Notes under the pieces: model-generated
Told to the model about the DNA's origin: nothing
What the model saw: only the letters and a program-made list of their open reading frames with translations
Database searches by the model: none
Part shown: positions 1 through 64,000 of the stretch, piece after piece
Layout: every line of letters starts with the position of its first letter
Numbering within the stretch: position 1 is the stretch's first letter
Assembly: GCA_900155495.1 (NCBI GenBank)
Contig: FTLJ01000198.1
Span: 1-64,000, forward strand
Origin: Porogramme epimiltina
Lineage: Eukaryota > Basidiomycota > Agaricomycetes > Polyporales > Polyporaceae
Length of the DNA stretch: 64,000 nucleotides
Direction of reading: 5' to 3'
Made by a program: the position numbers and the translations under genes

Positions 1-975
1 GTCAGCCTTCGCGCATCCGGTCCCAGCGCGCGATGAGACCACAGCGCCCACATCGTACTTCTTTTCCAAACCTGCTTCATCCTACAGTGAGTGGTCGCCT
101 TTCCATTTCCCCTCGCCATTCGCTGCAAGCCCCTTGCCTGTCTTTTCGCATTCAGTGTCAAAACTCCTTCATCCACTCCCCCTCGACAACGCTGTTTCCG
201 CACATACACCTGGAAGCGGAGACATATGCAGACTGATGCGAAGAGGAGAGAGACGGGCATGGGACCTGCGCAGGTTATGCGCCTTCAGGTTCGTCGTCTT
301 TCTTTTACTTCCTCTACATCCATCCCTCTTCTTCGACACGACGCTACCTTGCGATTCGGATGCGCCCCTGCACGCCGCTCCCATCCTTTCATGAGAATCT
401 CTACTCCCGTTCTCCTCCCTTCGCAAATATCAATAGTCTAATATTCCCCTTCATATCCAACTCCAGACGAACGTGAGGCTCTGCTCCGTGTTGTTGCTTC
501 AGAACACCCATTCGAACCATCTTTGCCACATACCAGTTGGGTATCTGGACAACGTCTCCTGACGGAGGTAATGCTCTAGCTGAAGGCGGTCTAGCACAAG
601 CTACAAGTTAGTGCACCTTAGAGGGCCTCGACAACGACGCGCACTACAAACGGCTTAGTGCCTATGCACACGCCTCTGTCCCAATGTGCTACTGTACTGC
701 ATTACGTGCAGCATAGCCTTTGTGCGTCGTCGCTGCGGCTTGAAGGTACGTTCTTCCACCCGTACCCTCGACGACCGGCAGCTTAATCTCCTTTTTCACA
801 ATCCGTCGTACTGCGTTCGCATCGGAACGACCCCCTCAGACAAGAGTTGAATACGGTGCTCACATCCCCGTTGGAAGCGTCCATCACATCATAGTATCAA
901 AATGCGATTGCAGTGTATGTCTTCGCTGGTTTATAAGTGGGGTCGCGTCCACTAACTGCCTCTAGACCCAGCCAC
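1..975. other. no supported gene
   Basis: I see no gene I can support here. Short open frames on both strands have no recognisable motif, no consistent splice pattern and no partner exon. The right end may hold the promoter or missing N-terminal exon(s) of the F-box-type fragment that follows. Confidence 0.4.
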
Positions 976-2036
976 ATGCTTTCCATATCGCCAGTTAGCA
1001 GTCGTATTTGCCTACAGATCGGGCTCTCTACCCTCCCTACATTGTTTCCGTCGCCCTTCAGGTCAAGACTGTTATCGCGTCAACCCCGTCACAACGATGT
1101 CCACATCATTCATATTCCCTCCACAATCACGACCTGTGTCTGGAGCCTCTCTCGACCAGCCGAAGATGATGCGCTGAATGGTCATACGGTGGATGGACAA
1201 GAGGAGGGTCCCGATGTCAACGGCGATATGTATGGTGAACACGGTGAATCCGAAACGGTCTCCGATGGGACCTCCTTTCCGTACCTTCCATGGTACCCCG
1301 AAAGCGCACATTTCGTCCGGCAGTGGTGGCCAACACTCTCTTCCGTCCCACGGCTCAGCTGTACCGTGGTCCTCCTCGCAGACCACGAGCCCGACACCCA
1401 CCGCACGCGCTACGTGCTCGCCCAACACTACTTCAAGGTCCCCCTCGTGGAACGTGACGAGGTGGAGCAGCTTCCCGAGCGGGTGGCAAAGGTGGTCGCC
1501 GAGGTCCTCTCCCCACCCAGCAACGGATTCGCGCTACCGCTGTACAGCTGCCTCCCAAACGGCCGCATCGTGGTCGAGCATCTGGCGTCGGACGACCAGG
1601 GCTGGCCGATCCCGTCGCCCGCGCCGATCACCGCCGCGCGCGACGCCGAACCATCGATGATGCGGTCGGAGCCGTTCGAGGCCGTGTGCGTGTTCGACGA
1701 CATCGACGAGGAAGTGGATCCGGACGGGGCACAGGAGCGGCCGCGGCCGCTGATGGCGGTCGACTTCGGGCACGCGGTGTGGATCGAGTTCGTGTTCCCG
1801 CTCGACGACGATCGCCAGTCGAAACGGCGGCTGCGGACCGGGACGAAATGATGTATGGGCTGGCGCTTCCGGGAGACGGGAGCTCGGCGGGCTCGTTGGA
1901 GGGTGTTGTGAGGACACTGGAGGTACCCGAGGAGCTGTTTTTGGATGCGGTGGAGACTATCAACATCGACCAGAGCCAGGACGCAATCATTATCTCGGTA
2001 CGGGACGGCAAGATCTTCATACTTTGCTATGAATGA
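976..2036 (+). pseudogene. F-box-protein-type C-terminal half with a frame break
   Basis: The first in-frame ATG is at 976. One frame stays open to 1851 and contains a stretch with the pair WW and the motif DFGHAVWIEF. The sequence then continues in another frame to 2036, with VRTLEVPEELFLDAVE and the ending DGKIFILCYE. From memory, these two blocks are adjacent parts of the C-terminal half of one basidiomycete F-box-type protein family (substrate-binding side of SCF ligases), so they belong to one product. No plausible intron separates them: the switch happens around 1820-1850 without a GT...AG pair. A one-base indel or a sequencing error is the simplest reading. No N-terminal F-box is visible upstream. 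Family assignment rests on motif memory only. Confidence 0.4.
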
Positions 2037-3290
2037 GACATGTCGCTTCACGACCGTACATCAGGGCCCCGGTAGTGGCGAAGACACTGTAGGGGGGAGT
2101 GGGTGGGAGATTGGATCGCCGACGTCTACGGTATCAACTTGCATTCCATTTTCGGTAGTCTGGTTTTCAGGTAGTTGGACCGGACATTCACTGTATCGCC
2201 TAACCAGGCAGCATGTATCACCAGGCCTCGAACCGACATACCCTGTCTTAGTTTCAGTACACGAGCCAACTAGCAGGATGACCCGCGCACAGTATCTTCA
2301 CCCAGCACAACCATATATAAACTCTGGTGCAAATAACATCGTAACACAATACCCTCAAAATACCTGCATTACGTAATCGTGTACATTGTATTGGTGGGCG
2401 TCGGTGAGAACAGTGAGCTGAAGCGGCTTCGACGTCTTAACCTCCCATCATCCGCTGTTCGTTTGACGCCCGCGAAGTTCACTGGTGACCATGTTTTACC
2501 CCTCACCGTCTAAGCCCCCTTGTCCTGAATTCTAGGAAATGTTCGAAAATTTGCCAGCTCGTGACTGTGTCGTTATCTAGAAGGCAGCATTGTCTACGGG
2601 TCCGCTTGCACCAACGTCCACAATATATTGTCGAGACGAAGTGAGTCACGGCTCACCCTGGATTCTTTGGGTCGACTCTGACAAAACCATTTTCCAATTC
2701 CGTGGACAGGTTGATGTGACGATAGATGGAAGATGGTGATACTGGCGATAATCAGAAGCCCCTCCCAAAGCTCCGCCATCCGCGAGTTTCTCATGTCAGT
2801 CGGTGGCGGCGTATGCAATTCTCAAGTGGAGGTCTCTCCAAAACTCCACAAGCCTTGATGTGTTCACGAATTTCTATGCGGGCACATCGGTCGCTTTGAC
2901 TCAAGGATCGGAAGCGCGACAGAACGTACAGGGCTAGTATTCCACGCTGAACTGAGGTGAGTGTAATTGGTTCCCGGAGACCCCAGCATGCGGTGATACG
3001 TGCTTCTATTGCAGATCTCTCAAAAAAGTATCTGTTATGCCCTTGTGCCTGGAGAGGAAATGATGCGCCGCGGCATGAAATGCCCCAAGATGTGCTTCCG
3101 TTTGTTGCTGTAAGTACAACGTGCCGTTGTACAGGGGCACGCTGAACAGTTCCGCCCTAAAGGCTTCTAGGATGGCTCTGTTTCGCACAGGTAAATCACG
3201 GCTTTTTGTGTTGCCCTGGGCGGTAGCCACGTGTTCGTGCTTCCCAATCGCACCATTTGATATGCGACGGCCCCGCCCTGGAATGCGCCC
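2037..3290. other. intergenic, nothing supported
   Basis: The interval holds only short open frames without motifs. A B-box-like sequence on the minus strand near 2225-2240 was checked as a tRNA and rejected. The right end leads into the TATA box of the next gene. Confidence 0.4.
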
Positions 3291-3300
3291 TTATAATATA
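3291..3300 (+). promoter_or_regulatory. TATA box of the aspartic-peptidase-like gene
   Basis: The sequence TTATAATATA lies about 80 bases upstream of the ATG at 3381, in the usual position for a fungal TATA element. This supports 3381 as the start over the upstream in-frame extension. Confidence 0.45.
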
Positions 3301-3380
3301 GAGTCGTGCTGCTGCCCTCGACATCCCCGACATCTGTACCCACTCATCCCGTCTCTTCTCTCTGCCACGTCCCCTTTAGT

Positions 3381-6309
3381 ATGGACGAAGTAATATACGT
3401 CGCTCCTGCGGATGAGGATGACCCAGTGTCAGGCCAATTCGGCGTGTTCCCAAAGCTCGACATTGACTCCAATGGGGTGCTGTTTCCGCTCTACTGTCTA
3501 GGGAATTGGGCATACGTAAGCTATGAAGGCATTCTAAAGGCAAGTATAGCTACTAAGCGCGAATGCTTAAATGCATCTAACGTGTTCAACAACAGCTCGA
3601 CGCTATACGCTACAGCACCGAGCCTTATGAAGGCGCACCTCATGGCTACTATATTGTCGACGATCAAGACGACCCCAGTGGTTTGGAGAAAATGATGTTT
3701 TCTTTTTTCCAAGGCGAAGACATATATAGTGCTCTCGAGGTATCTCGAAGCGAACGCCGTTTGACACAGGTGAGTGAAGTGTATGTATATGATAATTCGG
3801 ATTTTTATCGTCACGTTCGCAATATTCAGTCCCCTCATGCCAGCGCTTCCTCCAACACGACAGACACCAGTAGAGCTGTCGGGACAACCATCATTACCAC
3901 GTCTGCGCCGTCTATCCAGGCTGTGAGTCTTCCGCTTACTATGTGTACCATCTTTAAGTGAGAGCTAATCACCATACAAAGACCCGGAAGTCCATATCGT
4001 CTGCAGAGCATTCCGGGGAGCGTTCACCTTCTCCTGGGGGCGCACGCGTGAGGAAGAGCTCGTCTAATAGGTTGGTGCCGATGCCAGACGGTCCACACCC
4101 CACGCCATTCCGGAAGCGTATCTTCTCAGATGAGCAGTCGGCTCGTAGCAACTCGTTAGTGCCACTATATTCCGAACACTGGCAGGGTCCAACAGGCAAG
4201 TGCCACGCTACTCCATATGGAATTAGACAAATTTTGAGCGTTGTTATGATAGAATACACTTACTGCTTAGAAATAGTACGCTATTGCTACTCTAAGACAG
4301 TTATTTCTGTTCATCATGACTCCCCGACAGGGCAAATACGATGTGGTCAGCCATATGCTCATCGATACCGGTAAGTGTACCTCCAAATACCGGTTATGTG
4401 ACTCCCTGGAAGCTGACTAGGTCTCGATATTCTGATAGCGGAGGCGACCACGTGAGTACACTAGAATCATACATTTCTACACCTGGCCTAACAAACACAC
4501 AGCTGGATTTTGGCCCACGGATTCGAGGGCATTCGAGGAAAGGAAACATTTTCCTGGCTTGAGAACGATCCAGACAGACGTCAGCACCCGTCTCTCTACC
4601 GACACACGGTGGCGAAAGGACCGATACGGGATAGACTAGAATCAGTGACTCAAACGTACACAAATGGGGCTGTTGCTGGTGAGTATCAACACATTTGTCA
4701 TCGAAGATATTCTTACACTGTCCAATGAGAATTGGAACGATGGGGATCTAATCACAACACTCTTTTCTCTGTGCCTTGCTGGAACTGGGACGAGATGAAA
4801 CACTGCATATTGGCGTTGGAGTTCCCGTTAATAGCGGCCAAAGCGGTGAACAAATCGTTCCTTTATGGCGTACATGACGGGGTTTTGGGACTTGCTACCC
4901 CTAGGTACGTCATCTACGCATTCCGAAATTGAAGTTAATCGCCAAACGCCGATATAACACGTCTCTGTTGTAGGAGTACATCACCATGGAAGCTTCTTTG
5001 CAGTAATAACGGCCCTATTGTTTGTTTATTTTCAACTCTCCTGCCTACTACGTGCTCATTCGAAGTTCATAGAGTTTCTGGGGCTCTCTCCAGGGAGCTA
5101 CTGGGGGACGGCTTGTCGAAGACGTGGGGAACCGTCGTTCACGATTACTAAGATGCGACTGTACTGACCCGGCCCGTTTGTAGCCATGGCAGGTCACCAT
5201 ACGTCTTGTTTACCCGCTGGACAGGATCTCACCACGTGAAGATTTTGACCGTAGTGAGAGGTAAGCATTGGGTACCTTAAGCCTCCCATGTGTCCCGAAA
5301 ACATTCAGACCACTTTCTTGTTTAGAACCAAGGATGCCCTATACTTCGGTCGCTACTGGCCTTGGTCGATGCATACCCTGGACGCTGGGATACACCCTCC
5401 GCGCTTCCAAGAGGGCTGTATTCGTGTCTTCGAGATTGGCAGTACATCGAACTACCCCTGGGCGGTAGCTTTGACGTCAATGACTCTCCTCCTCCCTAAG
5501 AAGGTACCTCCCAACCGACTCTCGTGGAGCGATGAAGAGTGGGAGAAAGTAGCTGTCACCGTCCCTACCGCCGACAGCAAGCTTTGCGAGACGGGAACGC
5601 TTGTTGTGTTGGATACTGGTGAGACATACCTTGGGATTTCATTGTTACAGATGTTCTGAAATTGAGTGCAGGATGCACTAGCACCTACCTCCCGGAGGAG
5701 GTCGTCAACGCAATCGATGAACAATGGATTCCCCGTTTGCTCTCTCGTGGCGGAGCTCTTCGCGCAGGGTCGTCCGCTGAGAATGTTGTGGATGTGCAAC
5801 ACGCCGATCTCCTTTTCGAGTTTGTGGGGGTTGATGGCAAACCGGTGTTGCACAGATGTTCGGCGCGGGAGTTCCTTTCCTCCCCTTGGTACACGCCGCC
5901 GATTCGGGGCCCATGGGATGCTGCGAAGGAGGGATTAGAAAGTGACAGGCAGCTTCTTTGTAACCTAGTCTTTCCGATGCGGGATAGGCGGAATATGCCC
6001 AAGGTGGGGACACTGGGATTGGTGAGTCGCTATCTCGTGTCGACTATTGCCTCTGTAAATGTTTGATCCACCCTCATATAGAACTTCTTTTGGACTGCGT
6101 TCGTGCACCTTAATGCTACAGCACACTCCGAAAGAAGCAACCCGCAGGCGAACGATTCTATGCCATTTGTTCGACTCGCACCTCAACGAGGAATCGAGGA
6201 AACGGACGGAACGAAAGTATACAATGGAACGTGTTACCAGGTCAATGAAAATGGGCTGTCCGGATACAAGATGGTTCATCAAGAGCACAGGATGGAGTTT
6301 GCTATGTGA
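3381..6309 (+). CDS. A1-family aspartic-peptidase-like protein, multi-exon
   Basis: A pepsin-type bilobal aspartic peptidase cleaves proteins with two catalytic Asp residues, one in each lobe. Many short exons can be followed. Exon 1 (MDEVIYVAPADEDD..) ends before GTAAGC at 3520. An exon near 4340-4370 encodes SHMLIDT and splices to give DTAEATTWILAH, in register with the usual DTGSSNTW. An exon near 4800-4900 contains DGVLGLATP, the usual D-G-hydrophobic-LGL motif. The exon ending near 5620 plus the one starting at 5673 give VVLDTGCTSTYLPEEV, the C-lobe DTG. The last exon starts NFFWTAFV and stops at 6309. The N-lobe motif therefore reads DTA instead of DTG. The junctions near 4195-4330 and 4940-5260 could not be resolved with clean GT-AG sites, so exon decay or mis-splicing is possible. 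There is no obvious signal peptide at the chosen start. It could be a non-peptidase homologue. Confidence 0.6.
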
Positions 6310-6694
6310 TCGGTCCCCGCTATCGTGTATGTATACTCTTAGGGTTCAGAGAACGTGCCGGGAGTAGGGGGAGAGGTCGCGAAACTTTGTGAACTAGACA
6401 AGCAGTAGTAATTGAGACACCTCATTCGAAAACCACCACCTCGATATGAGTGAAGGCCTCGAGCCACGCACGGCACAGCATGTGGACGCTGCTGTACACG
6501 CTTCGGTCGGGCTTTAGCCGGTGTACTAGGGCGGTCGAGGAATTGTGTTGTACGACTCGCATGCACATAGGCACCGAGCCACTTTTTATACCTGCTGGAG
6601 ATAATCAAAACTACAAGATGCAGATACGACGTTCACAATCCAAAGCAACAAAGCCGCAACCACACCGGCGAAGGCGAAGAACGAAAATCGGCCC
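6310..6694. other. convergent spacer, nothing supported
   Basis: This is the tail-to-tail space between the peptidase-like gene and the minus-strand membrane protein. It presumably holds both 3' ends. No motif is recognised. Confidence 0.4.
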
Positions 6695-8307
6695 TCAGAG
6701 CGTCAACTGCACGGGGGCGTTCGACGTCGACAGCTCGATCTTGCCCTTCTCCTCGCCACCCTGCTCCCACGCCACGTAACCCTGCGCGGTGCCCCGCGCT
6801 CCGTGGTGCAGCCTGCGACGCGTGCGCCCCTGCCCGCTCGGATCCGTCACAGGCCGCGCCTCCACCGTGGGGCGGAAGAACGTGGACGTGGACAGGTCGA
6901 ACGTGCCCTCGAACGCCTCGTGCAAGAACGCGCTCGCGCGGCCGTTGGACGTCCGACCGACAGCGGAGAGGTGGCCGTTGAGGGGCATCGAGACGACGTT
7001 CAGGTCAAGCGGGGAGTTGATGGTGTGTGCGTCGACAAGGAAGGAGCCGTTGGTAGAGGAAGTGAGGTTTGAGATGAGCGTGAGGGTGCCCTCGATATGA
7101 CTGGTATTGCCGGAACTATGTCAGCTATGTAGAGCGGGGAGTGAGAAGAGTGCGCACCCATTCTGCGTCCTCATGGTCAACTCCGTGGGTGTCTCTTCGT
7201 TGCCGTTCACCAGGTCGGCACGAGCGGTGATGGGCGAGTTGGAGGTAACGAGGTCGAGAGAAGTGAGGACCTTGAACTCCCCCGAGATCGGCCCGTTGCT
7301 CGTGTGGAACGTAACAATGTTGCCGCTCAAGGACTGCGCCCAACTCGTCAGCCCATGTGGTTAAGGTCGGGGCCTCGGGAGATCAGCGCACCTCGACCCG
7401 GATGGGCATGTTGCTCGTGCTCAGCGAGATCTTGTCAAAGTACGCTGAGTTCGCGAGCGCGCCCAAGTAGTGCGCGAACAGCTTCATCGACGTCCTAAAC
7501 GAGTTTAGCTTGAGCGGCGCATTGCCCTTTGCCGCCGGAAGCTTCACGTGGATCTCGAAGTTGAGCAGGTCTTCTTGCCGGCGGCCCCGGTGCGGCCACT
7601 CCGGGGTCTACGGGAAATAGTCAGAACTGCGAGTTCTGTCGGCATATTGATGGTGGCAACATACAAAGATACCGAGTCCCCAATCGTCATCCGCCGGGTG
7701 CCGACTACACACCGTCGTCTCGTCGAGGAGGTCTTGGCGGTAGTAATGAACATCGACGTCCACGACGGCCTTGTCCGTGCCGACGTCCGTGCTCTGCGAG
7801 ACCTCGAAAGAGCCCACGGCGAGCGGGCCCTCAGTGAGGAAGAAGAGCTCGGCAACGTCGACGGGGAGCTCGAACGACGTGTGCGCGTGGTACGGATAAC
7901 GAGTGTGGCTGCGATCCGGATACGTCGGGGTCCACGACGCCTCCTCGGAGCACGCAGTCGGATGTGCAGGGATCAGCACGTCGTCCCCCGCGAAGCCCTG
8001 TTGAGCGTAAGGTAATGAGCGCCTGTGATTGCTTTAGAACAAGAGATGGACTGACGAGCTTGCGTTGGACAAACCGGAGCCAGTGGCTGTGAAGGAGAAG
8101 ATGCAGCGCCACGACTGCAAGAAAAGCGCAGACAAACAAGTGCCAGAAACGGCGCCTGCGGGCGTTCCTGGGGCGATCCAAGACGACAGCCTCCGTGGGA
8201 GGCTGGTAGTAGTAGACACGGTGGGCACCTTGATAGTTCGCGGGTACCGGGGGAGACACGAGCGGTGTCTTCTCCGGCGCGGCTTGACCAGCTGGTGCAG
8301 GATACAT
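6695..8307 (-). CDS. single-pass membrane protein with repetitive beta domain (DUF7330/DUF4097-like)
   Basis: The 460-aa model has five exons: 8307-8056, 7997-7665, 7607-7392, 7333-7158 and 7100-6695. All junctions are GT-AG and in frame. The first 60 residues are rich in Pro and polar residues (MYPAPAGQAAPEKTPLVSPP..). A basic NARRRRFWH then leads into one membrane helix (LFVCAFLAVVALHLLL), which suggests an N-in, C-out topology. The lumenal or extracellular part contains repeated STSNAPI / LTSSTNGS / VTSNSPIT strands typical of right-handed beta-solenoid or adhesin-like domains. The start codon at 8307 is preferred because the 38 upstream in-frame residues lack an ATG. I recall similar basidiomycete proteins annotated as DUF7330, but the name is unverified and the function unknown. 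Confidence 0.7.
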
Positions 8308-9045
8308 GGCGGTGGGCGGTAGTGTACGATCGTTGGACGGCGAAGGGACAAAATGATGTGGGCGGGCCTTAAGTACCAGGTACGCTTGTGCCCCGGATCC
8401 GAGATCAATAAATTGACACACGGCGTCGAGACATTGCGCGGTGATGCACAGTTGACTGGCCCGCGCGGGCCGACACTAGCGGAGCGACAAGAGGTGTGCA
8501 TAGTGCGGGAGCGCGTGGGGCGTATGTTCTGCGCAGCCGGTTCGGGGAGCACGATGTTGGAGGCCCGTGTGGACGATGGGCCACTGGTGTGCTGCGCGGG
8601 CGCGGGCGCAGTGCTTGAGCTTGAGCGCCGAGCCCACCAGGCATCCGGGGGCTGCGGCGACGATGACTCTGAGCGGGATGTTATTAGCGCCCTCGAGCTC
8701 AATTGTGAAGGTCGTTCCTGAACCCACCGAGGAATGTCCCTGGTGCACACGTACTTGTGTAGCAGCGAATCTAGCGATCGAGGCGGCGATTATCGAATCC
8801 CGCCTGCGGACTCGAGTCATCCACGTTCGATCAATGACATCACGAGGTGCACAGTAACGGCGCCTCTCATCCAATATTGCCCATGGCCAAATTTGTGAGG
8901 GATGTGTTTTGACAACATGTCCTGGTAGGGAAACAAACGCATTCGATAACGTGAGAATGACATAGTGTAGCATAAAACATAGAGCATACAGTAGCATAAG
9001 ACATATGACAGTCCTTGAGAGCCCACGCTTTTCTTTCAATCTATA
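8308..9045. other. spacer upstream of the DUF7330-like gene
   Basis: The interval should hold the promoter of the minus-strand membrane protein gene and the 3' end of the next minus-strand gene. A 187-residue open frame on the minus strand has a hydrophobic start, but it shows no motif, no splice partner and no homologous feel, so I do not call it. Confidence 0.35.
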
Positions 9046-10351
9046 TCAGGCAAACGACCCGTCGGACTCAGACGCGTCCAAATCCTGCGCCATTTGAGCC
9101 GCCCACTCGCGCGCAGCCGCGCGTTGGCGCTCCACATCCTCGATTTCTTCTTCCGTTAGGAACAGTACCTCGAGGCCCGCAATGGTCCATGCGCAGCCCA
9201 TCTTCGCGAGCCACCAGAGGATCGCGAGGCATGCGCAGGCGACGCCAAATATCGGGAAGGCGAGGACTGCGATGACCGGGAGAGCGATGTCGGCGAGGCG
9301 TTGGGCGGGGTGGTGCAGGAGTTGGAAGAGAAGGAGCATCATGCCGAGGATGGTCCAGAGGGAGACTTGAATCGTTGTGTTTGCAGTGCAAAAGGCGAAT
9401 GAGGGGGCGGCGCATACGAGGCGGCGAAGGACGGCAGGGGAGGAGGCTAGTGCGTCGCCGGCGAGTTGCGCAGCCTGCCGCGGGAGCTGCTTGACAGAGG
9501 TACGCGCTTGACGCGCAGCTTGCATGTGCGGGGTAGGACATTCTGCTCGGATGGAGTGAGAAATGGCGGGTGCGCCCGCAGCTGGAGAGCTCTCACCGAC
9601 TACGCCAATCACGCGATGTCCATCTAATAGCACCTTGATCGCCAGAGCGGAGAGCCGCTCTGAAGGGTACCTTGAGACGTGCGGCATCCCTCGATTCGCG
9701 TCGAGAATCTGAGGAGGTGATTAGGAATGAGCTAGATTGAAGACGCGGATGCATACTCACATGGCAGTTCTCCATTCCCCACGTACGCATCGCAGGGCGC
9801 AGGTCAACACCTCCGTCCGCATCGAAAGGAAGGTCCATCCACAGCTCCCCAAGGTCCTTGGGCCACTGACGTATTGCTTCGGCGCTGGGGTACCATTTGA
9901 TACGGACGGATCTGGGTTGGAGGTGCGCTGTCAACACAGGCCATAAACACGTTAACGGCACATGACGGACGCACCCTTTGGATGGCGGCGCAGGACGACG
10001 CGAAGCGTGCCCCAGCATCTGCCTCGACCGCATCTCGGGGGATCCGCACGGTGCGCAGACCAAATCGCGTGCGATGTGCGCCCCGAATTGCACCTTGCGT
10101 GATGCCTTCCCGTCCACCAACTTGACCATCTTGCCCGCAACGTCGAACTCATCGCCCGCCCAATGTATGAACTGAAGCGGGTGCGCAAGGGAGTACGCAA
10201 AGAGGGCGGAGAGGTGGTAGACGCGGTTACTCGGGGTCCAGGAGTAGCCAGGGGGCGGGGTGGTGAGGACGTGCACGACGTCTGCGAACGCGGGCGCGTC
10301 CGCGTAGTGGTCGTCGGCCGCGATGGTCTGGGTGCGTACGATGCTGGCCAT
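9046..10351 (-). CDS. two-helix membrane protein of unknown function
   Basis: The 417-aa model has two exons, 10351-9761 and 9708-9046, joined by a clean GTGAGT...CTCAG intron that keeps frame (..MENCH / ILDANRG..). The ATG at 10349-10351 opens MASIVRTQTIAADDHYAD. The N-terminal half is soluble and rich in Trp and Pro (LGELWMDLPFDADGG). The C-terminal half holds two hydrophobic segments (VSLWTILGMMLLLFQLL and IALPVIAVLAFPIFGVACACLAILWW, about residues 315-375). It ends in a short charged tail with TEEEIEDVERQRAAAREWAAQ and DLDASESDGSFA. I do not recognise the family. A candidate 47-nt intron near 9945-9990 was rejected because splicing it destroys the frame. Helices plus acidic tail suggest a hairpin in an internal membrane with both ends cytosolic (inference). 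Confidence 0.6.
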
Positions 10352-11041
10352 GGTCGTCCCGGTGGATGCGAGGATCAGAGGCGTCGGACGCGATAAAATT
10401 CATGGTGTTCAGAAATTATATGAGGCTTCGCGCGAGAGTACAAGGTCTCTAACGGCTTGGACATGGGAGGCGAGATTCGCGGCCATATAAGGTGTGCGTT
10501 GAGAGATTGAAGTCCGGTATACCTTCCTTCTGTGACCAAAGGCATTGAAAGAACCATCGGCGCACGGTAGAGAAGGTCGGAGCCAAAAAGGGTACAACGG
10601 CGGGCGAGGAGAGGGGACGAACGAAAGCGCCAGGCAGTGCCGTCAAGGAAGAGGGAGAGACAGATACCAGAAATGGCTTCCGTTGTTCAAATCGTTACTT
10701 ATGCGTGTCATCCTTCTACTTATTATATGCGGTGTCAACATTAGGGTTAGGGTTATATGGCTTCGCCGCTCGATTGACTTAGCTCTCGATGACAGGCCTA
10801 AGCTTGTAACAAGTACAACAAACACAACTTTCGTGTACCGATACCCTTGCTATTACTCGTAGACTAGTCCTCGTCATCTACTGACATTCACTATCTGGAA
10901 ATGCATAGCTACCATATTACAGATGGTGCACTTACGGAATGGAGAATGGCTACCAGCGCCGCTGCCACCAAGTGCCCACAAATCACACTTTCCGCGGCGC
11001 AGCGCGGTTGAACACAAGGGGGAAATGAAAATGCTATACTG
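10352..11041. other. spacer with telomere-like hexamers
   Basis: No gene is supported. Around 10739-10756 the sequence contains two TTAGGG hexamers and a partial third, identical to the common fungal telomere repeat. Confidence 0.5.
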
Positions 11042-13234
11042 TCACACCGTAAGGTTCATTCGTTTCAACAAGGCGAAGGTCTCCATTTGCTTCCAAACAG
11101 TATCCCAGAACCCGTGTCCTGCAAGCTTGGCCGGTCCGATGAACGGGTCGTCATCATCTTCGACTATAGGATCTTCCCCAGCGCCCTCGCCCGTTACATG
11201 CATTTGTTCGGAGGCGGTCTCTATCGAGGCACTGGCAGGAAGTGGCGGCGGTGGGAGGGGCGGGGTTCCGTCTTCGCCATCGACCGCCATCGCCTCGTCC
11301 TCACCGTCCCAGTCCTGTGGAGGCTGCGGAAACGGCAACCTTGCCTCTACGCTGCTGGAGGGGAGGTTCGGGAACAGCGTCGTGAGGCTCCGCGCCACCA
11401 CTACGCTGCCCTCATGGTCGTACTCGCGGACGAGTGAGTAGCAGAGGTCGATGGAGTGCAGGCGGCCATTAGGCGGGACCGGGCCCGCGCTCGCGAGGTC
11501 ATCATGCGTACAGTCGAGCGAGAGGGACACGTTGCGGAGGCACGGGCATGAGCGCACCAGGGCTCCAAGCCCCGCGAACGTCAACGACGGAGGTCTAACG
11601 CCAGGGACCACGACTCTCGCAATAGCGAGGTATTCCAGCTTCGGCCACGCGCTGCCAAGGTATGCAAGGTCGGCGTTCGTGATTTCGTATGTGCCAGTGA
11701 GGCCGATGTCGAATTCTGTCAAGGCGGAGAAGACCTCGAGCGGGTACAAGTCGGTCCCGAGAACCGGGCGTTCGGCGCGGATGCCTGCGCGGCAGTTGTC
11801 GAAGATGAGGAGCCATTCGAGGGACGTGGGAGAGCAGGAGGTCGCGAGGGTGGAGGTGAATGCGTGGAGCTCGCCGGGGAGAGGGCGATCGGTGCACGCC
11901 AGCAGTAAACCCTCGAGTTTGCAGAAGCCCCACGAGAGGAAGAGGCCGGTGGCACATGCGAGAGAGGGGAGGTCGAGTTTGAGATGAGTGAGAGCAGGGA
12001 ACGATACTGGGGCGGGCACCCGAGTGATCCACGAATTGTCTTGTGAGGATAGGGACATACGCGTTTCCTTCAGTGTCGGGATGGATGCGAGGTAAATGAG
12101 GTCTTCTTCGTCCCAGTCTCGAAGATCCACGTCAAACACACGCAGGTCCTTTGCGGCGTGCAGAAAAGTCTGCAGCGCCTCCTTGAGGCCATCGAATTGC
12201 TCCGTGTTAATGGTGATCTCCTTGCAATTTGGACACTGCTCTAGCACAGCCTTGAGCGTCGACACGATGTACATGTCGTCAGCAAAGGATGGGATCTCTG
12301 GAGCAGGTCGTGGAGGGCGTGGCGCCGGATTCGCAGCTTCCGCATTCTGTCCCGCAGCTGGGGGGTTGGCAGCCGGGGGAGGACCCATTCCAGGAAAGAG
12401 CTCTTCAGGGTCGTCGAGAGGCGGCGCTGCAGCAGGGTCTGCGACTGCGGCTTCCGCCTGTCCATCTTCCTCTCCGTCATCGGATCCTTCCCCGTTCTCA
12501 TCCTGCTCTGCGGCGACGGGGGCATTCGGATCTGGTTCCGGCGGAGGACTTGGGAGGGGATCCCACCTCCCCGATTGGTGTATTCCCAGGTCACGGAGGT
12601 CGAGCTGGAGGCTCACGAGTGGCGAGTTGAGGAATATGAAAAGGTGAAAGTGTATCTGCATGTAGAAGTCCTGTGTAGTCCAACGGATCCGCCGCACGTT
12701 TGGTACCAGCTCGAATGGGAGGCGCACGACGCAGAGTGAGGTGAACGTCTCCAGAGTCACGTCACCGACACGCCACCTGATTTCTCCCATGGTTGAACTG
12801 TCAGGAAGGAAGGGATCATAACCTAGCTCCCGAATCTTCGCAGCGTAGTAGTCGAAGCGGTCCCAGTCGGTCGGGAGCAGTACGCGTCTCATGCCCTGCG
12901 GACGTAGTGGAATTTAGGCGCCGTGTGGCGGGACGGTTTCGACGGTAGAATGAGGAGCACTTACAATGAGAAGTTGTCCACACCCGTCGGGCCCAACATA
13001 GTGACCGTCATATTCGGACCATGAGTCTTCAGGTAGCGTTCTGAGCAGATTGTGAATCGTCAGTTGTCTCCGCCACAATTGATCCAGTGCGGGGTCGAGG
13101 AAGGCCTTGCATGTGAGGGCGAGGGCAAGGACGCTCAGGAGATTAAGCCGCCGCCCCGATACCTGGGCGTTGGCCCAGTAGGTAGCAATGGCTATCTGCG
13201 AAAGGATTTCGGGACTTCGTAAGATTGTCTCCAT
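11042..13234 (-). CDS. F-box/LRR-like protein
   Basis: This is probably a substrate receptor of an SCF ubiquitin ligase. The 707-aa model has exons 13234-12965 and 12895-11042, with a 69-nt GTAAGT..GCAG intron. It starts METILRSPEILSQIAIA, and an upstream in-frame ATG at 13315 is possible. Residues 1-60 resemble the degenerate basidiomycete F-box (LLSVLALALTCKAFLDPALDQLWRR). The motif that follows, GMRRVLLPTDWDRFDYYAAK, is typical of this family. The middle carries an acidic, Pro- and Ala-rich insert of about 80 residues. The rest has leucine-rich stretches such as VSLQLDLRDLG, EYLAIARVVVPG and LRNVSLSLDCT, which would form LRR-like repeats. The C-terminus is again Pro-rich and acidic. The substrate is unknown. 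Confidence 0.75.
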
Positions 13235-13315
13235 GAAGGCGATCGGCGCTACAGGCACTCGTGACCTGGAGTGGGCAGGAGGCGAGTGCGATATCGCGTT
13301 GATACGAAAACTCAT

Positions 13316-14283
13316 TAAGTGGTATCGCGTGTCTGAATGATGTCTACTCACCGCTGAGATGGTGTACTGAAGCAAGGGATACTGGGCTCCTCTCCGAGCA
13401 CCCTCCCTCGCATTTATTGTCCATGCCACAGCCTTCTAGTGGTAGCCGAAGTCCCAACATAGCAAGGCTTTAGGGACGACAGGACTTCTTCCTGAGAAGA
13501 TGCGCCCACAAGACCGTGCCGATTGATAGTGCCGTTGTCCTGTCATAAAATGAAGGGTAGTGAGCATTTGAACGGAAGGAACATGACGGCCTCGAGGCAC
13601 CTCGGTAAGGAATGTAACTGGGTTCTCGTGCAAGGCGGTCCCTTGATACGAGCTTCTTGTATATTTCGAAACCTACTATAGTAGCTGTTCTGGCGGAAAT
13701 ACTAACACTCGCACTGGGTGAGAGTTCGTGCAAGGGCGAGGCATTGTTATCGCTCGAGGATGGTGGAGGAGAAAGACTAAGGGTTACTGTATGTATTTAC
13801 ATTGGTTCAATTTGATTAACAGATGCCAGAGACTAGTGTAGTAGGGTTAGGGTTAGGCCCAACTTCCGACAAAAAAGAGGGCCTGCCCAGCCCGAGGGCC
13901 GAAGCAGGACAGGGAAATATTGAGACGGTGCACGAGCCGAAGCCCGTACAAACCGCGGGTGCCCCCTGGGGACATGGTCGCCGTGCTATGAGAGGCCCCC
14001 ACGGCCCAAAGACCCTAGACATGAAGGGGCCCGAGCCATCAAGGTAAGTATGAGTTGTTACGAAGCCTGGACGTGGCTTTTATACGGAGGCGGAGGGCGC
14101 ACGGACCAGGTGCAATATTTGATACGCGAGGGGGGGCGCACCGCGGCGTGCTCTGAGCGCTGATCGTTGTAGCCGGAGGGCCGAGACTGCACAAGCACCG
14201 CCAAAGGATGATGAATCTCTTCGTTCCAATCTACATACAAGTACACGGGTTACTTCTTTCCTCTACGCATGTTAGACGCACAC
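13316..14283. other. spacer with telomere-like hexamers
   Basis: This is the promoter side of the F-box gene and the 3' flank of the aldo-keto reductase. No gene is supported. Two TTAGGG hexamers occur near 13840-13856. Confidence 0.45.
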
Positions 14284-15320
14284 TCAGTCATCGAGCCACT
14301 TTAACTGGTGAAACGCGCGCGTCATTAGAGGAACAAGATAATGGTGGCACTTCCGACTTACGAATACACGCTCATGGTGACCGGACCCTGCCTTGGCAAT
14401 CGCCTCAACCTCGTCGGGCGTAAGATCCGGGAGGTACTGCGTGGCGAGATACTCCTTTATACGTTCTTCCTTGGAGCTTGTGCTAATGGACACGAGGTAA
14501 GCACTCCGGATGTCCAAGCTACAGACGCGATGAACTAACGTGATTTCGACGACATTTTGCGCCTTCAGCCACAACCCGAGGACCTGGCCAGCTGAAACTG
14601 ATTTTCCAGAGTCCTTTTCAAGGCGCTGTCGGATGTTCTCCACGACCGGATCGACGGGCCCGCCGGGTTTGCGAACGATCGGCGTGAGGCCGCCGTATGA
14701 AGCGATTACGATGTTGTGCTTCTTCGCGAACTCTACAATTGGCTTTGCCCAGTCGTAGAGGTACGGGTGGTACTCGATCTGGCTTTCGGCTTCAGCGCAC
14801 ATGCCGACGAGCCGTCGTATACCGCAATCGTACGCACCTGGTTCACAGCGGGGATGACGGTTGCGCCAGGGAGGATCTCTTCGAAGTCGCTCACGCGGAA
14901 GTTCGATACCCCGATGCTCTTCGTGAGCCCCTCCTTCTGGAGAGCCTCAATCTCCTTCCAGACCTGCGGTAGGCGGCCTGTATGGTGGATGGGCATGTGG
15001 ATGAGGAAGAGGTCGACGTAGTCGAGCTGGAGCTTCTTCAGCGACTCGACGAGCGTGTCGCGCACGGTCTGGCCCTCGGGCACCTTGGCCAGCTTCGTCG
15101 TTACGAAGAGGTCCGCACGGGGCTTGCCCGACGCGGCGATCGCGGCGCCGAGCGAGTCCTCGTTGCCGTATATCTGCGCACCGTCGAGGTGCACGACGCC
15201 GCACGCCAGCGCGGTCGCGACCTGCGCCTGGGCGTCCTTCTGGTAGAGCGCGGTGCCCGTGCCGAACCCGAGCCAAGGGATCTGGTTGCCGTCGTTCAGG
15301 GTGATGCGGGGGATGGACAT
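14284..15320 (-). CDS. aldo-keto reductase (AKR3-like)
   Basis: This is an NADPH-dependent carbonyl reductase with a TIM-barrel fold, probably cytosolic. The 287-aa model has four exons: 15320-14838, 14778-14540, 14482-14362 and 14304-14284. All introns are 57-59 nt, GT-AG and in frame. The catalytic tetrad is visible: Asp and Tyr in HLDGAQIYGNE, Lys in VTTKLAKVPEG and His in LFLIHMPIH. The AKR signature block SIGVSNFRVSDFEEIL and the strand VIPAVNQ/IEYHPYL follow, as expected. The C-terminus (ERVF/LKWLDD) is made by a short last exon whose upstream intron is a multiple of three, so retention would also stay open. The start at MSIPRITLNDG is preferred because a TATA-like run lies just upstream. 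An earlier ATG at 15404 would add an Arg-rich leader. Confidence 0.85.
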
Positions 15321-15402
15321 GGTGCTTCGCAAGACGAGGGGGGTGGGGCTGCGGCGAGGCTGGGAGGCAGAGCGACGGAAGAGTGCTCGGAGGGTTGTGT
15401 GC

Positions 15403-15412
15403 ATATATATAC
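15403..15412 (-). promoter_or_regulatory. TATA-like run upstream of the aldo-keto reductase
   Basis: An alternating AT run (TATATAT) lies about 85 bases upstream of the ATG at 15320 and overlaps the alternative ATG at 15404. If it is the TATA box, transcription would start downstream of 15404 and the shorter protein is made. Confidence 0.35.
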
Positions 15413-16154
15413 AAAGCCTAATACCTACTAGAGCAGTTGCCAGAGTTGATAAGGCTTTATATATCCGCCCGGGCCGCCAAATGCACACGCTTTGTCACCA
15501 ATGAAGCATACTCTCTCATGTCGTGCTCTTGAATATGATGACGAGCACGCGACCGCATCTTGGGGCTGCCGTGTGGGTGATCGTGAGCCGGGAGAGAGAA
15601 GTGCGTACGTGAGAATCAGAGTTTATGCTGCACACACATCATTGGTTTCATATAACCATCATCCGCGCCAGCAATGGTGAAGCATAGTTAGGGGTACAAC
15701 GCAGTTCATCTCCAAGAGCAAGACCCAGCAGGGATTGCGGCAAGTACCCTGCAGGTGGTAGATCTAGATCGGTTTATCCGGAAACCAGAGAAGTCATACA
15801 CTTAGGCACCTTTGATGACGACATCAACGATCGCGGCAAGGTTCCGGCCACTATGCTTTCAGATTCAACCCGCGCTAGGTAGTCAACACTGTATCATCCT
15901 CGTATCACATCCTTACTTTCAACTAGTCTCGTGCCAAGACCCTCCACGTGTGGAGGGATTTGTGTGCAAGCAGAGGGATTTGTGCCGAACCTAACTTTCA
16001 ACGTCCTATCGACAGCGGCCCAGAGTTATACAAACACAAATGGAATGTCTCGATCGCAACATTGTACGAGTGTGCGTGCGAGACTGCGAGTACATCATGA
16101 CCATCCCAACGACCGTACATGCCATGACTTGGATTCCTGATATCTGTGGACAAT

Positions 16155-17717
16155 TTAGAAGACGCCGAAGTAGGCGGAATAGCCTGGCCATTCCTGGAAG
16201 CGAGCGGTGAGCAAGACAATAGTATAAGTCAGTGGGCTGATCCTACCGAAAACTTGCAGGTTTGAGGTCTAAGCAACAAATGGAACATTCAGCAGACATG
16301 GGAGAGAGACGAATACCCGGGACGCACTCGAAGAATTTGATCTTGCCGTGATCGTTCTCGTCGATCGTCCAATTATACGCGTGAGCCTGGCCTTGGCCGT
16401 TCCGGCCGAACATGACACCACAAAGGATGGCAAAGCCCTACAGATACCGCGGGGCATGTTTTCCTTTCAGACTCCCTAGCTTACGAAATGAAAACACGTA
16501 CATCTGCCTTGAAATGTTCGTCACCCCACTTGGCTACTTCGGCTTTGTAGACTGCGAAAATGTCAGTATCGAATACTTGTTATGTTATACATAAGTCGAC
16601 TCACCGAAGGCGAAGTCATCGCAGTCGAAGATCTCAGGACGCCACTTTCGGCTCTGCAATCCGGACTTGCGCCAGATCTCTTCGAGGTGCTCAGAGCTCA
16701 AGATCAGGTACCTATAACAACCTCCGAGCTATAATCAAGGAGAGGGTGAGACAGCGATTGCACTCACAATCCATCCGCCATGTAGCTCTTAAAGTCCTGC
16801 CCGAGGTGAGGGTTGCTGATCAAACTGGTGTGTACGCCACCACCGCGGAGGCTCTGAGGCCTGAAAGACCAGTGCTGATGTCCGAGGGAAGTCCCGTCTT
16901 CCCAAGACCCTGGCCACCCAACGATGCTGGTACTGCCGTCTACGTCTGATCTGTGTCTCCATTTAAGCATCAATTGCCAATTTACTGGGATATGAAACAT
17001 ACCCGTTTAACAGGTCAACGAAAGCTAGCATCGCTCAGTCAGAACATATGTCAGACTATCACTGGCTATGCAGGAGGCTTACTCTGTGTCGCCTTGTTCT
17101 GGATCCTTTGGACTCGGTCAGTTTGATCAAGTCTTGCATCGCACAGACTGGGACGTACTTCCAAAATCCGGTACCAGATGTTTCTTTCTTGATGATCCAC
17201 TTCTGGTTCTCTCCTGGGTCCGTCTTGTGGAACCCGATAATCAACGTGCCTTTAGCCGCGGAACCTGAAAAGATCAAACCCAGTAAGCGATATACAACGG
17301 AATTACTAGAGCGACTCACTCCCAGTGAGGTCCATGTAAGTGCCCGAGACGATGTTACGGATACGGTAGGTGTTGACTTCGTTGGGAACAGACATGACGA
17401 ACCACATGTGGTCGATGTAATCATCGTTGAGGTTCCAAGGAACCGTCGGCGTGCCTGTGGAACGCCGTTTGAGCGAAACACGTGCCGGATGGGATAGTAT
17501 CGCATGCATACCGTCTGCATTAGAACCTATAGCAATCGAGGATCCGGGTTAGTGGTTATAGCAATGCGCATGGTACTTATAGACTACCTTTTGCGAGTGC
17601 AATGCGCACGGGAACGTGGCCATGCTCGATGCGGTCTACATGAGCCAATTAGCCACAGAAATGGGAGGGGAAAAACGGAAGAAGGGACAAACAGATGCCG
17701 TCTCCAGTGAAAGTCAT
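16155..17717 (-). CDS. MOA-like chimerolectin, copy 1 (beta-trefoil + papain-like domain)
   Basis: This belongs to the family of Marasmius oreades agglutinin, a Gal-binding ricin-B-type lectin fused to a calcium-dependent cysteine-protease domain and thought to deter nematodes. Thirteen short exons add up to 294 aa, almost exactly the family length. Exon 1 is 17717-17693 (MTFTGDGI, splicing to give GIYRI). Trefoil repeat cores are visible as HMWFV, QKWII and QHWSF, with SGTYMDL between them. The C-terminal domain retains the three catalytic positions: Cys in FDCDDFAF, His in AHAYNW, and Glu in KFFEPQT, which is made by splicing from GTGCGT at about 16328. The protein ends GYSAYFGVF with the stop at 16155. 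There is no signal peptide, as is usual for cytosolic mushroom lectins. It looks intact and is the copy most like a functional enzyme. Confidence 0.85.
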
Positions 17718-19100
17718 GTTGAATGTCGAGGTAGATAGTAGTTGGTGGGCGGGTACTAGCTTGAGTCTGCAGCTCGACTCTCTCGAGGGGCTCTTATATA
17801 GAGAGGCCCAGACAAAATTTCTGTTATACATCTGTCAATCCTAGAGAACGAGGTGAGTACTTCCATTCCCTTGTCTCCCAGTAGTGTGATACCTACCCCT
17901 TCCGTGTTGTCTGGGTCCGCTTAGGCGTAGGCTCTAATGAGACATGTGCCCTTCTCTCCCGTACACGCGCGTTGCGTGTGCGACGTTCGGGAGGGCCGCC
18001 TAGCCACTCTCGAGAGCGTGACCGCCCTTCTAATGCCGGCTGGAACCTCTCTTCGGCGCGCCCACGTAGAATTTGTATCTTGGGGTGGTCTAGCGGGACA
18101 GCAGATGTGAATACTTCCATTCCTTCTTCGCCTGGTAGTGACATATCGTATTAGCGGTTAACCCCGTGCTTTCGAGGTGCCCTCCGCGTAGATCCTGGTG
18201 GCATGCGTTCCATTCCTGCGCCCACGCATGTTGGATGCGCAAGTCCTAGGTGGGCCTGGCTATCCCGAGAATATCATCGCGCTTCCATTCCTAGTGGGAG
18301 CTCGGAGTTTTGGTCAACCGCTGTTTGTTTCTGAGCTCCCACACAGGTTACCAGGGCCAAAGTTACGTATACACATAGAAGGTCGTCTGCGTAACACGGG
18401 CATTAGCAACCTTGGCACGAAATGTCGGTTTCCGGGGCTTACCAGACTCACCAACGGTGATGGCATATTCAGTAGATCATCTGGACACTAGGATTCTGAC
18501 CGAATCAAATGCCAACTGTGAAAATGGGGGCTATGGTCATAGTCAAGAGTGTGCGCGGCGCCTGTTGTGCTCGACCACGAGCTCGAGCTCAGGGAGATGA
18601 CAGCCGGAGACTTGAGATTTGCGGACGGAGGTGACGTATCCGTAATGCATCCCTGCTTGACCAGTAGAAGGGGGTACGGAATTCCTCGTCGGAGAGACGA
18701 AGAGGCCGGCGAGGGGCGTTCCGCTATGCAGATTGCCCAAATGCGCGCTATTGGAATTCGAAGTAAGTAGTCAACCATAACTTGTGATTGTCAGGACTAT
18801 GCCAACGGGTCCGAGCAATTTGATCGTGACCGCGCGTGCCCCCTACGGGCGTAGGTGGGTGGGACGAGGCTGAATGCCATATCATACACGAAGTTGTGAA
18901 GACCAGCAAATCTCAGGATGATGGATGGATGACGTTGCGCGATACTGGTCATCATGCATCATGCCCAGGGGCCAGCTAGCCTGCGGGAGGCAAGGTTAGG
19001 GTTAGGGCCTCGCCCCAGGCTTGCCTCATCCCATAACCATCCCGGGCCGCCGCCGTTTACACGTCAACATGCCCCCTGTACGTGAATAGATTAAATGGAT
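17718..19100. other. unit-1 spacer
   Basis: Only weak similarity to the matching spacers in units 2 and 3 can be followed. It contains two TTAGGG hexamers near 18994-19008. Open frames such as 18549-18770 have no recognisable motif. Confidence 0.4.
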
Positions 19101-19146
19101 AAGGAACCCCCATCTCATGACTGGTATTGGAAATTAGAAGACCATA

Positions 19147-19417
19147 GAGCCGTCATGCCAGACAGAAGGTATGCAGCGAACCTCCCTCGAAGTTTATCGA
19201 CTTACGTCCCGCCGGCCCCTCCAAAGCTTGTTCGCTGCAGTCGTGCCTCAACAAGAACACGTATAACCCTGAGAGGTGTGAACAGCACGTAAGGAGGTTG
19301 TACCGATGCTGCTGGACGATGTACCAAGAGACGGCTGGGACGGGGGAGTCTACCGCGTGCCCTATGCAGAGCGTCGTGCGGAGGTGGCTCGAAACCCACG
19401 GAGAGGCTGTTAAATAA
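19147..19417 (+). CDS. CMC4-like twin-cysteine protein, unit-1 copy (start unresolved)
   Basis: CMC4 is a small CHCH protein imported into the mitochondrial intermembrane space by the Mia40 pathway. The last exon is 19227-19417. It is preceded by an exon ending at 19168 and a 58-nt GTATGC...AAAG intron. Together they give SCQTEACSLQSCLNKNTYNP and then ERCEQHVRRLYRCC, followed by TACP. The Cys spacing (C-x4-C-x4-C-x10-C-x9-CC) matches CMC4 exactly. The frame is open to the stop at 19415-19417. No in-frame ATG precedes Cys1. At the position where Met is expected, the codon is ATA (ATA GAG CCG TCA TGC). Either there is an upstream mini-exon after ATTAG, or the start codon has been lost. Confidence 0.6.
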
Positions 19418-19513
19418 CAAGAATCTCCCCTCTTCCCTCTTGCGCCTACGTCTCAGCTCGCTCAACTCAAACCTACAACCATCCATCTTCCAAAGTAGCT
19501 GCGTGCAGATGCT

Positions 19514-20382
19514 TCAGAAAGGTGCCTCATCGAAGTCGCCTTCCACGGACTCCAAGTCGTCGTCACGGGCTCCATACCACACAGGGTTCGCGCCGGTGTT
19601 CTACGCACCGGCAGAGGGAGCGTGACGTCCCACAACTTGTCTGCAGCGCTCGCCGAAGGAGCGGGGCTCGGGGCGGCCGGGACATCCGGCCTGTCGGCCA
19701 CGGTGCTCCAGTCCTTGGGCTTCCCCCACGCCACCGCTGCGCCAGGCGCGGCCGTACGCGGAACCCAGGTTGGGCCCGCACCGGCCAGCGGGTCTTCGTC
19801 TGGGTCCACGGGGGAGGCTGTGTCCGTATCTGCGTCTGCGTCTGCGGCCGCCATCGGGTCCTTAGGGATAGGCCTGAGCGACGCGCTCGCGCCGGGGCGG
19901 AGGTGGGCAGGCATCGCAGGGAGAGGGCGCCTCGCTGCCACGCATTCGACACCTCCTTGACCTCCACGCCGCCCTCGCGCGCGTGGGCGGCGCGCGCCTT
20001 GCCCGTCACGCTCTGGATCCACGCTTCGCGCGCCTCCTCACGCTGGTGCATGCGCAGGTCGAGGATCGCGGTGCGCTTGCGCTCGGCGCAGATCTTGCAG
20101 ATGCCGGAGCTGCAGAGCGCGTCGTGCGCGATGCACTCCTCGGGGGCGCCCTCGTCGCGCGCGCCGTACCCCTCCCAGAGGGGCGCGCCGTCGGTGTCTT
20201 CGTCGGTCGACTCGCCAGACGGGAGGATGGGAGAGCGCGCGATGGAGACGGTGCGGGCCTTGGGGTGATTTGCACCGTGGAACGGGAGGATGGTGGTGTT
20301 CGGCCCGAGTGGGAGGCCCTGAGGTGGGGGCGGGGAGAACTCTGGGGATGAGCGGTAGGACAACGATGGTGTCAGGGTGTAC
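19514..20382 (-). pseudogene. truncated copy A of the 599-aa gene
   Basis: This matches the 3' exon of the intact gene at 28895-30812, including the CIAHDALCSSGICK block and PLWEGYGARD. It lacks the promoter and first exons because the duplication joins at GGGTGTAC. Two internal deletions break the frame: one after VEVKEVSNAW and one removing the penultimate segment before the stop. The Ser/Arg-rich stretch and the EGPDK repeats are also missing. It is not expected to make a protein. Confidence 0.8.
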
Positions 20383-20799
20383 TACACCATTGGTTTCATA
20401 TAACCCTCATCTGCGTCAGCAATTGTGGAGCATAGTCAGGGGTACAAAGCAATTCATCTCGAAGAGCAAGACCCAGCAGGGATTGCGGCAAGGACCGTGC
20501 AGGTGGTAGATCTAGATCGGTTTATCCGGAAACCAGAGAAGTCATATATTTAGGCACCTTTGATGACGACATCAACGATCGCGGCAAGGTTCCGGCGACT
20601 ATGCTTTCAAATTCAGCCCGCGCTAGGTAGTCAACATTGTATCATTCTCGCGTCACATCCTTACTTTCAACGTCCTATCAACAGCGGCCAAGAGTTATGC
20701 AAACGCAGGTGGACAGTCTCGATCGCGACATTGAAGACATCACGACCATCCCAACGACCGTATACATCATGACTTCGATTCCTGACATCCGTGGACAGT

Positions 20800-22333
20800 T
20801 TAGAAGACGCCAAAGTTTGCGGAGAAGCCCGGCTTTTCCTAGAAGCGGGCTGTGAGCAAGACATTAATATAAATCTATGTTGTCACCTTACCAAGAAGTC
20901 GCCGGTTTGAGGTCTTGATATCAGAATGGGACATTCAGCAAACATGAGAAAGGAATGGATCCGGAAACTGGGACGCACTCGAAGAACCTGATGGTGGAGT
21001 GGTTGTTCTCGTCAATCATCCAATTGTACGCGCTGTGTCCCTCATTCTGGCCACTTGTTCCAAACATGGCACCACAAAGCACGGAGAAACCCTACGGATA
21101 TCACAAGTCACATTTCCTTCCAGACTTCCTAGATTTCGGGAGAAAGACCACGCACATCTGCCTTGAAATTTGCGTCGCCCCACTTTGCAACCTCAGCTTT
21201 GTATACTGCGAAACAATCAATGCCAAAGACTCGCTCAATCATAGACGCACTCACCAAATGCGAAGCCATCACAGTCGAAGATGTCAAAACGACACTTCCG
21301 GCCCTGCAACCCGGAATTGTTCCAGATATCTTGTAGGCGCGCAGAGCTCAAGATCAAGTACCTAGACACCGCGAGCTATAATAAAGGAGAGGGCGAGGCA
21401 ATGACTACNNTAGGGGTTGGTCAATAAACTGGTGTGTATGTCGCCACCGCGGACGCTCTGGGGACTGAAAGACCAGTGTTGATGTCCAAGGGAAGGAGAC
21501 CCATCATCCCAAGACCCTGCCCATCCAACGATGCTGTTACTACCGTCTTTGTTTGACCTGTACCTCCACATGAGCCTTAATCAACGACACACTGAACCAG
21601 GAAACATACCCATATAACAGGTCGATGAAAGCTATCACCGCTCAGTCAGAATATGCGTCGGACTACTACTGACTCCGGAAGGCTTACTATTTGTCGCCTT
21701 GTTCTGGATCCTTTGCACGCGTTCAAATTTATCCTGTCTCGCACTACAAAGACTAGGACGTACTTCCAAAATCCGGTACCAGATGTCTCTTTCTTGATAA
21801 TCCACTGCTGGTTCTCTCCCGGGTTCGTCTTTTGGTACCCGATAACCAAAGTACCATTAGCGGGATTACCTGAAAAGAGCATAACCAGTAAGAGATATAT
21901 GGCGCAAGCATCTAGTACCAGAGCGACTTACTTTGTGTGAGGTCCATGTAAGTGCCTGATACGATGTTACGGATACGGTAGGTGTCGGCCTCATTGGGTA
22001 CAGATACGACGAGCCACATGTTGTAGAGATAGTCGTCGTTGAGGTTCCAAGGAACTAACGGTGTGCCTGTAAAGCGTCATTTAAGCGAAACATGCACCGA
22101 ATGTGATGGTACTGCACGCATACCGCTTACATCAGAACCTGTGACAGTCGACGATTTGAATTAGGGATTATAGTAACGCGCAGGGCGTTTGTAGACTCCT
22201 ACCTTTCGGAAGTGAAATGCGCACGGCAACGTGGCCATGATTAATGAGGTCTATGTGAGTCGGTAAGCCACAATAACGAAAGGAGACGGAACTGATGAGT
22301 GGACAAACAGATGCCGTCTCCAGTGAAGGACAT
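20800..22333 (-). CDS. MOA-like chimerolectin, copy 2 (assembly gap inside)
   Basis: Same architecture and intron positions as copy 1. It starts MSFTGDGI at 22333 and ends FSANFGVF with the stop at 20800. The trefoil part is readable (QHWSFSPQSVRGGD). Two Ns at 21409-21410 replace about 45 bases that copy 3 has at the same place, including the end of an exon and its splice donor. The gap therefore looks like an assembly artefact, not a natural deletion. The papain-like domain differs at key places. The active-site block reads FDCDGF in place of FDCDDF, and an extra Ser codon sits next to the catalytic His (GHSAYNW). Glu is kept in the FFE/PQTG junction. Lectin activity may persist, but protease activity is doubtful (inference). 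Confidence 0.75.
21409..21410. other. ambiguous bases (assembly gap)
   Basis: These two Ns are the only ambiguous bases I noticed. Alignment by eye to lectin copy 3 (26730-26790) suggests that about 45 bases are missing at this point. Confidence 0.9.
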
Positions 22334-23400
22334 GTTGAATGTCGAGGTAGACAGTCGTCGCTGGACAAAGACCAGCTTGAGTCTACAGCTCGATTCATTC
22401 GAGGATGTCTTATATAGATGGGCACAAGTACAATATACACTTATACGGCTGTCGATTCTGGAGTTTTCCAGTGGCGTAACACCGTACTCCTCCCGTGCTC
22501 CTCCCAGCGTAGTGCGCGTGAGATCGTTCGTAGACACACCTCTCCACTTTTGGGAGAATTGAAGCATTCTTGATGCTAACTGGAGCCTTTTTAGGTGTTT
22601 CTGTGTTTAAGTTGTGTTCTGGAGAATTTTGACGAGACAGTAAAATGAGTCCTTCCATTCTCTCATCTCTTGATACTATCACAACGTACTCACCCGCACT
22701 GTCGAGATGCCTCCTATGTAGGCTCTTGTGGTACGTGGTCCATTCTTGCTTGCACGCGTGTTAAACGTGCATGCTCTGGTAAATGAACGTACCCTCAGGC
22801 GCATGGTTGTGCCACTTCCCCTCCTAGTAGGACCGCGGCGTCGTTGCTTCTGCTCGCGACCGCCTGCGCGTGCGTGCTGACACGGCGGGGGCGTGTGAGT
22901 ATATAGGTAAGCAGTAACACGGTTTGCCTAATAAGAACGTCAGTAAACGATGTGGCCTTTCGGGTTTATCACGCCGACTATCAGAGACCATGGTAGACTT
23001 ACCGTGCGAGTCACGACAGCAGATATGAACGGGAAATCGCACAGCAGGTGCCATTCCGATATACTGGTGGCGCCAGATCGATGGGATGCGGGCTTATGGT
23101 CTAATAGTGAGCAACAAGCTGAACAAGGCTCGGGGTGGACGGCGGCCAAGGCTGGTCCACAAGCACCCTGTGGCATGGTGCCGTCAGCCTTGGTACTACC
23201 AGATGAGCGGATCGGGAAATCGGAGATCAAGTATTAGGCGCCTGTGGGGGCGACCAGATCAACGGTGCACGCGCGGTTTGGGTGCACGACTTGGCTACCT
23301 TGCGTCATCTCATGTCCATCAGCCACTACTAGGACATAAAAATGCCTTCTATACATGTCAGTAGCAGATGAATAATGGAAATAAATCTCATGACTGACAG
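22334..23400. other. unit-2 spacer
   Basis: This is the promoter side of lectin copy 2 plus a block that is clearly conserved with unit 3 (27.7-28.7 kb). Open frames exist on both strands, but I cannot recognise a product. They are not preserved well enough between units to call. Confidence 0.4.
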
Positions 23401-23420
23401 TTTATCATTAGAAAGCTGTA

Positions 23421-23691
23421 GATGTGTCGTGCCAGACGGAAGGTATGCAGCGAACCTCCCTCGAAGTTTATCGACTTACGTCCCACCGGCGCCTCCAAAG
23501 CTTGTTCGCTGCAGTCATGCCTGAACAAGAACACGTATAACCCCGAGAAGTGTGAACAGCAAGTAAGGAGGTTGTACCGATGCTGCTGGACGATGTACCA
23601 AGAGACGGCTGGGATGGGGGAATCTACCGCGTGCCCTATGCAGAGCGTCGTGCGAAGGTCGCTCGAAAACCACGGAGAGGCTGTTAAATAA
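23421..23691 (+). CDS. CMC4-like twin-cysteine protein, unit-2 copy (start unresolved)
   Basis: The exon ending at 23442, the intron 23443-23500 and the last exon 23501-23691 give SCQTEACSLQSCLNKNTYNP and then EKCEQQVRRLYRCC, with the full CMC4 cysteine pattern and an intact stop. It differs from the unit-1 copy at several residues without any frameshift. As in unit 1, the frame upstream of Cys1 has no ATG (GTA GAT GTG TCG TGC). Transcription would run opposite to its neighbours. The corresponding position in unit 3 (about 28710) lacks the gene entirely. Confidence 0.6.
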
Positions 23692-23915
23692 CAAGAACCT
23701 CCTCTCTTCTCTCTTGCTCTCTCTTTTGCCGGTCCGTTCTCTCCAAGGCCTTTCTACTCCATGTTGTGGACAGAGAAATGTGGATTGTATTGGCAATGTC
23801 CGTACATGTCATGTATGTGATGGAAGCGACATTTGGATCAATTATAGCACCTTCTCAGCCCGCTCAACTCAAACCTACAACCATCCACCTTCGAAAGCAG
23901 CTGCGCGCAGGTGCT

Positions 23916-25830
23916 TCAGAAAGGTGCCTCATCAAAGTCGCTTTCCACGGACCCCAAGTCGTCGTCACGGGCTCCATACCACGCAGGGTTCGCGCCAGTG
24001 TTCGGAGGGTAGTCGGGTATCTCTTGTTCTCCTGAGCTCATGCCGCGCCTCATACGCACCGGCGGAGGGAGCGTGACGTCGCGCAACTTGTCTGCAGCGC
24101 TCGCCGAAGGAGCGGGGCTCGGGGCGGCAGGGACGTCCGGCCTGTCGGCCACGGCGCTCCAGTCCTTGGGCTTGCCCCACGCCACCGCTGCGCCAGGCGC
24201 GGCCGTACGCGGAGCCCAGGCTGGGCCCGCTCCAGGGGACGAAAAGGTGGCAGCCAGCGGGTCTTCGTCTGGGTCCACGGGGGAGGCTGCGTCCGTGTCT
24301 GCGTCTGCGTCTGCGGCCGCCGTCGGGTCCTTAGGGATAGGCCTGAGCGACGCGCTCGCGCCAGGGCGGAGGAAGGCAGGCATCGCAGGGAGAGGGCGTC
24401 TCGCCGCGACGCTCGGCCTCTTGAAGTCCATGCGCGCGAGAGCCTTCGACACCTCATTGACCTCCACGCCGCTCTCGCGCGCGCCCTTGTCAGGGCCCTC
24501 GCGTGCGGCCTTGTCGGGGCCCTCCGAGCCGCGCGGCTCGGGGGCCCGCTGCTCGCGCTGGTAGCTGTCCTCGCACTGACGCTGGCAGCTGTCCTCGCGC
24601 CCGTCTTCGCGCTCGCACTCGCGGTCGCGGTAGACCCGGTCGGGGGGCTCCGAGTCCCGGGGCTCCGCGCGCTCGTGCGCTCGCCGCGCTGCCCAGCGCC
24701 GCCCACGCGGCGCGCCTTGCCCGTCACGCCCTGGATCCACGCCTCGCGCGCCTCCTCGCGCTGGCGCATGCGCAGGTCGAGGATCGCCGCGCGCTTGCGC
24801 TCGGCGCAGATCTTGCAGATGCCGGAGCTGCAGAGCGCGCCGTGCGCAATGCACTCCTCGGGGGCGCTGTGGAAGAAAAAATCAGTCCAAAGGTCGTCAA
24901 GAGGAATAGGAAGGGGTAGATATGAAGGGCACGAGGCTGAGCACGGAGGCGAAGCCTCCGCTCTCTCTTCCGTTGATGTTGAGTCGGGCGTAGACGAGAG
25001 GCGAGACGGCGGCAGGTAACGTCGACCTGGTCGGACTGCGTAGACGGCGAGACGGACGACGGACGACGGACGGTGTAGACGTGGGGTGAGAGAGAGAATG
25101 GATACGCTCTCGTCAGGGCTGCGGGTTTATGAATACATGTCTGACCCCTCGTGCCGTACTCTTGGCCGGGGTCGCCGTCTGAAACTGAGAGTCTGTGAGC
25201 TATCGTAGAAGTGTCCATCCGAGACGTGTCCACCGTCCGATTGTCCGACGCCGCGCGATTTCGTGACGGAGGAATATCTCGGCTCGCGACGGATCTGGCC
25301 GACGCGCCACCTATTAACTTTCGCATGCTGGCCCCCTGCAGCTGCGGGTGGTCGCGTCGCGTCCGTCGCAGCTTACCTTCTCCGTATCTTCGTGCGGGTG
25401 TGTCGACAACCTTCAGGCAGGGTGGAGGGAGACGGGAGACCGAGAGGGCGAGGTACAAGGGAAGAGAGAGAACGGAACAAGGGGCATCGATAACGGCGGA
25501 ATCACGGCTTCCCGAACCAGCCCTTCGGTATTGCGCGGTCACGTGTGGCCCTGCAGGTACTAGACAGTCAGTGCGTAAAGATATTCCACAGCGCCATCGT
25601 CGCGCGCGCCGTAGCCCTCCCAGAGGGGGGCGCCGTCGGTGTCTTCGTCGGTCGACTCGCCGGACGGGATGATAGGAGAGCGCGCGATGGAGACGGTGCG
25701 GGCCTTGGGGTGATTTGCACCGTGGAACGGGAGGATGGTGGTGTTCGGCCCGAGTGGTAGGCCAGGTGGGGGCGGGAAGAACTCTGGGGATGAGCGGTCG
25801 GACAACAATGGTGTCAGACTCAGGGTGTAC
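23916..25830 (-). pseudogene. truncated copy B of the 599-aa gene, split by an insertion
   Basis: The piece 25830-25591 encodes SDRSSPEFFPPPPG to EGYGARDDGA. The piece 24867-23916 continues with APEECIAHGALC and ends DDDLGSVESDFDEAPF like the intact gene. A 723-bp element lies between them. In addition, the Ser/Arg-rich middle is in a different frame, so removing the insertion would not restore the product. The first exons and promoter are absent, cut at GGGTGTAC. It has two EGPDK repeats where the intact copy has three. Confidence 0.8.
24868..25590. mobile_element. 723-bp TG...CA insertion, solo-LTR-like or MITE-like
   Basis: The insertion starts TGTGGAAG and ends TTCCACA, giving a 7-bp perfect terminal inverted repeat with TG/CA ends. 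The tetramer GCGC flanks both sides and occurs once at the empty site in the intact gene, so it is a candidate 4-bp target duplication. There is no coding capacity inside. TG...CA ends and the size fit a solo LTR of a retrotransposon. A short DNA transposon is the alternative. No second copy is seen in the window. Confidence 0.65.
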
Positions 25831-26126
25831 CACACCATTGGTTTCATATAAAGTCATGTATTTAGGCACCTTTGATGACGACATCAACGATCGCGGCAAG
25901 GTTCCGGCGACTATGCTTTCAAATTCAACCCGCGCTAGGTAGTCAGCATTGTATCATTCTCGCATCCCTTACTTCAATGTCCTATCAACAGCGGCCAAGA
26001 GCTGTACAAACGCAAGTGGACAGTCTCGATCGCGACATTGTGCGACTGTACGTGTGAAGACATCACGACCATCCCAACGACCGTATACACCATGCATGAC
26101 TTCGATTCCGGACATCCGTGGACAGT

Positions 26127-27697
26127 TTAGAAGACGCCAAAATTTGCGGAGTAGCCCGGCTTTTCCTAAAAGCGGGCTGTGAGCAAGACATTAATATAAA
26201 TTTTATGTTATCATCTTACCAAGAAGTCGCCGGTTTGAGGTCTTGATATCAAAATGGGACATTCAGCAAAAATGAGAAAGGAATGGATCTGGAAACCGGG
26301 ACGCACTCGAAGAACCTAATGGTGGGGTGGTTGTTCTCGTCAATCATCCAATTGTACGCATGACCCTCGTTCAGGCCATTTGTTCCAAACATGACACCAC
26401 AAAGCACGGAGAAACCCTACGGGTGTCGCAAGTCACATTTCCTTCCAGACTTCCTAGATTTCGGGAGAAAGACCACGTACATCTGCCTTGAAATTTGCGT
26501 CGCCCCACTTTGCAACCTCAGCTTTGTATACTGCGAAACAATCAATGCCAAAGACTCGCTCAATCATAGACGCACTCACCAAATGCGAAGCCATCACAGT
26601 CGAAGATGTCAAAACGACACTGCCGACCCGACAACCCGGAATTTTTCCAGATATCTTGTAGGCGCGCAGAGCTCAAGATCAGGTACCTGGACACCGCGAG
26701 CTATAATAAAGGAGAGGGCGAGGCAATGACTACGCTCACAATCCGTCCGATATGTAACTCTTGAAATCTTGCCGGAGGTAGGGGTTGGTCAATAAACTGG
26801 TGTGTATGTCGCCACCGCGGACGCTCTGGGGACTGAAAGACCAGTGTTGATGTCCAAGGGAAGTTCCATCATTCCAAGACCCTGCCCATCCAACGATGCT
26901 GTTACTACCGTCTTTGTTTGACCTGTACCTCCACATGAGCGTTAATGAACAATATACTGAACCAGGAAACATACCCATTTAACAGGTCGACGAAAGCTAA
27001 CACCGCTCAGTCAGTATATGTGTCGGACTACTACTGACTCAGCGGAATGCTTACTCTCCGTCATCTTGTTCTGGATCCTTTGCACGCGTTCAAATTTATC
27101 CTGTCTCGCACTGCACATACTAGGACGTACTTCCAAAATCCGGTACCAGATGTCTCTTTCTTGATGATCCACTTCTGATTCTCTCCCGGGTTCTTCTTTT
27201 GGTACCCGATAACCAAAGTGCCATTAGCGGCATTACCTGAAAAGAGCAAAACCAGTAAGAGATATATGACGCAAGCATCTAGTAATAGAGCGACTTACTT
27301 TGAGTGAGGTCCATGTAAGTGCCTGATACGATGTTACGGATACGGTAGGTGTCGGCCTCATTGGGTACAGATATGACGAGCCACATGTTGTATAGGTAGT
27401 CGTCGTTGAGGTTCCAAGGAACTAACGGTGTGTCTGTAAAGCGTCGTTTAAGCGAAACATGCACCGAATGTGATGGTACCGCAAGCATACTGTTTACATC
27501 AGAACCTGTGGCAGTCGACGACTCGGGTGAGTGGTTATAGTAACGGGAAGGGTGTTTGTAGACTACCTTTCGGAAGTGAAATGCGCACGGCAACGTGGCC
27601 ATGATTGATGAGGTCTTTGTGAGTCGGTAAGCCACAATAATGAGAGGAGGCGAAACTGATGATTGGACGAACAGATGCCGTCTCCAGTAAAGGACAT
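26127..27697 (-). CDS. MOA-like chimerolectin, copy 3
   Basis: Start MSFTGDGI at 27697, stop at 26127 after YSANFGVF. Exon order matches copy 1. Trefoil cores are readable: QKWII in GENQKWIIKK, QHWSF, and SGTYMDL. In the papain-like domain the His block GHAYNW and the Glu (FFE/PQ) are kept, but the Cys block reads FDCDGF, with Gly where copy 1 has a second Asp. The nearby SGLSGRQCRFD also differs from SGLQSRKWRPE of copy 1. No frameshift was seen. It should be expressed as a lectin. Whether it still cleaves protein is open. Confidence 0.8.
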
Positions 27698-28894
27698 GTT
27701 GAATGTCGAGATAGACAGTAGTCGCTGGACGAGTACCAGCTTGAGTCTGCAGCTCGACGCATTCGAGGATGTCTTATATAGATGAGCACAAGCGCAATGT
27801 ACACTTATACGTCTGTCAATTCTGGAGGTCTCCAGTGACACAACGCCGTACTCTTCCTGTGCTCCTCCCAGGTACGCGCGCGTTGTGTGTGAGGTCGTTC
27901 GTAACCGCACCTGTCCACTTGGGGGAGCATTGAAGCCCTTCCAGTGCTAGCTGGAGCCCTTTTAGGTGTTTCTGTGTCTAATTTGTGCTCTGGAGCAGTT
28001 TGATGAGACAGTAAATATGAGTCATTCCGTTCTCTCGTCCCTTGGTAGCGTCACATCGTACTCACCGGGGTTGTCGAGGCGCCTCCTATGTGAATTCTAG
28101 TGGCACGTATTCCATTCTTGTATGCACGCGCGTTAAACGCGCATGCTCTGGTAAATGAACCTACCCATCTCAGGTGCATGAGTGCGCTTCCCCTCCTAGT
28201 AGGAGCGCGGCGTGATTGCTTCTGCTCGCGACCGCCTGCGCGTGCGGACTGGCACGGCGGGGGCGTGAGTATAGAGGTAAGCAGTAACACGATTTACCTA
28301 ATAATAACGTCAGTAAACGATGTGGCCTTTGGGTTTATCACGGCGCTGGCTACCAGAGACCATGGTAGACTTACCGTGGCCAGCCCGCGTCACTGCACAG
28401 GCTACGACAGCAGATATGAACGGGAAATCGCACAGCAGGTGTGATTCCGATATACTGGTGGCGTCAGATCGATGGAATGCGGGCTTATGGTCTAATAGTG
28501 AGCAACAAGCTGAGCAAGGCTCGGGATGGATGACGGCCAAGGCTGAGCGCTGAGCGCTGACCCACAAGCACTTTGGGGTTTGTGGCATGGTGCCGTCAGC
28601 ATTAGCACCAGATGAACGGATCGGGAAATCGGAGATCAAATAATAGGCGCTGCTGGGGCGACCAAATCAACGGTGCACGCACGGTTTGGGTGCACGACTT
28701 GGCTACCTTGCGTCATCTCAATCGCGCTCTTCAAGGCTTTTCTACTCCATGTTGGGGGTAGAGAAGTGTGGATTGTATTGGCAATGTCCGTACATGTATG
28801 TGATGGAAGCGACATTCAGATCAATTATAGCACCTTCTCAGCCCGCTCAACTCAAACCTACATCCATCTTCAAAAACAGCTGCGTGCAAATGCT
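27698..28894. other. unit-3 spacer
   Basis: Conserved with the unit-2 spacer up to about 28710. There unit 2 has the CMC4-like gene and unit 3 does not. No product is recognised in the remaining open frames. Confidence 0.4.
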
Positions 28895-30812
28895 TCAGAA
28901 AGGTGCCTCATCGAAGTCGCTTTCCACGGACTCCAAGTCGTCGTCACGGGCTCCATACCACGCAGGGTTCGCGCCGGTGTTCGGAGGGTAGTCGGGTATC
29001 TCTTGATCCCCTGAGCTCATGCCGCGCCTCATACGCACCGGCGGAGGGAGCGTGACGTCCCGCAACTTGTCTGCAGCGCTCACTGAAGGAGCGGGGCTCG
29101 GGGCGGCAGGGACATCCGGCCTGTCGGCCACGGCGCTCCAGTCCTTGGGCTTCCCCCACGCCCCCACCGCGCCAGGCGCGGCCGTACGCGGAACCCAGGC
29201 TGGGCCCGCACCAGGGGACGAAAAGGTCACGGCAAGCGGGTCTTCGTCTGGGTCCACGGGGGAGGTTGCGCCCGTGTCTGCGTCTGCGTCCGCAGCCGCC
29301 GTCGGGTCCTTAGGGATAGGCCTGAGCGACGGGCTCGCGCCGGGGCGGAGGAAGGCAGGCATCGCAGGGAGAGGGCGTCTCGCCGCAACGGTCGGCCTCT
29401 TGAAGTCCATGCGCGCGAGAGCCTTCGACACCTCCTTGACCTCCACGCCGCCCTCGCGCGGGCCCTTGTCGGGGCCCTCGCGTGTGGCCTTGTCGGGGCC
29501 CTCGCGTGCGTCCTTGTCGGGGCCCTCCGAGCCTGCGCGGCTCGGGGGCCCGCTGCTTGCGCTGGTTGCCGTCCTCGCACTCGCGCTGGCAGCCGTCCTC
29601 GCGCCCGTCTTCGCGCTCGCGCTCGCGCTAGACCCGCTCGGCGGGCTTCGGGTCCCAGAGCTCCGCGCGCTCGTGCGCTCGCCGCGCTGCGCAGCGCCGC
29701 CCATGCGCGCCTTGCCCGTCACGCCCTGGATCCACGCCTCGCGCGCCTCCTCGCGCTGGCGCATGCGCAGGTCGAGGACCGCGGCGCGCTTGCGCTCGGC
29801 GCAGATCTTGCAGATGCCGGAGCTGCAGAGCGCGCCGTGCGCGATGCACTCCTCGGGGGCGCCGTCGTCGCGCGCGCCGTAGCCCTCCCAGAGGGGGGCG
29901 CCGTCGGTGTCTTCGTCGGTCGACTCGCCGGATGGGAGGATGGGAGAGCGCGCGATAGAGACGGTGCGGGCCTTGGGGTGATTTGCACCGTGGAATGGGA
30001 GGATGGTGGTGTTCGGCCCGAGTGGGAGGCCAGGTGGGGGCGGGAAGAACTCTGGGGATGAGCGGTCTGACAGCGATGGTGTCAGACTCAGGGTGTACTC
30101 GGCCTCCAAAGGGTAGGTGGGCTCCGTTGCGACTCGGGGGGTGGGCGCATGAATTGGTCGAGATGGTGGTGCTGCGGGCGGCGCCATGAACAAGTCCACG
30201 GGAAGCGGGAGGCAGAGCTTCGTCCGCAACGTGTCCTCTTGCGGGGGTTTACAGAAGCGCGTAGCCGGATAGGGGTACGCGATGCTGCTGCGGTAGTAGG
30301 TAGGGGTTAGTACGGGACGGGTCAGCGGTGCTGAAGGATTACATACTAATCATTCTGCGCATCCCAGTTCTTGAACCATGACTCATGGATGTCGCGGCGG
30401 AGCCAGCGGACCTTCTCGAGGTCCCATGTCTTGGATATGGTACATGCGAATATGTGGGAAACTTCGCCCTTTTCAATGGCGGAAGGCTCCTTCAAGACTT
30501 CGCTCCAGCGATGCTCACCGAGAAGGCGGCGACGATCGACGGTGTCCTTGCACAACTCTATAATGACTATCCTGGGGGACTGGCAGCGTGGGGCGGGCGA
30601 TTAGGGTGTTGCGGCGGGGGAAGTTAGAGGAGACTGACCTTTGGCTTGTAGTGAAACGAAAGTAGGTTGTCCTCGCCCACGATGCAAGCGATCCATCGCG
30701 CAAATATTTTACTGTCCTCCATGGTGAGATATGGCTGTGCGGGGTACGGGTTGACGACAGTGAAGAACTGTGAGTCTTCGGGGGACGGTGGGGTTGGAGG
30801 ACGTTTGACCAT
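28895..30812 (-). CDS. 599-aa Pro/Ala/Ser-rich protein, unrecognised family (parent of pseudogenes A and B)
   Basis: Three exons, 30812-30639, 30579-30347 and 30287-28895, sum to 599 aa with all junctions in frame. The N-terminus contains QFFTVVNPYPAQPYL. The second exon contains SPRIVIIELCKDTVDRRRLL. The third begins SIAYPYPATRFC. Later come a His/Cys block (CIAHGALCSSGICKICAERK) that might bind metal, a basic Ser/Arg-rich stretch, three EGPDK octapeptide repeats, a WGKPKDW / DRPDVPAAP segment and an acidic end. The 1002-aa gene across the shared promoter has the same order of blocks and the same first two intron positions, so the two are paralogues. Low complexity and no helix or signal suggest a soluble scaffold-like protein (inference). 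Function unknown. Confidence 0.7.
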
Positions 30813-31889
30813 GTTTTCGTGTGTTACCGTGGTGGTTAACGGGGACGAGAGGGTCGGGCAGGGACACCTCACTGCTGCATTCGCACGTTATAAAGGCCGT
30901 GGGCGGTGTGTGGCTCGCTTTGTCTACGGACCGAGTGGCGCTGTAGCTGACGCCTTTCACGACCCCTAAGCCAAAGACTATCACACTGCGACGCAAAGGG
31001 CGTGGTCAGTTGAATGTGTGGTCGAGTGATTGTTAAGCACGCTACCTTCGTGTTATGGTAATAAAGCAACGAGTGCTGGATGGGAGCCACTGCGGAGGGA
31101 CATGCCGGAACGTTCTCGGCGAGCAACGTGTGGTATACGTTATGAAGCAATACGTTGAGCATTTTCCCTGACACGTAATGCATAGACGGCGAGCTTGTAG
31201 GGGAGCTCTGTGCTCCCATTTCTGCAACGAACGACGACGCTTCAGAGAAGGTCGGTGTCCGGGTGCGGGAAGACGTACCTCATGACCTTTGCTGCGCTAT
31301 CGCTCAGTCCGGCGATTCATCGGCGTGTGTAAAGGCGAGCTTCCAACGCTTGTGGCGACTAGTGACCTATTTCGTCCATCCGCGTCGAAGTTCCTTGAAC
31401 GTGTGCAGCATGCTGCGGTAGTACACATGGGCATTGACTTGAGGCTGGGGTAACCTTAGTTTTGATAGGTCACTTGTAGTCCTTGATGGCAGTCACATAC
31501 CGTCAAGCATCACAGCTATAAGAGCGGGAATCGTGCTATGAAGCAGGATGGCGAAGGAGATGGTGTGGGGGGGAGAGAGTCAAAGGGACAGCAGGGGGCG
31601 GCGGAGTGGTGATTGCCCTTACTATTTACAGGGTTTCGTTAGCTTCGGAGTCCTATCAGTTCATCAGTATACAGCCGAAACCTTGTAATACTCGGGACTG
31701 GATCATTACCGCAGCTACAATTATCGCATAGCCGCCCTGTTTACCCGATTCAATAACATGGACAACGATAATCGGCTGCCCCCCAACTTCCCCTCCGAGG
31801 CCGTTTGGCTGCTTCCTCCATCCTCCAGCACCCTTCTCGTCTTCCCCGTAGCTGGGGTGTGACGGGGCGCGTCTTGACGCGTTACAGCT
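30813..31889. promoter_or_regulatory. shared divergent promoter region of the 599-aa and 1002-aa genes
   Basis: About 1.1 kb separates the two divergent ATGs. Minus-strand open frames here (e.g. 30869-31219) have no motif and no splice partner. No clear TATA box is seen close to either start. Confidence 0.45.
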
Positions 31890-34800
31890 ATGCCAAAACG
31901 CGCGGCCACCCCGCCTATTGACGACGAGGCCAAGTACCTCACCGTCGTCAATCCATACCCCGCCCGCCCAAACCTCAGATTAGTCGACTATCAACGGCAG
32001 TTCGCGCGATGGATTGCAGCGTGCATTGGGTCCCACGAACTCTTCAGGGCGTTCTACTACAGACTCATTGTAGGTCGATGAGCACAGGCGTGGAGGGTAT
32101 GTATTCATCTTAGGGGCGGCCGCGGCCGTCTAGTCTCCAGGCAGTGTCATCATAGAGGTGGACGAGAACCTATCCAAGGAAGGGTTCAAGAGGCTGCTCG
32201 GAAAGCACAAATGGGCGGAGTTTTTGAAGGACCCCAAAGGCGTTGAAGCCCAAGCATCCATGATCTACTATTGCACGTACAATTCGGATCGTGTCGTCCA
32301 GAAGAATGGTGTGTGCCTTATGCATGTTCTTCACGCGTACATGGCTTAGTGTTACCAAGGGTGGAAACGCGTCGACGTTCAGGATGCTTGGTTTAAGAGC
32401 CCCTCCAAGGCGTACGTATCATGCGTCGATGTATTCATCCATTCGGATCATTAAGCGCAGTGTAGGGGTGCCCGATTCGTGTTTCCCTATCCAGAGACGC
32501 AATACTGCGACCTTCCGAAGGGCAGTGATGCGATCCAGGCAGATCTTTGCCGCCCCCTCCCCGGCCGAGACTTCCCTCCTCCCCCTCCTCCCCGGCCACC
32601 ACCTGTGGGTACGTGTACCATTCCGAGGTCCTTTGGCAATGCGCTGTTTATTAACTATTTCACTAGTCGGAACGATGGAGTGGTTGAAATGGAAGGGAGA
32701 ACAGGACGATGCTCAAACCTACCGAACCTGGCTCAAGAACGCCTCGCCCGAAGAGAAAGCAAAGATCTGGGCCTCTACCAACGGTGGTAGTCCGAATTCC
32801 AGTTCTTCGTCGGGGCACTCTACCCCTTCTTCCATCGTGGCCCCTAAGCCAGTGGTTAGCCAAGCATGTAAGTGCGTAGGCCATCGCTGTGTCATACTTG
32901 CTTCTTAAACGCGAACTCTAGGGTCAACTGCAACTAGTCCATCTGCTCCCCCCGGGCTGCCACCCGGCTTGTTCAGACTCGGGACTTCGCCTAGCATCCA
33001 CCATCCGCCTTCCAGCATCGAGCCTATGTCCCCTCTCAGCCCACCCACCGCGTCAAGTTCGTCGGCCAGCGGCGACCTCCTACCTCGCACTCCCGTGGAT
33101 AGCGTCGCTGGGGACAATGTTGCCATCTCCGGGGAGCGTATCGAATACGCCCTGTCTGAGCTTGCACTGGACTACGGTGAAGAGGACTTCTATAGCGCCG
33201 TTGGGGCATCCGATTATGGAGAAACACAGGACCTCGTGATCGTTCATGCTTTGCAAGTCGAACCCTCGGACGAGCTTGTGGAAGTTCAAGGTTCCTTGTG
33301 GGCCGATTACACTGGCGGTGCCGAGGAAGACGACGACGCGCTGGATGACACCGACGACGAAGATGAGGCCAAGACCAACATGAGCTTCCTCCGGGCCTCC
33401 GCCAAGAATCCGCTTCTCTGCACAGAGCACAACCAAGTGTGCGCGAGGGGCGTCTGCAAGGTCTACGGGGAGATGATCAAGCGGCAGCGCCAGATCGAAC
33501 GCGGTATCGAGCACCAACGCGAGCGGGAGAAACGGGAGAAGAAAAAAGTCGAGAAAGCGAAGAAGGGCAAGAATGGTTTCTTCAAGGACTCCCCTACCTC
33601 GTTCGCTCCGCGCGCGCCGCCTCTTCCGGCCCCCGCCCACCTGCTTGCCGGTGCGCCTCCTCCACCCCCAGACACAGTCAGGCCGCTCCCCCCATATCTC
33701 AGCGCGTCCGCACCTCCGTCGTGTGGGAGCGACATCGCCGCTTCAGAGGATGATGCACGTTCCCAGACCAGCTGGGGCACCAACAAGGACCGGCCCGATG
33801 AGTGGGGTGCGCCACCACCCACCCGTCCCGTCCCAAAGCAACTCCCAGCGCACCTGATGCGCGGCGCGGCCCCCGCAAACCCGTCCGCTGTGTCTCCAGC
33901 CGCGCCTAGGGGCCCCGCTGCGCCGACGCAGCCCGTCCACGACGACGCACTGTCTATTTCGAGCGGGGGGTGGGGGAGCTCGATCCCCGACCGCCCGCAG
34001 GACTGGCTGCCGGCGCCCACGAAGGCGAAGGCCGCCACAAAGGCTCAGCAACAGCAGCAGAAACCCCCTCAGGGAGGCCGCATGTACAACCCTGCCGCCG
34101 GACGAGGCGGCGGGCCCGGCGCCCCCAACGCGAAGAACAACCACCCTCCGCCCCCGCGCGCGTGGGGCGCGGCGCCGTCCATCTCCGCGTCGTCCGTCCG
34201 GCGGAACCAGGACAGCTGGAGCCAGAGCGCGCGCGGCGCCGCCCCTCCCCCGGTCACCCGCAGCGGGACCTGGAGCGGGAACGCGGGCGCGGGCAGGGGC
34301 CAGACGAAGCCGTGGGGCGCGTGGGGCGGGGCGCCGTCCATCTCTGCGTCCTCGATACGGCGGAACGACGACAGCTGGAGCCAGAGCGGCGCCGACGAGG
34401 AGGAGAGGGAGGAGTGGCCGATGGCTGCGAGTGTCAGTGTCCGTCCCACCGGCACCGCTCCCGCGCCCCAGTCGAAAGCCTCTGGCGGATCTGCGAAGAG
34501 ACAGCCCCCTGCTGCCCCCTCGGCCGCGGGCCCGGTAAAGTCGTGGGGAGCGTGGGGCCGCGCACCGTCGATCTCTGCGTCGTCAGTGCAGAGGAACAAC
34601 AACAGTTGGAGCCAAAGCGGGGTCGACGACGACGACGAAGATGAAGACGACGACGGGCCCACTGCCGCCAACGTCCGCGCCGCCGCCGCCGCCGCCTCAA
34701 GGACCCAGCCCGCGAAGGACAAGCCGCGCGTCGCGTCCCCGCGCCCCGCGCCCTCAGGAAAGATAAAGCCGTGGGGCGCGTGGGGCCGCGCGCCGTCCGT

Positions 34801-35167
34801 CTCCGCGTCGTCCGTGCAGCGGAACAACGACAGCTGGAGCCAGAGTGGCGTGGACGAGGACGACGGGCGCTCGGTCGCGGAGAGCGAGGCGGCCGGGTGG
34901 GGCGCTGCCGCCGCTGCCGCCGCCGCCGCTGCCGCCACGGTGGTGCCGGAGCCTGCGTACGTCGGGCGCGGTGCGGGGCACGACGGGCCGTGGGGGAGCA
35001 GCGACACGGTGCGCGCCGCGCGCCCGTGGGCTATGGCGCGCGAGAAGACGTGGGCGGACGAGATGGACGAGATGGATGCGCGCGAGGCTGCGGGCGTGGA
35101 CGTGGAGACGCGGTCGGTCGTGGCCCCCACGGACACCTGGGGGAACCCCTCGGTGGGGCCGTGGTGA
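31890..35167 (+). CDS. 1002-aa Trp/Pro-rich repeat protein, paralogue of the 599-aa protein
   Basis: Six exons, 31890-32069, 32134-32310, 32350-32411, 32466-32608, 32667-32867 and 32922-35167, sum to 1002 aa. The exon-2 acceptor (SPGSVIIEVDENLSK) sits exactly where the 599-aa paralogue has SPRIVIIEL. Shared blocks are YLTVVNPYPARPNL, FVFPYPETQYCDLPKG, the Cys/His block CTEHNQVCARGVCK and a W..DRPxxW motif. A charged coiled-coil-like stretch (REREKREKKKVEKAKKGK) follows the Cys/His block. The C-terminal third carries four copies of a roughly 28-residue repeat with core WGAWGRAPSISASS then SWSQSG, at about 34159, 34309, 34540 and 34768, separated by acidic or Ala-rich linkers. The alanine run near 34905-34935 comes from a GCC repeat. 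Function unknown. Confidence 0.7.
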
Positions 35168-35722
35168 GCGTCCGTCTGCCGTGGCGAAGTTCAAGGCCCC
35201 CATAGAAGTTGAAGTCGAAGAAGCCGTCGAAAGCAAGTCTCCGGTCCCCAAGAATCCAAATTCTCGCTTATATGCGAGTCAAAGTTATCGAGATCGTTAT
35301 CAATGTTCCCAAGACCGCTGCCTCTCTGGACGTACGACGTATAGTGACCTTGTTTTGCGCAGTCGTTGTTTATCGTTTGCTCTAACGCTAGCGTCGTACC
35401 TATCTGGACATGTTATCTCCACTCTTGCGTACAGACTGTACAGTCCTTTCATACCTCGCTGTCGCGCTTTTGCTCCCAAATGTTGCTGCATGTTTGTCGA
35501 CCTGTCCAGGCCGCGCCCGTCCATAGCTATCGCCTCCCCCCCCGTTGTGTCGTCGTCCTCTTGCTAGTCAACCTCCAATGTCATCGTATCTCTGTTAAGC
35601 TGTCGAAAACCAAATGAAAGCACTGTTCCCGTAGATTGTTACAATTACAACATGCGTATATGCACTTAACACAAAGCACTGAGAGAACATTATACGAAGT
35701 ATAACACTACCGCTGTCGGCGA
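35168..35722. other. convergent spacer
   Basis: 3' flanks of the 1002-aa gene and of the zinc-finger gene. No supported gene. Confidence 0.4.
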
Positions 35723-37678
35723 TCACTGGCTGTCCTGGCTCATCACCCACGGCCGCTGCGTCTGAAGCGGCAGGGAGCCCAGATCGAACCCGTACCCCTC
35801 GCGATACCCACCCTGGGTCTGAGTCTCAGTCAGGGTCTGGCTCTGACTCTGGCTCTCAGATGACCCTGAGGGACCGTGTGCGAGCGGGCCTAGGGGCGGG
35901 TCCTCGAGGAGCTCGCGCTTCACCTCGATCGTCGTCACCGGCTCCGCGGGGGACACGCGCCGGGATAGGGGCAGGGGCAGCGACTGCGACTGCGGTATGC
36001 GGGGCGGGTGCTGCGTCTGCGTCTGCGTCTGCGTTTGTGTCTGTGTCCGCCTCTGGCTCTGCGCCTGTGGAGCGCTGCGCGTGCGGCGGGGGAGGGCGAG
36101 CGTGCCGGAGCGGAAGCCGGTCTGTGAGGGGGTGGGGGCTGGGGCGGGGTTTGGCTTCTGCGCTGGGGGGTGTTCGGCTGGAGGCTGGGTGGCAGGCGGG
36201 GTGTCGTCCGGCTGCTCGTCCACCGCGGAGAGACCTGCGGGGCATGTATGCGGCGCATATAGGGAGGTGGCGGTCAGCAGATGCGTTGGTAGCCCGCGCT
36301 TCGGAGGAGAAAACGCGCGTGCGAGAGCGAGACGTACCTCCGGGATTCGCCCTCGTCCTCCTCCCTGCGCCCGCGGCCCCTCCAATTGACGAAGGCGGCT
36401 TGGACGTGGATCTGCTGCGCGGTTTCCTAGTCACCTTGCCGTCTGCCTTGCTGTCCGCCGCGCTAGGGTCGGCGGGTGGATGGCCGTTCGTGATTGACGG
36501 GGTACGGGCGCGCGACGTGCGCCGGGGTGGCGCGGGAGGCGGCGGCGCGGGTGCGGGGGTCTTGGATCTGCTGCGGAGCGTGCGCGTGGGGGGCGGAGGA
36601 GCGGGTGGGGAGGTAGAGCTGGAGAAGGCGGCTCGGGCCTTGGATCCGCGGCGCGTGCGTGCGGGAGGCCGAGCGGGTTCGTCAGCAGGCGACGGAGCGT
36701 CCGCTTCGGCTGATTGTGGAGAAGGCGCGGATGGTACATCTTGTGCAGGCGGGCGGATCGGGGAGGCTGAGACGGGGGACGCGTCGAGGTGTTGTGTGAG
36801 CGACTCTTCTACTGCTTGGGACGAGGTGGTAGAAAGGGAGTGCGAGCTGTCAGAACCGGTCTTTATAGGTGTTTTCTGTGAACAACGCGGGTGAGGCAAA
36901 GTGCGCAGAATAACATGACATTGAGCGTACCCTGCCAGTAGCGCTAGATAGCAGGTTGGCTTCAGCCACCTGGCGGCGAGAGGGTCGTGGGAGCCGTGGC
37001 CGTGAATCGGAATCCGAGCTAGAGCTTATTGATCCCCTGAAGGATGAGCTGACATTGTGTATTCCGGACGCGTTGATCGCCTCGACAATCATGTCGTTCA
37101 GCTGAGGTGAAGGCGGCAGCGAGGCGGCGGAGGGGCTGGCTGGGGAGGACTGAAGTGCGCATGAAGCAAAGGACCTTCTGGGACGTTTAGCTGGTGGGGC
37201 AGGCGACGAGGCCGACGATGCGGCCGACGAAGCGGGCGAGGACGGCAAGGGGGGTAGACGCGATGAGTCGCTTGTGGCTGAAGGTGGTGGACGCGTGTTC
37301 TCGTGAAGAGGTAACGTCAGGTTGTGTGGAGTGGATGGCAGTATGTTCTCAAGGCTGGATTCGTTCCCGGGTATATGCGCGGAGGGCTGAGTGAACCTTC
37401 CCATGTCGCTGCTGGACGGGAGCGCAGCCATAAGGCTTTCTGAAAAGTGGTCGGGGAATTGATATAGTGTAAACACCAGACAAGAGGGAGCTTGACGTAC
37501 CTGTCGCGCCACTTTGACCCTCCGTAGAGCGTAGATATGCATCCCAATCTCGTTTCTTGACTCGCAAGATCACGTTGAAATGTGATTCCTGTAGGTGTTT
37601 GCCAAGGGCATCGGAAGTCCGAAAGGTCTCGGGGCACCAGTTCCAGTTGCAGTGCCAGAGCTTGACCTGCTCTGTCAT
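35723..37678 (-). CDS. C2H2 zinc-finger protein with long disordered tail
   Basis: This is probably a DNA-binding regulator in the nucleus. Four exons, 37678-37501, 37439-36931, 36875-36338 and 36234-35723, give 578 aa in frame. The start MTEQVKLWHCNWNWCPETF leads directly into one zinc finger with C-x4-C-x12-H-x4-H spacing (C-NWNW-C ... H-LQES-H). This is followed by a basic VKKRDWDAYLR. The rest is Ser/Pro-rich with possible nuclear-localisation patches (PAKRPRRSF, TRRGSKARA, RKPRSRS). A QTQTQTQTQTQ run near 36020 comes from a CTGCGT microsatellite. The C-terminus ends with QTQRPWVMSQDSQ. A single finger alone binds DNA weakly, so a dimer or partner may be needed (inference). Confidence 0.75.
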
Positions 37679-38159
37679 TTTTGGGGGACCTTGCGCTGGA
37701 GGTCAAGGAGAGGGGCGACGAGGGTGAGCGAGCTGCGGACGGAAGACGGAAGAGGAGAGTCGGTGGTCGTTGAAGAGAGCAAACCCACTCAACGCCACCG
37801 GGCCGCCGCCAGACGCGTCTCGATGGCGGCCCGCGCACCGCTGCAGAGACTTGTGGGGGAATTGGCGCGTCGAGCAGTGGACCAAGCGGCCTGCTCACAC
37901 CCACCTGTTCTCTTCTTCCTCATGTCCATGAACCCCTCGGAGCTCACTTTGCGCGTGCACGTCGCGTCGTAGAGGGACTGATTCCGAGTTGCTGATCCTG
38001 CAACCCCATCGTCGACGCACGTTCAACCCTTCCAAGCGAGTCGCGAGTCAGCACCCCAGGTGACTCACTCTCCTCTTCTACATGCCCTTTCCACCCTTTA
38101 ACTCTGTCATATAGAATAGTCAAGCCCCTGCGCTCGCCCGCATCCTCTACCCTCTGACC
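37679..38159. promoter_or_regulatory. divergent promoter of the zinc-finger and ABC-ATPase genes
   Basis: About 480 bases lie between the two divergent ATGs. The sequence CATATAG occurs about 50 bases before the ABC gene start and may serve as a TATA-like element. No coding region is supported. Confidence 0.4.
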
Positions 38160-40021
38160 ATGCGGGGATCCTTGTCGTCCAACCGACTCCCCAGACCCCC
38201 TTGCCTCTTCTCTCGACTTCAGAGCAACTCCGCTACCGCACTACCCTTGATCAACATCCCGAAGTCATCCATATACGAACTCGGTCAACAACAGGCAGTT
38301 CTACGTGACATTACCCTTGTCGCACAACAGGACGAGTCATGGGTCGTCGTCAGTAACGGCGCGGCCACAGGAAAAGCAGCTCTCTTCGGTGCGTTCATGG
38401 GCACCCACCGCATCACCCCTCCTGCGCCCCCGCCCAGCGGTCTATTTCCTTTCCTCCAGGACGCGGACCCACACAAGTATGTCCAAATGGTTCGCTTTGC
38501 GCATCGAGGACAGGCGTCTGGAGACGGCTTCTACGACTTCACCGCGCGTTATGGCGCTGTGCGTGAAGAGGACCGGCGCACGCTCCGTGACACCTTCTTT
38601 CCGGAAATGGCGAAGCCTCTGCATGACCTCGCAATCCCGTCGTTGCATACAAGAGACCAGGACGTTACGGCTAGAGCGGACGACAAGATGGAACAGGTGA
38701 AGAAACAAGCGCGGTTTGACTTCTTGACGGACCGGCTTCGCCTAGGGAACTTGTTGGACCTACCCATGATCGCGCTCAGCAATGGACAGACCAGGAGGGC
38801 GAGGATTGCGAAGGCGTTTCTAGAGAATCCAAGATTATTGCTCCTGGACGAGCCTCTCAGTGAGTCGACCTCTTTACGGAGCGCAGCGCATGCCGGTTGC
38901 AGCTCTGTTTTCCTCCCATTGGACCCTTTCTTACGACGGCACCATCCCTCGCAGCTGGCCTCGATGTTAAGAGCCGTGCTGTCCTCCTGGACTTGCTCGG
39001 GGAACTGAGGGAAAAGCCTGAATCACCGCACGTCATTGTCGGCCTTCGAGCGCAAGATCCCATTCCTGACTGGACGACCCACATCGCGTTTGTGGAAGAA
39101 AACGGCCAAGTACACACTGGGAAGAAACAAGATGTCCTCTCCACCACCTTCATGCCCGCTGCTCCCGCATCCCCCGCCCCGCCCAAACACACCCGTCCCA
39201 AGGGCGCCGCGCTCATCGCCCTCGACGACGTCACCGTCGCCTACGGCCCGCGCAAGGTGATCTCCTCCCTCCGCTGGACGGTCCGCGCGAACGCGCGCTG
39301 GCACCTCGTCGGCGAGAACGGCGCGGGCAAGACGACGCTCCTCGCGCTGCTCACGGGCGAGCACCCGCAGTCGTACACGCAGCGCGACGGCGCGCTCGCG
39401 CTCTTCGGGCGCGCGCGCGAGCGGTGGGCGACGCCGCTCCTCCACCGCCGCATCGGGCGCGTGTCGCCGGAGCTCTTCAACGCGTTCCCGCGCCGCCACG
39501 GCATGTCGGTGTGGCACGCGGTCGGGACGGGCTTCGATGGCGGGTTCGTGCCCCGTGGGCGTGCGCGCGTTGGGGTCGCGGAGGATGGGACGGAACTTGA
39601 GGCGGGCGGAGCGGAGGAGGCGTGGCGCGTCGGAAGGATGCGCGAGGTTATGCGCGCGCTGGGTCCGAGCCAGTGGCATAAGGGCGCAAGCGGGGGAGAG
39701 GGGGTGGCGGTCCCATCGGACGAGGAGTTCTTCGCGAGGGCGTTCGTGGACCTCACGCCGGGCGAGCAGTCGATGGTGCTGCTGATGCGCGCGCTGGTCG
39801 GCGCGCCGCCGCTCGTGCTCCTCGACGAGGCGTGGGCGGGAATGGACCGCGCGATGGTCCAGGCAGCGCATCGGTACCTGGCCGACGGCGGAGGCGGGCT
39901 CTCGTCAGAACAGGCGTGCATCGTTGTAAGCCATTGGGAAGAGGAGGTGCCGTGGGGCGCGGAGCACGGTGTTGAGAGGTATAAACTGGACGGAGGGATC
40001 GGAACGGAGGTATCTGCATGA
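38160..40021 (+). CDS. soluble twin-ABC ATPase, yeast YDR061W-like
   Basis: Two exons, 38160-38859 and 38955-40021, give 588 aa. The intron joins LLLLDEPL to TGLDVKSRAVLLDLL in frame. There is no membrane domain, so this is a tandem-ABC protein and not a transporter half. Domain 1 (about residues 40-350) has a degenerate Walker A (SNGAATGKAAL), signature LSNGQTRRARIAKAFL and Walker B LLLLDEP. Domain 2 has a canonical Walker A (GENGAGKTTLLALL), signature TPGEQSMVLLMRAL, Walker B PPLVLLDEAWAG and an H-loop (VVSHWEEE). The N-terminal 30 residues (MRGSLSSNRLPRPPCLFSRLQ) are basic and could be a mitochondrial leader. The substrate is unknown for the family. Confidence 0.8.
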
Positions 40022-40107
40022 GGTGCGTGGTAATGCTTCCCTGGTTACGATAAGAAACTGACCCGTTTCGTACAGCGTATATACAGGTTAGGTAGACAGC
40101 CTAATGA

Positions 40108-41168
40108 TCACTTCGCATATTGCTCCATCACCGCGCCTTGTACACCCAACGTCTCCTCGAGCGTCTTCTCGAATGGCTTCAGCTCCCGCCCCAAGATGCG
40201 TTGCAGCAACGGGTCGACGACCGCGAGCTCCCCGCGCTCGAGCGCCTTGTACGTCGTCGCCCACTTGCGCAAGAACTCCTCTTCCCCGCGCGGCCCGGGC
40301 CTACCAACATTCCGCTTTACATACTCGTCCTCGGTCCCGACGACGAGCTTGATGTCCCGGTTGAGGAGGGCGGAGGCTTTCTCCGCAATCTCGGTGAGCG
40401 TGATCACGCGCGACCCGGAGAGGAGTAGGACTTCGTTCTCGTAGCCTCCCTGTCGCCCCCTCCTCGTCAACACCACAAACCCCAGTCAGCGAAGAAGCTC
40501 GAGGGACCACTCACGTCGACCATCATCCTCGCCGTCCCCTCACCCAAGTCCTCCCGGCTCACCCACGCGACCCCGCCGTCAGCGTGCGGCACCAGCACTT
40601 CCTCGCTCCCATCCCCCTCCCCGCGCGGCCCGCCCCAGAAGCCAAAGTAGAGCGGCCAGCTCTCGCTGTATATCCCCTCGCGCAGGATCGTCCACGCGAG
40701 CCCGCTCGCGCGCAGGTACGCCTCCGTGTCGCGGTGCGCCTGCATGACCGCGGCGGCGCTGTCGCCCGCGAACGCGAGCGAGGTGTAGTACACGCGCGAG
40801 ATCGTGCGCGCGCGCACGGCGGCGTCGATCGCGGCGCGGTGCGCGGCGACGCGGACGTCGTGCGCGATGCTGGGGTAGGAGACGAGGAGGAGCGCGTGCG
40901 CGCCCGCGAAGGCGGCGTCGAGCGTGGAGGGGTCGGTGTAGTCGCCGTGTCGGATCTCGGCGCCGGAGGAGAGGACGGCGGGTGGGGCACCAGCGGGGTT
41001 GTAGAGGGAGACAATGATGTCGGAGGCTGGTGGGGGGATGATTCAGTTGCTGGGGCGGGGGAAGGGTGGGAGTTGAGAGGGCGGGGTACCTGGGACGAGC
41101 TTGAGGAGGTGCTTGAGGACCTGCGAGCCGAGCCCGCCTGTGGTGCCTGTCACGACGAATTTAGGCAT
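40108..41168 (-). CDS. NmrA-like / NAD(P)H:quinone oxidoreductase-like protein
   Basis: An atypical short-chain dehydrogenase with an NAD(P)-binding Rossmann fold. Three exons, 41168-41090, 41026-40515 and 40449-40108, give 310 aa in frame. The N-terminus MPKFVVTGTTGGLGSQVLKHL holds the TGxxGxxG dinucleotide loop. RHGDYTDPSTLDAAFAGAHAL, RVYYTSLAFAG and LAWTILREGIYSESW follow the order seen in bacterial QorB/YtfG and in NmrA-type proteins. The C-terminal part (LSGSRVITLTEIAEKASALL) also matches that group. It may reduce quinones or act as a redox-sensing regulator. The sequence cannot decide between them. Intron lengths (63 and 65 nt) are typical. Confidence 0.8.
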
Positions 41169-42773
41169 TGTCGACGATTGAAAGCTAACGGGTCGGGCAC
41201 AGCAAGTTCGTAGTTGGAAGCAAACGTGAATGTGCGTGTGGGTTGCCCAAAGCTACAGTATTGTTGTAACCATTCACTTCAGGATCAGTCAGCGTAATCT
41301 GAGTCAGCAGCTCCGCATACCCGTCAAGTGAGAGCTTCCCAAACGGGGAGCGGCAGCAATACTTCAAAGCCTATGCATATTGCTGGTATAGCGGCCCTGC
41401 GCGACCTCAAGTGCCAATTATCGAAGGCAACACGGACCCCGGTATAAAGTGATGAGAAGCAAACGATGCGCATGGAAGCACCGTCGTCGCGAGCTAGAGG
41501 AGGGCATAGTATGTATGAAGTATTCTCGTACTTAAACGAGGTTTACGAGGTAAATGGCCGTACTTTTCTTAACATTAGCCAATGCTTACGAGGGTGGTAG
41601 AATTCAGGTACCATGATGTATGCGCAATAACGCGACAACGGTCCCAAGTCCCAAGTAGAAACTCGTATCGTCGCGCAGGTCATGGCGTTGTCCTCTGAAA
41701 AGTCCACTTGTGGGTTGTCTCAAGGAGAACTGGCGCTGCCCTCACGGGGTTTAGGGCGGTATATATGGACAAAAGTGCCAGACAACAACGGCCTCTCGAA
41801 TCGAAACGAAAGTGCCGACACATCGCGGGGGTCGTTCGAACATAAGCCACCCTCGTTGCTGGGCACATGTAGCTGCCCGGAGGCCCGGCCGGCGAGCCTC
41901 CAAATATGGGAAAGCAGAACAACGCCTACCCAGTAGGGGACGATTATCTTCAAAATAATCACGATGTTCTACTGAGCTTCAAATTGGCCGCCTGCTTCTC
42001 GGCGGACAAACCTCACAACACGTGTATCACATGTCGAACAACTCCGACCTCACTTCTCGACATTCTTTTGTGTCACAAGCTGCGCCTTCAACACGCTGAA
42101 GAGGATATGAAATCCTTGTGAGGGGCGTGCCTGGCTTACCGGCGGCAGTGAAGTCGGGGAGGATTTCCGGAAAATCACATTCAGTGGACTTTCGGGCCCA
42201 TAGAGAGCTAGAACGCCTCCGTGAGCCGGAAGCTTGCTTCTTCGGCTGTGCTCGAACGCATCTCCGACGCACTGGACATGCTTTTTACGGGCTAATGGGC
42301 GCATCGAGAAGCTCAACATGCGCTCGGGCGGTGGCGTTCGAGCTCCAACTTGAGAGGGCCAGGCAGGGGCTGCTATCGCGCGTTCCCTGTGGACACCGGG
42401 CCGGCGTGGAGCAGGCGTGGAGAAACGGCGTGGCCGCATGTTCTCATGACGTCCGTCATGCCTCAGTTATTGCGCGTTGCGCGGCACCGAATACGCGTAG
42501 GGGCAAGGAGCGGATTGAGATGCGTAGACTGGATGCCTGCCGCTGGATGGAGGTGTCGACGAAAGTGGCCTACAGAACTGCTTCGGCATGGAACCCGTCC
42601 GTTCTATGAGCAATGAGGAGGAAGGGGGTTCTGTCCCCTTGTCGATCGACGGTTCCTGAACTATTAGATAGAGATATCGGGTTGTAGAATGCATCTTGGT
42701 ACAGGTATGGCAGTGTAGTAGGTGGCGAGGATGGCAATGGATGACGGATATATATGAAATGCGGTTGAGTGAA
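41169..42773. other. long spacer before the kinase/membrane-protein array
   Basis: No gene is supported in about 1.6 kb. Open frames on both strands between 42050 and 42610 lack motifs and splice partners. I looked for a decayed sixth pair or for the 39-bp spacer element and did not find either. Confidence 0.4.
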
Positions 42774-42918
42774 ACTAAAAGCGCGAGAGCACGATGAGCA
42801 CCAGTGACAGCGAAACGATCTACGACAATAATCCACGGCCTGAATGGAACGGAAGTCGTTGAACGCAAATAACGGATAATGTCGAGGGTCTTTAGCTTAC
42901 CAAAAGCCACAATAGCAA

Positions 42919-44261
42919 CTAGTGCACATAGCTCTTCAGTGTCTTGAGGCCTCCCAAAGCGGCAGCGACGGTATCGTTGAATGCGCGCTCGTAGAGGGTC
43001 TCGGACGAGGGGCTAAGTCTCCAAGACACGAGCGACACCTTCTCCTCTCGGATAGTACACCATTGAGTCAGGACCTCGTTTGCTGTTGGGCGCGCCTGCG
43101 GGTCTACCTGCTTCATGAGGTCGATCATAGGCCGGAGGAAGTCCATGTTATGATATTTCTGTGGAGCGCGGGGGCCACCATGAGCGGGATACGCAGCGGA
43201 AGGACATTGCCGCGCACCTCTTGGAATTCCTCGTAGTATAGATGACCGAGCGCGAATATGTCGACCTTGAACGGGTCGTATGGTATGTCGTTGGAGAGCT
43301 CAGGGACTTTATCTTCTCGGCCGACATCCCCGACGACAAGGTGAGGCTCTCCTTCGTTGAAACGCACAGAGAGATCGAAGTCGATGTAGTAGTATTGTAC
43401 AGGATTCTCTGCACGGTGGAGTGGGCTGATTTCGTAGAGAGCGTCGGGGGTGAAATTCTGTCGAACTGGATGATGTCCGTGAGGATAAAGTGCTCGGCCG
43501 TCCATCATGATGTTCACGGCGGTCACATCTCTATAGATTTTGAGCATATGAAACATTAGAGGGGGTGTTGTGGGTCCTGACCTATGTGCGATGTTGTGCC
43601 GGTGAAGGAACACTAAACCCTACCTCGAAGTTAGTAAATTAGATAGCATCGTTTCGGACAAAGCATGGACGTACCTCGAGCGTTTGATTGATGAAGTCGA
43701 AGACTTCTCCAATGCTCCGAAACTCGGGGTCATTGCATGGTCGTAGGAATGGCATGACCATGAGGGTGATCGTAGAATCGAAAGGGTCGGGGAAGATGTC
43801 TAGTATGGGCACGGAATGATTCTGTGGATCCTTCACAGAGGAAAGGTAGCGAGCAATCTGAAGCTCCTGGCTACCATTGTTGCTGGACTTGATAGCAACG
43901 AGCTCGTCGTCATTGCGTCGTTTAGCGTCAATTACTTGGTAGGTCTACAGACAATAATAAGATTAGCAACCTAGAAACGGTAGTGGTCTGGAATGACGTT
44001 TACCGCTAACACAATTGAGTCTTCGCAGAACTGAGGATTGAGATTTGTCCCGACCCACGATGGTTGCCAATCCGGAGAATAACGTCTTCTGAGGACGTAT
44101 CCCCGCTTGTCGAGGGCCGGGTGCCGCTTACGCCAGAAGACCTCTGCCCTGCCGAGATCGAATGCGCCGGTGCGCGTAGCCTGCGCATACCGTTCGATTA
44201 CTGGCTCATCGTGCAAGATCGCGTATCGTGGCAGTCGTTTCTGTGTGACCGCGGAAGACAT
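42919..44261 (-). CDS. kinase-like protein, pair 1
   Basis: This belongs to the large basidiomycete family of divergent protein-kinase-like proteins. Exon 1 (44261-44004, 86 codons) has the family N-terminal block RGYVLRRRYSPDWQPSWVGT then CEDSI. Later exons give VIDAKRRNDDELVAIK (beta-3 Lys), ELQIARYL (helix-C Glu), LMVMPFLRP, NIAHR/DVTAVNIMMD (HRD loop with Asp and Asn), YYIDFDLSVRF (DFD instead of DFG), VPELSNDIPYDPFKVDIFALG and the end TLKSYVH. The gene is divergent from the membrane-protein gene at 44749. GTAAGC at 42900 and CATTCAG ending at 42840 mark a likely 3'UTR intron. With pair 2 it forms the more diverged end of the array. Confidence 0.8.
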
Positions 44262-44748
44262 CGAGTTGCGTCCGACCACGAATGCAGCGACGCTTGGCTG
44301 GTCACGGTCTGGCAAAACCCGAAGTGCGGTGGTGGGCTGGTGGCAACGTGTTATGTTCCAAATTTGGCAGCTTGCACGGGCCGTCTCGGTGCATGTTGCC
44401 AGCGCGGGTCCTTGACGCCCGGCGTTCTAGCGCCAATGAGCCCACGCTTCATGCCAGGTCGACTTCGTCCTCAACCTCGTGTATTGTTGTACCTGTGCAT
44501 ACACGGTAGGTCCCGTGTGCCCGATCATCCGGAAATGGCGGATGCTGTGACTAACGTTATGCTCTTCTGCACACAGACGATAGGCCGTCGCGCCATCCAT
44601 ATAATCATGTCTGGCCTGGATCTGGGGGTCCCAAGGTTCCCCGCCTCAACTGCTGGCCTTACCCAACCCCGCACCCTTTATCCCTATAGCACTCCAGGAC
44701 CATCCACATTCAGTCCTCCTTCTCGCCCGCCTCGCGCTCCCCTTCAGC
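44262..44748. promoter_or_regulatory. divergent promoter, pair 1
   Basis: The spacer is 487 bases between the two ATGs. It holds a conserved element at 44341-44383 (GGCAACGTGT, GTTCCAAAT, TGCACGGGCCG) and a second at 44475-44500 containing CTCGTGTATTGT. Both recur in all five pairs. Confidence 0.6.
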
Positions 44749-45984
44749 ATGGCCAACGACCAGGCTTACAATATCTTTGGGCTAGTGGCGGGTGCCATAG
44801 GAATACTCGCCGCTATCCCCATCTCCGTCATCTTCAGTAACCTCCCGCGATCCCACATCCGCCCCCTCGAAACGCTCTTGCGTGAAACAGAGGCATCCCT
44901 TCGCTCCGCTGTAGCCGAAGGCCTCATCCCCGATGACAACGTTGTGAAGCACCTCCACGATAAACTGTTCAAGTACGTCCAGTGTCACTGATAACATCGC
45001 CGCGATATGTCTCCCCTCAACAAAGTGCTGCGGCAGAGCCAAAGAAATCTTCGACGTCGTCAGGTATCAAGTGTACGACATTCACACCATTCGGCAAGAT
45101 CTCCGGCAATGGAAGAACGGTTTATCGAATGCGATGACGTCTCTGCGTTGTGATTTGCAGAAAATTCGGGTTGAGATCTCCGTGAGTTCATGTATTTATC
45201 TACTGTCGTAGTTATTGACTTTGTTTCTCTAAGAAACGTACTTCTGCTGAACGCGAGCTCCGGCGCGAAGAATGCTGTGAGGCTAGCCTGAAGCATCTCT
45301 CCGCCTACAAAGGTCTGTGAGAACATCCGTCTCAGGCCTTATTATCCATTTTGACCTGGCTGTTTGTCCCAAGACTTAGCCACCAAATATCCCGAAAAAC
45401 CATCTTCCGGGATGGTCCCCCCGTCATACCCGCAGTCCGTGTTCACTCTGGCTGACACAGAAAACGCTGTCCTCCCCACTCCCACGATGCGACGTATACG
45501 CGAAGACGAAAAGAATGACGCGCAAGACAAGGCTCCAAGCGACAGTCGTCCGCCATCTCGAGGCCGTTCCCGCCGCGATCGAATCGAGAAACGCCGCTCT
45601 GTGCATGAAGTCTTAGTTCGTCTTGGTCAAGAGCTGGCGAGCGGTCATTCACACGGCATTGGAGCTGTTGAGTCCGCCACATACCCTTCTCAGCCGAGTC
45701 AGCCCCGCGTTACCCCAGAGCCCCCCACCTCATGCAAAAAGGGCTCATCTTTCGGTAAAGCTCTCAGGTCCCTCCGACGCACCCTCTCTCCCCGCGCCGC
45801 TATTGGCACGGGCACCTCGTCCCTCCCTCGCTCGCATTCGTGCTGCGATGGCCCACTCCTCATACAGTTCATCCCGGAGGTGCTTAGCGCCTTAGAGGTA
45901 TCTGATGAGAGCGACTACAGCGAAGACGACGACGATGGCGACGAGGATTCGTGCGATTTGGGCACGACCGCGTTACCGGTCTGA
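44749..45984 (+). CDS. single-pass membrane protein with acidic tail, pair 1
   Basis: Four exons can be spliced. Exon 1 starts MANDQAYNIFGLVAGAIGIL and has one membrane helix (about residues 9-31), then NLPRSHIRPLETLLRETEASL. Exon 2 encodes FDVVRYQVYDIHTIRQDLRQ, an amphipathic, coiled-coil-like segment. Exon 3 is short and charged. Exon 4 carries a basic module (RRSVHEVLVRLGQELASG), the module RSHSCCDGPLLIQFIPEVL, and a strongly acidic end (SDYSEDDDDGDEDSCDLG) closing in LPV. The short N-terminus without charge bias and the long charged C-terminal region suggest a cytosolic tail (inference). No homologue outside this array comes to mind. The acidic Ser-rich tail could be phosphorylated, perhaps by the neighbouring kinase. 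Confidence 0.75.
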
Positions 45985-46931
45985 CTGCCATCCGACCCCA
46001 CACTGGCACTCTCCCCGCCACTCCCCGACGCCACTCACCCTACCTCGCCACGCCACCGAAGCCATCAAATACCTACCAGGCCCTGGTAAGGTCCTCGAAT
46101 ACCTCGCGTCTCATCTCCCTTGTACACAGTACGATACAGGTTCTTTTCCTCTCAGATGTGTAGAGGTCTCGGCGTTTTTCATCCCGTCCCTGCCCTTGTA
46201 AACGCTTTCTTCCCGCTGTCCGTTTTCCTATCGTGGGCGCTCTCCGTTACGCGCGGTTGTTGTAATGCTATTGTGTACGTTGTTCAGATTCCACCTTCCC
46301 CCAACGTCAAGCTCTTGTCCTTTGTGATGCTCGCTGCTCATCTCTCGCGCTCTAAGCGAACAGCGAGCGAGTGAGCGAGAAGGAGACTCCGACGCGGGCC
46401 CGTCGCTTACGGCGAGCCCACACGCACGCCTCGCGCTTGAGTAGGGGATTGGGCGTGCGCACCACAGGCCACGGCGGGCCAGATCTGATTCCAATGCCAC
46501 TTTCGTCGCACACAGGCCGAAGGAGTGGGCGGCAGCACGCGCTGAGCAGCAGTGTGGTTGAGAAGCCCCGCAATTTGATGGCTTGCGCCCGCGCGGCGCG
46601 CGGTAGTCTGGGGTAGCCGGAAGCCGGAGCGGCAGCAGGGCCGCGCGACATGGCCTCCGATTAGCAACCGTACTCACCGCGCGCGGTGAGGGCGATGTCG
46701 TTGATTTGAGAGCGGCACCCCAAGGCCAGTCATTCCCGCGGTTCGTTATTTCGGTGTCTCCCAGGCGCGCCCACCGATCACACGAACCCCACCAGGGGCT
46801 CGACCTTCAGAGAAATTGATACCATTAAGGATATAGAATTGTCTGAGGTATACGTTAGATTGCAGTACAAACGTGACGGACTAGGTGCGTTGATGATGGC
46901 GATGGAGGGGGATATATGGGTGCGTTCTGGT
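45985..46931. other. tail-to-tail spacer, pairs 1-2
   Basis: This holds the 3'UTR of the pair-1 membrane gene, with the shared motif TGTTGTAATGCTATTGTGT ending at 46276, and the 39-bp conserved element at 46533-46571. No coding region is supported. Confidence 0.5.
46533..46571. other. 39-bp conserved spacer element, copy 1
   Basis: First of four near-identical copies, one in each tail-to-tail spacer. The core CAGTGTGGTTGAGAAGCCCC is invariant. The flanks here are unrelated to those of the other copies and no TATA is seen upstream. The core alone is therefore under constraint. Confidence 0.7.
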
Positions 46932-47086
46932 GAGTATAGCTAAGAGCACGAGAGCACGACGAGGACCAACGACAGCGAGATGATCTATGATGACAGACAG
47001 ATGATCTAGATGTTGCACGCGCAGCGTCTCAGCGAGGCGTTGAGAACGAAAGGATGCAATGGGGCTCACCAGAGAGAGCGATGGGG

Positions 47087-48427
47087 CTAGCGCACATAGC
47101 TCCTCAGAGACTTCAGGCCCCCTAATGCAGCCGCGACGGTGTCGTTGAATGCCCGCTCGTACACCGTTTCGGACTTCGGACTGAGCCTCCACGACGCGGA
47201 CGAAGACTTTGCTTGGCGTATTGTTTGCCATTGTACGGCCACCTCGTCTATGGTCGGCCGCGCGTCAGGTTGTTGCTGCTTCATACGGTCGATCATCGGG
47301 AGAAGGAAGTCCATGCTGTGATATTTCTGTATAAACCAGGGTAAGAGCGAGTATTTTACGACGAGAATAGTACTGACGAGGTGAAACTCCTTGTAATAGA
47401 GGTTTCCCAGAGCGAAGATGTCGACCTTAAAGGCGTCGTAGGGCACGTCGTTCGAAAGCTCTGGAACCTTGTCGTCGCGCCCGACGTCTCCGATGACGAG
47501 GTGAGAGTCTCCTTCCGCGAACCGCACGGAGAGGTCGAAGTCGATGAAGAAGTAGCGTACAGGGTGTTCAGTGCGAGAAAGAGGGGTTACTTCATGCAAG
47601 GCGTCTGGGGAGAAGTCCTGCTGGATGGGGTGATATCCTTGTGGATACAAGGGTCGACCATCCATCATGATATTCACTGCAGCAACGTCCCTGATATAAG
47701 TGAGCGAGGGAAGAGGGGTTCATCTGGCCATTAGCACGTACTTACCGATGCGCTATGTTAAGTTCGTGGAGGAAAGATAGACCCTATGGTGACGTTAAGC
47801 TATTATGTAGTGAACGCAGGATCCGTTGCGAGACGAACCTCTAATGTTTGGTCGATAAAGTCTATAACTTCACCGATATTCCGGAATTCGGGATCGTTGC
47901 AGGGCCGGAGAAAGGGCATGACCATGAGTGTGAGCTGTGGGTCCAATGGATCGGGGAAGGTCTCCAGCACGGCAACGGAATGATTCCGGGGGTCGTGAAG
48001 GGTAGACAGGTACTGAGCGATCTGGACTTCGCGTGAGTTTTTGTTACATCTCTTGATAGCAACAAGCTCGTCGTCCTTTAGCCTCCTGGCGTCAATAACG
48101 TGGGGTTTCTGACAACAATAGGGTCGTGAGAGGAACGGTCATAGCTTAGTCGGGGAAACTTGTACTTGCCGCTAGGATCACGGAGTCTTCACAGTACATA
48201 GGGTTAAGATTTGTGCCGACCCATGAGGGCTTCCAGCCAGGTTTGTAGCGTTTTCTGAGGGCGTAACCGCACTTCTCCAGAGTTGGCTGTCGGTCTCGCC
48301 ATTGAACTTCGGAGGGATCGAGATCGTAAACGCCCGAGCGAGTTGACTGAGCGGCCCACTCAAATTCATGCTCATCGTGTAGGATCGCATGCCGAGGAAG
48401 TGGTTTTTGCGCGACTGTAGAGGACAT
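47087..48427 (-). CDS. kinase-like protein, pair 2
   Basis: The start MSSTVAQKPLPRHAILHDE lies at 48427, and exon 1 has the same 258-nt length as in pairs 1 and 3. Its intron opens with GCAAGT at 48169, a GC-AG intron where the other copies have GT. Key residues are present: DDELVAIK, ELNIAHR/DVAAVNIMMD, YFFIDFDLSVRF and VPELSNDVPYDAFKVDIFALG. The protein ends SLRSYVR. A 3'UTR intron is likely between 47069 and 47006. It is divergent from the membrane gene at 48950. Confidence 0.8.
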
Positions 48428-48949
48428 TAGACTGAGCGGGCTGCCGCAACAACAGCAGGTGTTGGTTCGTCACGGTCTGGCGATCCCCGACAAAGTGAAG
48501 GCTCGTGGCAACCTGTGTGCAATGTTCCAAATATGGAATATTGCACGGGCCGCCGCCGGCTTATGCCGCTGCCCGCGCCTCCCCGTTTGCCAGCGCTCGA
48601 CCTCATCCCTCCGCCGTGCTAGCTTCGTGACGGCAACCCCCACGGTGCCTCGTGTCTCCCGTGTATTGTCATACCAGTGCAACCATGGTGCGTGTGCACA
48701 TGTTTTGTTTTCTGGAAATGATGCGCTGAGCTCGTGTTCCGTGCTTCTGCAAACAGGCGGAAGCTATTCCCGCCGCTCATTTATGCCTCAGAGCTGGGAG
48801 TTTGGCTTCGCTGAAGGCCCCTCTCTGAAGTGCCCCGCGACTTTCCGTCATATCCGCATCCTTCGCAGCTACGAAACACCTTCCGTTTCCCGCATCTCAA
48901 CACACCCTACGCTCTCCTCATCCGACCCACCTTCCTAGCGCCACTCCCA
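48428..48949. promoter_or_regulatory. divergent promoter, pair 2
   Basis: The spacer is 522 bases. Conserved element 1 lies at 48506-48552 and element 2 (CCGTGTATTGT) at 48659-48684, in the same order and spacing as in the other pairs. Confidence 0.6.
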
Positions 48950-50152
48950 ATGGTGGACAACAATGCCGCCACCATTTTTGGCATTGTGGCGGGCATCATC
49001 GGGATGCTCGTGGCCATCCCTTATTGCTTCATATACAACCGGCTCCCCAGCAAAAGGATACACTATCTGGAATCGATGCACTCCGAAACGAAGAAGCTCT
49101 TCGATACCGCTGTCGAGGAAGGCCTCATCGATGATGACGCTGACATTGCTCTCATCCACAAAACCCTGTGGAGGTACGTCTTAAATTCTCTCTCCATTTA
49201 TCTTCGTCCTCATCTCTACTGGACGTAGGGTGATGATCGATATAGACAAGGCACGGATGGAGGTGTACAACACCCACACGATCTGGCAAGATTTTCGACA
49301 CTGGAGACGTGGCGTATCGCAAGATATTTCAAAACATTGCAATTCGTTGCAGAAGATACGAGCGAAAATCTCTGTGAGATATACTGTATTTGATAACGTT
49401 TCCACACGGCTCATTGGAATTTACAGGAACGAACTTCTATGGCTCGCCGGCTTAGAGAAGCCGCCTGCTACGAGGCTGGTTTAGCGCGGTTGTCTAACCT
49501 CAAGAGTACGCATGTTTTTATCTGTCTCAGAGAGGCACATGCTAATTTCTCTTCAGGGGCTTCTACTTTTCCTCTGGAGAAAACGGGCACTGGAGTCACC
49601 GTCTCGGCGTTGCCTCCTGACAGTGCTTTTGTCCCCGCCGACACGGTCTCCCACATGTCCCTAGACTCCGAGAAGACGCTTCAGGATCCTCCCACCAACG
49701 CTACTCGAGGCCTTTTGCACAACTCTTTGTCGCATTCACGCCGCGTGAAGGCAGAAAGGCGCCACTCGATGCGTGAAGTCCTCGTCCGTTTGGGTCAAGA
49801 ACTGGCTGCTAGTCACGTGCCTGGCGCCGTGGCCACGTTATCTCACGGAGAACCCACCACAAACGCACACGGTTCTGAGAAGGCTTCATCGAGCGCGAAG
49901 AAGCACAGGTGGGCACCCCTCACGAAGGTTGTGCACTCCTTCCGGAGAACCAGTGGCCCGCGTCCTGCCGAACCTCGCTCATCCCCCCAACACCCGCGTT
50001 CGCACTCGTGCTGCGACTCGCCATTTGTGATACACCTCACTCCTGACCTCTTGGATGCCCTCGAGACGTCCGACGAAAGTGATTACGATGACGAAGAGGA
50101 CAGCGGCGACGAGAAATCTTGCGATCTGGATGACATCGAGTCACCGGTGTGA
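48950..50152 (+). CDS. single-pass membrane protein with acidic tail, pair 2
   Basis: The most diverged N-terminus of the five: MVDNNAATIFGIVAGIIGML, then LPSKRIHYLESMHSETKKLF. Exons splice as in pair 1. Exon 2 contains VYNTHTIWQDFRHWRRG. Exon 3 contains RTSMARRLREAACYEAG. Exon 4 holds RRHSMREVLVRLGQELAAS, RSHSCCDSPFVIHLTPDLLD and the acidic YDDEEDSGDEKSCDLDD end, closing in SPV. The C-terminal modules are kept while the linkers have changed freely, which suggests selection on the modules. Confidence 0.75.
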
Positions 50153-51552
50153 TCACTGCACAACTCACCTGCCCCTCACAGAACATACCGTACTCCTACT
50201 TACACCCCAACTTGTCTCATCCTTCTACGCCGTCCTCATCTCGCCCCTGATACTCAACGTGCTCTGCTAGCTCTCCGTCCCAACTTGCGTTGTGTACCAT
50301 TGTAGTACCTTGTTGTAATGCTATTGTGTATCTCTGCCGTGGTGCGTTGTACTAAGTCTCCGGGTCTCCTTCTCTCGTCTCCTTTGCGTCGCGACCGTTG
50401 CATCTTATGAAGCATCGCCCGCTCCCGGCGAAGTCCCTTCGCTGCGCGCCCCTCTCATTCCGATACGCCACCTGCTATACATCTCTCTTCGGCACTCCTC
50501 GGTGCCTTAGATGTGCATGGTGTCTGCGGGTACAGAGGTGACGACAGCGGCACTGATGGCGACTCGTGCAACCTGGATGTGGGCAAGTTACCAGTCTCCC
50601 TCCGTCGAACGCATGGACGCCTCCCCGCTCCTCCTCCGCCTCTCGTAGTATACATGAACCACGTCCGCGGAGCACTAGTAGCTTGCTCATATCGCCTACC
50701 TTTTCCCGCTCCCCTAATGTGGCTGGTTTCTACTCAGAGTTTTCTATCGTAGATGCTTCCCCCCCGTCTATATTGTTATTACGTGTAGACAAGCTATGTT
50801 AACGTGTGGTGTCAACGCCTTGTCACGGTGTCGGCCAACATTGGTAATGTCCTTGTCGTCGAATATCGAGAACGCGGCACACGGCCTCACGCACCGTTCT
50901 AAGTCCGGCAAACCAGCACCGCTCAGGGCCATCCACGGCCTAGGGGCTCGCCATACCTCTAGCGCGCGGTGTCGGTGCCTCCGAAAATGGGACTTCGACG
51001 CGGGCGTGTTGTCCAAATGCTCAGCGCTCATGTGCGAACCGGCGGCCGCTCGACATGCGCCTGCACGGCAGGGTTGATGTTCCGCCCCCCCTTCCCGTTA
51101 TATCCCCCCCGCGCCGAAGATACGGGCGGTTCCTGCTCCACAGCACGCGTTTAGCAGCAGTGTGGTTGAGAAGCCCCGCCGGCGTTGATGCCGCTGTGCG
51201 TGCGCGTCGCCGGGCGCGGGCCTGCGCGTGTCCAGGCCATTCGTGCACGACGCCGCGCCGTCTGCGTTCGACAGGTCTACGCATAGGAAATCGAATGGAG
51301 CAGAACCTGGAAGGGCGGTGGCTCCTAGAACACGAGTTCTGCACGTGAAGGACATCCGCGTTCTGTGTCAACGACTCCTTCGAGATTTCGTCGCTACCTC
51401 TGGGATTCAGGTGCATCATCCCTCCCGTCGGGCGCGATTAATTATATGTAATCGAACTGAAAGTACGACAAGGGACGATAGACTGTAGTACAAGCTGCCT
51501 GCCAGAGTGGGCGTTGGCATCGATGATGGCGGATGCATGTGGGATGGTGATG
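50153..51552. other. tail-to-tail spacer, pairs 2-3
   Basis: The longest spacer of the array. It has the 3'UTR motif at 50310-50329 and the 39-bp element at 51141-51179. A stretch near 50475-50640 resembles a decayed copy of the acidic-tail exon (GTGACGACAGCGG, then GACTCGTGCAACCTG and a CCAGTCTCC end), so it may be a relic of a membrane-gene 3' end (inference). Confidence 0.4.
51141..51179. other. 39-bp conserved spacer element, copy 2
   Basis: Differs from copy 3 at a single position in the left part. A TTATA box lies 43 bases upstream (51098), and the region between is also similar to copies 3 and 4. This looks like a small transcription unit reading rightward. Confidence 0.65.
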
Positions 51553-51707
51553 GATACAATTAAGAGCGCGAGAGCACAACGAAAGTCAACGATAGCGAGG
51601 TGATCTAGGGACACGACCGTGTCATCTGTGAAGAGCACCTACGTATTCATATGAGTACGCACACCACATAGACCAAAGCAACCAGACTCACAGGTGAAAT
51701 GGTAGAA

Positions 51708-53046
51708 TTAGTGCACGTAGCTCTTCAAGGTCTTCAGACCGCCCCGTGCGGCAGCGATCGTGTCGTTAAATGCCCGTTCGTAGACCGTCTCCGAGTGCGG
51801 GCTCAGCCTCCACGATTTCATCGAATCCTTCTCCACGCAGATATGCTCCCACTGTTCAGATACCTCGCCTATCGTTGGCCGCATATCGGGTTGGACCTGC
51901 TTCATTCGGTCGATCATCGGTAGAAGAAACTCTGTATCGCGATACTTCTGTAGACGGGAATCGCATCAGTGGGGGGACGGAAGTAGGATGCTAGGCTTAC
52001 CTTGCAGAACTCCTTGTAGTAGAGGTTCCCCAAGGCAAAGATGTCCACCTTGAAAGCGTTATAGGGCACATCGTTCGACAGTTCCGGAACTTCGTTGTCA
52101 CGACCAACATCTCCGATGACGTTGTGCGATTCTCCTTCTTCAAAGCGGACTGAGAGGTCAAAGTCGATGAAGTAGTACCGTACAGGGTGGTCTGTCCGTG
52201 AGAGAGGAGTCGCTTGGTGCTGACCGTCCGGTGTGACGAAGCGGCGAGCCGGATGATATCCTTCTGGATACAACGTCAGTGCGTCCATCATGATATTCGC
52301 GGCGGCAATATCTCTGTGGGTGAATTTGAGTCACAGAAATATTCATGTTTATGCACGTATAGCCTCACCGATGTGCAATGACTAGTCCATGCAGGAACGC
52401 TAAACCCTATACTTTGTCAGCACCTCGACCGGAAGTAATGCGTCTGGTGTGGGTGGCCTACCTCAATGGTTTGTGTGATGAAGTCCATGGCTTCTCCAAC
52501 AGTACCAAATTCAGGGTTATTGCAGGGCCGGAGGAAAGGCATGACCATGAACATAACCCCAGGGTCCAAGGGATCGACGAAGGCGTCTAATAGGGGAACG
52601 CAATGCTTCTTAGGGTTGTTGAGGGTGGTTAGGTATCGTGTGATTTCAAGTTCGTGTGATCTTCTATGACACCATTTGATTGCTACCCACTCCCCGTCGC
52701 TTCGTCGCTTTGCGTCGATGACATAGGGGTTCTGTAAATCAGAGGACATAAACCGCGGGGACTCTCGTCTTTCAAAAGTCGACCTCACCATTAATCTGAT
52801 ACCGTCTTCGCAGAAGAAAGGATTGGCATCCGTTCCCAACCAGGACGGTTTCCAGTCGGGAGAATACCGCGGCCGGAGAATGTAGCCTCGCTTTTCGAGC
52901 TCGGGTTGCCGGTCCCTCCAACGGATCTCTGATGGGTCCAGCGAGAAGACGCCGCCGGAGGAAGCGTCAGCGGCCCGTTCCATGGCAGCTTCATCGAGCT
53001 CGATCACGCGTCGAGGTAGTTTCTTTTGTGTGGCTGCAGAAGACAT
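51708..53046 (-). CDS. kinase-like protein, pair 3
   Basis: The best-resolved model of the five has exons 53046-52789, 52731-52462, 52406-52369, 52313-52001 and 51947-51708, giving 372 aa in frame. The N-terminal block is RGYILRPRYSPDWKPSWLGT. The catalytic parts are DGEWVAIKWC (Lys), HELEITRYL (Glu), IAHR/DIAAANIMMD (HRD loop, split by an intron inside the Arg codon), YYFIDFDLSVRF (DFD) and VPELSNDVPYNAFKVDIFALG. The C-lobe ends RPTIGEVSEQWEHI and TLKSYVH. No signal or membrane segment is present, so it is cytosolic or nuclear. GTGAGT at 51691 and CACAG ending at 51626 suggest a 3'UTR intron. It is closely related to copies 4 and 5. Confidence 0.85.
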
Positions 53047-53514
53047 TAGGGCGAGATGAACCTCGAGGCCTGTTGTCGCCGGCCGGTTCGTCACTGGTGG
53101 GTGGCAACGTGTGCAATGTGCCAAATCGGGACATGTGCACGGGCCGCTCAGGCGCCCGTCGTGAGGAAGAGCGCGCCCAATTTGTACGAAACGCCCATGC
53201 GTCCTCCCAACCTTCTCTCAACCTCGTGTATTGTTAGACCAGTGCAACCAAGATGCATCTACACGCGTTTGGCCTTCTCGGAGTGATACGCGCGGCTTAT
53301 GCCTCCCGTGCTTCGATAGTCTAGCCGAAAGCCTCCCTCACGCCGTTGCCCATTTATCAAAGGCGAATGTCTGGGGCTCACTCCCCCACGGAGGCACCCC
53401 GCTCACCCGTCTCTTCGTCTCGTCTAATCACCCTCACCCCCCATTTCCTGTTCTCCTCCTTCCCGTCCCACACGCCCTTCCACTACAGCCACCCGGCCCT
53501 TTGGCCCCATCACG
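53047..53514. promoter_or_regulatory. divergent promoter, pair 3
   Basis: The spacer is 468 bases. Element 1 is at 53102-53146, 56 bases from the kinase ATG. It contains GTGTGCAATG...CATGTGCAC, an imperfect inverted repeat. Element 2 (CCTCGTGTATTGT) is at 53222-53250. CCATTTATC near 53350 may serve as the TATA for the membrane gene. Confidence 0.6.
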
Positions 53515-54668
53515 ATGGCCAACGACGAGGCATACGATATTACAGGCGTTGTGGGGACCGCGATCGGCATCTTCTGTGGCGTTGCGATTCCTCTTTGGCT
53601 TTGGCTCATCTATTGCCGCCTCCCGCGCTCCAAGATCCAGCTCCTCGAGTCGCTTCTGTCCGAAACAGACAAACTTTTGACCTCCGTGGTCCAAGAGGGC
53701 ATCATTGACGACGTGACCCTCTACCCATTTCACGGACGCCTCTTCGAGTACGTTCCTAGCGTCCACTGTGGCGCAATCTCTATACTCAGTCGTTTTGGCA
53801 GCATCAAGAGATCGGTACACCTTATACGCGCAGACGTATACAACACGCGCAATATCTGGCAAGATATCAAAAATTGGTGGACTGGATTGTCTCTCAAAAT
53901 GTCAAAAGTCTGTGAAGAGTTGCAGGGTCTCCGCGCTGAAATCTCCGTGGGTGACACGTATCCATCCGAGGAATGTGCCACTCACACCCCCACTCAGGAA
54001 AGGTGCTCTGATGCGGCCGGAAACTCCACAAAGGAGGTTACGACCCTACTAAGTGAGGCCAGTTTCAAACAGCTCTCGTCACAAAGAGGTATGCACGCAA
54101 GCAACGGGTGTTGTCGCACGTCCAGTCCCCTGACTCCCTCGCTGCAGCTTCACACTCATTCAGTAGTGTGGAAAAACTTCCTCTGGACGTCGAACCCGCC
54201 ACCCCGCCCGCTCCCGCACACGTCATCATCCCCGCCGATGTAGTCCAGGCGGGCGACGGCACGAAGGGTTATCTCCAACAGTGCTTGGGAGATCGTGATC
54301 GACTGCGAGTGGAACGGCGCCGCGTAACACGCCAAATCTTGTTACGACTTGGTCGAGAGCTCGCTGCCGGTCTAGGTGTCCCTTACAGCCACGAGTCGTG
54401 TTGTACCTCGCAAGACACACAGAAGCCCCACGGCACACGGTGCGATCACAGTTCTGACACACAGACGTCGTTGAAGTCTCCCCGCTACGCCCCGGAGCAA
54501 CACCCTCAGTCCCATTCGTGCTGCGAAGGTCCACTGGTCATCGAGCTCGTGTCTGAACTGCTCCTAGATGCGTTGGACGTGCCCTACGCGAACGGTTCTA
54601 GCGACGACGAAGGAGACAGTGACGACGACAACTCGTGCGATCTCGGCACGGCCAAGCTGCAGGTGTAG
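53515..54668 (+). CDS. single-pass membrane protein with acidic tail, pair 3
   Basis: Exons 53515-53747, 53802-53946, 53998-54088 and 54148-54668 give 329 aa in frame. Residues 9-34 form one helix (GVVGTAIGIFCGVAIPLWLWL), followed by the shared RLPRSKIQLLESLLSETDKL. Exon 2 carries VYNTRNIWQDIKNWWTGLS and KVCEELQGLRAEIS, probably helical. Exon 4 has SSVEKLPLD, RRRVTRQILLRLGRELAAG, QSHSCCEGPLVIELVSELLL and an acidic SSDDEGDSDDDNSCDLG end closing in LQV. Orientation with the long part in the cytosol is inferred from the positive RLPRSK just after the helix. Confidence 0.8.
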
Positions 54669-56347
54669 CCACCCTCCCTCCCCTTCCTGCCGCCGCCCCA
54701 CCGGTCATCGCATCATCCCTTCCCTCCCCACACACGTCCTCCCCTCCCCCTGAACGACGTCTCAAAGGTCCACTCGAAGGTAGACCGCGCCGCTTATCCC
54801 TTTCTCCTCGTCGTCTACTGTACGATAGAACCCCCCCTCTCTTGCCGTGTACATCATCTACCCCGTTACGTGTATCTCCCGTTGTTGTCCCCGACGCTCC
54901 CATCCTGCCGTGTTTAGATGTTCTTCCGCGTGTTGTCGTTGTGCTCTGTTGTAATAGTATTGTGTCAGTCGCCAACGCGGCTTGCTATTGTCTTATTGCG
55001 TGCAACAACGATTCTATGTTGAAGGGAAACCCCGATTATGATGTCGTTGACTGCTCGTATTCACTAATTAGCACTTCAGATCATTAGGCGTCGTGTCCCG
55101 AACTCGAGAGTGAGTCGGTGGAATCCCGATGACGGACGCGCTGGCACGCACAAGCGCCCTTCTTTGTGGCGCTGAGCATGGTCAGGGTTTGGAAGGCTGT
55201 GGGCACGAAGAACGACTAGGGGCTGCGAGTGGGCCGCGGCCTGAATCCGGCAAAGGTGGGCGCGCTCAGCGCTGGTTCTGGTACCTGCGGCACGACTCGT
55301 CACTCGATGCAAGTCTCGGGACCCGCCCGTGGGACCTGGGGCGATTGGTAAGATCGGCCGGATCGGGATGCCTTTTTGCCGGGATCCGGCCAAGTGCGTT
55401 GAAGTGACGTAAAAGTTCCCGGGGTAGGAGGTCCAGGCTCTCCTGTCTTCTGCTCTCCACGTCCGTCGACGTCGTCGATACTACTGTAGCATCATCTCGT
55501 CTAGCCCAGACGTTGCTGTACACAGTGTCGACTGCTTTTGCCAACTCACTGTGACAGCACCATTGCCGGCAGCGCGCCACACGGCCTCGTGAGCCGCCCC
55601 AGCTCTAGTGGACCAGCACTTCTACTTAAGGATCCCAGCAAAAGCTCCGAGACTCGAGTCATGTCGCTAGCACGCCTTGTGGGTATCACCGAAAATGGGA
55701 CTCCGACGCGGACATGATGTCTATCATCTAATTGCTCATGTGGGTCCGGCCGGCCGCCTCGCGAAATGCGCCTCGACGGCGAGGTCGACGTTCTGCTCCC
55801 TTCCCCTTTATACCCTCCCCGCCCCGACGATACGGGCGGGCCGCGCTCCACAGCACGCGTTGAGCAGCAGTGTGGTTGAGAAGCCCCGCTAAGCCTTGAT
55901 GCCGCCGCGCTTGCGCGGCGCCTGGTGGCCTCGGCGTACGTCCTAGCCTGGCGTACGCAACGCGCTGTCTGCCTTTCGAGGGTGTGTAAGATCGAAATAG
56001 AACGGGGAGGAAGCTGGCTTGGCTGTGCGGGGTAGCGGCTCCTAGCACACGAGCACCGTCAATAAAGTACATCCTGGCTCTACACCGGGGATACGCGGGT
56101 AGCCTGGGGATGGCCGGCCGCATCGAGATTTGGTTGCTTCCACGTTTTCATTCTTGAAGCGCACACATTGAGGCCCAAAAGATGTCTGGAATCAAATGCC
56201 CTCACATTTCCCGTTCTAGACGATGTTTGATAGGCAATTGATCGAAGCGTCACTGAATGTAGGAAAGACAATAAGTCGTAGTACAAGGTGGCCGTCAGCG
56301 TAAGTGCCTGAGGCGATGGTAGTATGTATATTATGGGGATCACTGAT
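54669..56347. other. tail-to-tail spacer, pairs 3-4
   Basis: 3'UTR motif at 54947-54965 and 39-bp element at 55851-55889. Long stretches are similar to the pair 4-5 spacer at the DNA level, but reading frames are not conserved, so I call no gene. Confidence 0.5.
55851..55889. other. 39-bp conserved spacer element, copy 3
   Basis: This copy agrees with the majority base at every position. A TTTATA box lies 44 bases upstream at 55807. The segment before the TATA (AAATGCGCCTCGACGGCGAG) and the GATGCCGCCGCGCTTGCGCG that follows the element are shared with copy 4. Confidence 0.65.
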
Positions 56348-56501
56348 GAGTACAACTGATAGCGCGAGAGCACGACGAAAACCAACGGCAGAGATGGTGT
56401 AGGGGTATGGCTGTAACACCTATAAAAGAGTCCCTACATGTCCATGTCAGCAGGTGAATCACAAACAAAATCAGGTTCGGCTCACCGGTCAAATGAGGGA
56501 A

Positions 56502-57834
56502 CTAGCGTACATAACTCTTCAAAGTCTTCAAACCTCCCCGCGCTGCGGCGACAGTGTCGTTAAACGCTCGTTCGTAAACCGTCTCTGACTTCGGACTCAG
56601 CCTCCACGATGTCATCGAGCCCTTCTCCACATGGATACGCTCCCACTGCTCAGACACCTCGACTATCGTCGGTCGCATGTCGGGTTGGACCTGTTTCATC
56701 CGGTCGATCATTGGTAGAAGGAATTCCGTGTCGTGATACTTCTGTAGACAGAAATCGCGTGAGCTGGGAGACGGAAGGATGATGTTAGGCTTACCTTGCA
56801 GAACTCTTTGAAGTAGAGGTTCCCTAGCGCAAAGATGTCCACCTTGAACGCATTGTAGGGAACGTCGTTCGACAGTTCTGGAACTTCATTGTCGCGACCA
56901 ACGTCCCCGATGACGTTATGTGATTCGCCTTCTTTAAAGCGAACAGAGAGGTCGAAGTCGATGAAGTAGTATCGTACAGGGTGGTCGCTCCGTGACAGCG
57001 GCGCGACTCTATGTTGAGAATCAGGGGTGAAGTTGCGCCGAACCGGATGATAACCTTCAGGATATAAAGCTCGTGCGTCCATCATAATGTTGGCAGCTGC
57101 GATGTCTCTATTGGTAGACGTAAGTCATAAGAGTATTTATGCATGTATAGTCTCACCGATGCGCAATGACCAACCCATGCAGGAACGCCAAACCCTAGAC
57201 TTCATCAGTACCCTGATCGGAGGTAAGGAGCCCAGTGTGAACAACCTACCTCGATTGTTTGTGTAATGAAGTCCATGGCTTCTCCAATAGTACCAAATTC
57301 GGGGCTATTGAAGGGCCGAAGGAAAGGCATGACCATGAGGGTGACACCAGGGTCCAAAGGATCGACGAAGGCGTCTAATAAGGGAACACAATGCTTCTTG
57401 TCGTCGTCGAGGGTGGTTAGGTATCGTGCAATTTCAAGCTCGTGTGATCTTCTATGACACCATTTGATGGCGACCAGTTCTCCATCGCTGCGTCTCTTTG
57501 CGTCCATAATGTAAGGGTTCTATAAACAAGAGAACATAAGCAGCGTGGACTCCCGTCTTTCGAAAGTCAGCCTCACTAATCCGATTATGCCATCTTCGCA
57601 GAAAAAAGGGTGAAGATCCGTCCCCAACCAGGATGGTTTCCAGTCAGGAGAGTACCGCGGCCGGAGAATGTAACCTCGCTTTTCGAGCTCGGGCTGCCGG
57701 TCCCTCCAACGGATCTCTGATGGGTCCAGCGAGAAGGTGCCGCCGAGGGAATTCTCAGCGTCCCGCACCAGGGCAGCCTCATCGAACTCGATCACGCGTC
57801 GAGGCGGTTTCTTTTGTGTGGCTGCAGAAGACAT
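56502..57834 (-). CDS. kinase-like protein, pair 4
   Basis: Same five-exon layout as pair 3. It starts MSSAATQKKPPRRVIEFDE at 57834 and ends TLKSYVR. Visible are DGELVAIKWC, HELEIARYL, LMVMPFLRPFN, HR/DIAAANIMMDARAL, YYFIDFDLSVRF and VPELSNDVPYNAFKVDIFALG. The N-terminal block reads RGYILRPRYSPDWKPSWLGT. A 3'UTR intron is likely from 56485 to about 56411. All catalytic positions except the DFG Gly are kept. Confidence 0.8.
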
Positions 57835-58281
57835 TAGGGTGGGATGAACCTCAAGGCCCGCTGTTGCCGCCGGTTCGTCACCGATGGGTGGCAACGTGTG
57901 CGATGTTCCAAATCGGGGCATGTGCACGGGCCGCTCAGGCGCCCGTCGTGGGGAAGGGCGCGCCCAAATTTCAGGAAACGCCCGTGCATCCTCCCAACCT
58001 TTTCTCAACCTCGTGTATTGTCAGACCAGTGCAACCAAGATGGATCTACACGCGTCAGGCCTTCTCGAAATGATGCATGCGGTTTCTGTCTCCCATGCTT
58101 CGATAGTCTAGCCGAAGGCCTCCCTCACGCCGCTACGCATTTATGACCGACGAATGTCTGGGGCCCAACCCCCGCGGAGGCAACCCCCTCACTTGTCTCC
58201 TCGCGTCGTCCCATCGTCTCTTCCCTTCATTGCCAGAAGCCCCCTCTATCCCGGGCAAACCATCCTTCGGCCCCCATCACG
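57835..58281. promoter_or_regulatory. divergent promoter, pair 4
   Basis: The spacer is 447 bases. Element 1 is at 57889-57933, element 2 at 58009-58040, and GCATTTATGACC near 58137 is a TATA-like site shared with pair 5. Confidence 0.6.
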
Positions 58282-59427
58282 ATGGCCAACGACCAGGGAT
58301 ACAACATTTATGGTGTTGTGGCGAGCACGATTAGCATCGTCGGCGCTATCATCTCTCTTTGGCTTTGGCTCCTCTATTGCCGTCTCCCGCGCTCCAAGAT
58401 CCAGCTCCTTGAATGCCTTCTGTCGGAAACAGAGAAACTCTTGTACACAGCTATCAAAGATGGTTACATCGACGACAAGTCTGTCCACCGCTTCTGCAAT
58501 TGCCTCCACAAGTACGTTTTCAGCGGCACATATTATATATCATACTCACATATTATGAAAGCATCAAAGGATCGGCAGACATTGTGCGCGCAGAGGTATA
58601 CAGCACGCGCACTACTTGGCAGGACATCAAGAAATGGTGGAACGGGCTGTCTCTCAAGATGTCGAAAATATGTGAAGAGTTGCAGCAGCTCCGCACTGAA
58701 ATCTCCGTGAGTGGCACGTATTCACCTGAGGAGTCCCCTCTCACGTCCCCACTCAGGAAAGATGCTCTGATACAGCTGGAGGTTCTAAAAAAGAGGACAC
58801 GGCTGTCTTTAAGACCGATTTTGAGCCGCTCTCGTCCCAAAGAGGTACGTACACAAACAACAGGCATTGTCACCTACCCAGTCTCCTAACTCCCTCGCTG
58901 CAGATTCGAGCTCACTCAGTAGTGTGGAAAAACTTCCTCTGGACACCGAATTCGCTACCTCGCTCGTCCCCGCACCCGTCATCATTCCCGCAGATGTAAT
59001 TCATGCGGGCGAGTGCGCGGAGGATTCTCCGCCGCCGCGCCTTGAAGATCACCATCGAATGAGGGCAGAACGGCGTCGCACGACTCGTCAAATCTTGTTA
59101 CGACTCGGTCGAGAGCTCGCTGCCGGTTCTGGGCTCTCCCGAGACCCCGAGTTGTGCGACGCGGCGCACGATGCCCAGACGCTTCCGAACGCGAAACGGT
59201 GTGGCCACCGCCCTGTCCTCCAGATGGCGACGAAGTTCTTCCCCCGGGCCCTAGATCCGCGCCTTCAGTCCCATGCGTGCTGCGACGGACCGCTAGTCAT
59301 TGAGCTCACGCCCGAACTGCTACTAGACGCGTTAGAAGCATCCGACTCCGGCGACTCTAGCGACGACGAGGGGGACGGTGGCGAGGAAGACTCGTGCGAT
59401 CTGGGCATTGCCAAGCTATCGGTGTAG
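58282..59427 (+). CDS. single-pass membrane protein with acidic tail, pair 4
   Basis: It starts MANDQGYNIYGVVASTISIV, with one helix running to LWLWLLYC, then RLPRSKIQLLECLLSETEKL. The exons join as in pair 3: a GTACGT donor near 58512, exon 2 with VYSTRTTWQDIKKWWNGLS, and exon 3 with ERCSDTAGGSKKEDTAVF. The last exon has SSVEKLPLDTEF, RRRTTRQILLRLGRELAAG, QSHACCDGPLVIELTPELLL and the end SSDDEGDGGEEDSCDLG, closing in LSV. His-Ala replaces His-Ser in the His/Cys-Cys module. Confidence 0.8.
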
Positions 59428-60760
59428 CCTCCCTCCCTCCCCTTCCCGCCGCACCGGGCACCGCATCATCCCTTCCTTCCCCACACACGCCTTCCCCTCC
59501 CCCTGAACGACGCCTTTGAGTCTACTCGAAGGTAGACTGACCCGCTTATCCCTTTCTCCTCCTCTACTGTACGATAGAGCCCCCCCCCCTCTTGCCGTGT
59601 ACATCATCTACTCCGTTACTTGCTTCTCGTATCTCCCGTTGCTGTCTCGATGCTTCAATCCTACTGCGCTTATATGTTCCTCCGCGTGTTGTCATTGTGC
59701 TCTGTTGTAATACTATTGTGTCAGTCGCCAACGCGGCTTGCTATTGTCTTGTTGTGGGCGACAACGATCCTATGTTGAAGGGAACCCCCGATGATGGCGA
59801 TGTTAACAGCTCGTATTCACTAATTAGCACTTCATATCATGCTGCGTCGTGTCTCGAACTCGATCGGAGTGGGTCAGAATCCCGACGACGGACGCACTAG
59901 CATGCACAAGCGCCCTTCTTCGTGGCGCTCGGCATGGTCAGGGCCTGGAAGGCTGTGAACACGAAGAACGACTAGGGGCAGCTCGTGGGCCGCGGCCTGA
60001 ATCCAGGAGAGGGGGGCGCACTGGTTCTGGTACCTGCAGCACGACTCGATGCACGGCTCGGGGCCCGTGGCACCTGGAGCGATTGGTAAGATCGGCCGGA
60101 TCGGGATGCTTTTTTGCCGGGATCCGGCCAGGGGCGTTGAAGTGACGTGAGTATCCTCGAAATGAGATGATTTCCCGTAAATGCTCATGTGGGGCAGGCC
60201 GGCGGCCCCTCGAAATGCGCCTCGACGGCGAGGTTGACGTTCTGCTCCCTTCCCCCTTATACCCTCCCCGCCCCGACAATACGGGCGGGTCGCGCTCCAC
60301 AGCACGCGTTGAACAGCAGTGTGGTTGAGAAGCCCCGCCAAGCCTTTGGTGCCGCCGCGCTTGCGCGTCGCCCCGAGGGCTCAGTGTGCGTCCTGGCCTG
60401 GCGTACGCAACGCGCTGTCTGCCTTTCAAAGGTGTGTAAGATCGAAATAGAACAGGGAGGGGGCTGGCTAGCACACGAGCACCGTTAGTTGAGTATAACC
60501 GGTGCTACGTCGGGGTTACGCAGGTAGCCAGGGGATCGCTGGCCGCATGGAGATTTGGTTGTTTTCGCCTTAGTTTTCTTCGAAGTGTCCAAAGGGTCGC
60601 TGAGATTGGATGCCCTCACTTTTCTTGATGTGGACAATGTTTGATGGGATGGGCAATCGTCCGAAACGTTGCTCAATGTAGAAAGACATTAAGTCGTATT
60701 ACAAGCTGCTCGTCAGCGTGGGTGCCTGAGGCGATGGCGGTATGTATGTGTGGAAAGATG
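59428..60760. other. tail-to-tail spacer, pairs 4-5
   Basis: 3'UTR motif at 59703-59721 and 39-bp element at 60300-60338. DNA similarity to the pair 3-4 spacer is extensive, with indels that break any reading frame. Confidence 0.5.
60300..60338. other. 39-bp conserved spacer element, copy 4
   Basis: One difference from copy 3. CTTATA lies 44 bases upstream, as in copies 2 and 3. Confidence 0.65.
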
Positions 60761-60918
60761 GTGAGTACAATTGATAGCACGAGAGCACGACGAAAACCAA
60801 CGACAGAGAGACGATGTAAGTGTATGACTGTAAAACCTATGAAAGATTCCCTATACATCCATGTGAGTAGGTGTAACACAAACCCAAGGGGGTTCAACTC
60901 ACTAGTCAGGTGATGGAA

Positions 60919-62259
60919 CTAGCGTACATAGTTCTTCAAAGTCTTCAGACCGCCCCACGCCGCAGCAACCGTGTCGTTGAACGCCCGTTCGTAAACCGTT
61001 TCCGACTGCGGGCTCAGCCTCCACGATTTCATCGATGCATTGGCCTTACGGATATCTTCCCACTGCGCAGATACCTCACCAATGGTCGGTCGCATGTCTG
61101 GTTGGACTTGCTTCATTCGGTCGATCATCGGTAGAAGAAACTCCGTATCGCGATAATTCTGTAAACAGTAATAGCATAAGGAGGGAGACAGACGGTAAAT
61201 GCCAGGCTTACCTTGCAGAACTCTTTGTAGTAGAGGTTCCCTAAGGCAAAGATGTCCACCTTGAACGCGTTATAGGGCACGTCGTTCGACAGTTCCGGAA
61301 CTTCGTTGTCGCGACCGACGTCCCCAATGACGTTGTGTGGTTCGCCTTCTTTGAAGCGGACCGAGAAATCGAAGTCGATGAAATAATACCGCACAGGGTG
61401 GTCCGTCCTTGAAAGCGGCGTCGCTTGACGCTGAGCGTCCAGTGTGACAAAGCGGCGGGCCGGATGATATCCTTCAGGATACAAAGTTAGTGCATCCATC
61501 ATGATATTGGCGACCGCGATATCTCTGCAGGAAGACATGAGCCATAAGATCAATTGTCATTATTCATGTATAATCTCACCGATGTGCGATGACAAGTCCA
61601 TGCAGGAACGCTAAACCCTAATTACTCATGAGCGTCATGGACGAAAAGCACGGGATCTCGCGTGAAGGACCTACCTCAATTGTTTGCGTAATGAAGTCCA
61701 TAGCTTCTCCAATAGTGCAAAATTCAGGATCATTGAAGGGCCGGAGGAAAGGCATGACCATGAGTGTGACATCAGGGTCCAGAGGATCGACAAAGGCGTC
61801 TAACAAGGGAACACAATGATTCCTGGGGTCGTTGAGGGTGGTTAGGTATCGTGCTATTTCAAGTTCGTGCGATTTTCTATGACACCACTTGACGGCTACC
61901 CACTCCCCGTCGCTGCGCCGTCTTGCGTCAATGACATAGGGGTTCTACAAACAAGAGAACATGAGCGGCGTGAACTCTCGTCTTTCGAAGGTCGGCCTCA
62001 CCATTAATCTGATACCATCTTCGCAGAAGAAAGGGTGAAGGTCCGTCCCCAGCCAAGACGGTTTCCAGTCGGGAGAGTACCTCGGCCGGAGAGTGTAACC
62101 TCGCTTTTCCAGGTCGGGTTGCCGGTCCCTCCAACGGAGCTCTGATGGGTCGAGCGAGTAGATGCCGCCGAGGGCAGATTCGGCGGCCCTTTCCATAGCA
62201 GCCTCATCGAACACAAGCACGCGACGGGGCTGTTTCTTTTGTGTGGCTGCAGGAGACAT
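60919..62259 (-). CDS. kinase-like protein, pair 5
   Basis: It starts MSPAATQKKQPRRVLVFDE at 62259 and ends TLKNYVR. The layout equals pair 3, with RGYTLRPRYSPDWKPSWLGT, HR/DIAVANIMMD, YYFIDFDFSVRF (the residue after DFD is Phe in place of Leu) and VPELSNDVPYNAFKVDIFALG. A 3'UTR intron probably runs from 60902 to about 60828. The copy looks intact. Confidence 0.8.
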
Positions 62260-62742
62260 TAGGGTGAGATGGACTTCGAGACTTGTTGTTGACGTTGGCT
62301 CGTCACCGGCTGACAATCGTCAGGGCGGGTCGCAACGTGTGCAATGTTCCAAATCGAGGCATGTGCACGGGCCGGGCCGTTCAGGCGCCCGTCATGAGGA
62401 AAGGCGCACCCAACTTTCAGGAGACGCCCATGCCTCTTCCCAACCTCTTCTCAACCCCGTGTATTGTCAGACCAGTGCAATCAAGATGGATCTACACGCG
62501 TTTGGCCTTCTCGGAACGATACATGCGCTTTCTGTCTCCCGCGCTTCGATAGCCGAAGGCCTCCCTCACGCCGCCGCTACCCATTTAAATTTATGACCGA
62601 CGAATGTCTAGGGGACCCCCCTGCCCCCCCTACACCTGTTCCCGATTCACCTCGCGTCACTCCCTCTTACTTTCCTGCACCGGGCTGTCACTACCTGGAG
62701 GTCCTCTTACTCTTGCTGCTCACCCACTCGGTCTTCGCCACA
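62260..62742. promoter_or_regulatory. divergent promoter, pair 5
   Basis: The spacer is 483 bases. Element 1 is at 62330-62376, element 2 (CCCGTGTATTGT) at 62455-62482, and a TATA-like CATTTAAATTTATGACC lies near 62582. Confidence 0.6.
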
Positions 62743-63894
62743 ATGGCCAACGACCAGCCATACAACATATTTGGTGTTGTATCGGGCACGATCGGGATCC
62801 TCGCCGCTGTTATCCCTCTTGTGCTTTGGCTCATCTATCTCCGTCTCCCCCGCTCGAAGATTCAGTCCCTTGAGTCCCTCCTGTCTGAAACAGAGAAACT
62901 CTTGACTTCCGCGGTTCAAGAGGGCGTTGTCGATGACGCGATTCTCTACCAGTTCCACGGACGCCTTTTCGAGTACGTTTCCACTATCCGCTGTTGCATT
63001 GACACTCACCTATTTCCCCAGAATAAAGCAATTGGTGCACGTTATACGCGCAGAAGTCCACAACACGCGCAATATTTGGCAAGACGTGAAAAGATGGTGG
63101 AAAGGATTGTCCCTCAAGATGTCAGCTGTGTGCGCAACCATGAAGGTTCTCCGAGCTGAGATCTCTGTGAGTGACACCCACCCATCCAATGACTGCACTG
63201 CTCACCTCCCCACTCACTGGCAGGGAAGATGTTCTGATGCCGCTGTGGGCGCCAAAAATGAGGACACGGCCCTACTTGAAGCTAGTTTCAAGCAGCTCTC
63301 GTCGCAAAGAGGTATGCACACAAGCATCAGGCATTATCGCGCGTATAGTTCGCTGAACCCCTTGCCGCAGCCTCGAACTCACTCAGTAGTGTGGAAAAAC
63401 TTCCTGCGGATGCCGAACACTTTGCCCCGCCCTCGCTCACACGTGTCATCACCCCTGCCGATGTCGTCGAGGCGGGCGAATGCACAAAGGATTCTCCGCC
63501 ACAGTGCCCGGAAGATCACCATCGACTGCGGGCGGAACGGCGCCGCGCGACTCGTCAAATCTTGTTACGACTTGGTCGAGAGCTCGCTGCCGGTCTAGGT
63601 GTCCCTTACAAGTACACGTCGCGCGACACCGCACACGACACACAGAAGCTCCATGGCACAAAAGGGCGCGATCATGGCTCTGCCTCACGGACGTCATTGA
63701 AGTCCTCCTGCCACACTCCGGATCTACCCCTTCATTCCCATCCGTGCTGCGAGGAACCACTGGACATCGATCTCATGTCCGAGCTGCTCCTAGACGCGTT
63801 GGAAGCATCCGACTCTAGCGACTCTAGCGACGACGAGGGGGACGGTGGTGAGGAAGGCTCATGCGATCTAGGTGTGGCTAAGCTACCGGTGTAG
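62743..63894 (+). CDS. single-pass membrane protein with acidic tail, pair 5
   Basis: It starts MANDQPYNIFGVVSGTIGIL, one helix to VLWLIYL, then RLPRSKIQSLESLLSETEKL. Exon 1 ends at 62972. Exon 2 opens IKQLVHVIRAEVHNTRNIWQ and contains GLSLKMSAVCATMKVLRAEI. The last exon carries SSVEKLPADAEH, RRRATRQILLRLGRELAAG, HSHPCCEEPLDIDLMSELLL and the acidic SSDSSDDEGDGGEEGSCDLG end, closing in LPV. His-Pro replaces His-Ser in the His/Cys-Cys module. The array may continue past the window, because only about 100 bases follow the stop. Confidence 0.8.
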
Positions 63895-64000
63895 CCGCCC
63901 ATCCCTTCCGCCACGACACCGACCACGACCTCGTACTGTACCTTCACCCCACTCCTCCATTTCCCTCGAACGGGCCCGACAAATGCCCCCCCGGCCTTTC

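Follow-up and report, generated by a model that had tools for sequence, protein, structure and literature searches.

The 64,000-nucleotide window of Porogramme epimiltina DNA analysed here carries, at positions 42919–63894, five head-to-head gene pairs, each combining a kinase-like gene (K) on the minus strand with a gene for a protein with one transmembrane (TM) segment (M) on the plus strand (Table 1). The spliced models, worked out by hand from splice signals and open frames rather than from transcripts, place the two ATGs 487, 522, 468, 447 and 483 bp apart in pairs 1–5, exactly the range of 447–522 bases given in the initial annotation. The kinases are all of one length, with five exons and intron phases 0,0,2,0, while the M genes have four exons with phases 2,0,1; apart from intron 1 of K2 (GC-AG), the 34 remaining introns are GT-AG. 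None of the ten models contains a stop or a frameshift, so that the earlier description of constant intron positions and no dead copy holds, but the "small" membrane protein is in fact about 330–350 aa long. Copies share 61–87% amino acid identity in K and 36–66% in M, and the unit recurs every 4.2–4.8 kb; judged from these identities and this spacing, the repetition of K together with M lies far beyond chance. The count of five pairs stands for the window, but the array is longer than was claimed, with a sixth pair beyond it on the same contig (C162).

Table 1. Features of the K/M array; positions refer to the window unless prefixed with C162, which marks contig positions beyond it.
Feature	Position	Strand	Remarks
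K1 kinase-like gene	42919-44261	minus	372 aa, 5 exons; PF00069 40.8 bits
Pair 1 two-way promoter	44262-44748		motif A 44353-44383, motif B 44478-44499
M1 single-TM protein	44749-45984	plus	350 aa, 4 exons
Conserved non-coding element	46533-46571		tail-to-tail spacer after M1
K2 kinase-like gene	47087-48427	minus	372 aa; intron 1 GC-AG
Pair 2 two-way promoter	48428-48949		motif A 48522-48552, motif B 48660-48681
M2 single-TM protein	48950-50152	plus	347 aa
Conserved non-coding spacer element	51092-51214		after M2
K3 kinase-like gene	51708-53046	minus	372 aa
Pair 3 two-way promoter	53047-53514		motif A 53116-53146, motif B 53225-53246
M3 single-TM protein	53515-54668	plus	329 aa
Conserved non-coding spacer element	55795-55925		after M3
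K4 kinase-like gene	56502-57834	minus	372 aa
Pair 4 two-way promoter	57835-58281		motif A 57903-57933, motif B 58012-58033
M4 single-TM protein	58282-59427	plus	328 aa
Conserved non-coding spacer element	60244-60370		after M4
K5 kinase-like gene	60919-62259	minus	372 aa; PF00069 37.3 bits
Pair 5 two-way promoter	62260-62742		motif A 62344-62374, motif B 62458-62479
M5 single-TM protein	62743-63894	plus	328 aa
Conserved non-coding spacer element, fifth copy	C162:64990-65114		after M5
Orphan degenerate M-like gene	C162:75136-76059		no kinase alongside
K6 kinase-like gene	C162:76763-78166	minus	intron phases as K1-K5
M6 single-TM protein	C162:78743-79960	plus	intron phases as M1-M5

A Pfam scan of K1, K5, K6 and the relative P0007 placed all four above the PF00069 cut-off of 31.7 bits, K6 with 45.2 and P0007 with 47.9 bits. 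The closest kin are Polyporales "kinase-like domain-containing proteins" (e.g., P0007 from Fomes fomentarius, P0012 from Lentinus tigrinus and P0005 from Cerioporus squamosus), mostly of about 370 aa and with the same catalytic motifs; over the eight best-scoring matches of each query, K1–K5 are 52–58% and K6 60–66% identical to them. No membrane partner appears in the source names of these relatives. Consistent with the claim that the kinase keeps its key motifs, Lys105, Glu113, the HRD Asp190, Asn195 and Asp239 are invariant in K1–K6 and 48 aligned relatives. The AF2 model of P0007, a relative and not itself a window kinase (pLDDT 90.4), matches the ePK fold in a Foldseek search of the PDB with probability 1.00 and a TM-score over the query of 0.40–0.48 among the 50 matches listed. 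The K proteins lack a TM segment. Instead of the canonical DFG, K1–K5 have DFD (the database matches divide into 86 DFG, 2 DFD and 4 DFE), while K6 has DFG; K1–K5 cluster as one group, with the long-branch P0120 inside. Furthermore, the catalytic-loop Lys of the Ser/Thr type (HRDxK) is replaced in all six kinases, by Thr in K1 and by Ala in the others, Ala being also the majority consensus of the 48 relatives. Given these substitutions in the DFG motif and the catalytic loop, the catalytic activity of K is not certain.

The membership of K in a known basidiomycete kinase expansion holds only broadly, the listed relatives being Polyporales PF00069 proteins, but an assignment to FunK1 (PF17667) fails for the scanned members. 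FunK1 is described, in the mushroom Coprinopsis cinerea, as a fungal kinase family with lineage-specific expansions and a Ser in the catalytic loop at the position of the ePK Lys (PMC3203195). While K shares with it the fungal provenance and a lineage-specific expansion, the PF17667 scores of K1 (13.5 bits), K5 (12.6) and P0007 (16.3) stay below the cut-off of 24.1, K6 gives no match, and Ala or Thr replaces the Ser in K1–K6 if, as we read it, position 8 of that paper equals HRD+2. Of the 132 PF17667 matches listed for the genome (107 of 170 candidates scored), none lies on this contig.

In M1–M5 a single TM segment lies at the N-terminus and the tail is acidic and contains Ser, in line with the membrane-tethered protein first described; a slight charge bias weakly favors a mostly cytosolic body. 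SHxCC and SCDL motifs are present in all five, and the tail and a basic helix are conserved; the fastest-diverging segment is 233–276 (dN 0.33–0.65). No known membrane-protein or scaffold family was found for M: M1–M6 match no Pfam family above cut-off, and the best PDB match has E 0.3. Single-sequence searches of the genome with M5, M6 and M1 returned M only on this contig, besides lone matches at E 0.94 (C280) and 0.56 (C568); M6 was not recovered with M5 or M1, and diverged members could thus escape detection. Across species, a profile search that scored only the 7997 candidates richest in common words gave just two ENA fragments, P0001 and P0002, and a search with the N-terminus of M6 gave none among 302 candidates; both depend on shared 5-residue words and are insensitive, so that absence is not established.

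The synonymous divergences of the two partners agree in units 3–5 (pairs 3-4, 3-5 and 4-5: dS 0.725/0.569/0.694 for K and 0.614/0.564/0.582 for M), and for units 1–5 the K tree and the M tree, both unrooted, have in common the splits {1,2} and {3,5} (support 70 and 78 for K, 96 and 67 for M). The duplication of the K+M unit in tandem as a whole, kept as intact pairs, is thus well supported, as had been proposed. Among K1, K2 and the group K3–5, synonymous sites have reached or nearly reached saturation, with dS either beyond estimate or at least 1.8. Within units 3–5, dN/dS is 0.10–0.13 for K and 0.36–0.47 for M, i.e., 3–4.5 times as high in M. These values bear on the view that the locus is no more than a lineage-specific tandem array of kinases, with M as a hitch-hiking, fast-evolving orphan of little consequence. 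The lack of any Pfam or PDB family for M fits such an orphan, and the kinase relatives are numerous in Polyporales, several on equally long contigs. However, M seems to be under purifying selection (dN/dS 0.25–0.47 in ten M1–M5 comparisons, with dS near saturation in the older ones), its two motifs persist in M1–M5 and its intron phases are fixed in six copies; hence, we regard hitch-hiking as highly improbable.

Divergent genes served by one two-way promoter are a general kind of arrangement, and the K/M pairs resemble them in head-to-head orientation, in ATGs about 0.45–0.58 kb apart and in conserved cis motifs. What sets the K/M pairs apart is that the whole pair recurs in tandem and that the membrane partner is uncharacterised and evolves faster. 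The motif CGTGTATTGTNNNACCNGTGCA has exactly five mismatch-free matches in the 41.9-Mb genome, one per promoter of pairs 1–5, and one extra match at 2 mismatches; ATGTKCCAAATNNNGNNNNNTGCACGGGCCG likewise has five mismatch-free matches, one per promoter, with no sixth in the genome at up to 2 mismatches. The backward-pattern control gave 0 for either motif. The order and distances of motifs A and B are conserved across promoters 1–5, while the promoters of pairs 1 and 3 have only short blocks in common besides them. An array-unique motif pair in a two-way promoter favors co-expression, and K and M of a pair are likely to be co-regulated. The motifs had gone unmentioned in the initial annotation. 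The tail-to-tail spacers carry a further conserved element, for which a structured RNA was considered and rejected, as none of its 31 predicted pairs has changes on both sides (no covariation); nor does the unit contain an RNA gene, with no Rfam match at gathering score and no tRNA.

The sixth pair is intact and divergent, with 576 bp from ATG to ATG, and neither motif A nor motif B was detected at it. In the tree, K6 falls in a different clade from K1–K5, and since both clades have Lentinus and Cerioporus members, the K/M pairing looks old. Together with the orphan M-like copy, this extra pair agrees with the proposed evolution by tandem birth and death. Such turnover, the rapid divergence of M segment 233–276, and P0001—an M-like sequence from another source, at most 57% identical to spliced M1–M6 and 66% identical to M3 translated through its introns—could point to a recognition or conflict system (self/non-self or selfish, poison-antidote-like), with variable M as the specificity-determining or toxic part and K as transducer or controller. 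Yet whole-gene dN/dS exceeds 1 for no M, dN exceeds dS in only one of 21 segment comparisons (TM exon 1 of M4/M5, 0.23 vs 0.21 over 34 codons), the tail and basic helix are conserved, and no recognition or toxin family known so far resembles M; we consider a recognition or conflict role of this sort quite unlikely.

The initial annotation took co-duplication to imply that the two products work together. Against this step stands that unit duplication alone explains the adjacency, carrying both genes along whether or not they cooperate. All ten other K-related loci found with K5 in the genome (six on C411, two on C389, one each on C73 and C108) are without a detectable M in searches with two M1–M6 profiles (best E 0.2), and the insensitive cross-species searches located no M in annotated proteins of other species. 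A divergent gene at C411:156703-156897 was considered as an M and proved a singleton, not M. In the literature covered (titles and abstract starts, with most subscription journals outside coverage), no Polyporales kinase/membrane gene pair of this kind was found. It is possible, if somewhat doubtful, that regulation alone is shared: the unit would have been copied passively by unequal crossing-over, and the proteins would work under the same condition without forming a complex. The array-unique promoter motifs, the sufficiency of duplication and the other kinase loci are in keeping with this. Against it, no partner has been lost in units 1–5 despite the (near-)saturated dS among K1, K2 and K3–5, and pair 6 retains M though its kinase is of another clade.

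We give even weight for and against to the explanation we prefer, that the K/M pairs were duplicated as a unit, are co-expressed and form one membrane-proximal signaling module. The founder would have been a single divergent pair of a PF00069-type kinase devoid of a TM segment and a one-TM protein, multiplied by tandem duplication of the whole unit with intact pairs retained. From the two-way promoter, K and M would be expressed together and act in one module near the membrane, where M might anchor or recruit K through a helical region and an acidic, Ser-rich tail that might bind K or be phosphorylated by it; the variable side, for input or recognition, would then fall to the faster-evolving M and the output side to conserved K. 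In favor of this module count the ten intact gene models, the concordant divergence and trees of K and M, the array-unique promoter motifs, the conserved catalytic residues and kinase fold, the dN/dS contrast, and pair 6, whose kinase belongs to the other clade but whose partner is likewise divergent and agrees in its intron phases. Against it count the passive carriage of both genes by duplication, the ten kinase loci without detectable M, the orphan copy without a kinase, the lack of detected motifs A and B at pair 6, the lack of M found in other species' annotated proteins, the uncertain activity of K and the weak charge bias behind the topology of M. A physical or phosphorylation link between K and M is what we infer from the sequences; the co-copying of the genes with one two-way promoter suggests that their products are made together and perhaps work together.

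Few fungal kinase families outside the standard signaling pathways are known to have assigned partners. The locus supplies a candidate partner for such a kinase and a regulatory code common to both genes, and its copies form natural sets of matched and mismatched K/M combinations; if the pairing holds across other Polyporales, it would point to a membrane-linked signaling module in a family that the sources consulted call only "kinase-like" or "hypothetical". We also entertain, as unlikely, a two-part mushroom recognition/signaling system, in which each variable M would be wired by pairing and a private promoter to its own cytosolic K, and tandem birth and death would have diversified the set into a receptor-like repertoire; if true, this would be, in function, a fungal counterpart of receptor kinases with the two parts encoded by separate genes.

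Finally, the catalytic loop of K3 and K4, HRDIAAAN, resembles the tyrosine kinase (TK)-type DL(R/A)A(A/R)N. In the published description of FslK, these are expanded Agaricomycete kinases related to tyrosine kinases, mostly stand-alone kinase domains, and TK-type residues are missing from FslK members themselves (PMC3937382).

Five repeat units, spaced 4.2-4.8 kb apart, make up the array, each with a kinase-like gene (K1-K5) and a gene for a one-TM protein (M1-M5). The ten gene models, built by hand without transcript support, specify kinases of exactly 372 aa each in 5 exons (intron phases 0,0,2,0) and membrane proteins of 328-350 aa in 4 exons (phases 2,0,1), with introns of 49-67 bases throughout and GT-AG borders, the sole exception being the GC-AG intron 1 of K2. 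None of the ten has a stop or frameshift, and in pairs 1-5 the two ATGs lie 487, 522, 468, 447 and 483 bases apart. The initial annotation had described five intact divergent pairs with these strands and this spacing, and the models bear it out in all details checked. Introns 1 and 2 of M3 (54 and 51 bases) are open and in frame, so their retention would still yield a protein. About 100 bases past each kinase stop lies a 60-base block, perhaps a 3'-UTR element; relative to the unit 2 copy the other four are 70-83% identical.

Genome searches with K5 and M5, followed by retrieval of flanking sequence, located an intact sixth divergent pair beyond the window with 576 bases from ATG to ATG and the same intron phases. 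Identity to the copies of units 1-5 is 52-54% for K6 and 19-25% for M6. An orphan, degenerate M-like gene, also outside the window, retains recognizable exons 1 and 2 and a 99-base stretch 73% identical to the M6 tail, with a TGA in the matching frame; no remnant of a kinase gene was detected next to it.

Coordinates of the features on contig C162, of which the window is positions 1-64000 (assembly G000: 41.9 Mb, 926 contigs)
Feature	Position	Strand
K/M units 1-5	42919-63894	K minus, M plus
Stretch with M3 introns 1 and 2	53515-54087	plus
60-base block past kinase stop	42763-42822, 46928-46987, 51548-51607, 56344-56403, 60759-60818	
Tail-to-tail spacer element	46533-46571, 51092-51214, 55795-55925, 60244-60370, 64990-65114	
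Degenerate M-like gene	75136-76059	
Pair 6 (K6/M6)	76763-79960	
Second tandem array	15636-30349	
Direct repeats	34143-34863	

The earlier claim that the intact pair was duplicated as a whole is well supported by matching synonymous divergence and common tree splits. In units 3-5, where synonymous sites are unsaturated, K has a dS of 0.57-0.73 and M one of 0.56-0.61, and the unrooted K and M trees of units 1-5 have in common the splits {1,2} and {3,5}, with support of 70 and 78 in the K tree and of 96 and 67 in the M tree. Over 15 unit pairs, which are not independent of each other, identity in K correlates with identity in M at r 0.97. When M6 is included, M5 is drawn outermost with a support of 47, the M6 branch being too long for rooting.

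The kinase tree (n=123, rooted at the midpoint) comprises K1-K6 and 117 of 122 database proteins; the other five, which were excluded, are two M fragments and three proteins that each carry a pair of kinase domains. K1-K5 cluster together in a clade that includes Fomes, Earliella, Lentinus, Cerioporus and Polyporus kinases; P0120, an Epithele kinase on a long branch, is placed inside their group at a fork that is unresolved. K6 falls in a separate clade with Lentinus and Cerioporus kinases (support 94), held apart from K1-K5 by branches with support of at least 95 (least changes forced, 2); the branch dividing the two large clades has a support of 90. As both Lentinus and Cerioporus have members in both clades, the split probably predates these genera. 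In Porogramme, kinases of both clades have the same divergent M partner and the same intron phases. Judging from identical contig sizes, one contig in Cerioporus (P0005, P0013, P0014; 165666) and one in Lentinus tigrinus (P0006, P0024, P0025; 426790) likewise appear to carry kinases from the two clades together.

The kinases are of a known kind. The three scanned, K1, K5 and K6, match PF00069 above the cut-off and are below it, or without a match, for PF17667 (FunK1). Elsewhere in the assembly, FunK1 has at least 132 exon-level matches, all on contigs other than C162 and several together on one contig (e.g., C198, C155, C395). There are 658 kinase relatives at E <= 1e-5, and the genus names of the 120 listed all belong to the order Polyporales; in three of these proteins (P0003, P0004, P0105), two kinase domains of the wider family are annotated in one chain, and these are either real fusions or merged gene models. 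K1-K6 and 48 aligned relatives all keep the ATP-site Lys, helix-C Glu, HRD Asp, Asn and DFx Asp. The enzymes are likely catalytically active. DFD replaces DFG in K1-K5; the 122 database proteins, two of them M fragments, include 86 with DFG, 2 with DFD and 4 with DFE, rows without a pattern match being uncounted. In place of the catalytic-loop Lys, K1 has Thr and K2-K6 have Ala, likewise the residue in the majority consensus of the 48 Polyporales relatives. The HRDIAAAN loop of K3 and K4 looks like those of tyrosine kinases. The confident model of a Fomes relative, P0007 (pLDDT 90.4), displays a protein-kinase fold, with PAK4, MST3 and CaMKII among the best matches and a TM-score over the query of 0.40-0.48 among the matches listed.

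M has a single hydrophobic segment, spanning residues 5-37 or so. The flanking charge, 0 to +2 on the C-side and -3 to -1 on the N-side (+1 in M6), is a weak bias that suggests an N-out/C-in topology. The protein is better conserved up to about residue 125, followed by a basic helix, a variable segment, SHxCC (in M1-M5) and a tail that is acidic and contains Ser; of the last 45 residues, 10-18 are Asp or Glu. In units 3-5 its dN/dS is 0.36-0.47 versus 0.10-0.13 for K, and divergence is fastest in segment 233-276 (dN 0.33-0.65). No dN/dS above 1 was found over the whole M gene, and segment dN exceeds dS in 1 of 21 comparisons (TM exon 1 of M4/M5; 34 codons, 0.23 vs 0.21). A recognition or conflict system, the kind of locus that the initial annotation had partly in mind, appears improbable and is without direct support. 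P0001, a further M-like database fragment from another source, is at most 57% identical to spliced M1-M6, and 66% identical to M3 when the M3 introns are translated as well; P0002 is by eye identical to M5 across exons 2 and 3. The fragments hint that M copies or alleles differ between isolates.

Single-sequence genome searches with M5, M6 and M1 found no M outside C162 bar lone weak matches on C280 (E 0.94) and C568 (E 0.56), and their power is limited because the M5 and M1 queries missed M6. The K5 search (E <= 1) gave wider-family kinases at ten further loci (six on C411, two on C389 and one each on C73 and C108), and M was found at none of the ten in flanks of about 1-2 kb upstream of each, 31,229 bases and 988 frames in all, with a best E of 0.2. 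As a profile of M1-M5 recovers M6 (E 1.6e-7), this flank search has some power; a more diverged M could still escape it.

The five intergenic regions of pairs 1-5 contain two ungapped motifs in a kept order and distance: counted from the kinase ATG, motif A starts at 69-95 bases and motif B at 178-233 bases, and B ends 249-269 bases from the M ATG. Across the 41.9 Mb, each has five exact sites, all in these promoters; motif A has none other at up to two mismatches, and motif B one further site with two (control 0). That all five promoters have the motifs follows from their derivation from these very promoters; the information lies in the lack of the motifs elsewhere and in their retention across pairs 1, 2 and 3-5. 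Apart from the motifs, the promoters of these pairs have only short blocks in common, and their kinases differ by a dS of about 1.8 or more or beyond estimate. At pair 6 neither was found; the best local match to B there has eight mismatches. K and M are likely co-regulated, and co-duplicated divergent gene pairs with common promoters are a known arrangement. The main rival reading, for which there is a real if lesser case, is that the two have regulation in common without forming a complex. The reading we favour, at even odds, is that they form a membrane-proximal module, in which M would be the anchor or input and K the output; their physical cooperation is what we infer. In the literature searched, to which subscription journals mostly did not belong, we found neither the membrane partner nor the pairing described.

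The tail-to-tail spacers hold a non-coding element with an invariant core of 23 bases; a 1-kb spacer query matched nothing but this array, and as an RNA the element gave no Rfam match and no covariation. Units 3 and 4 share a 169-base block at 93% identity, though dS there is about 0.6-0.7. The second tandem array has three units spaced 4.3-5.4 kb apart, without a credible match to K or M; many of its blocks are 90-96% identical and others 63-85%, and minus-strand reading frames in two units end in the acidic ESDFDEAPF. Between the two arrays lies a direct repeat of about 103 bases in four copies, spaced 159-231 bases.
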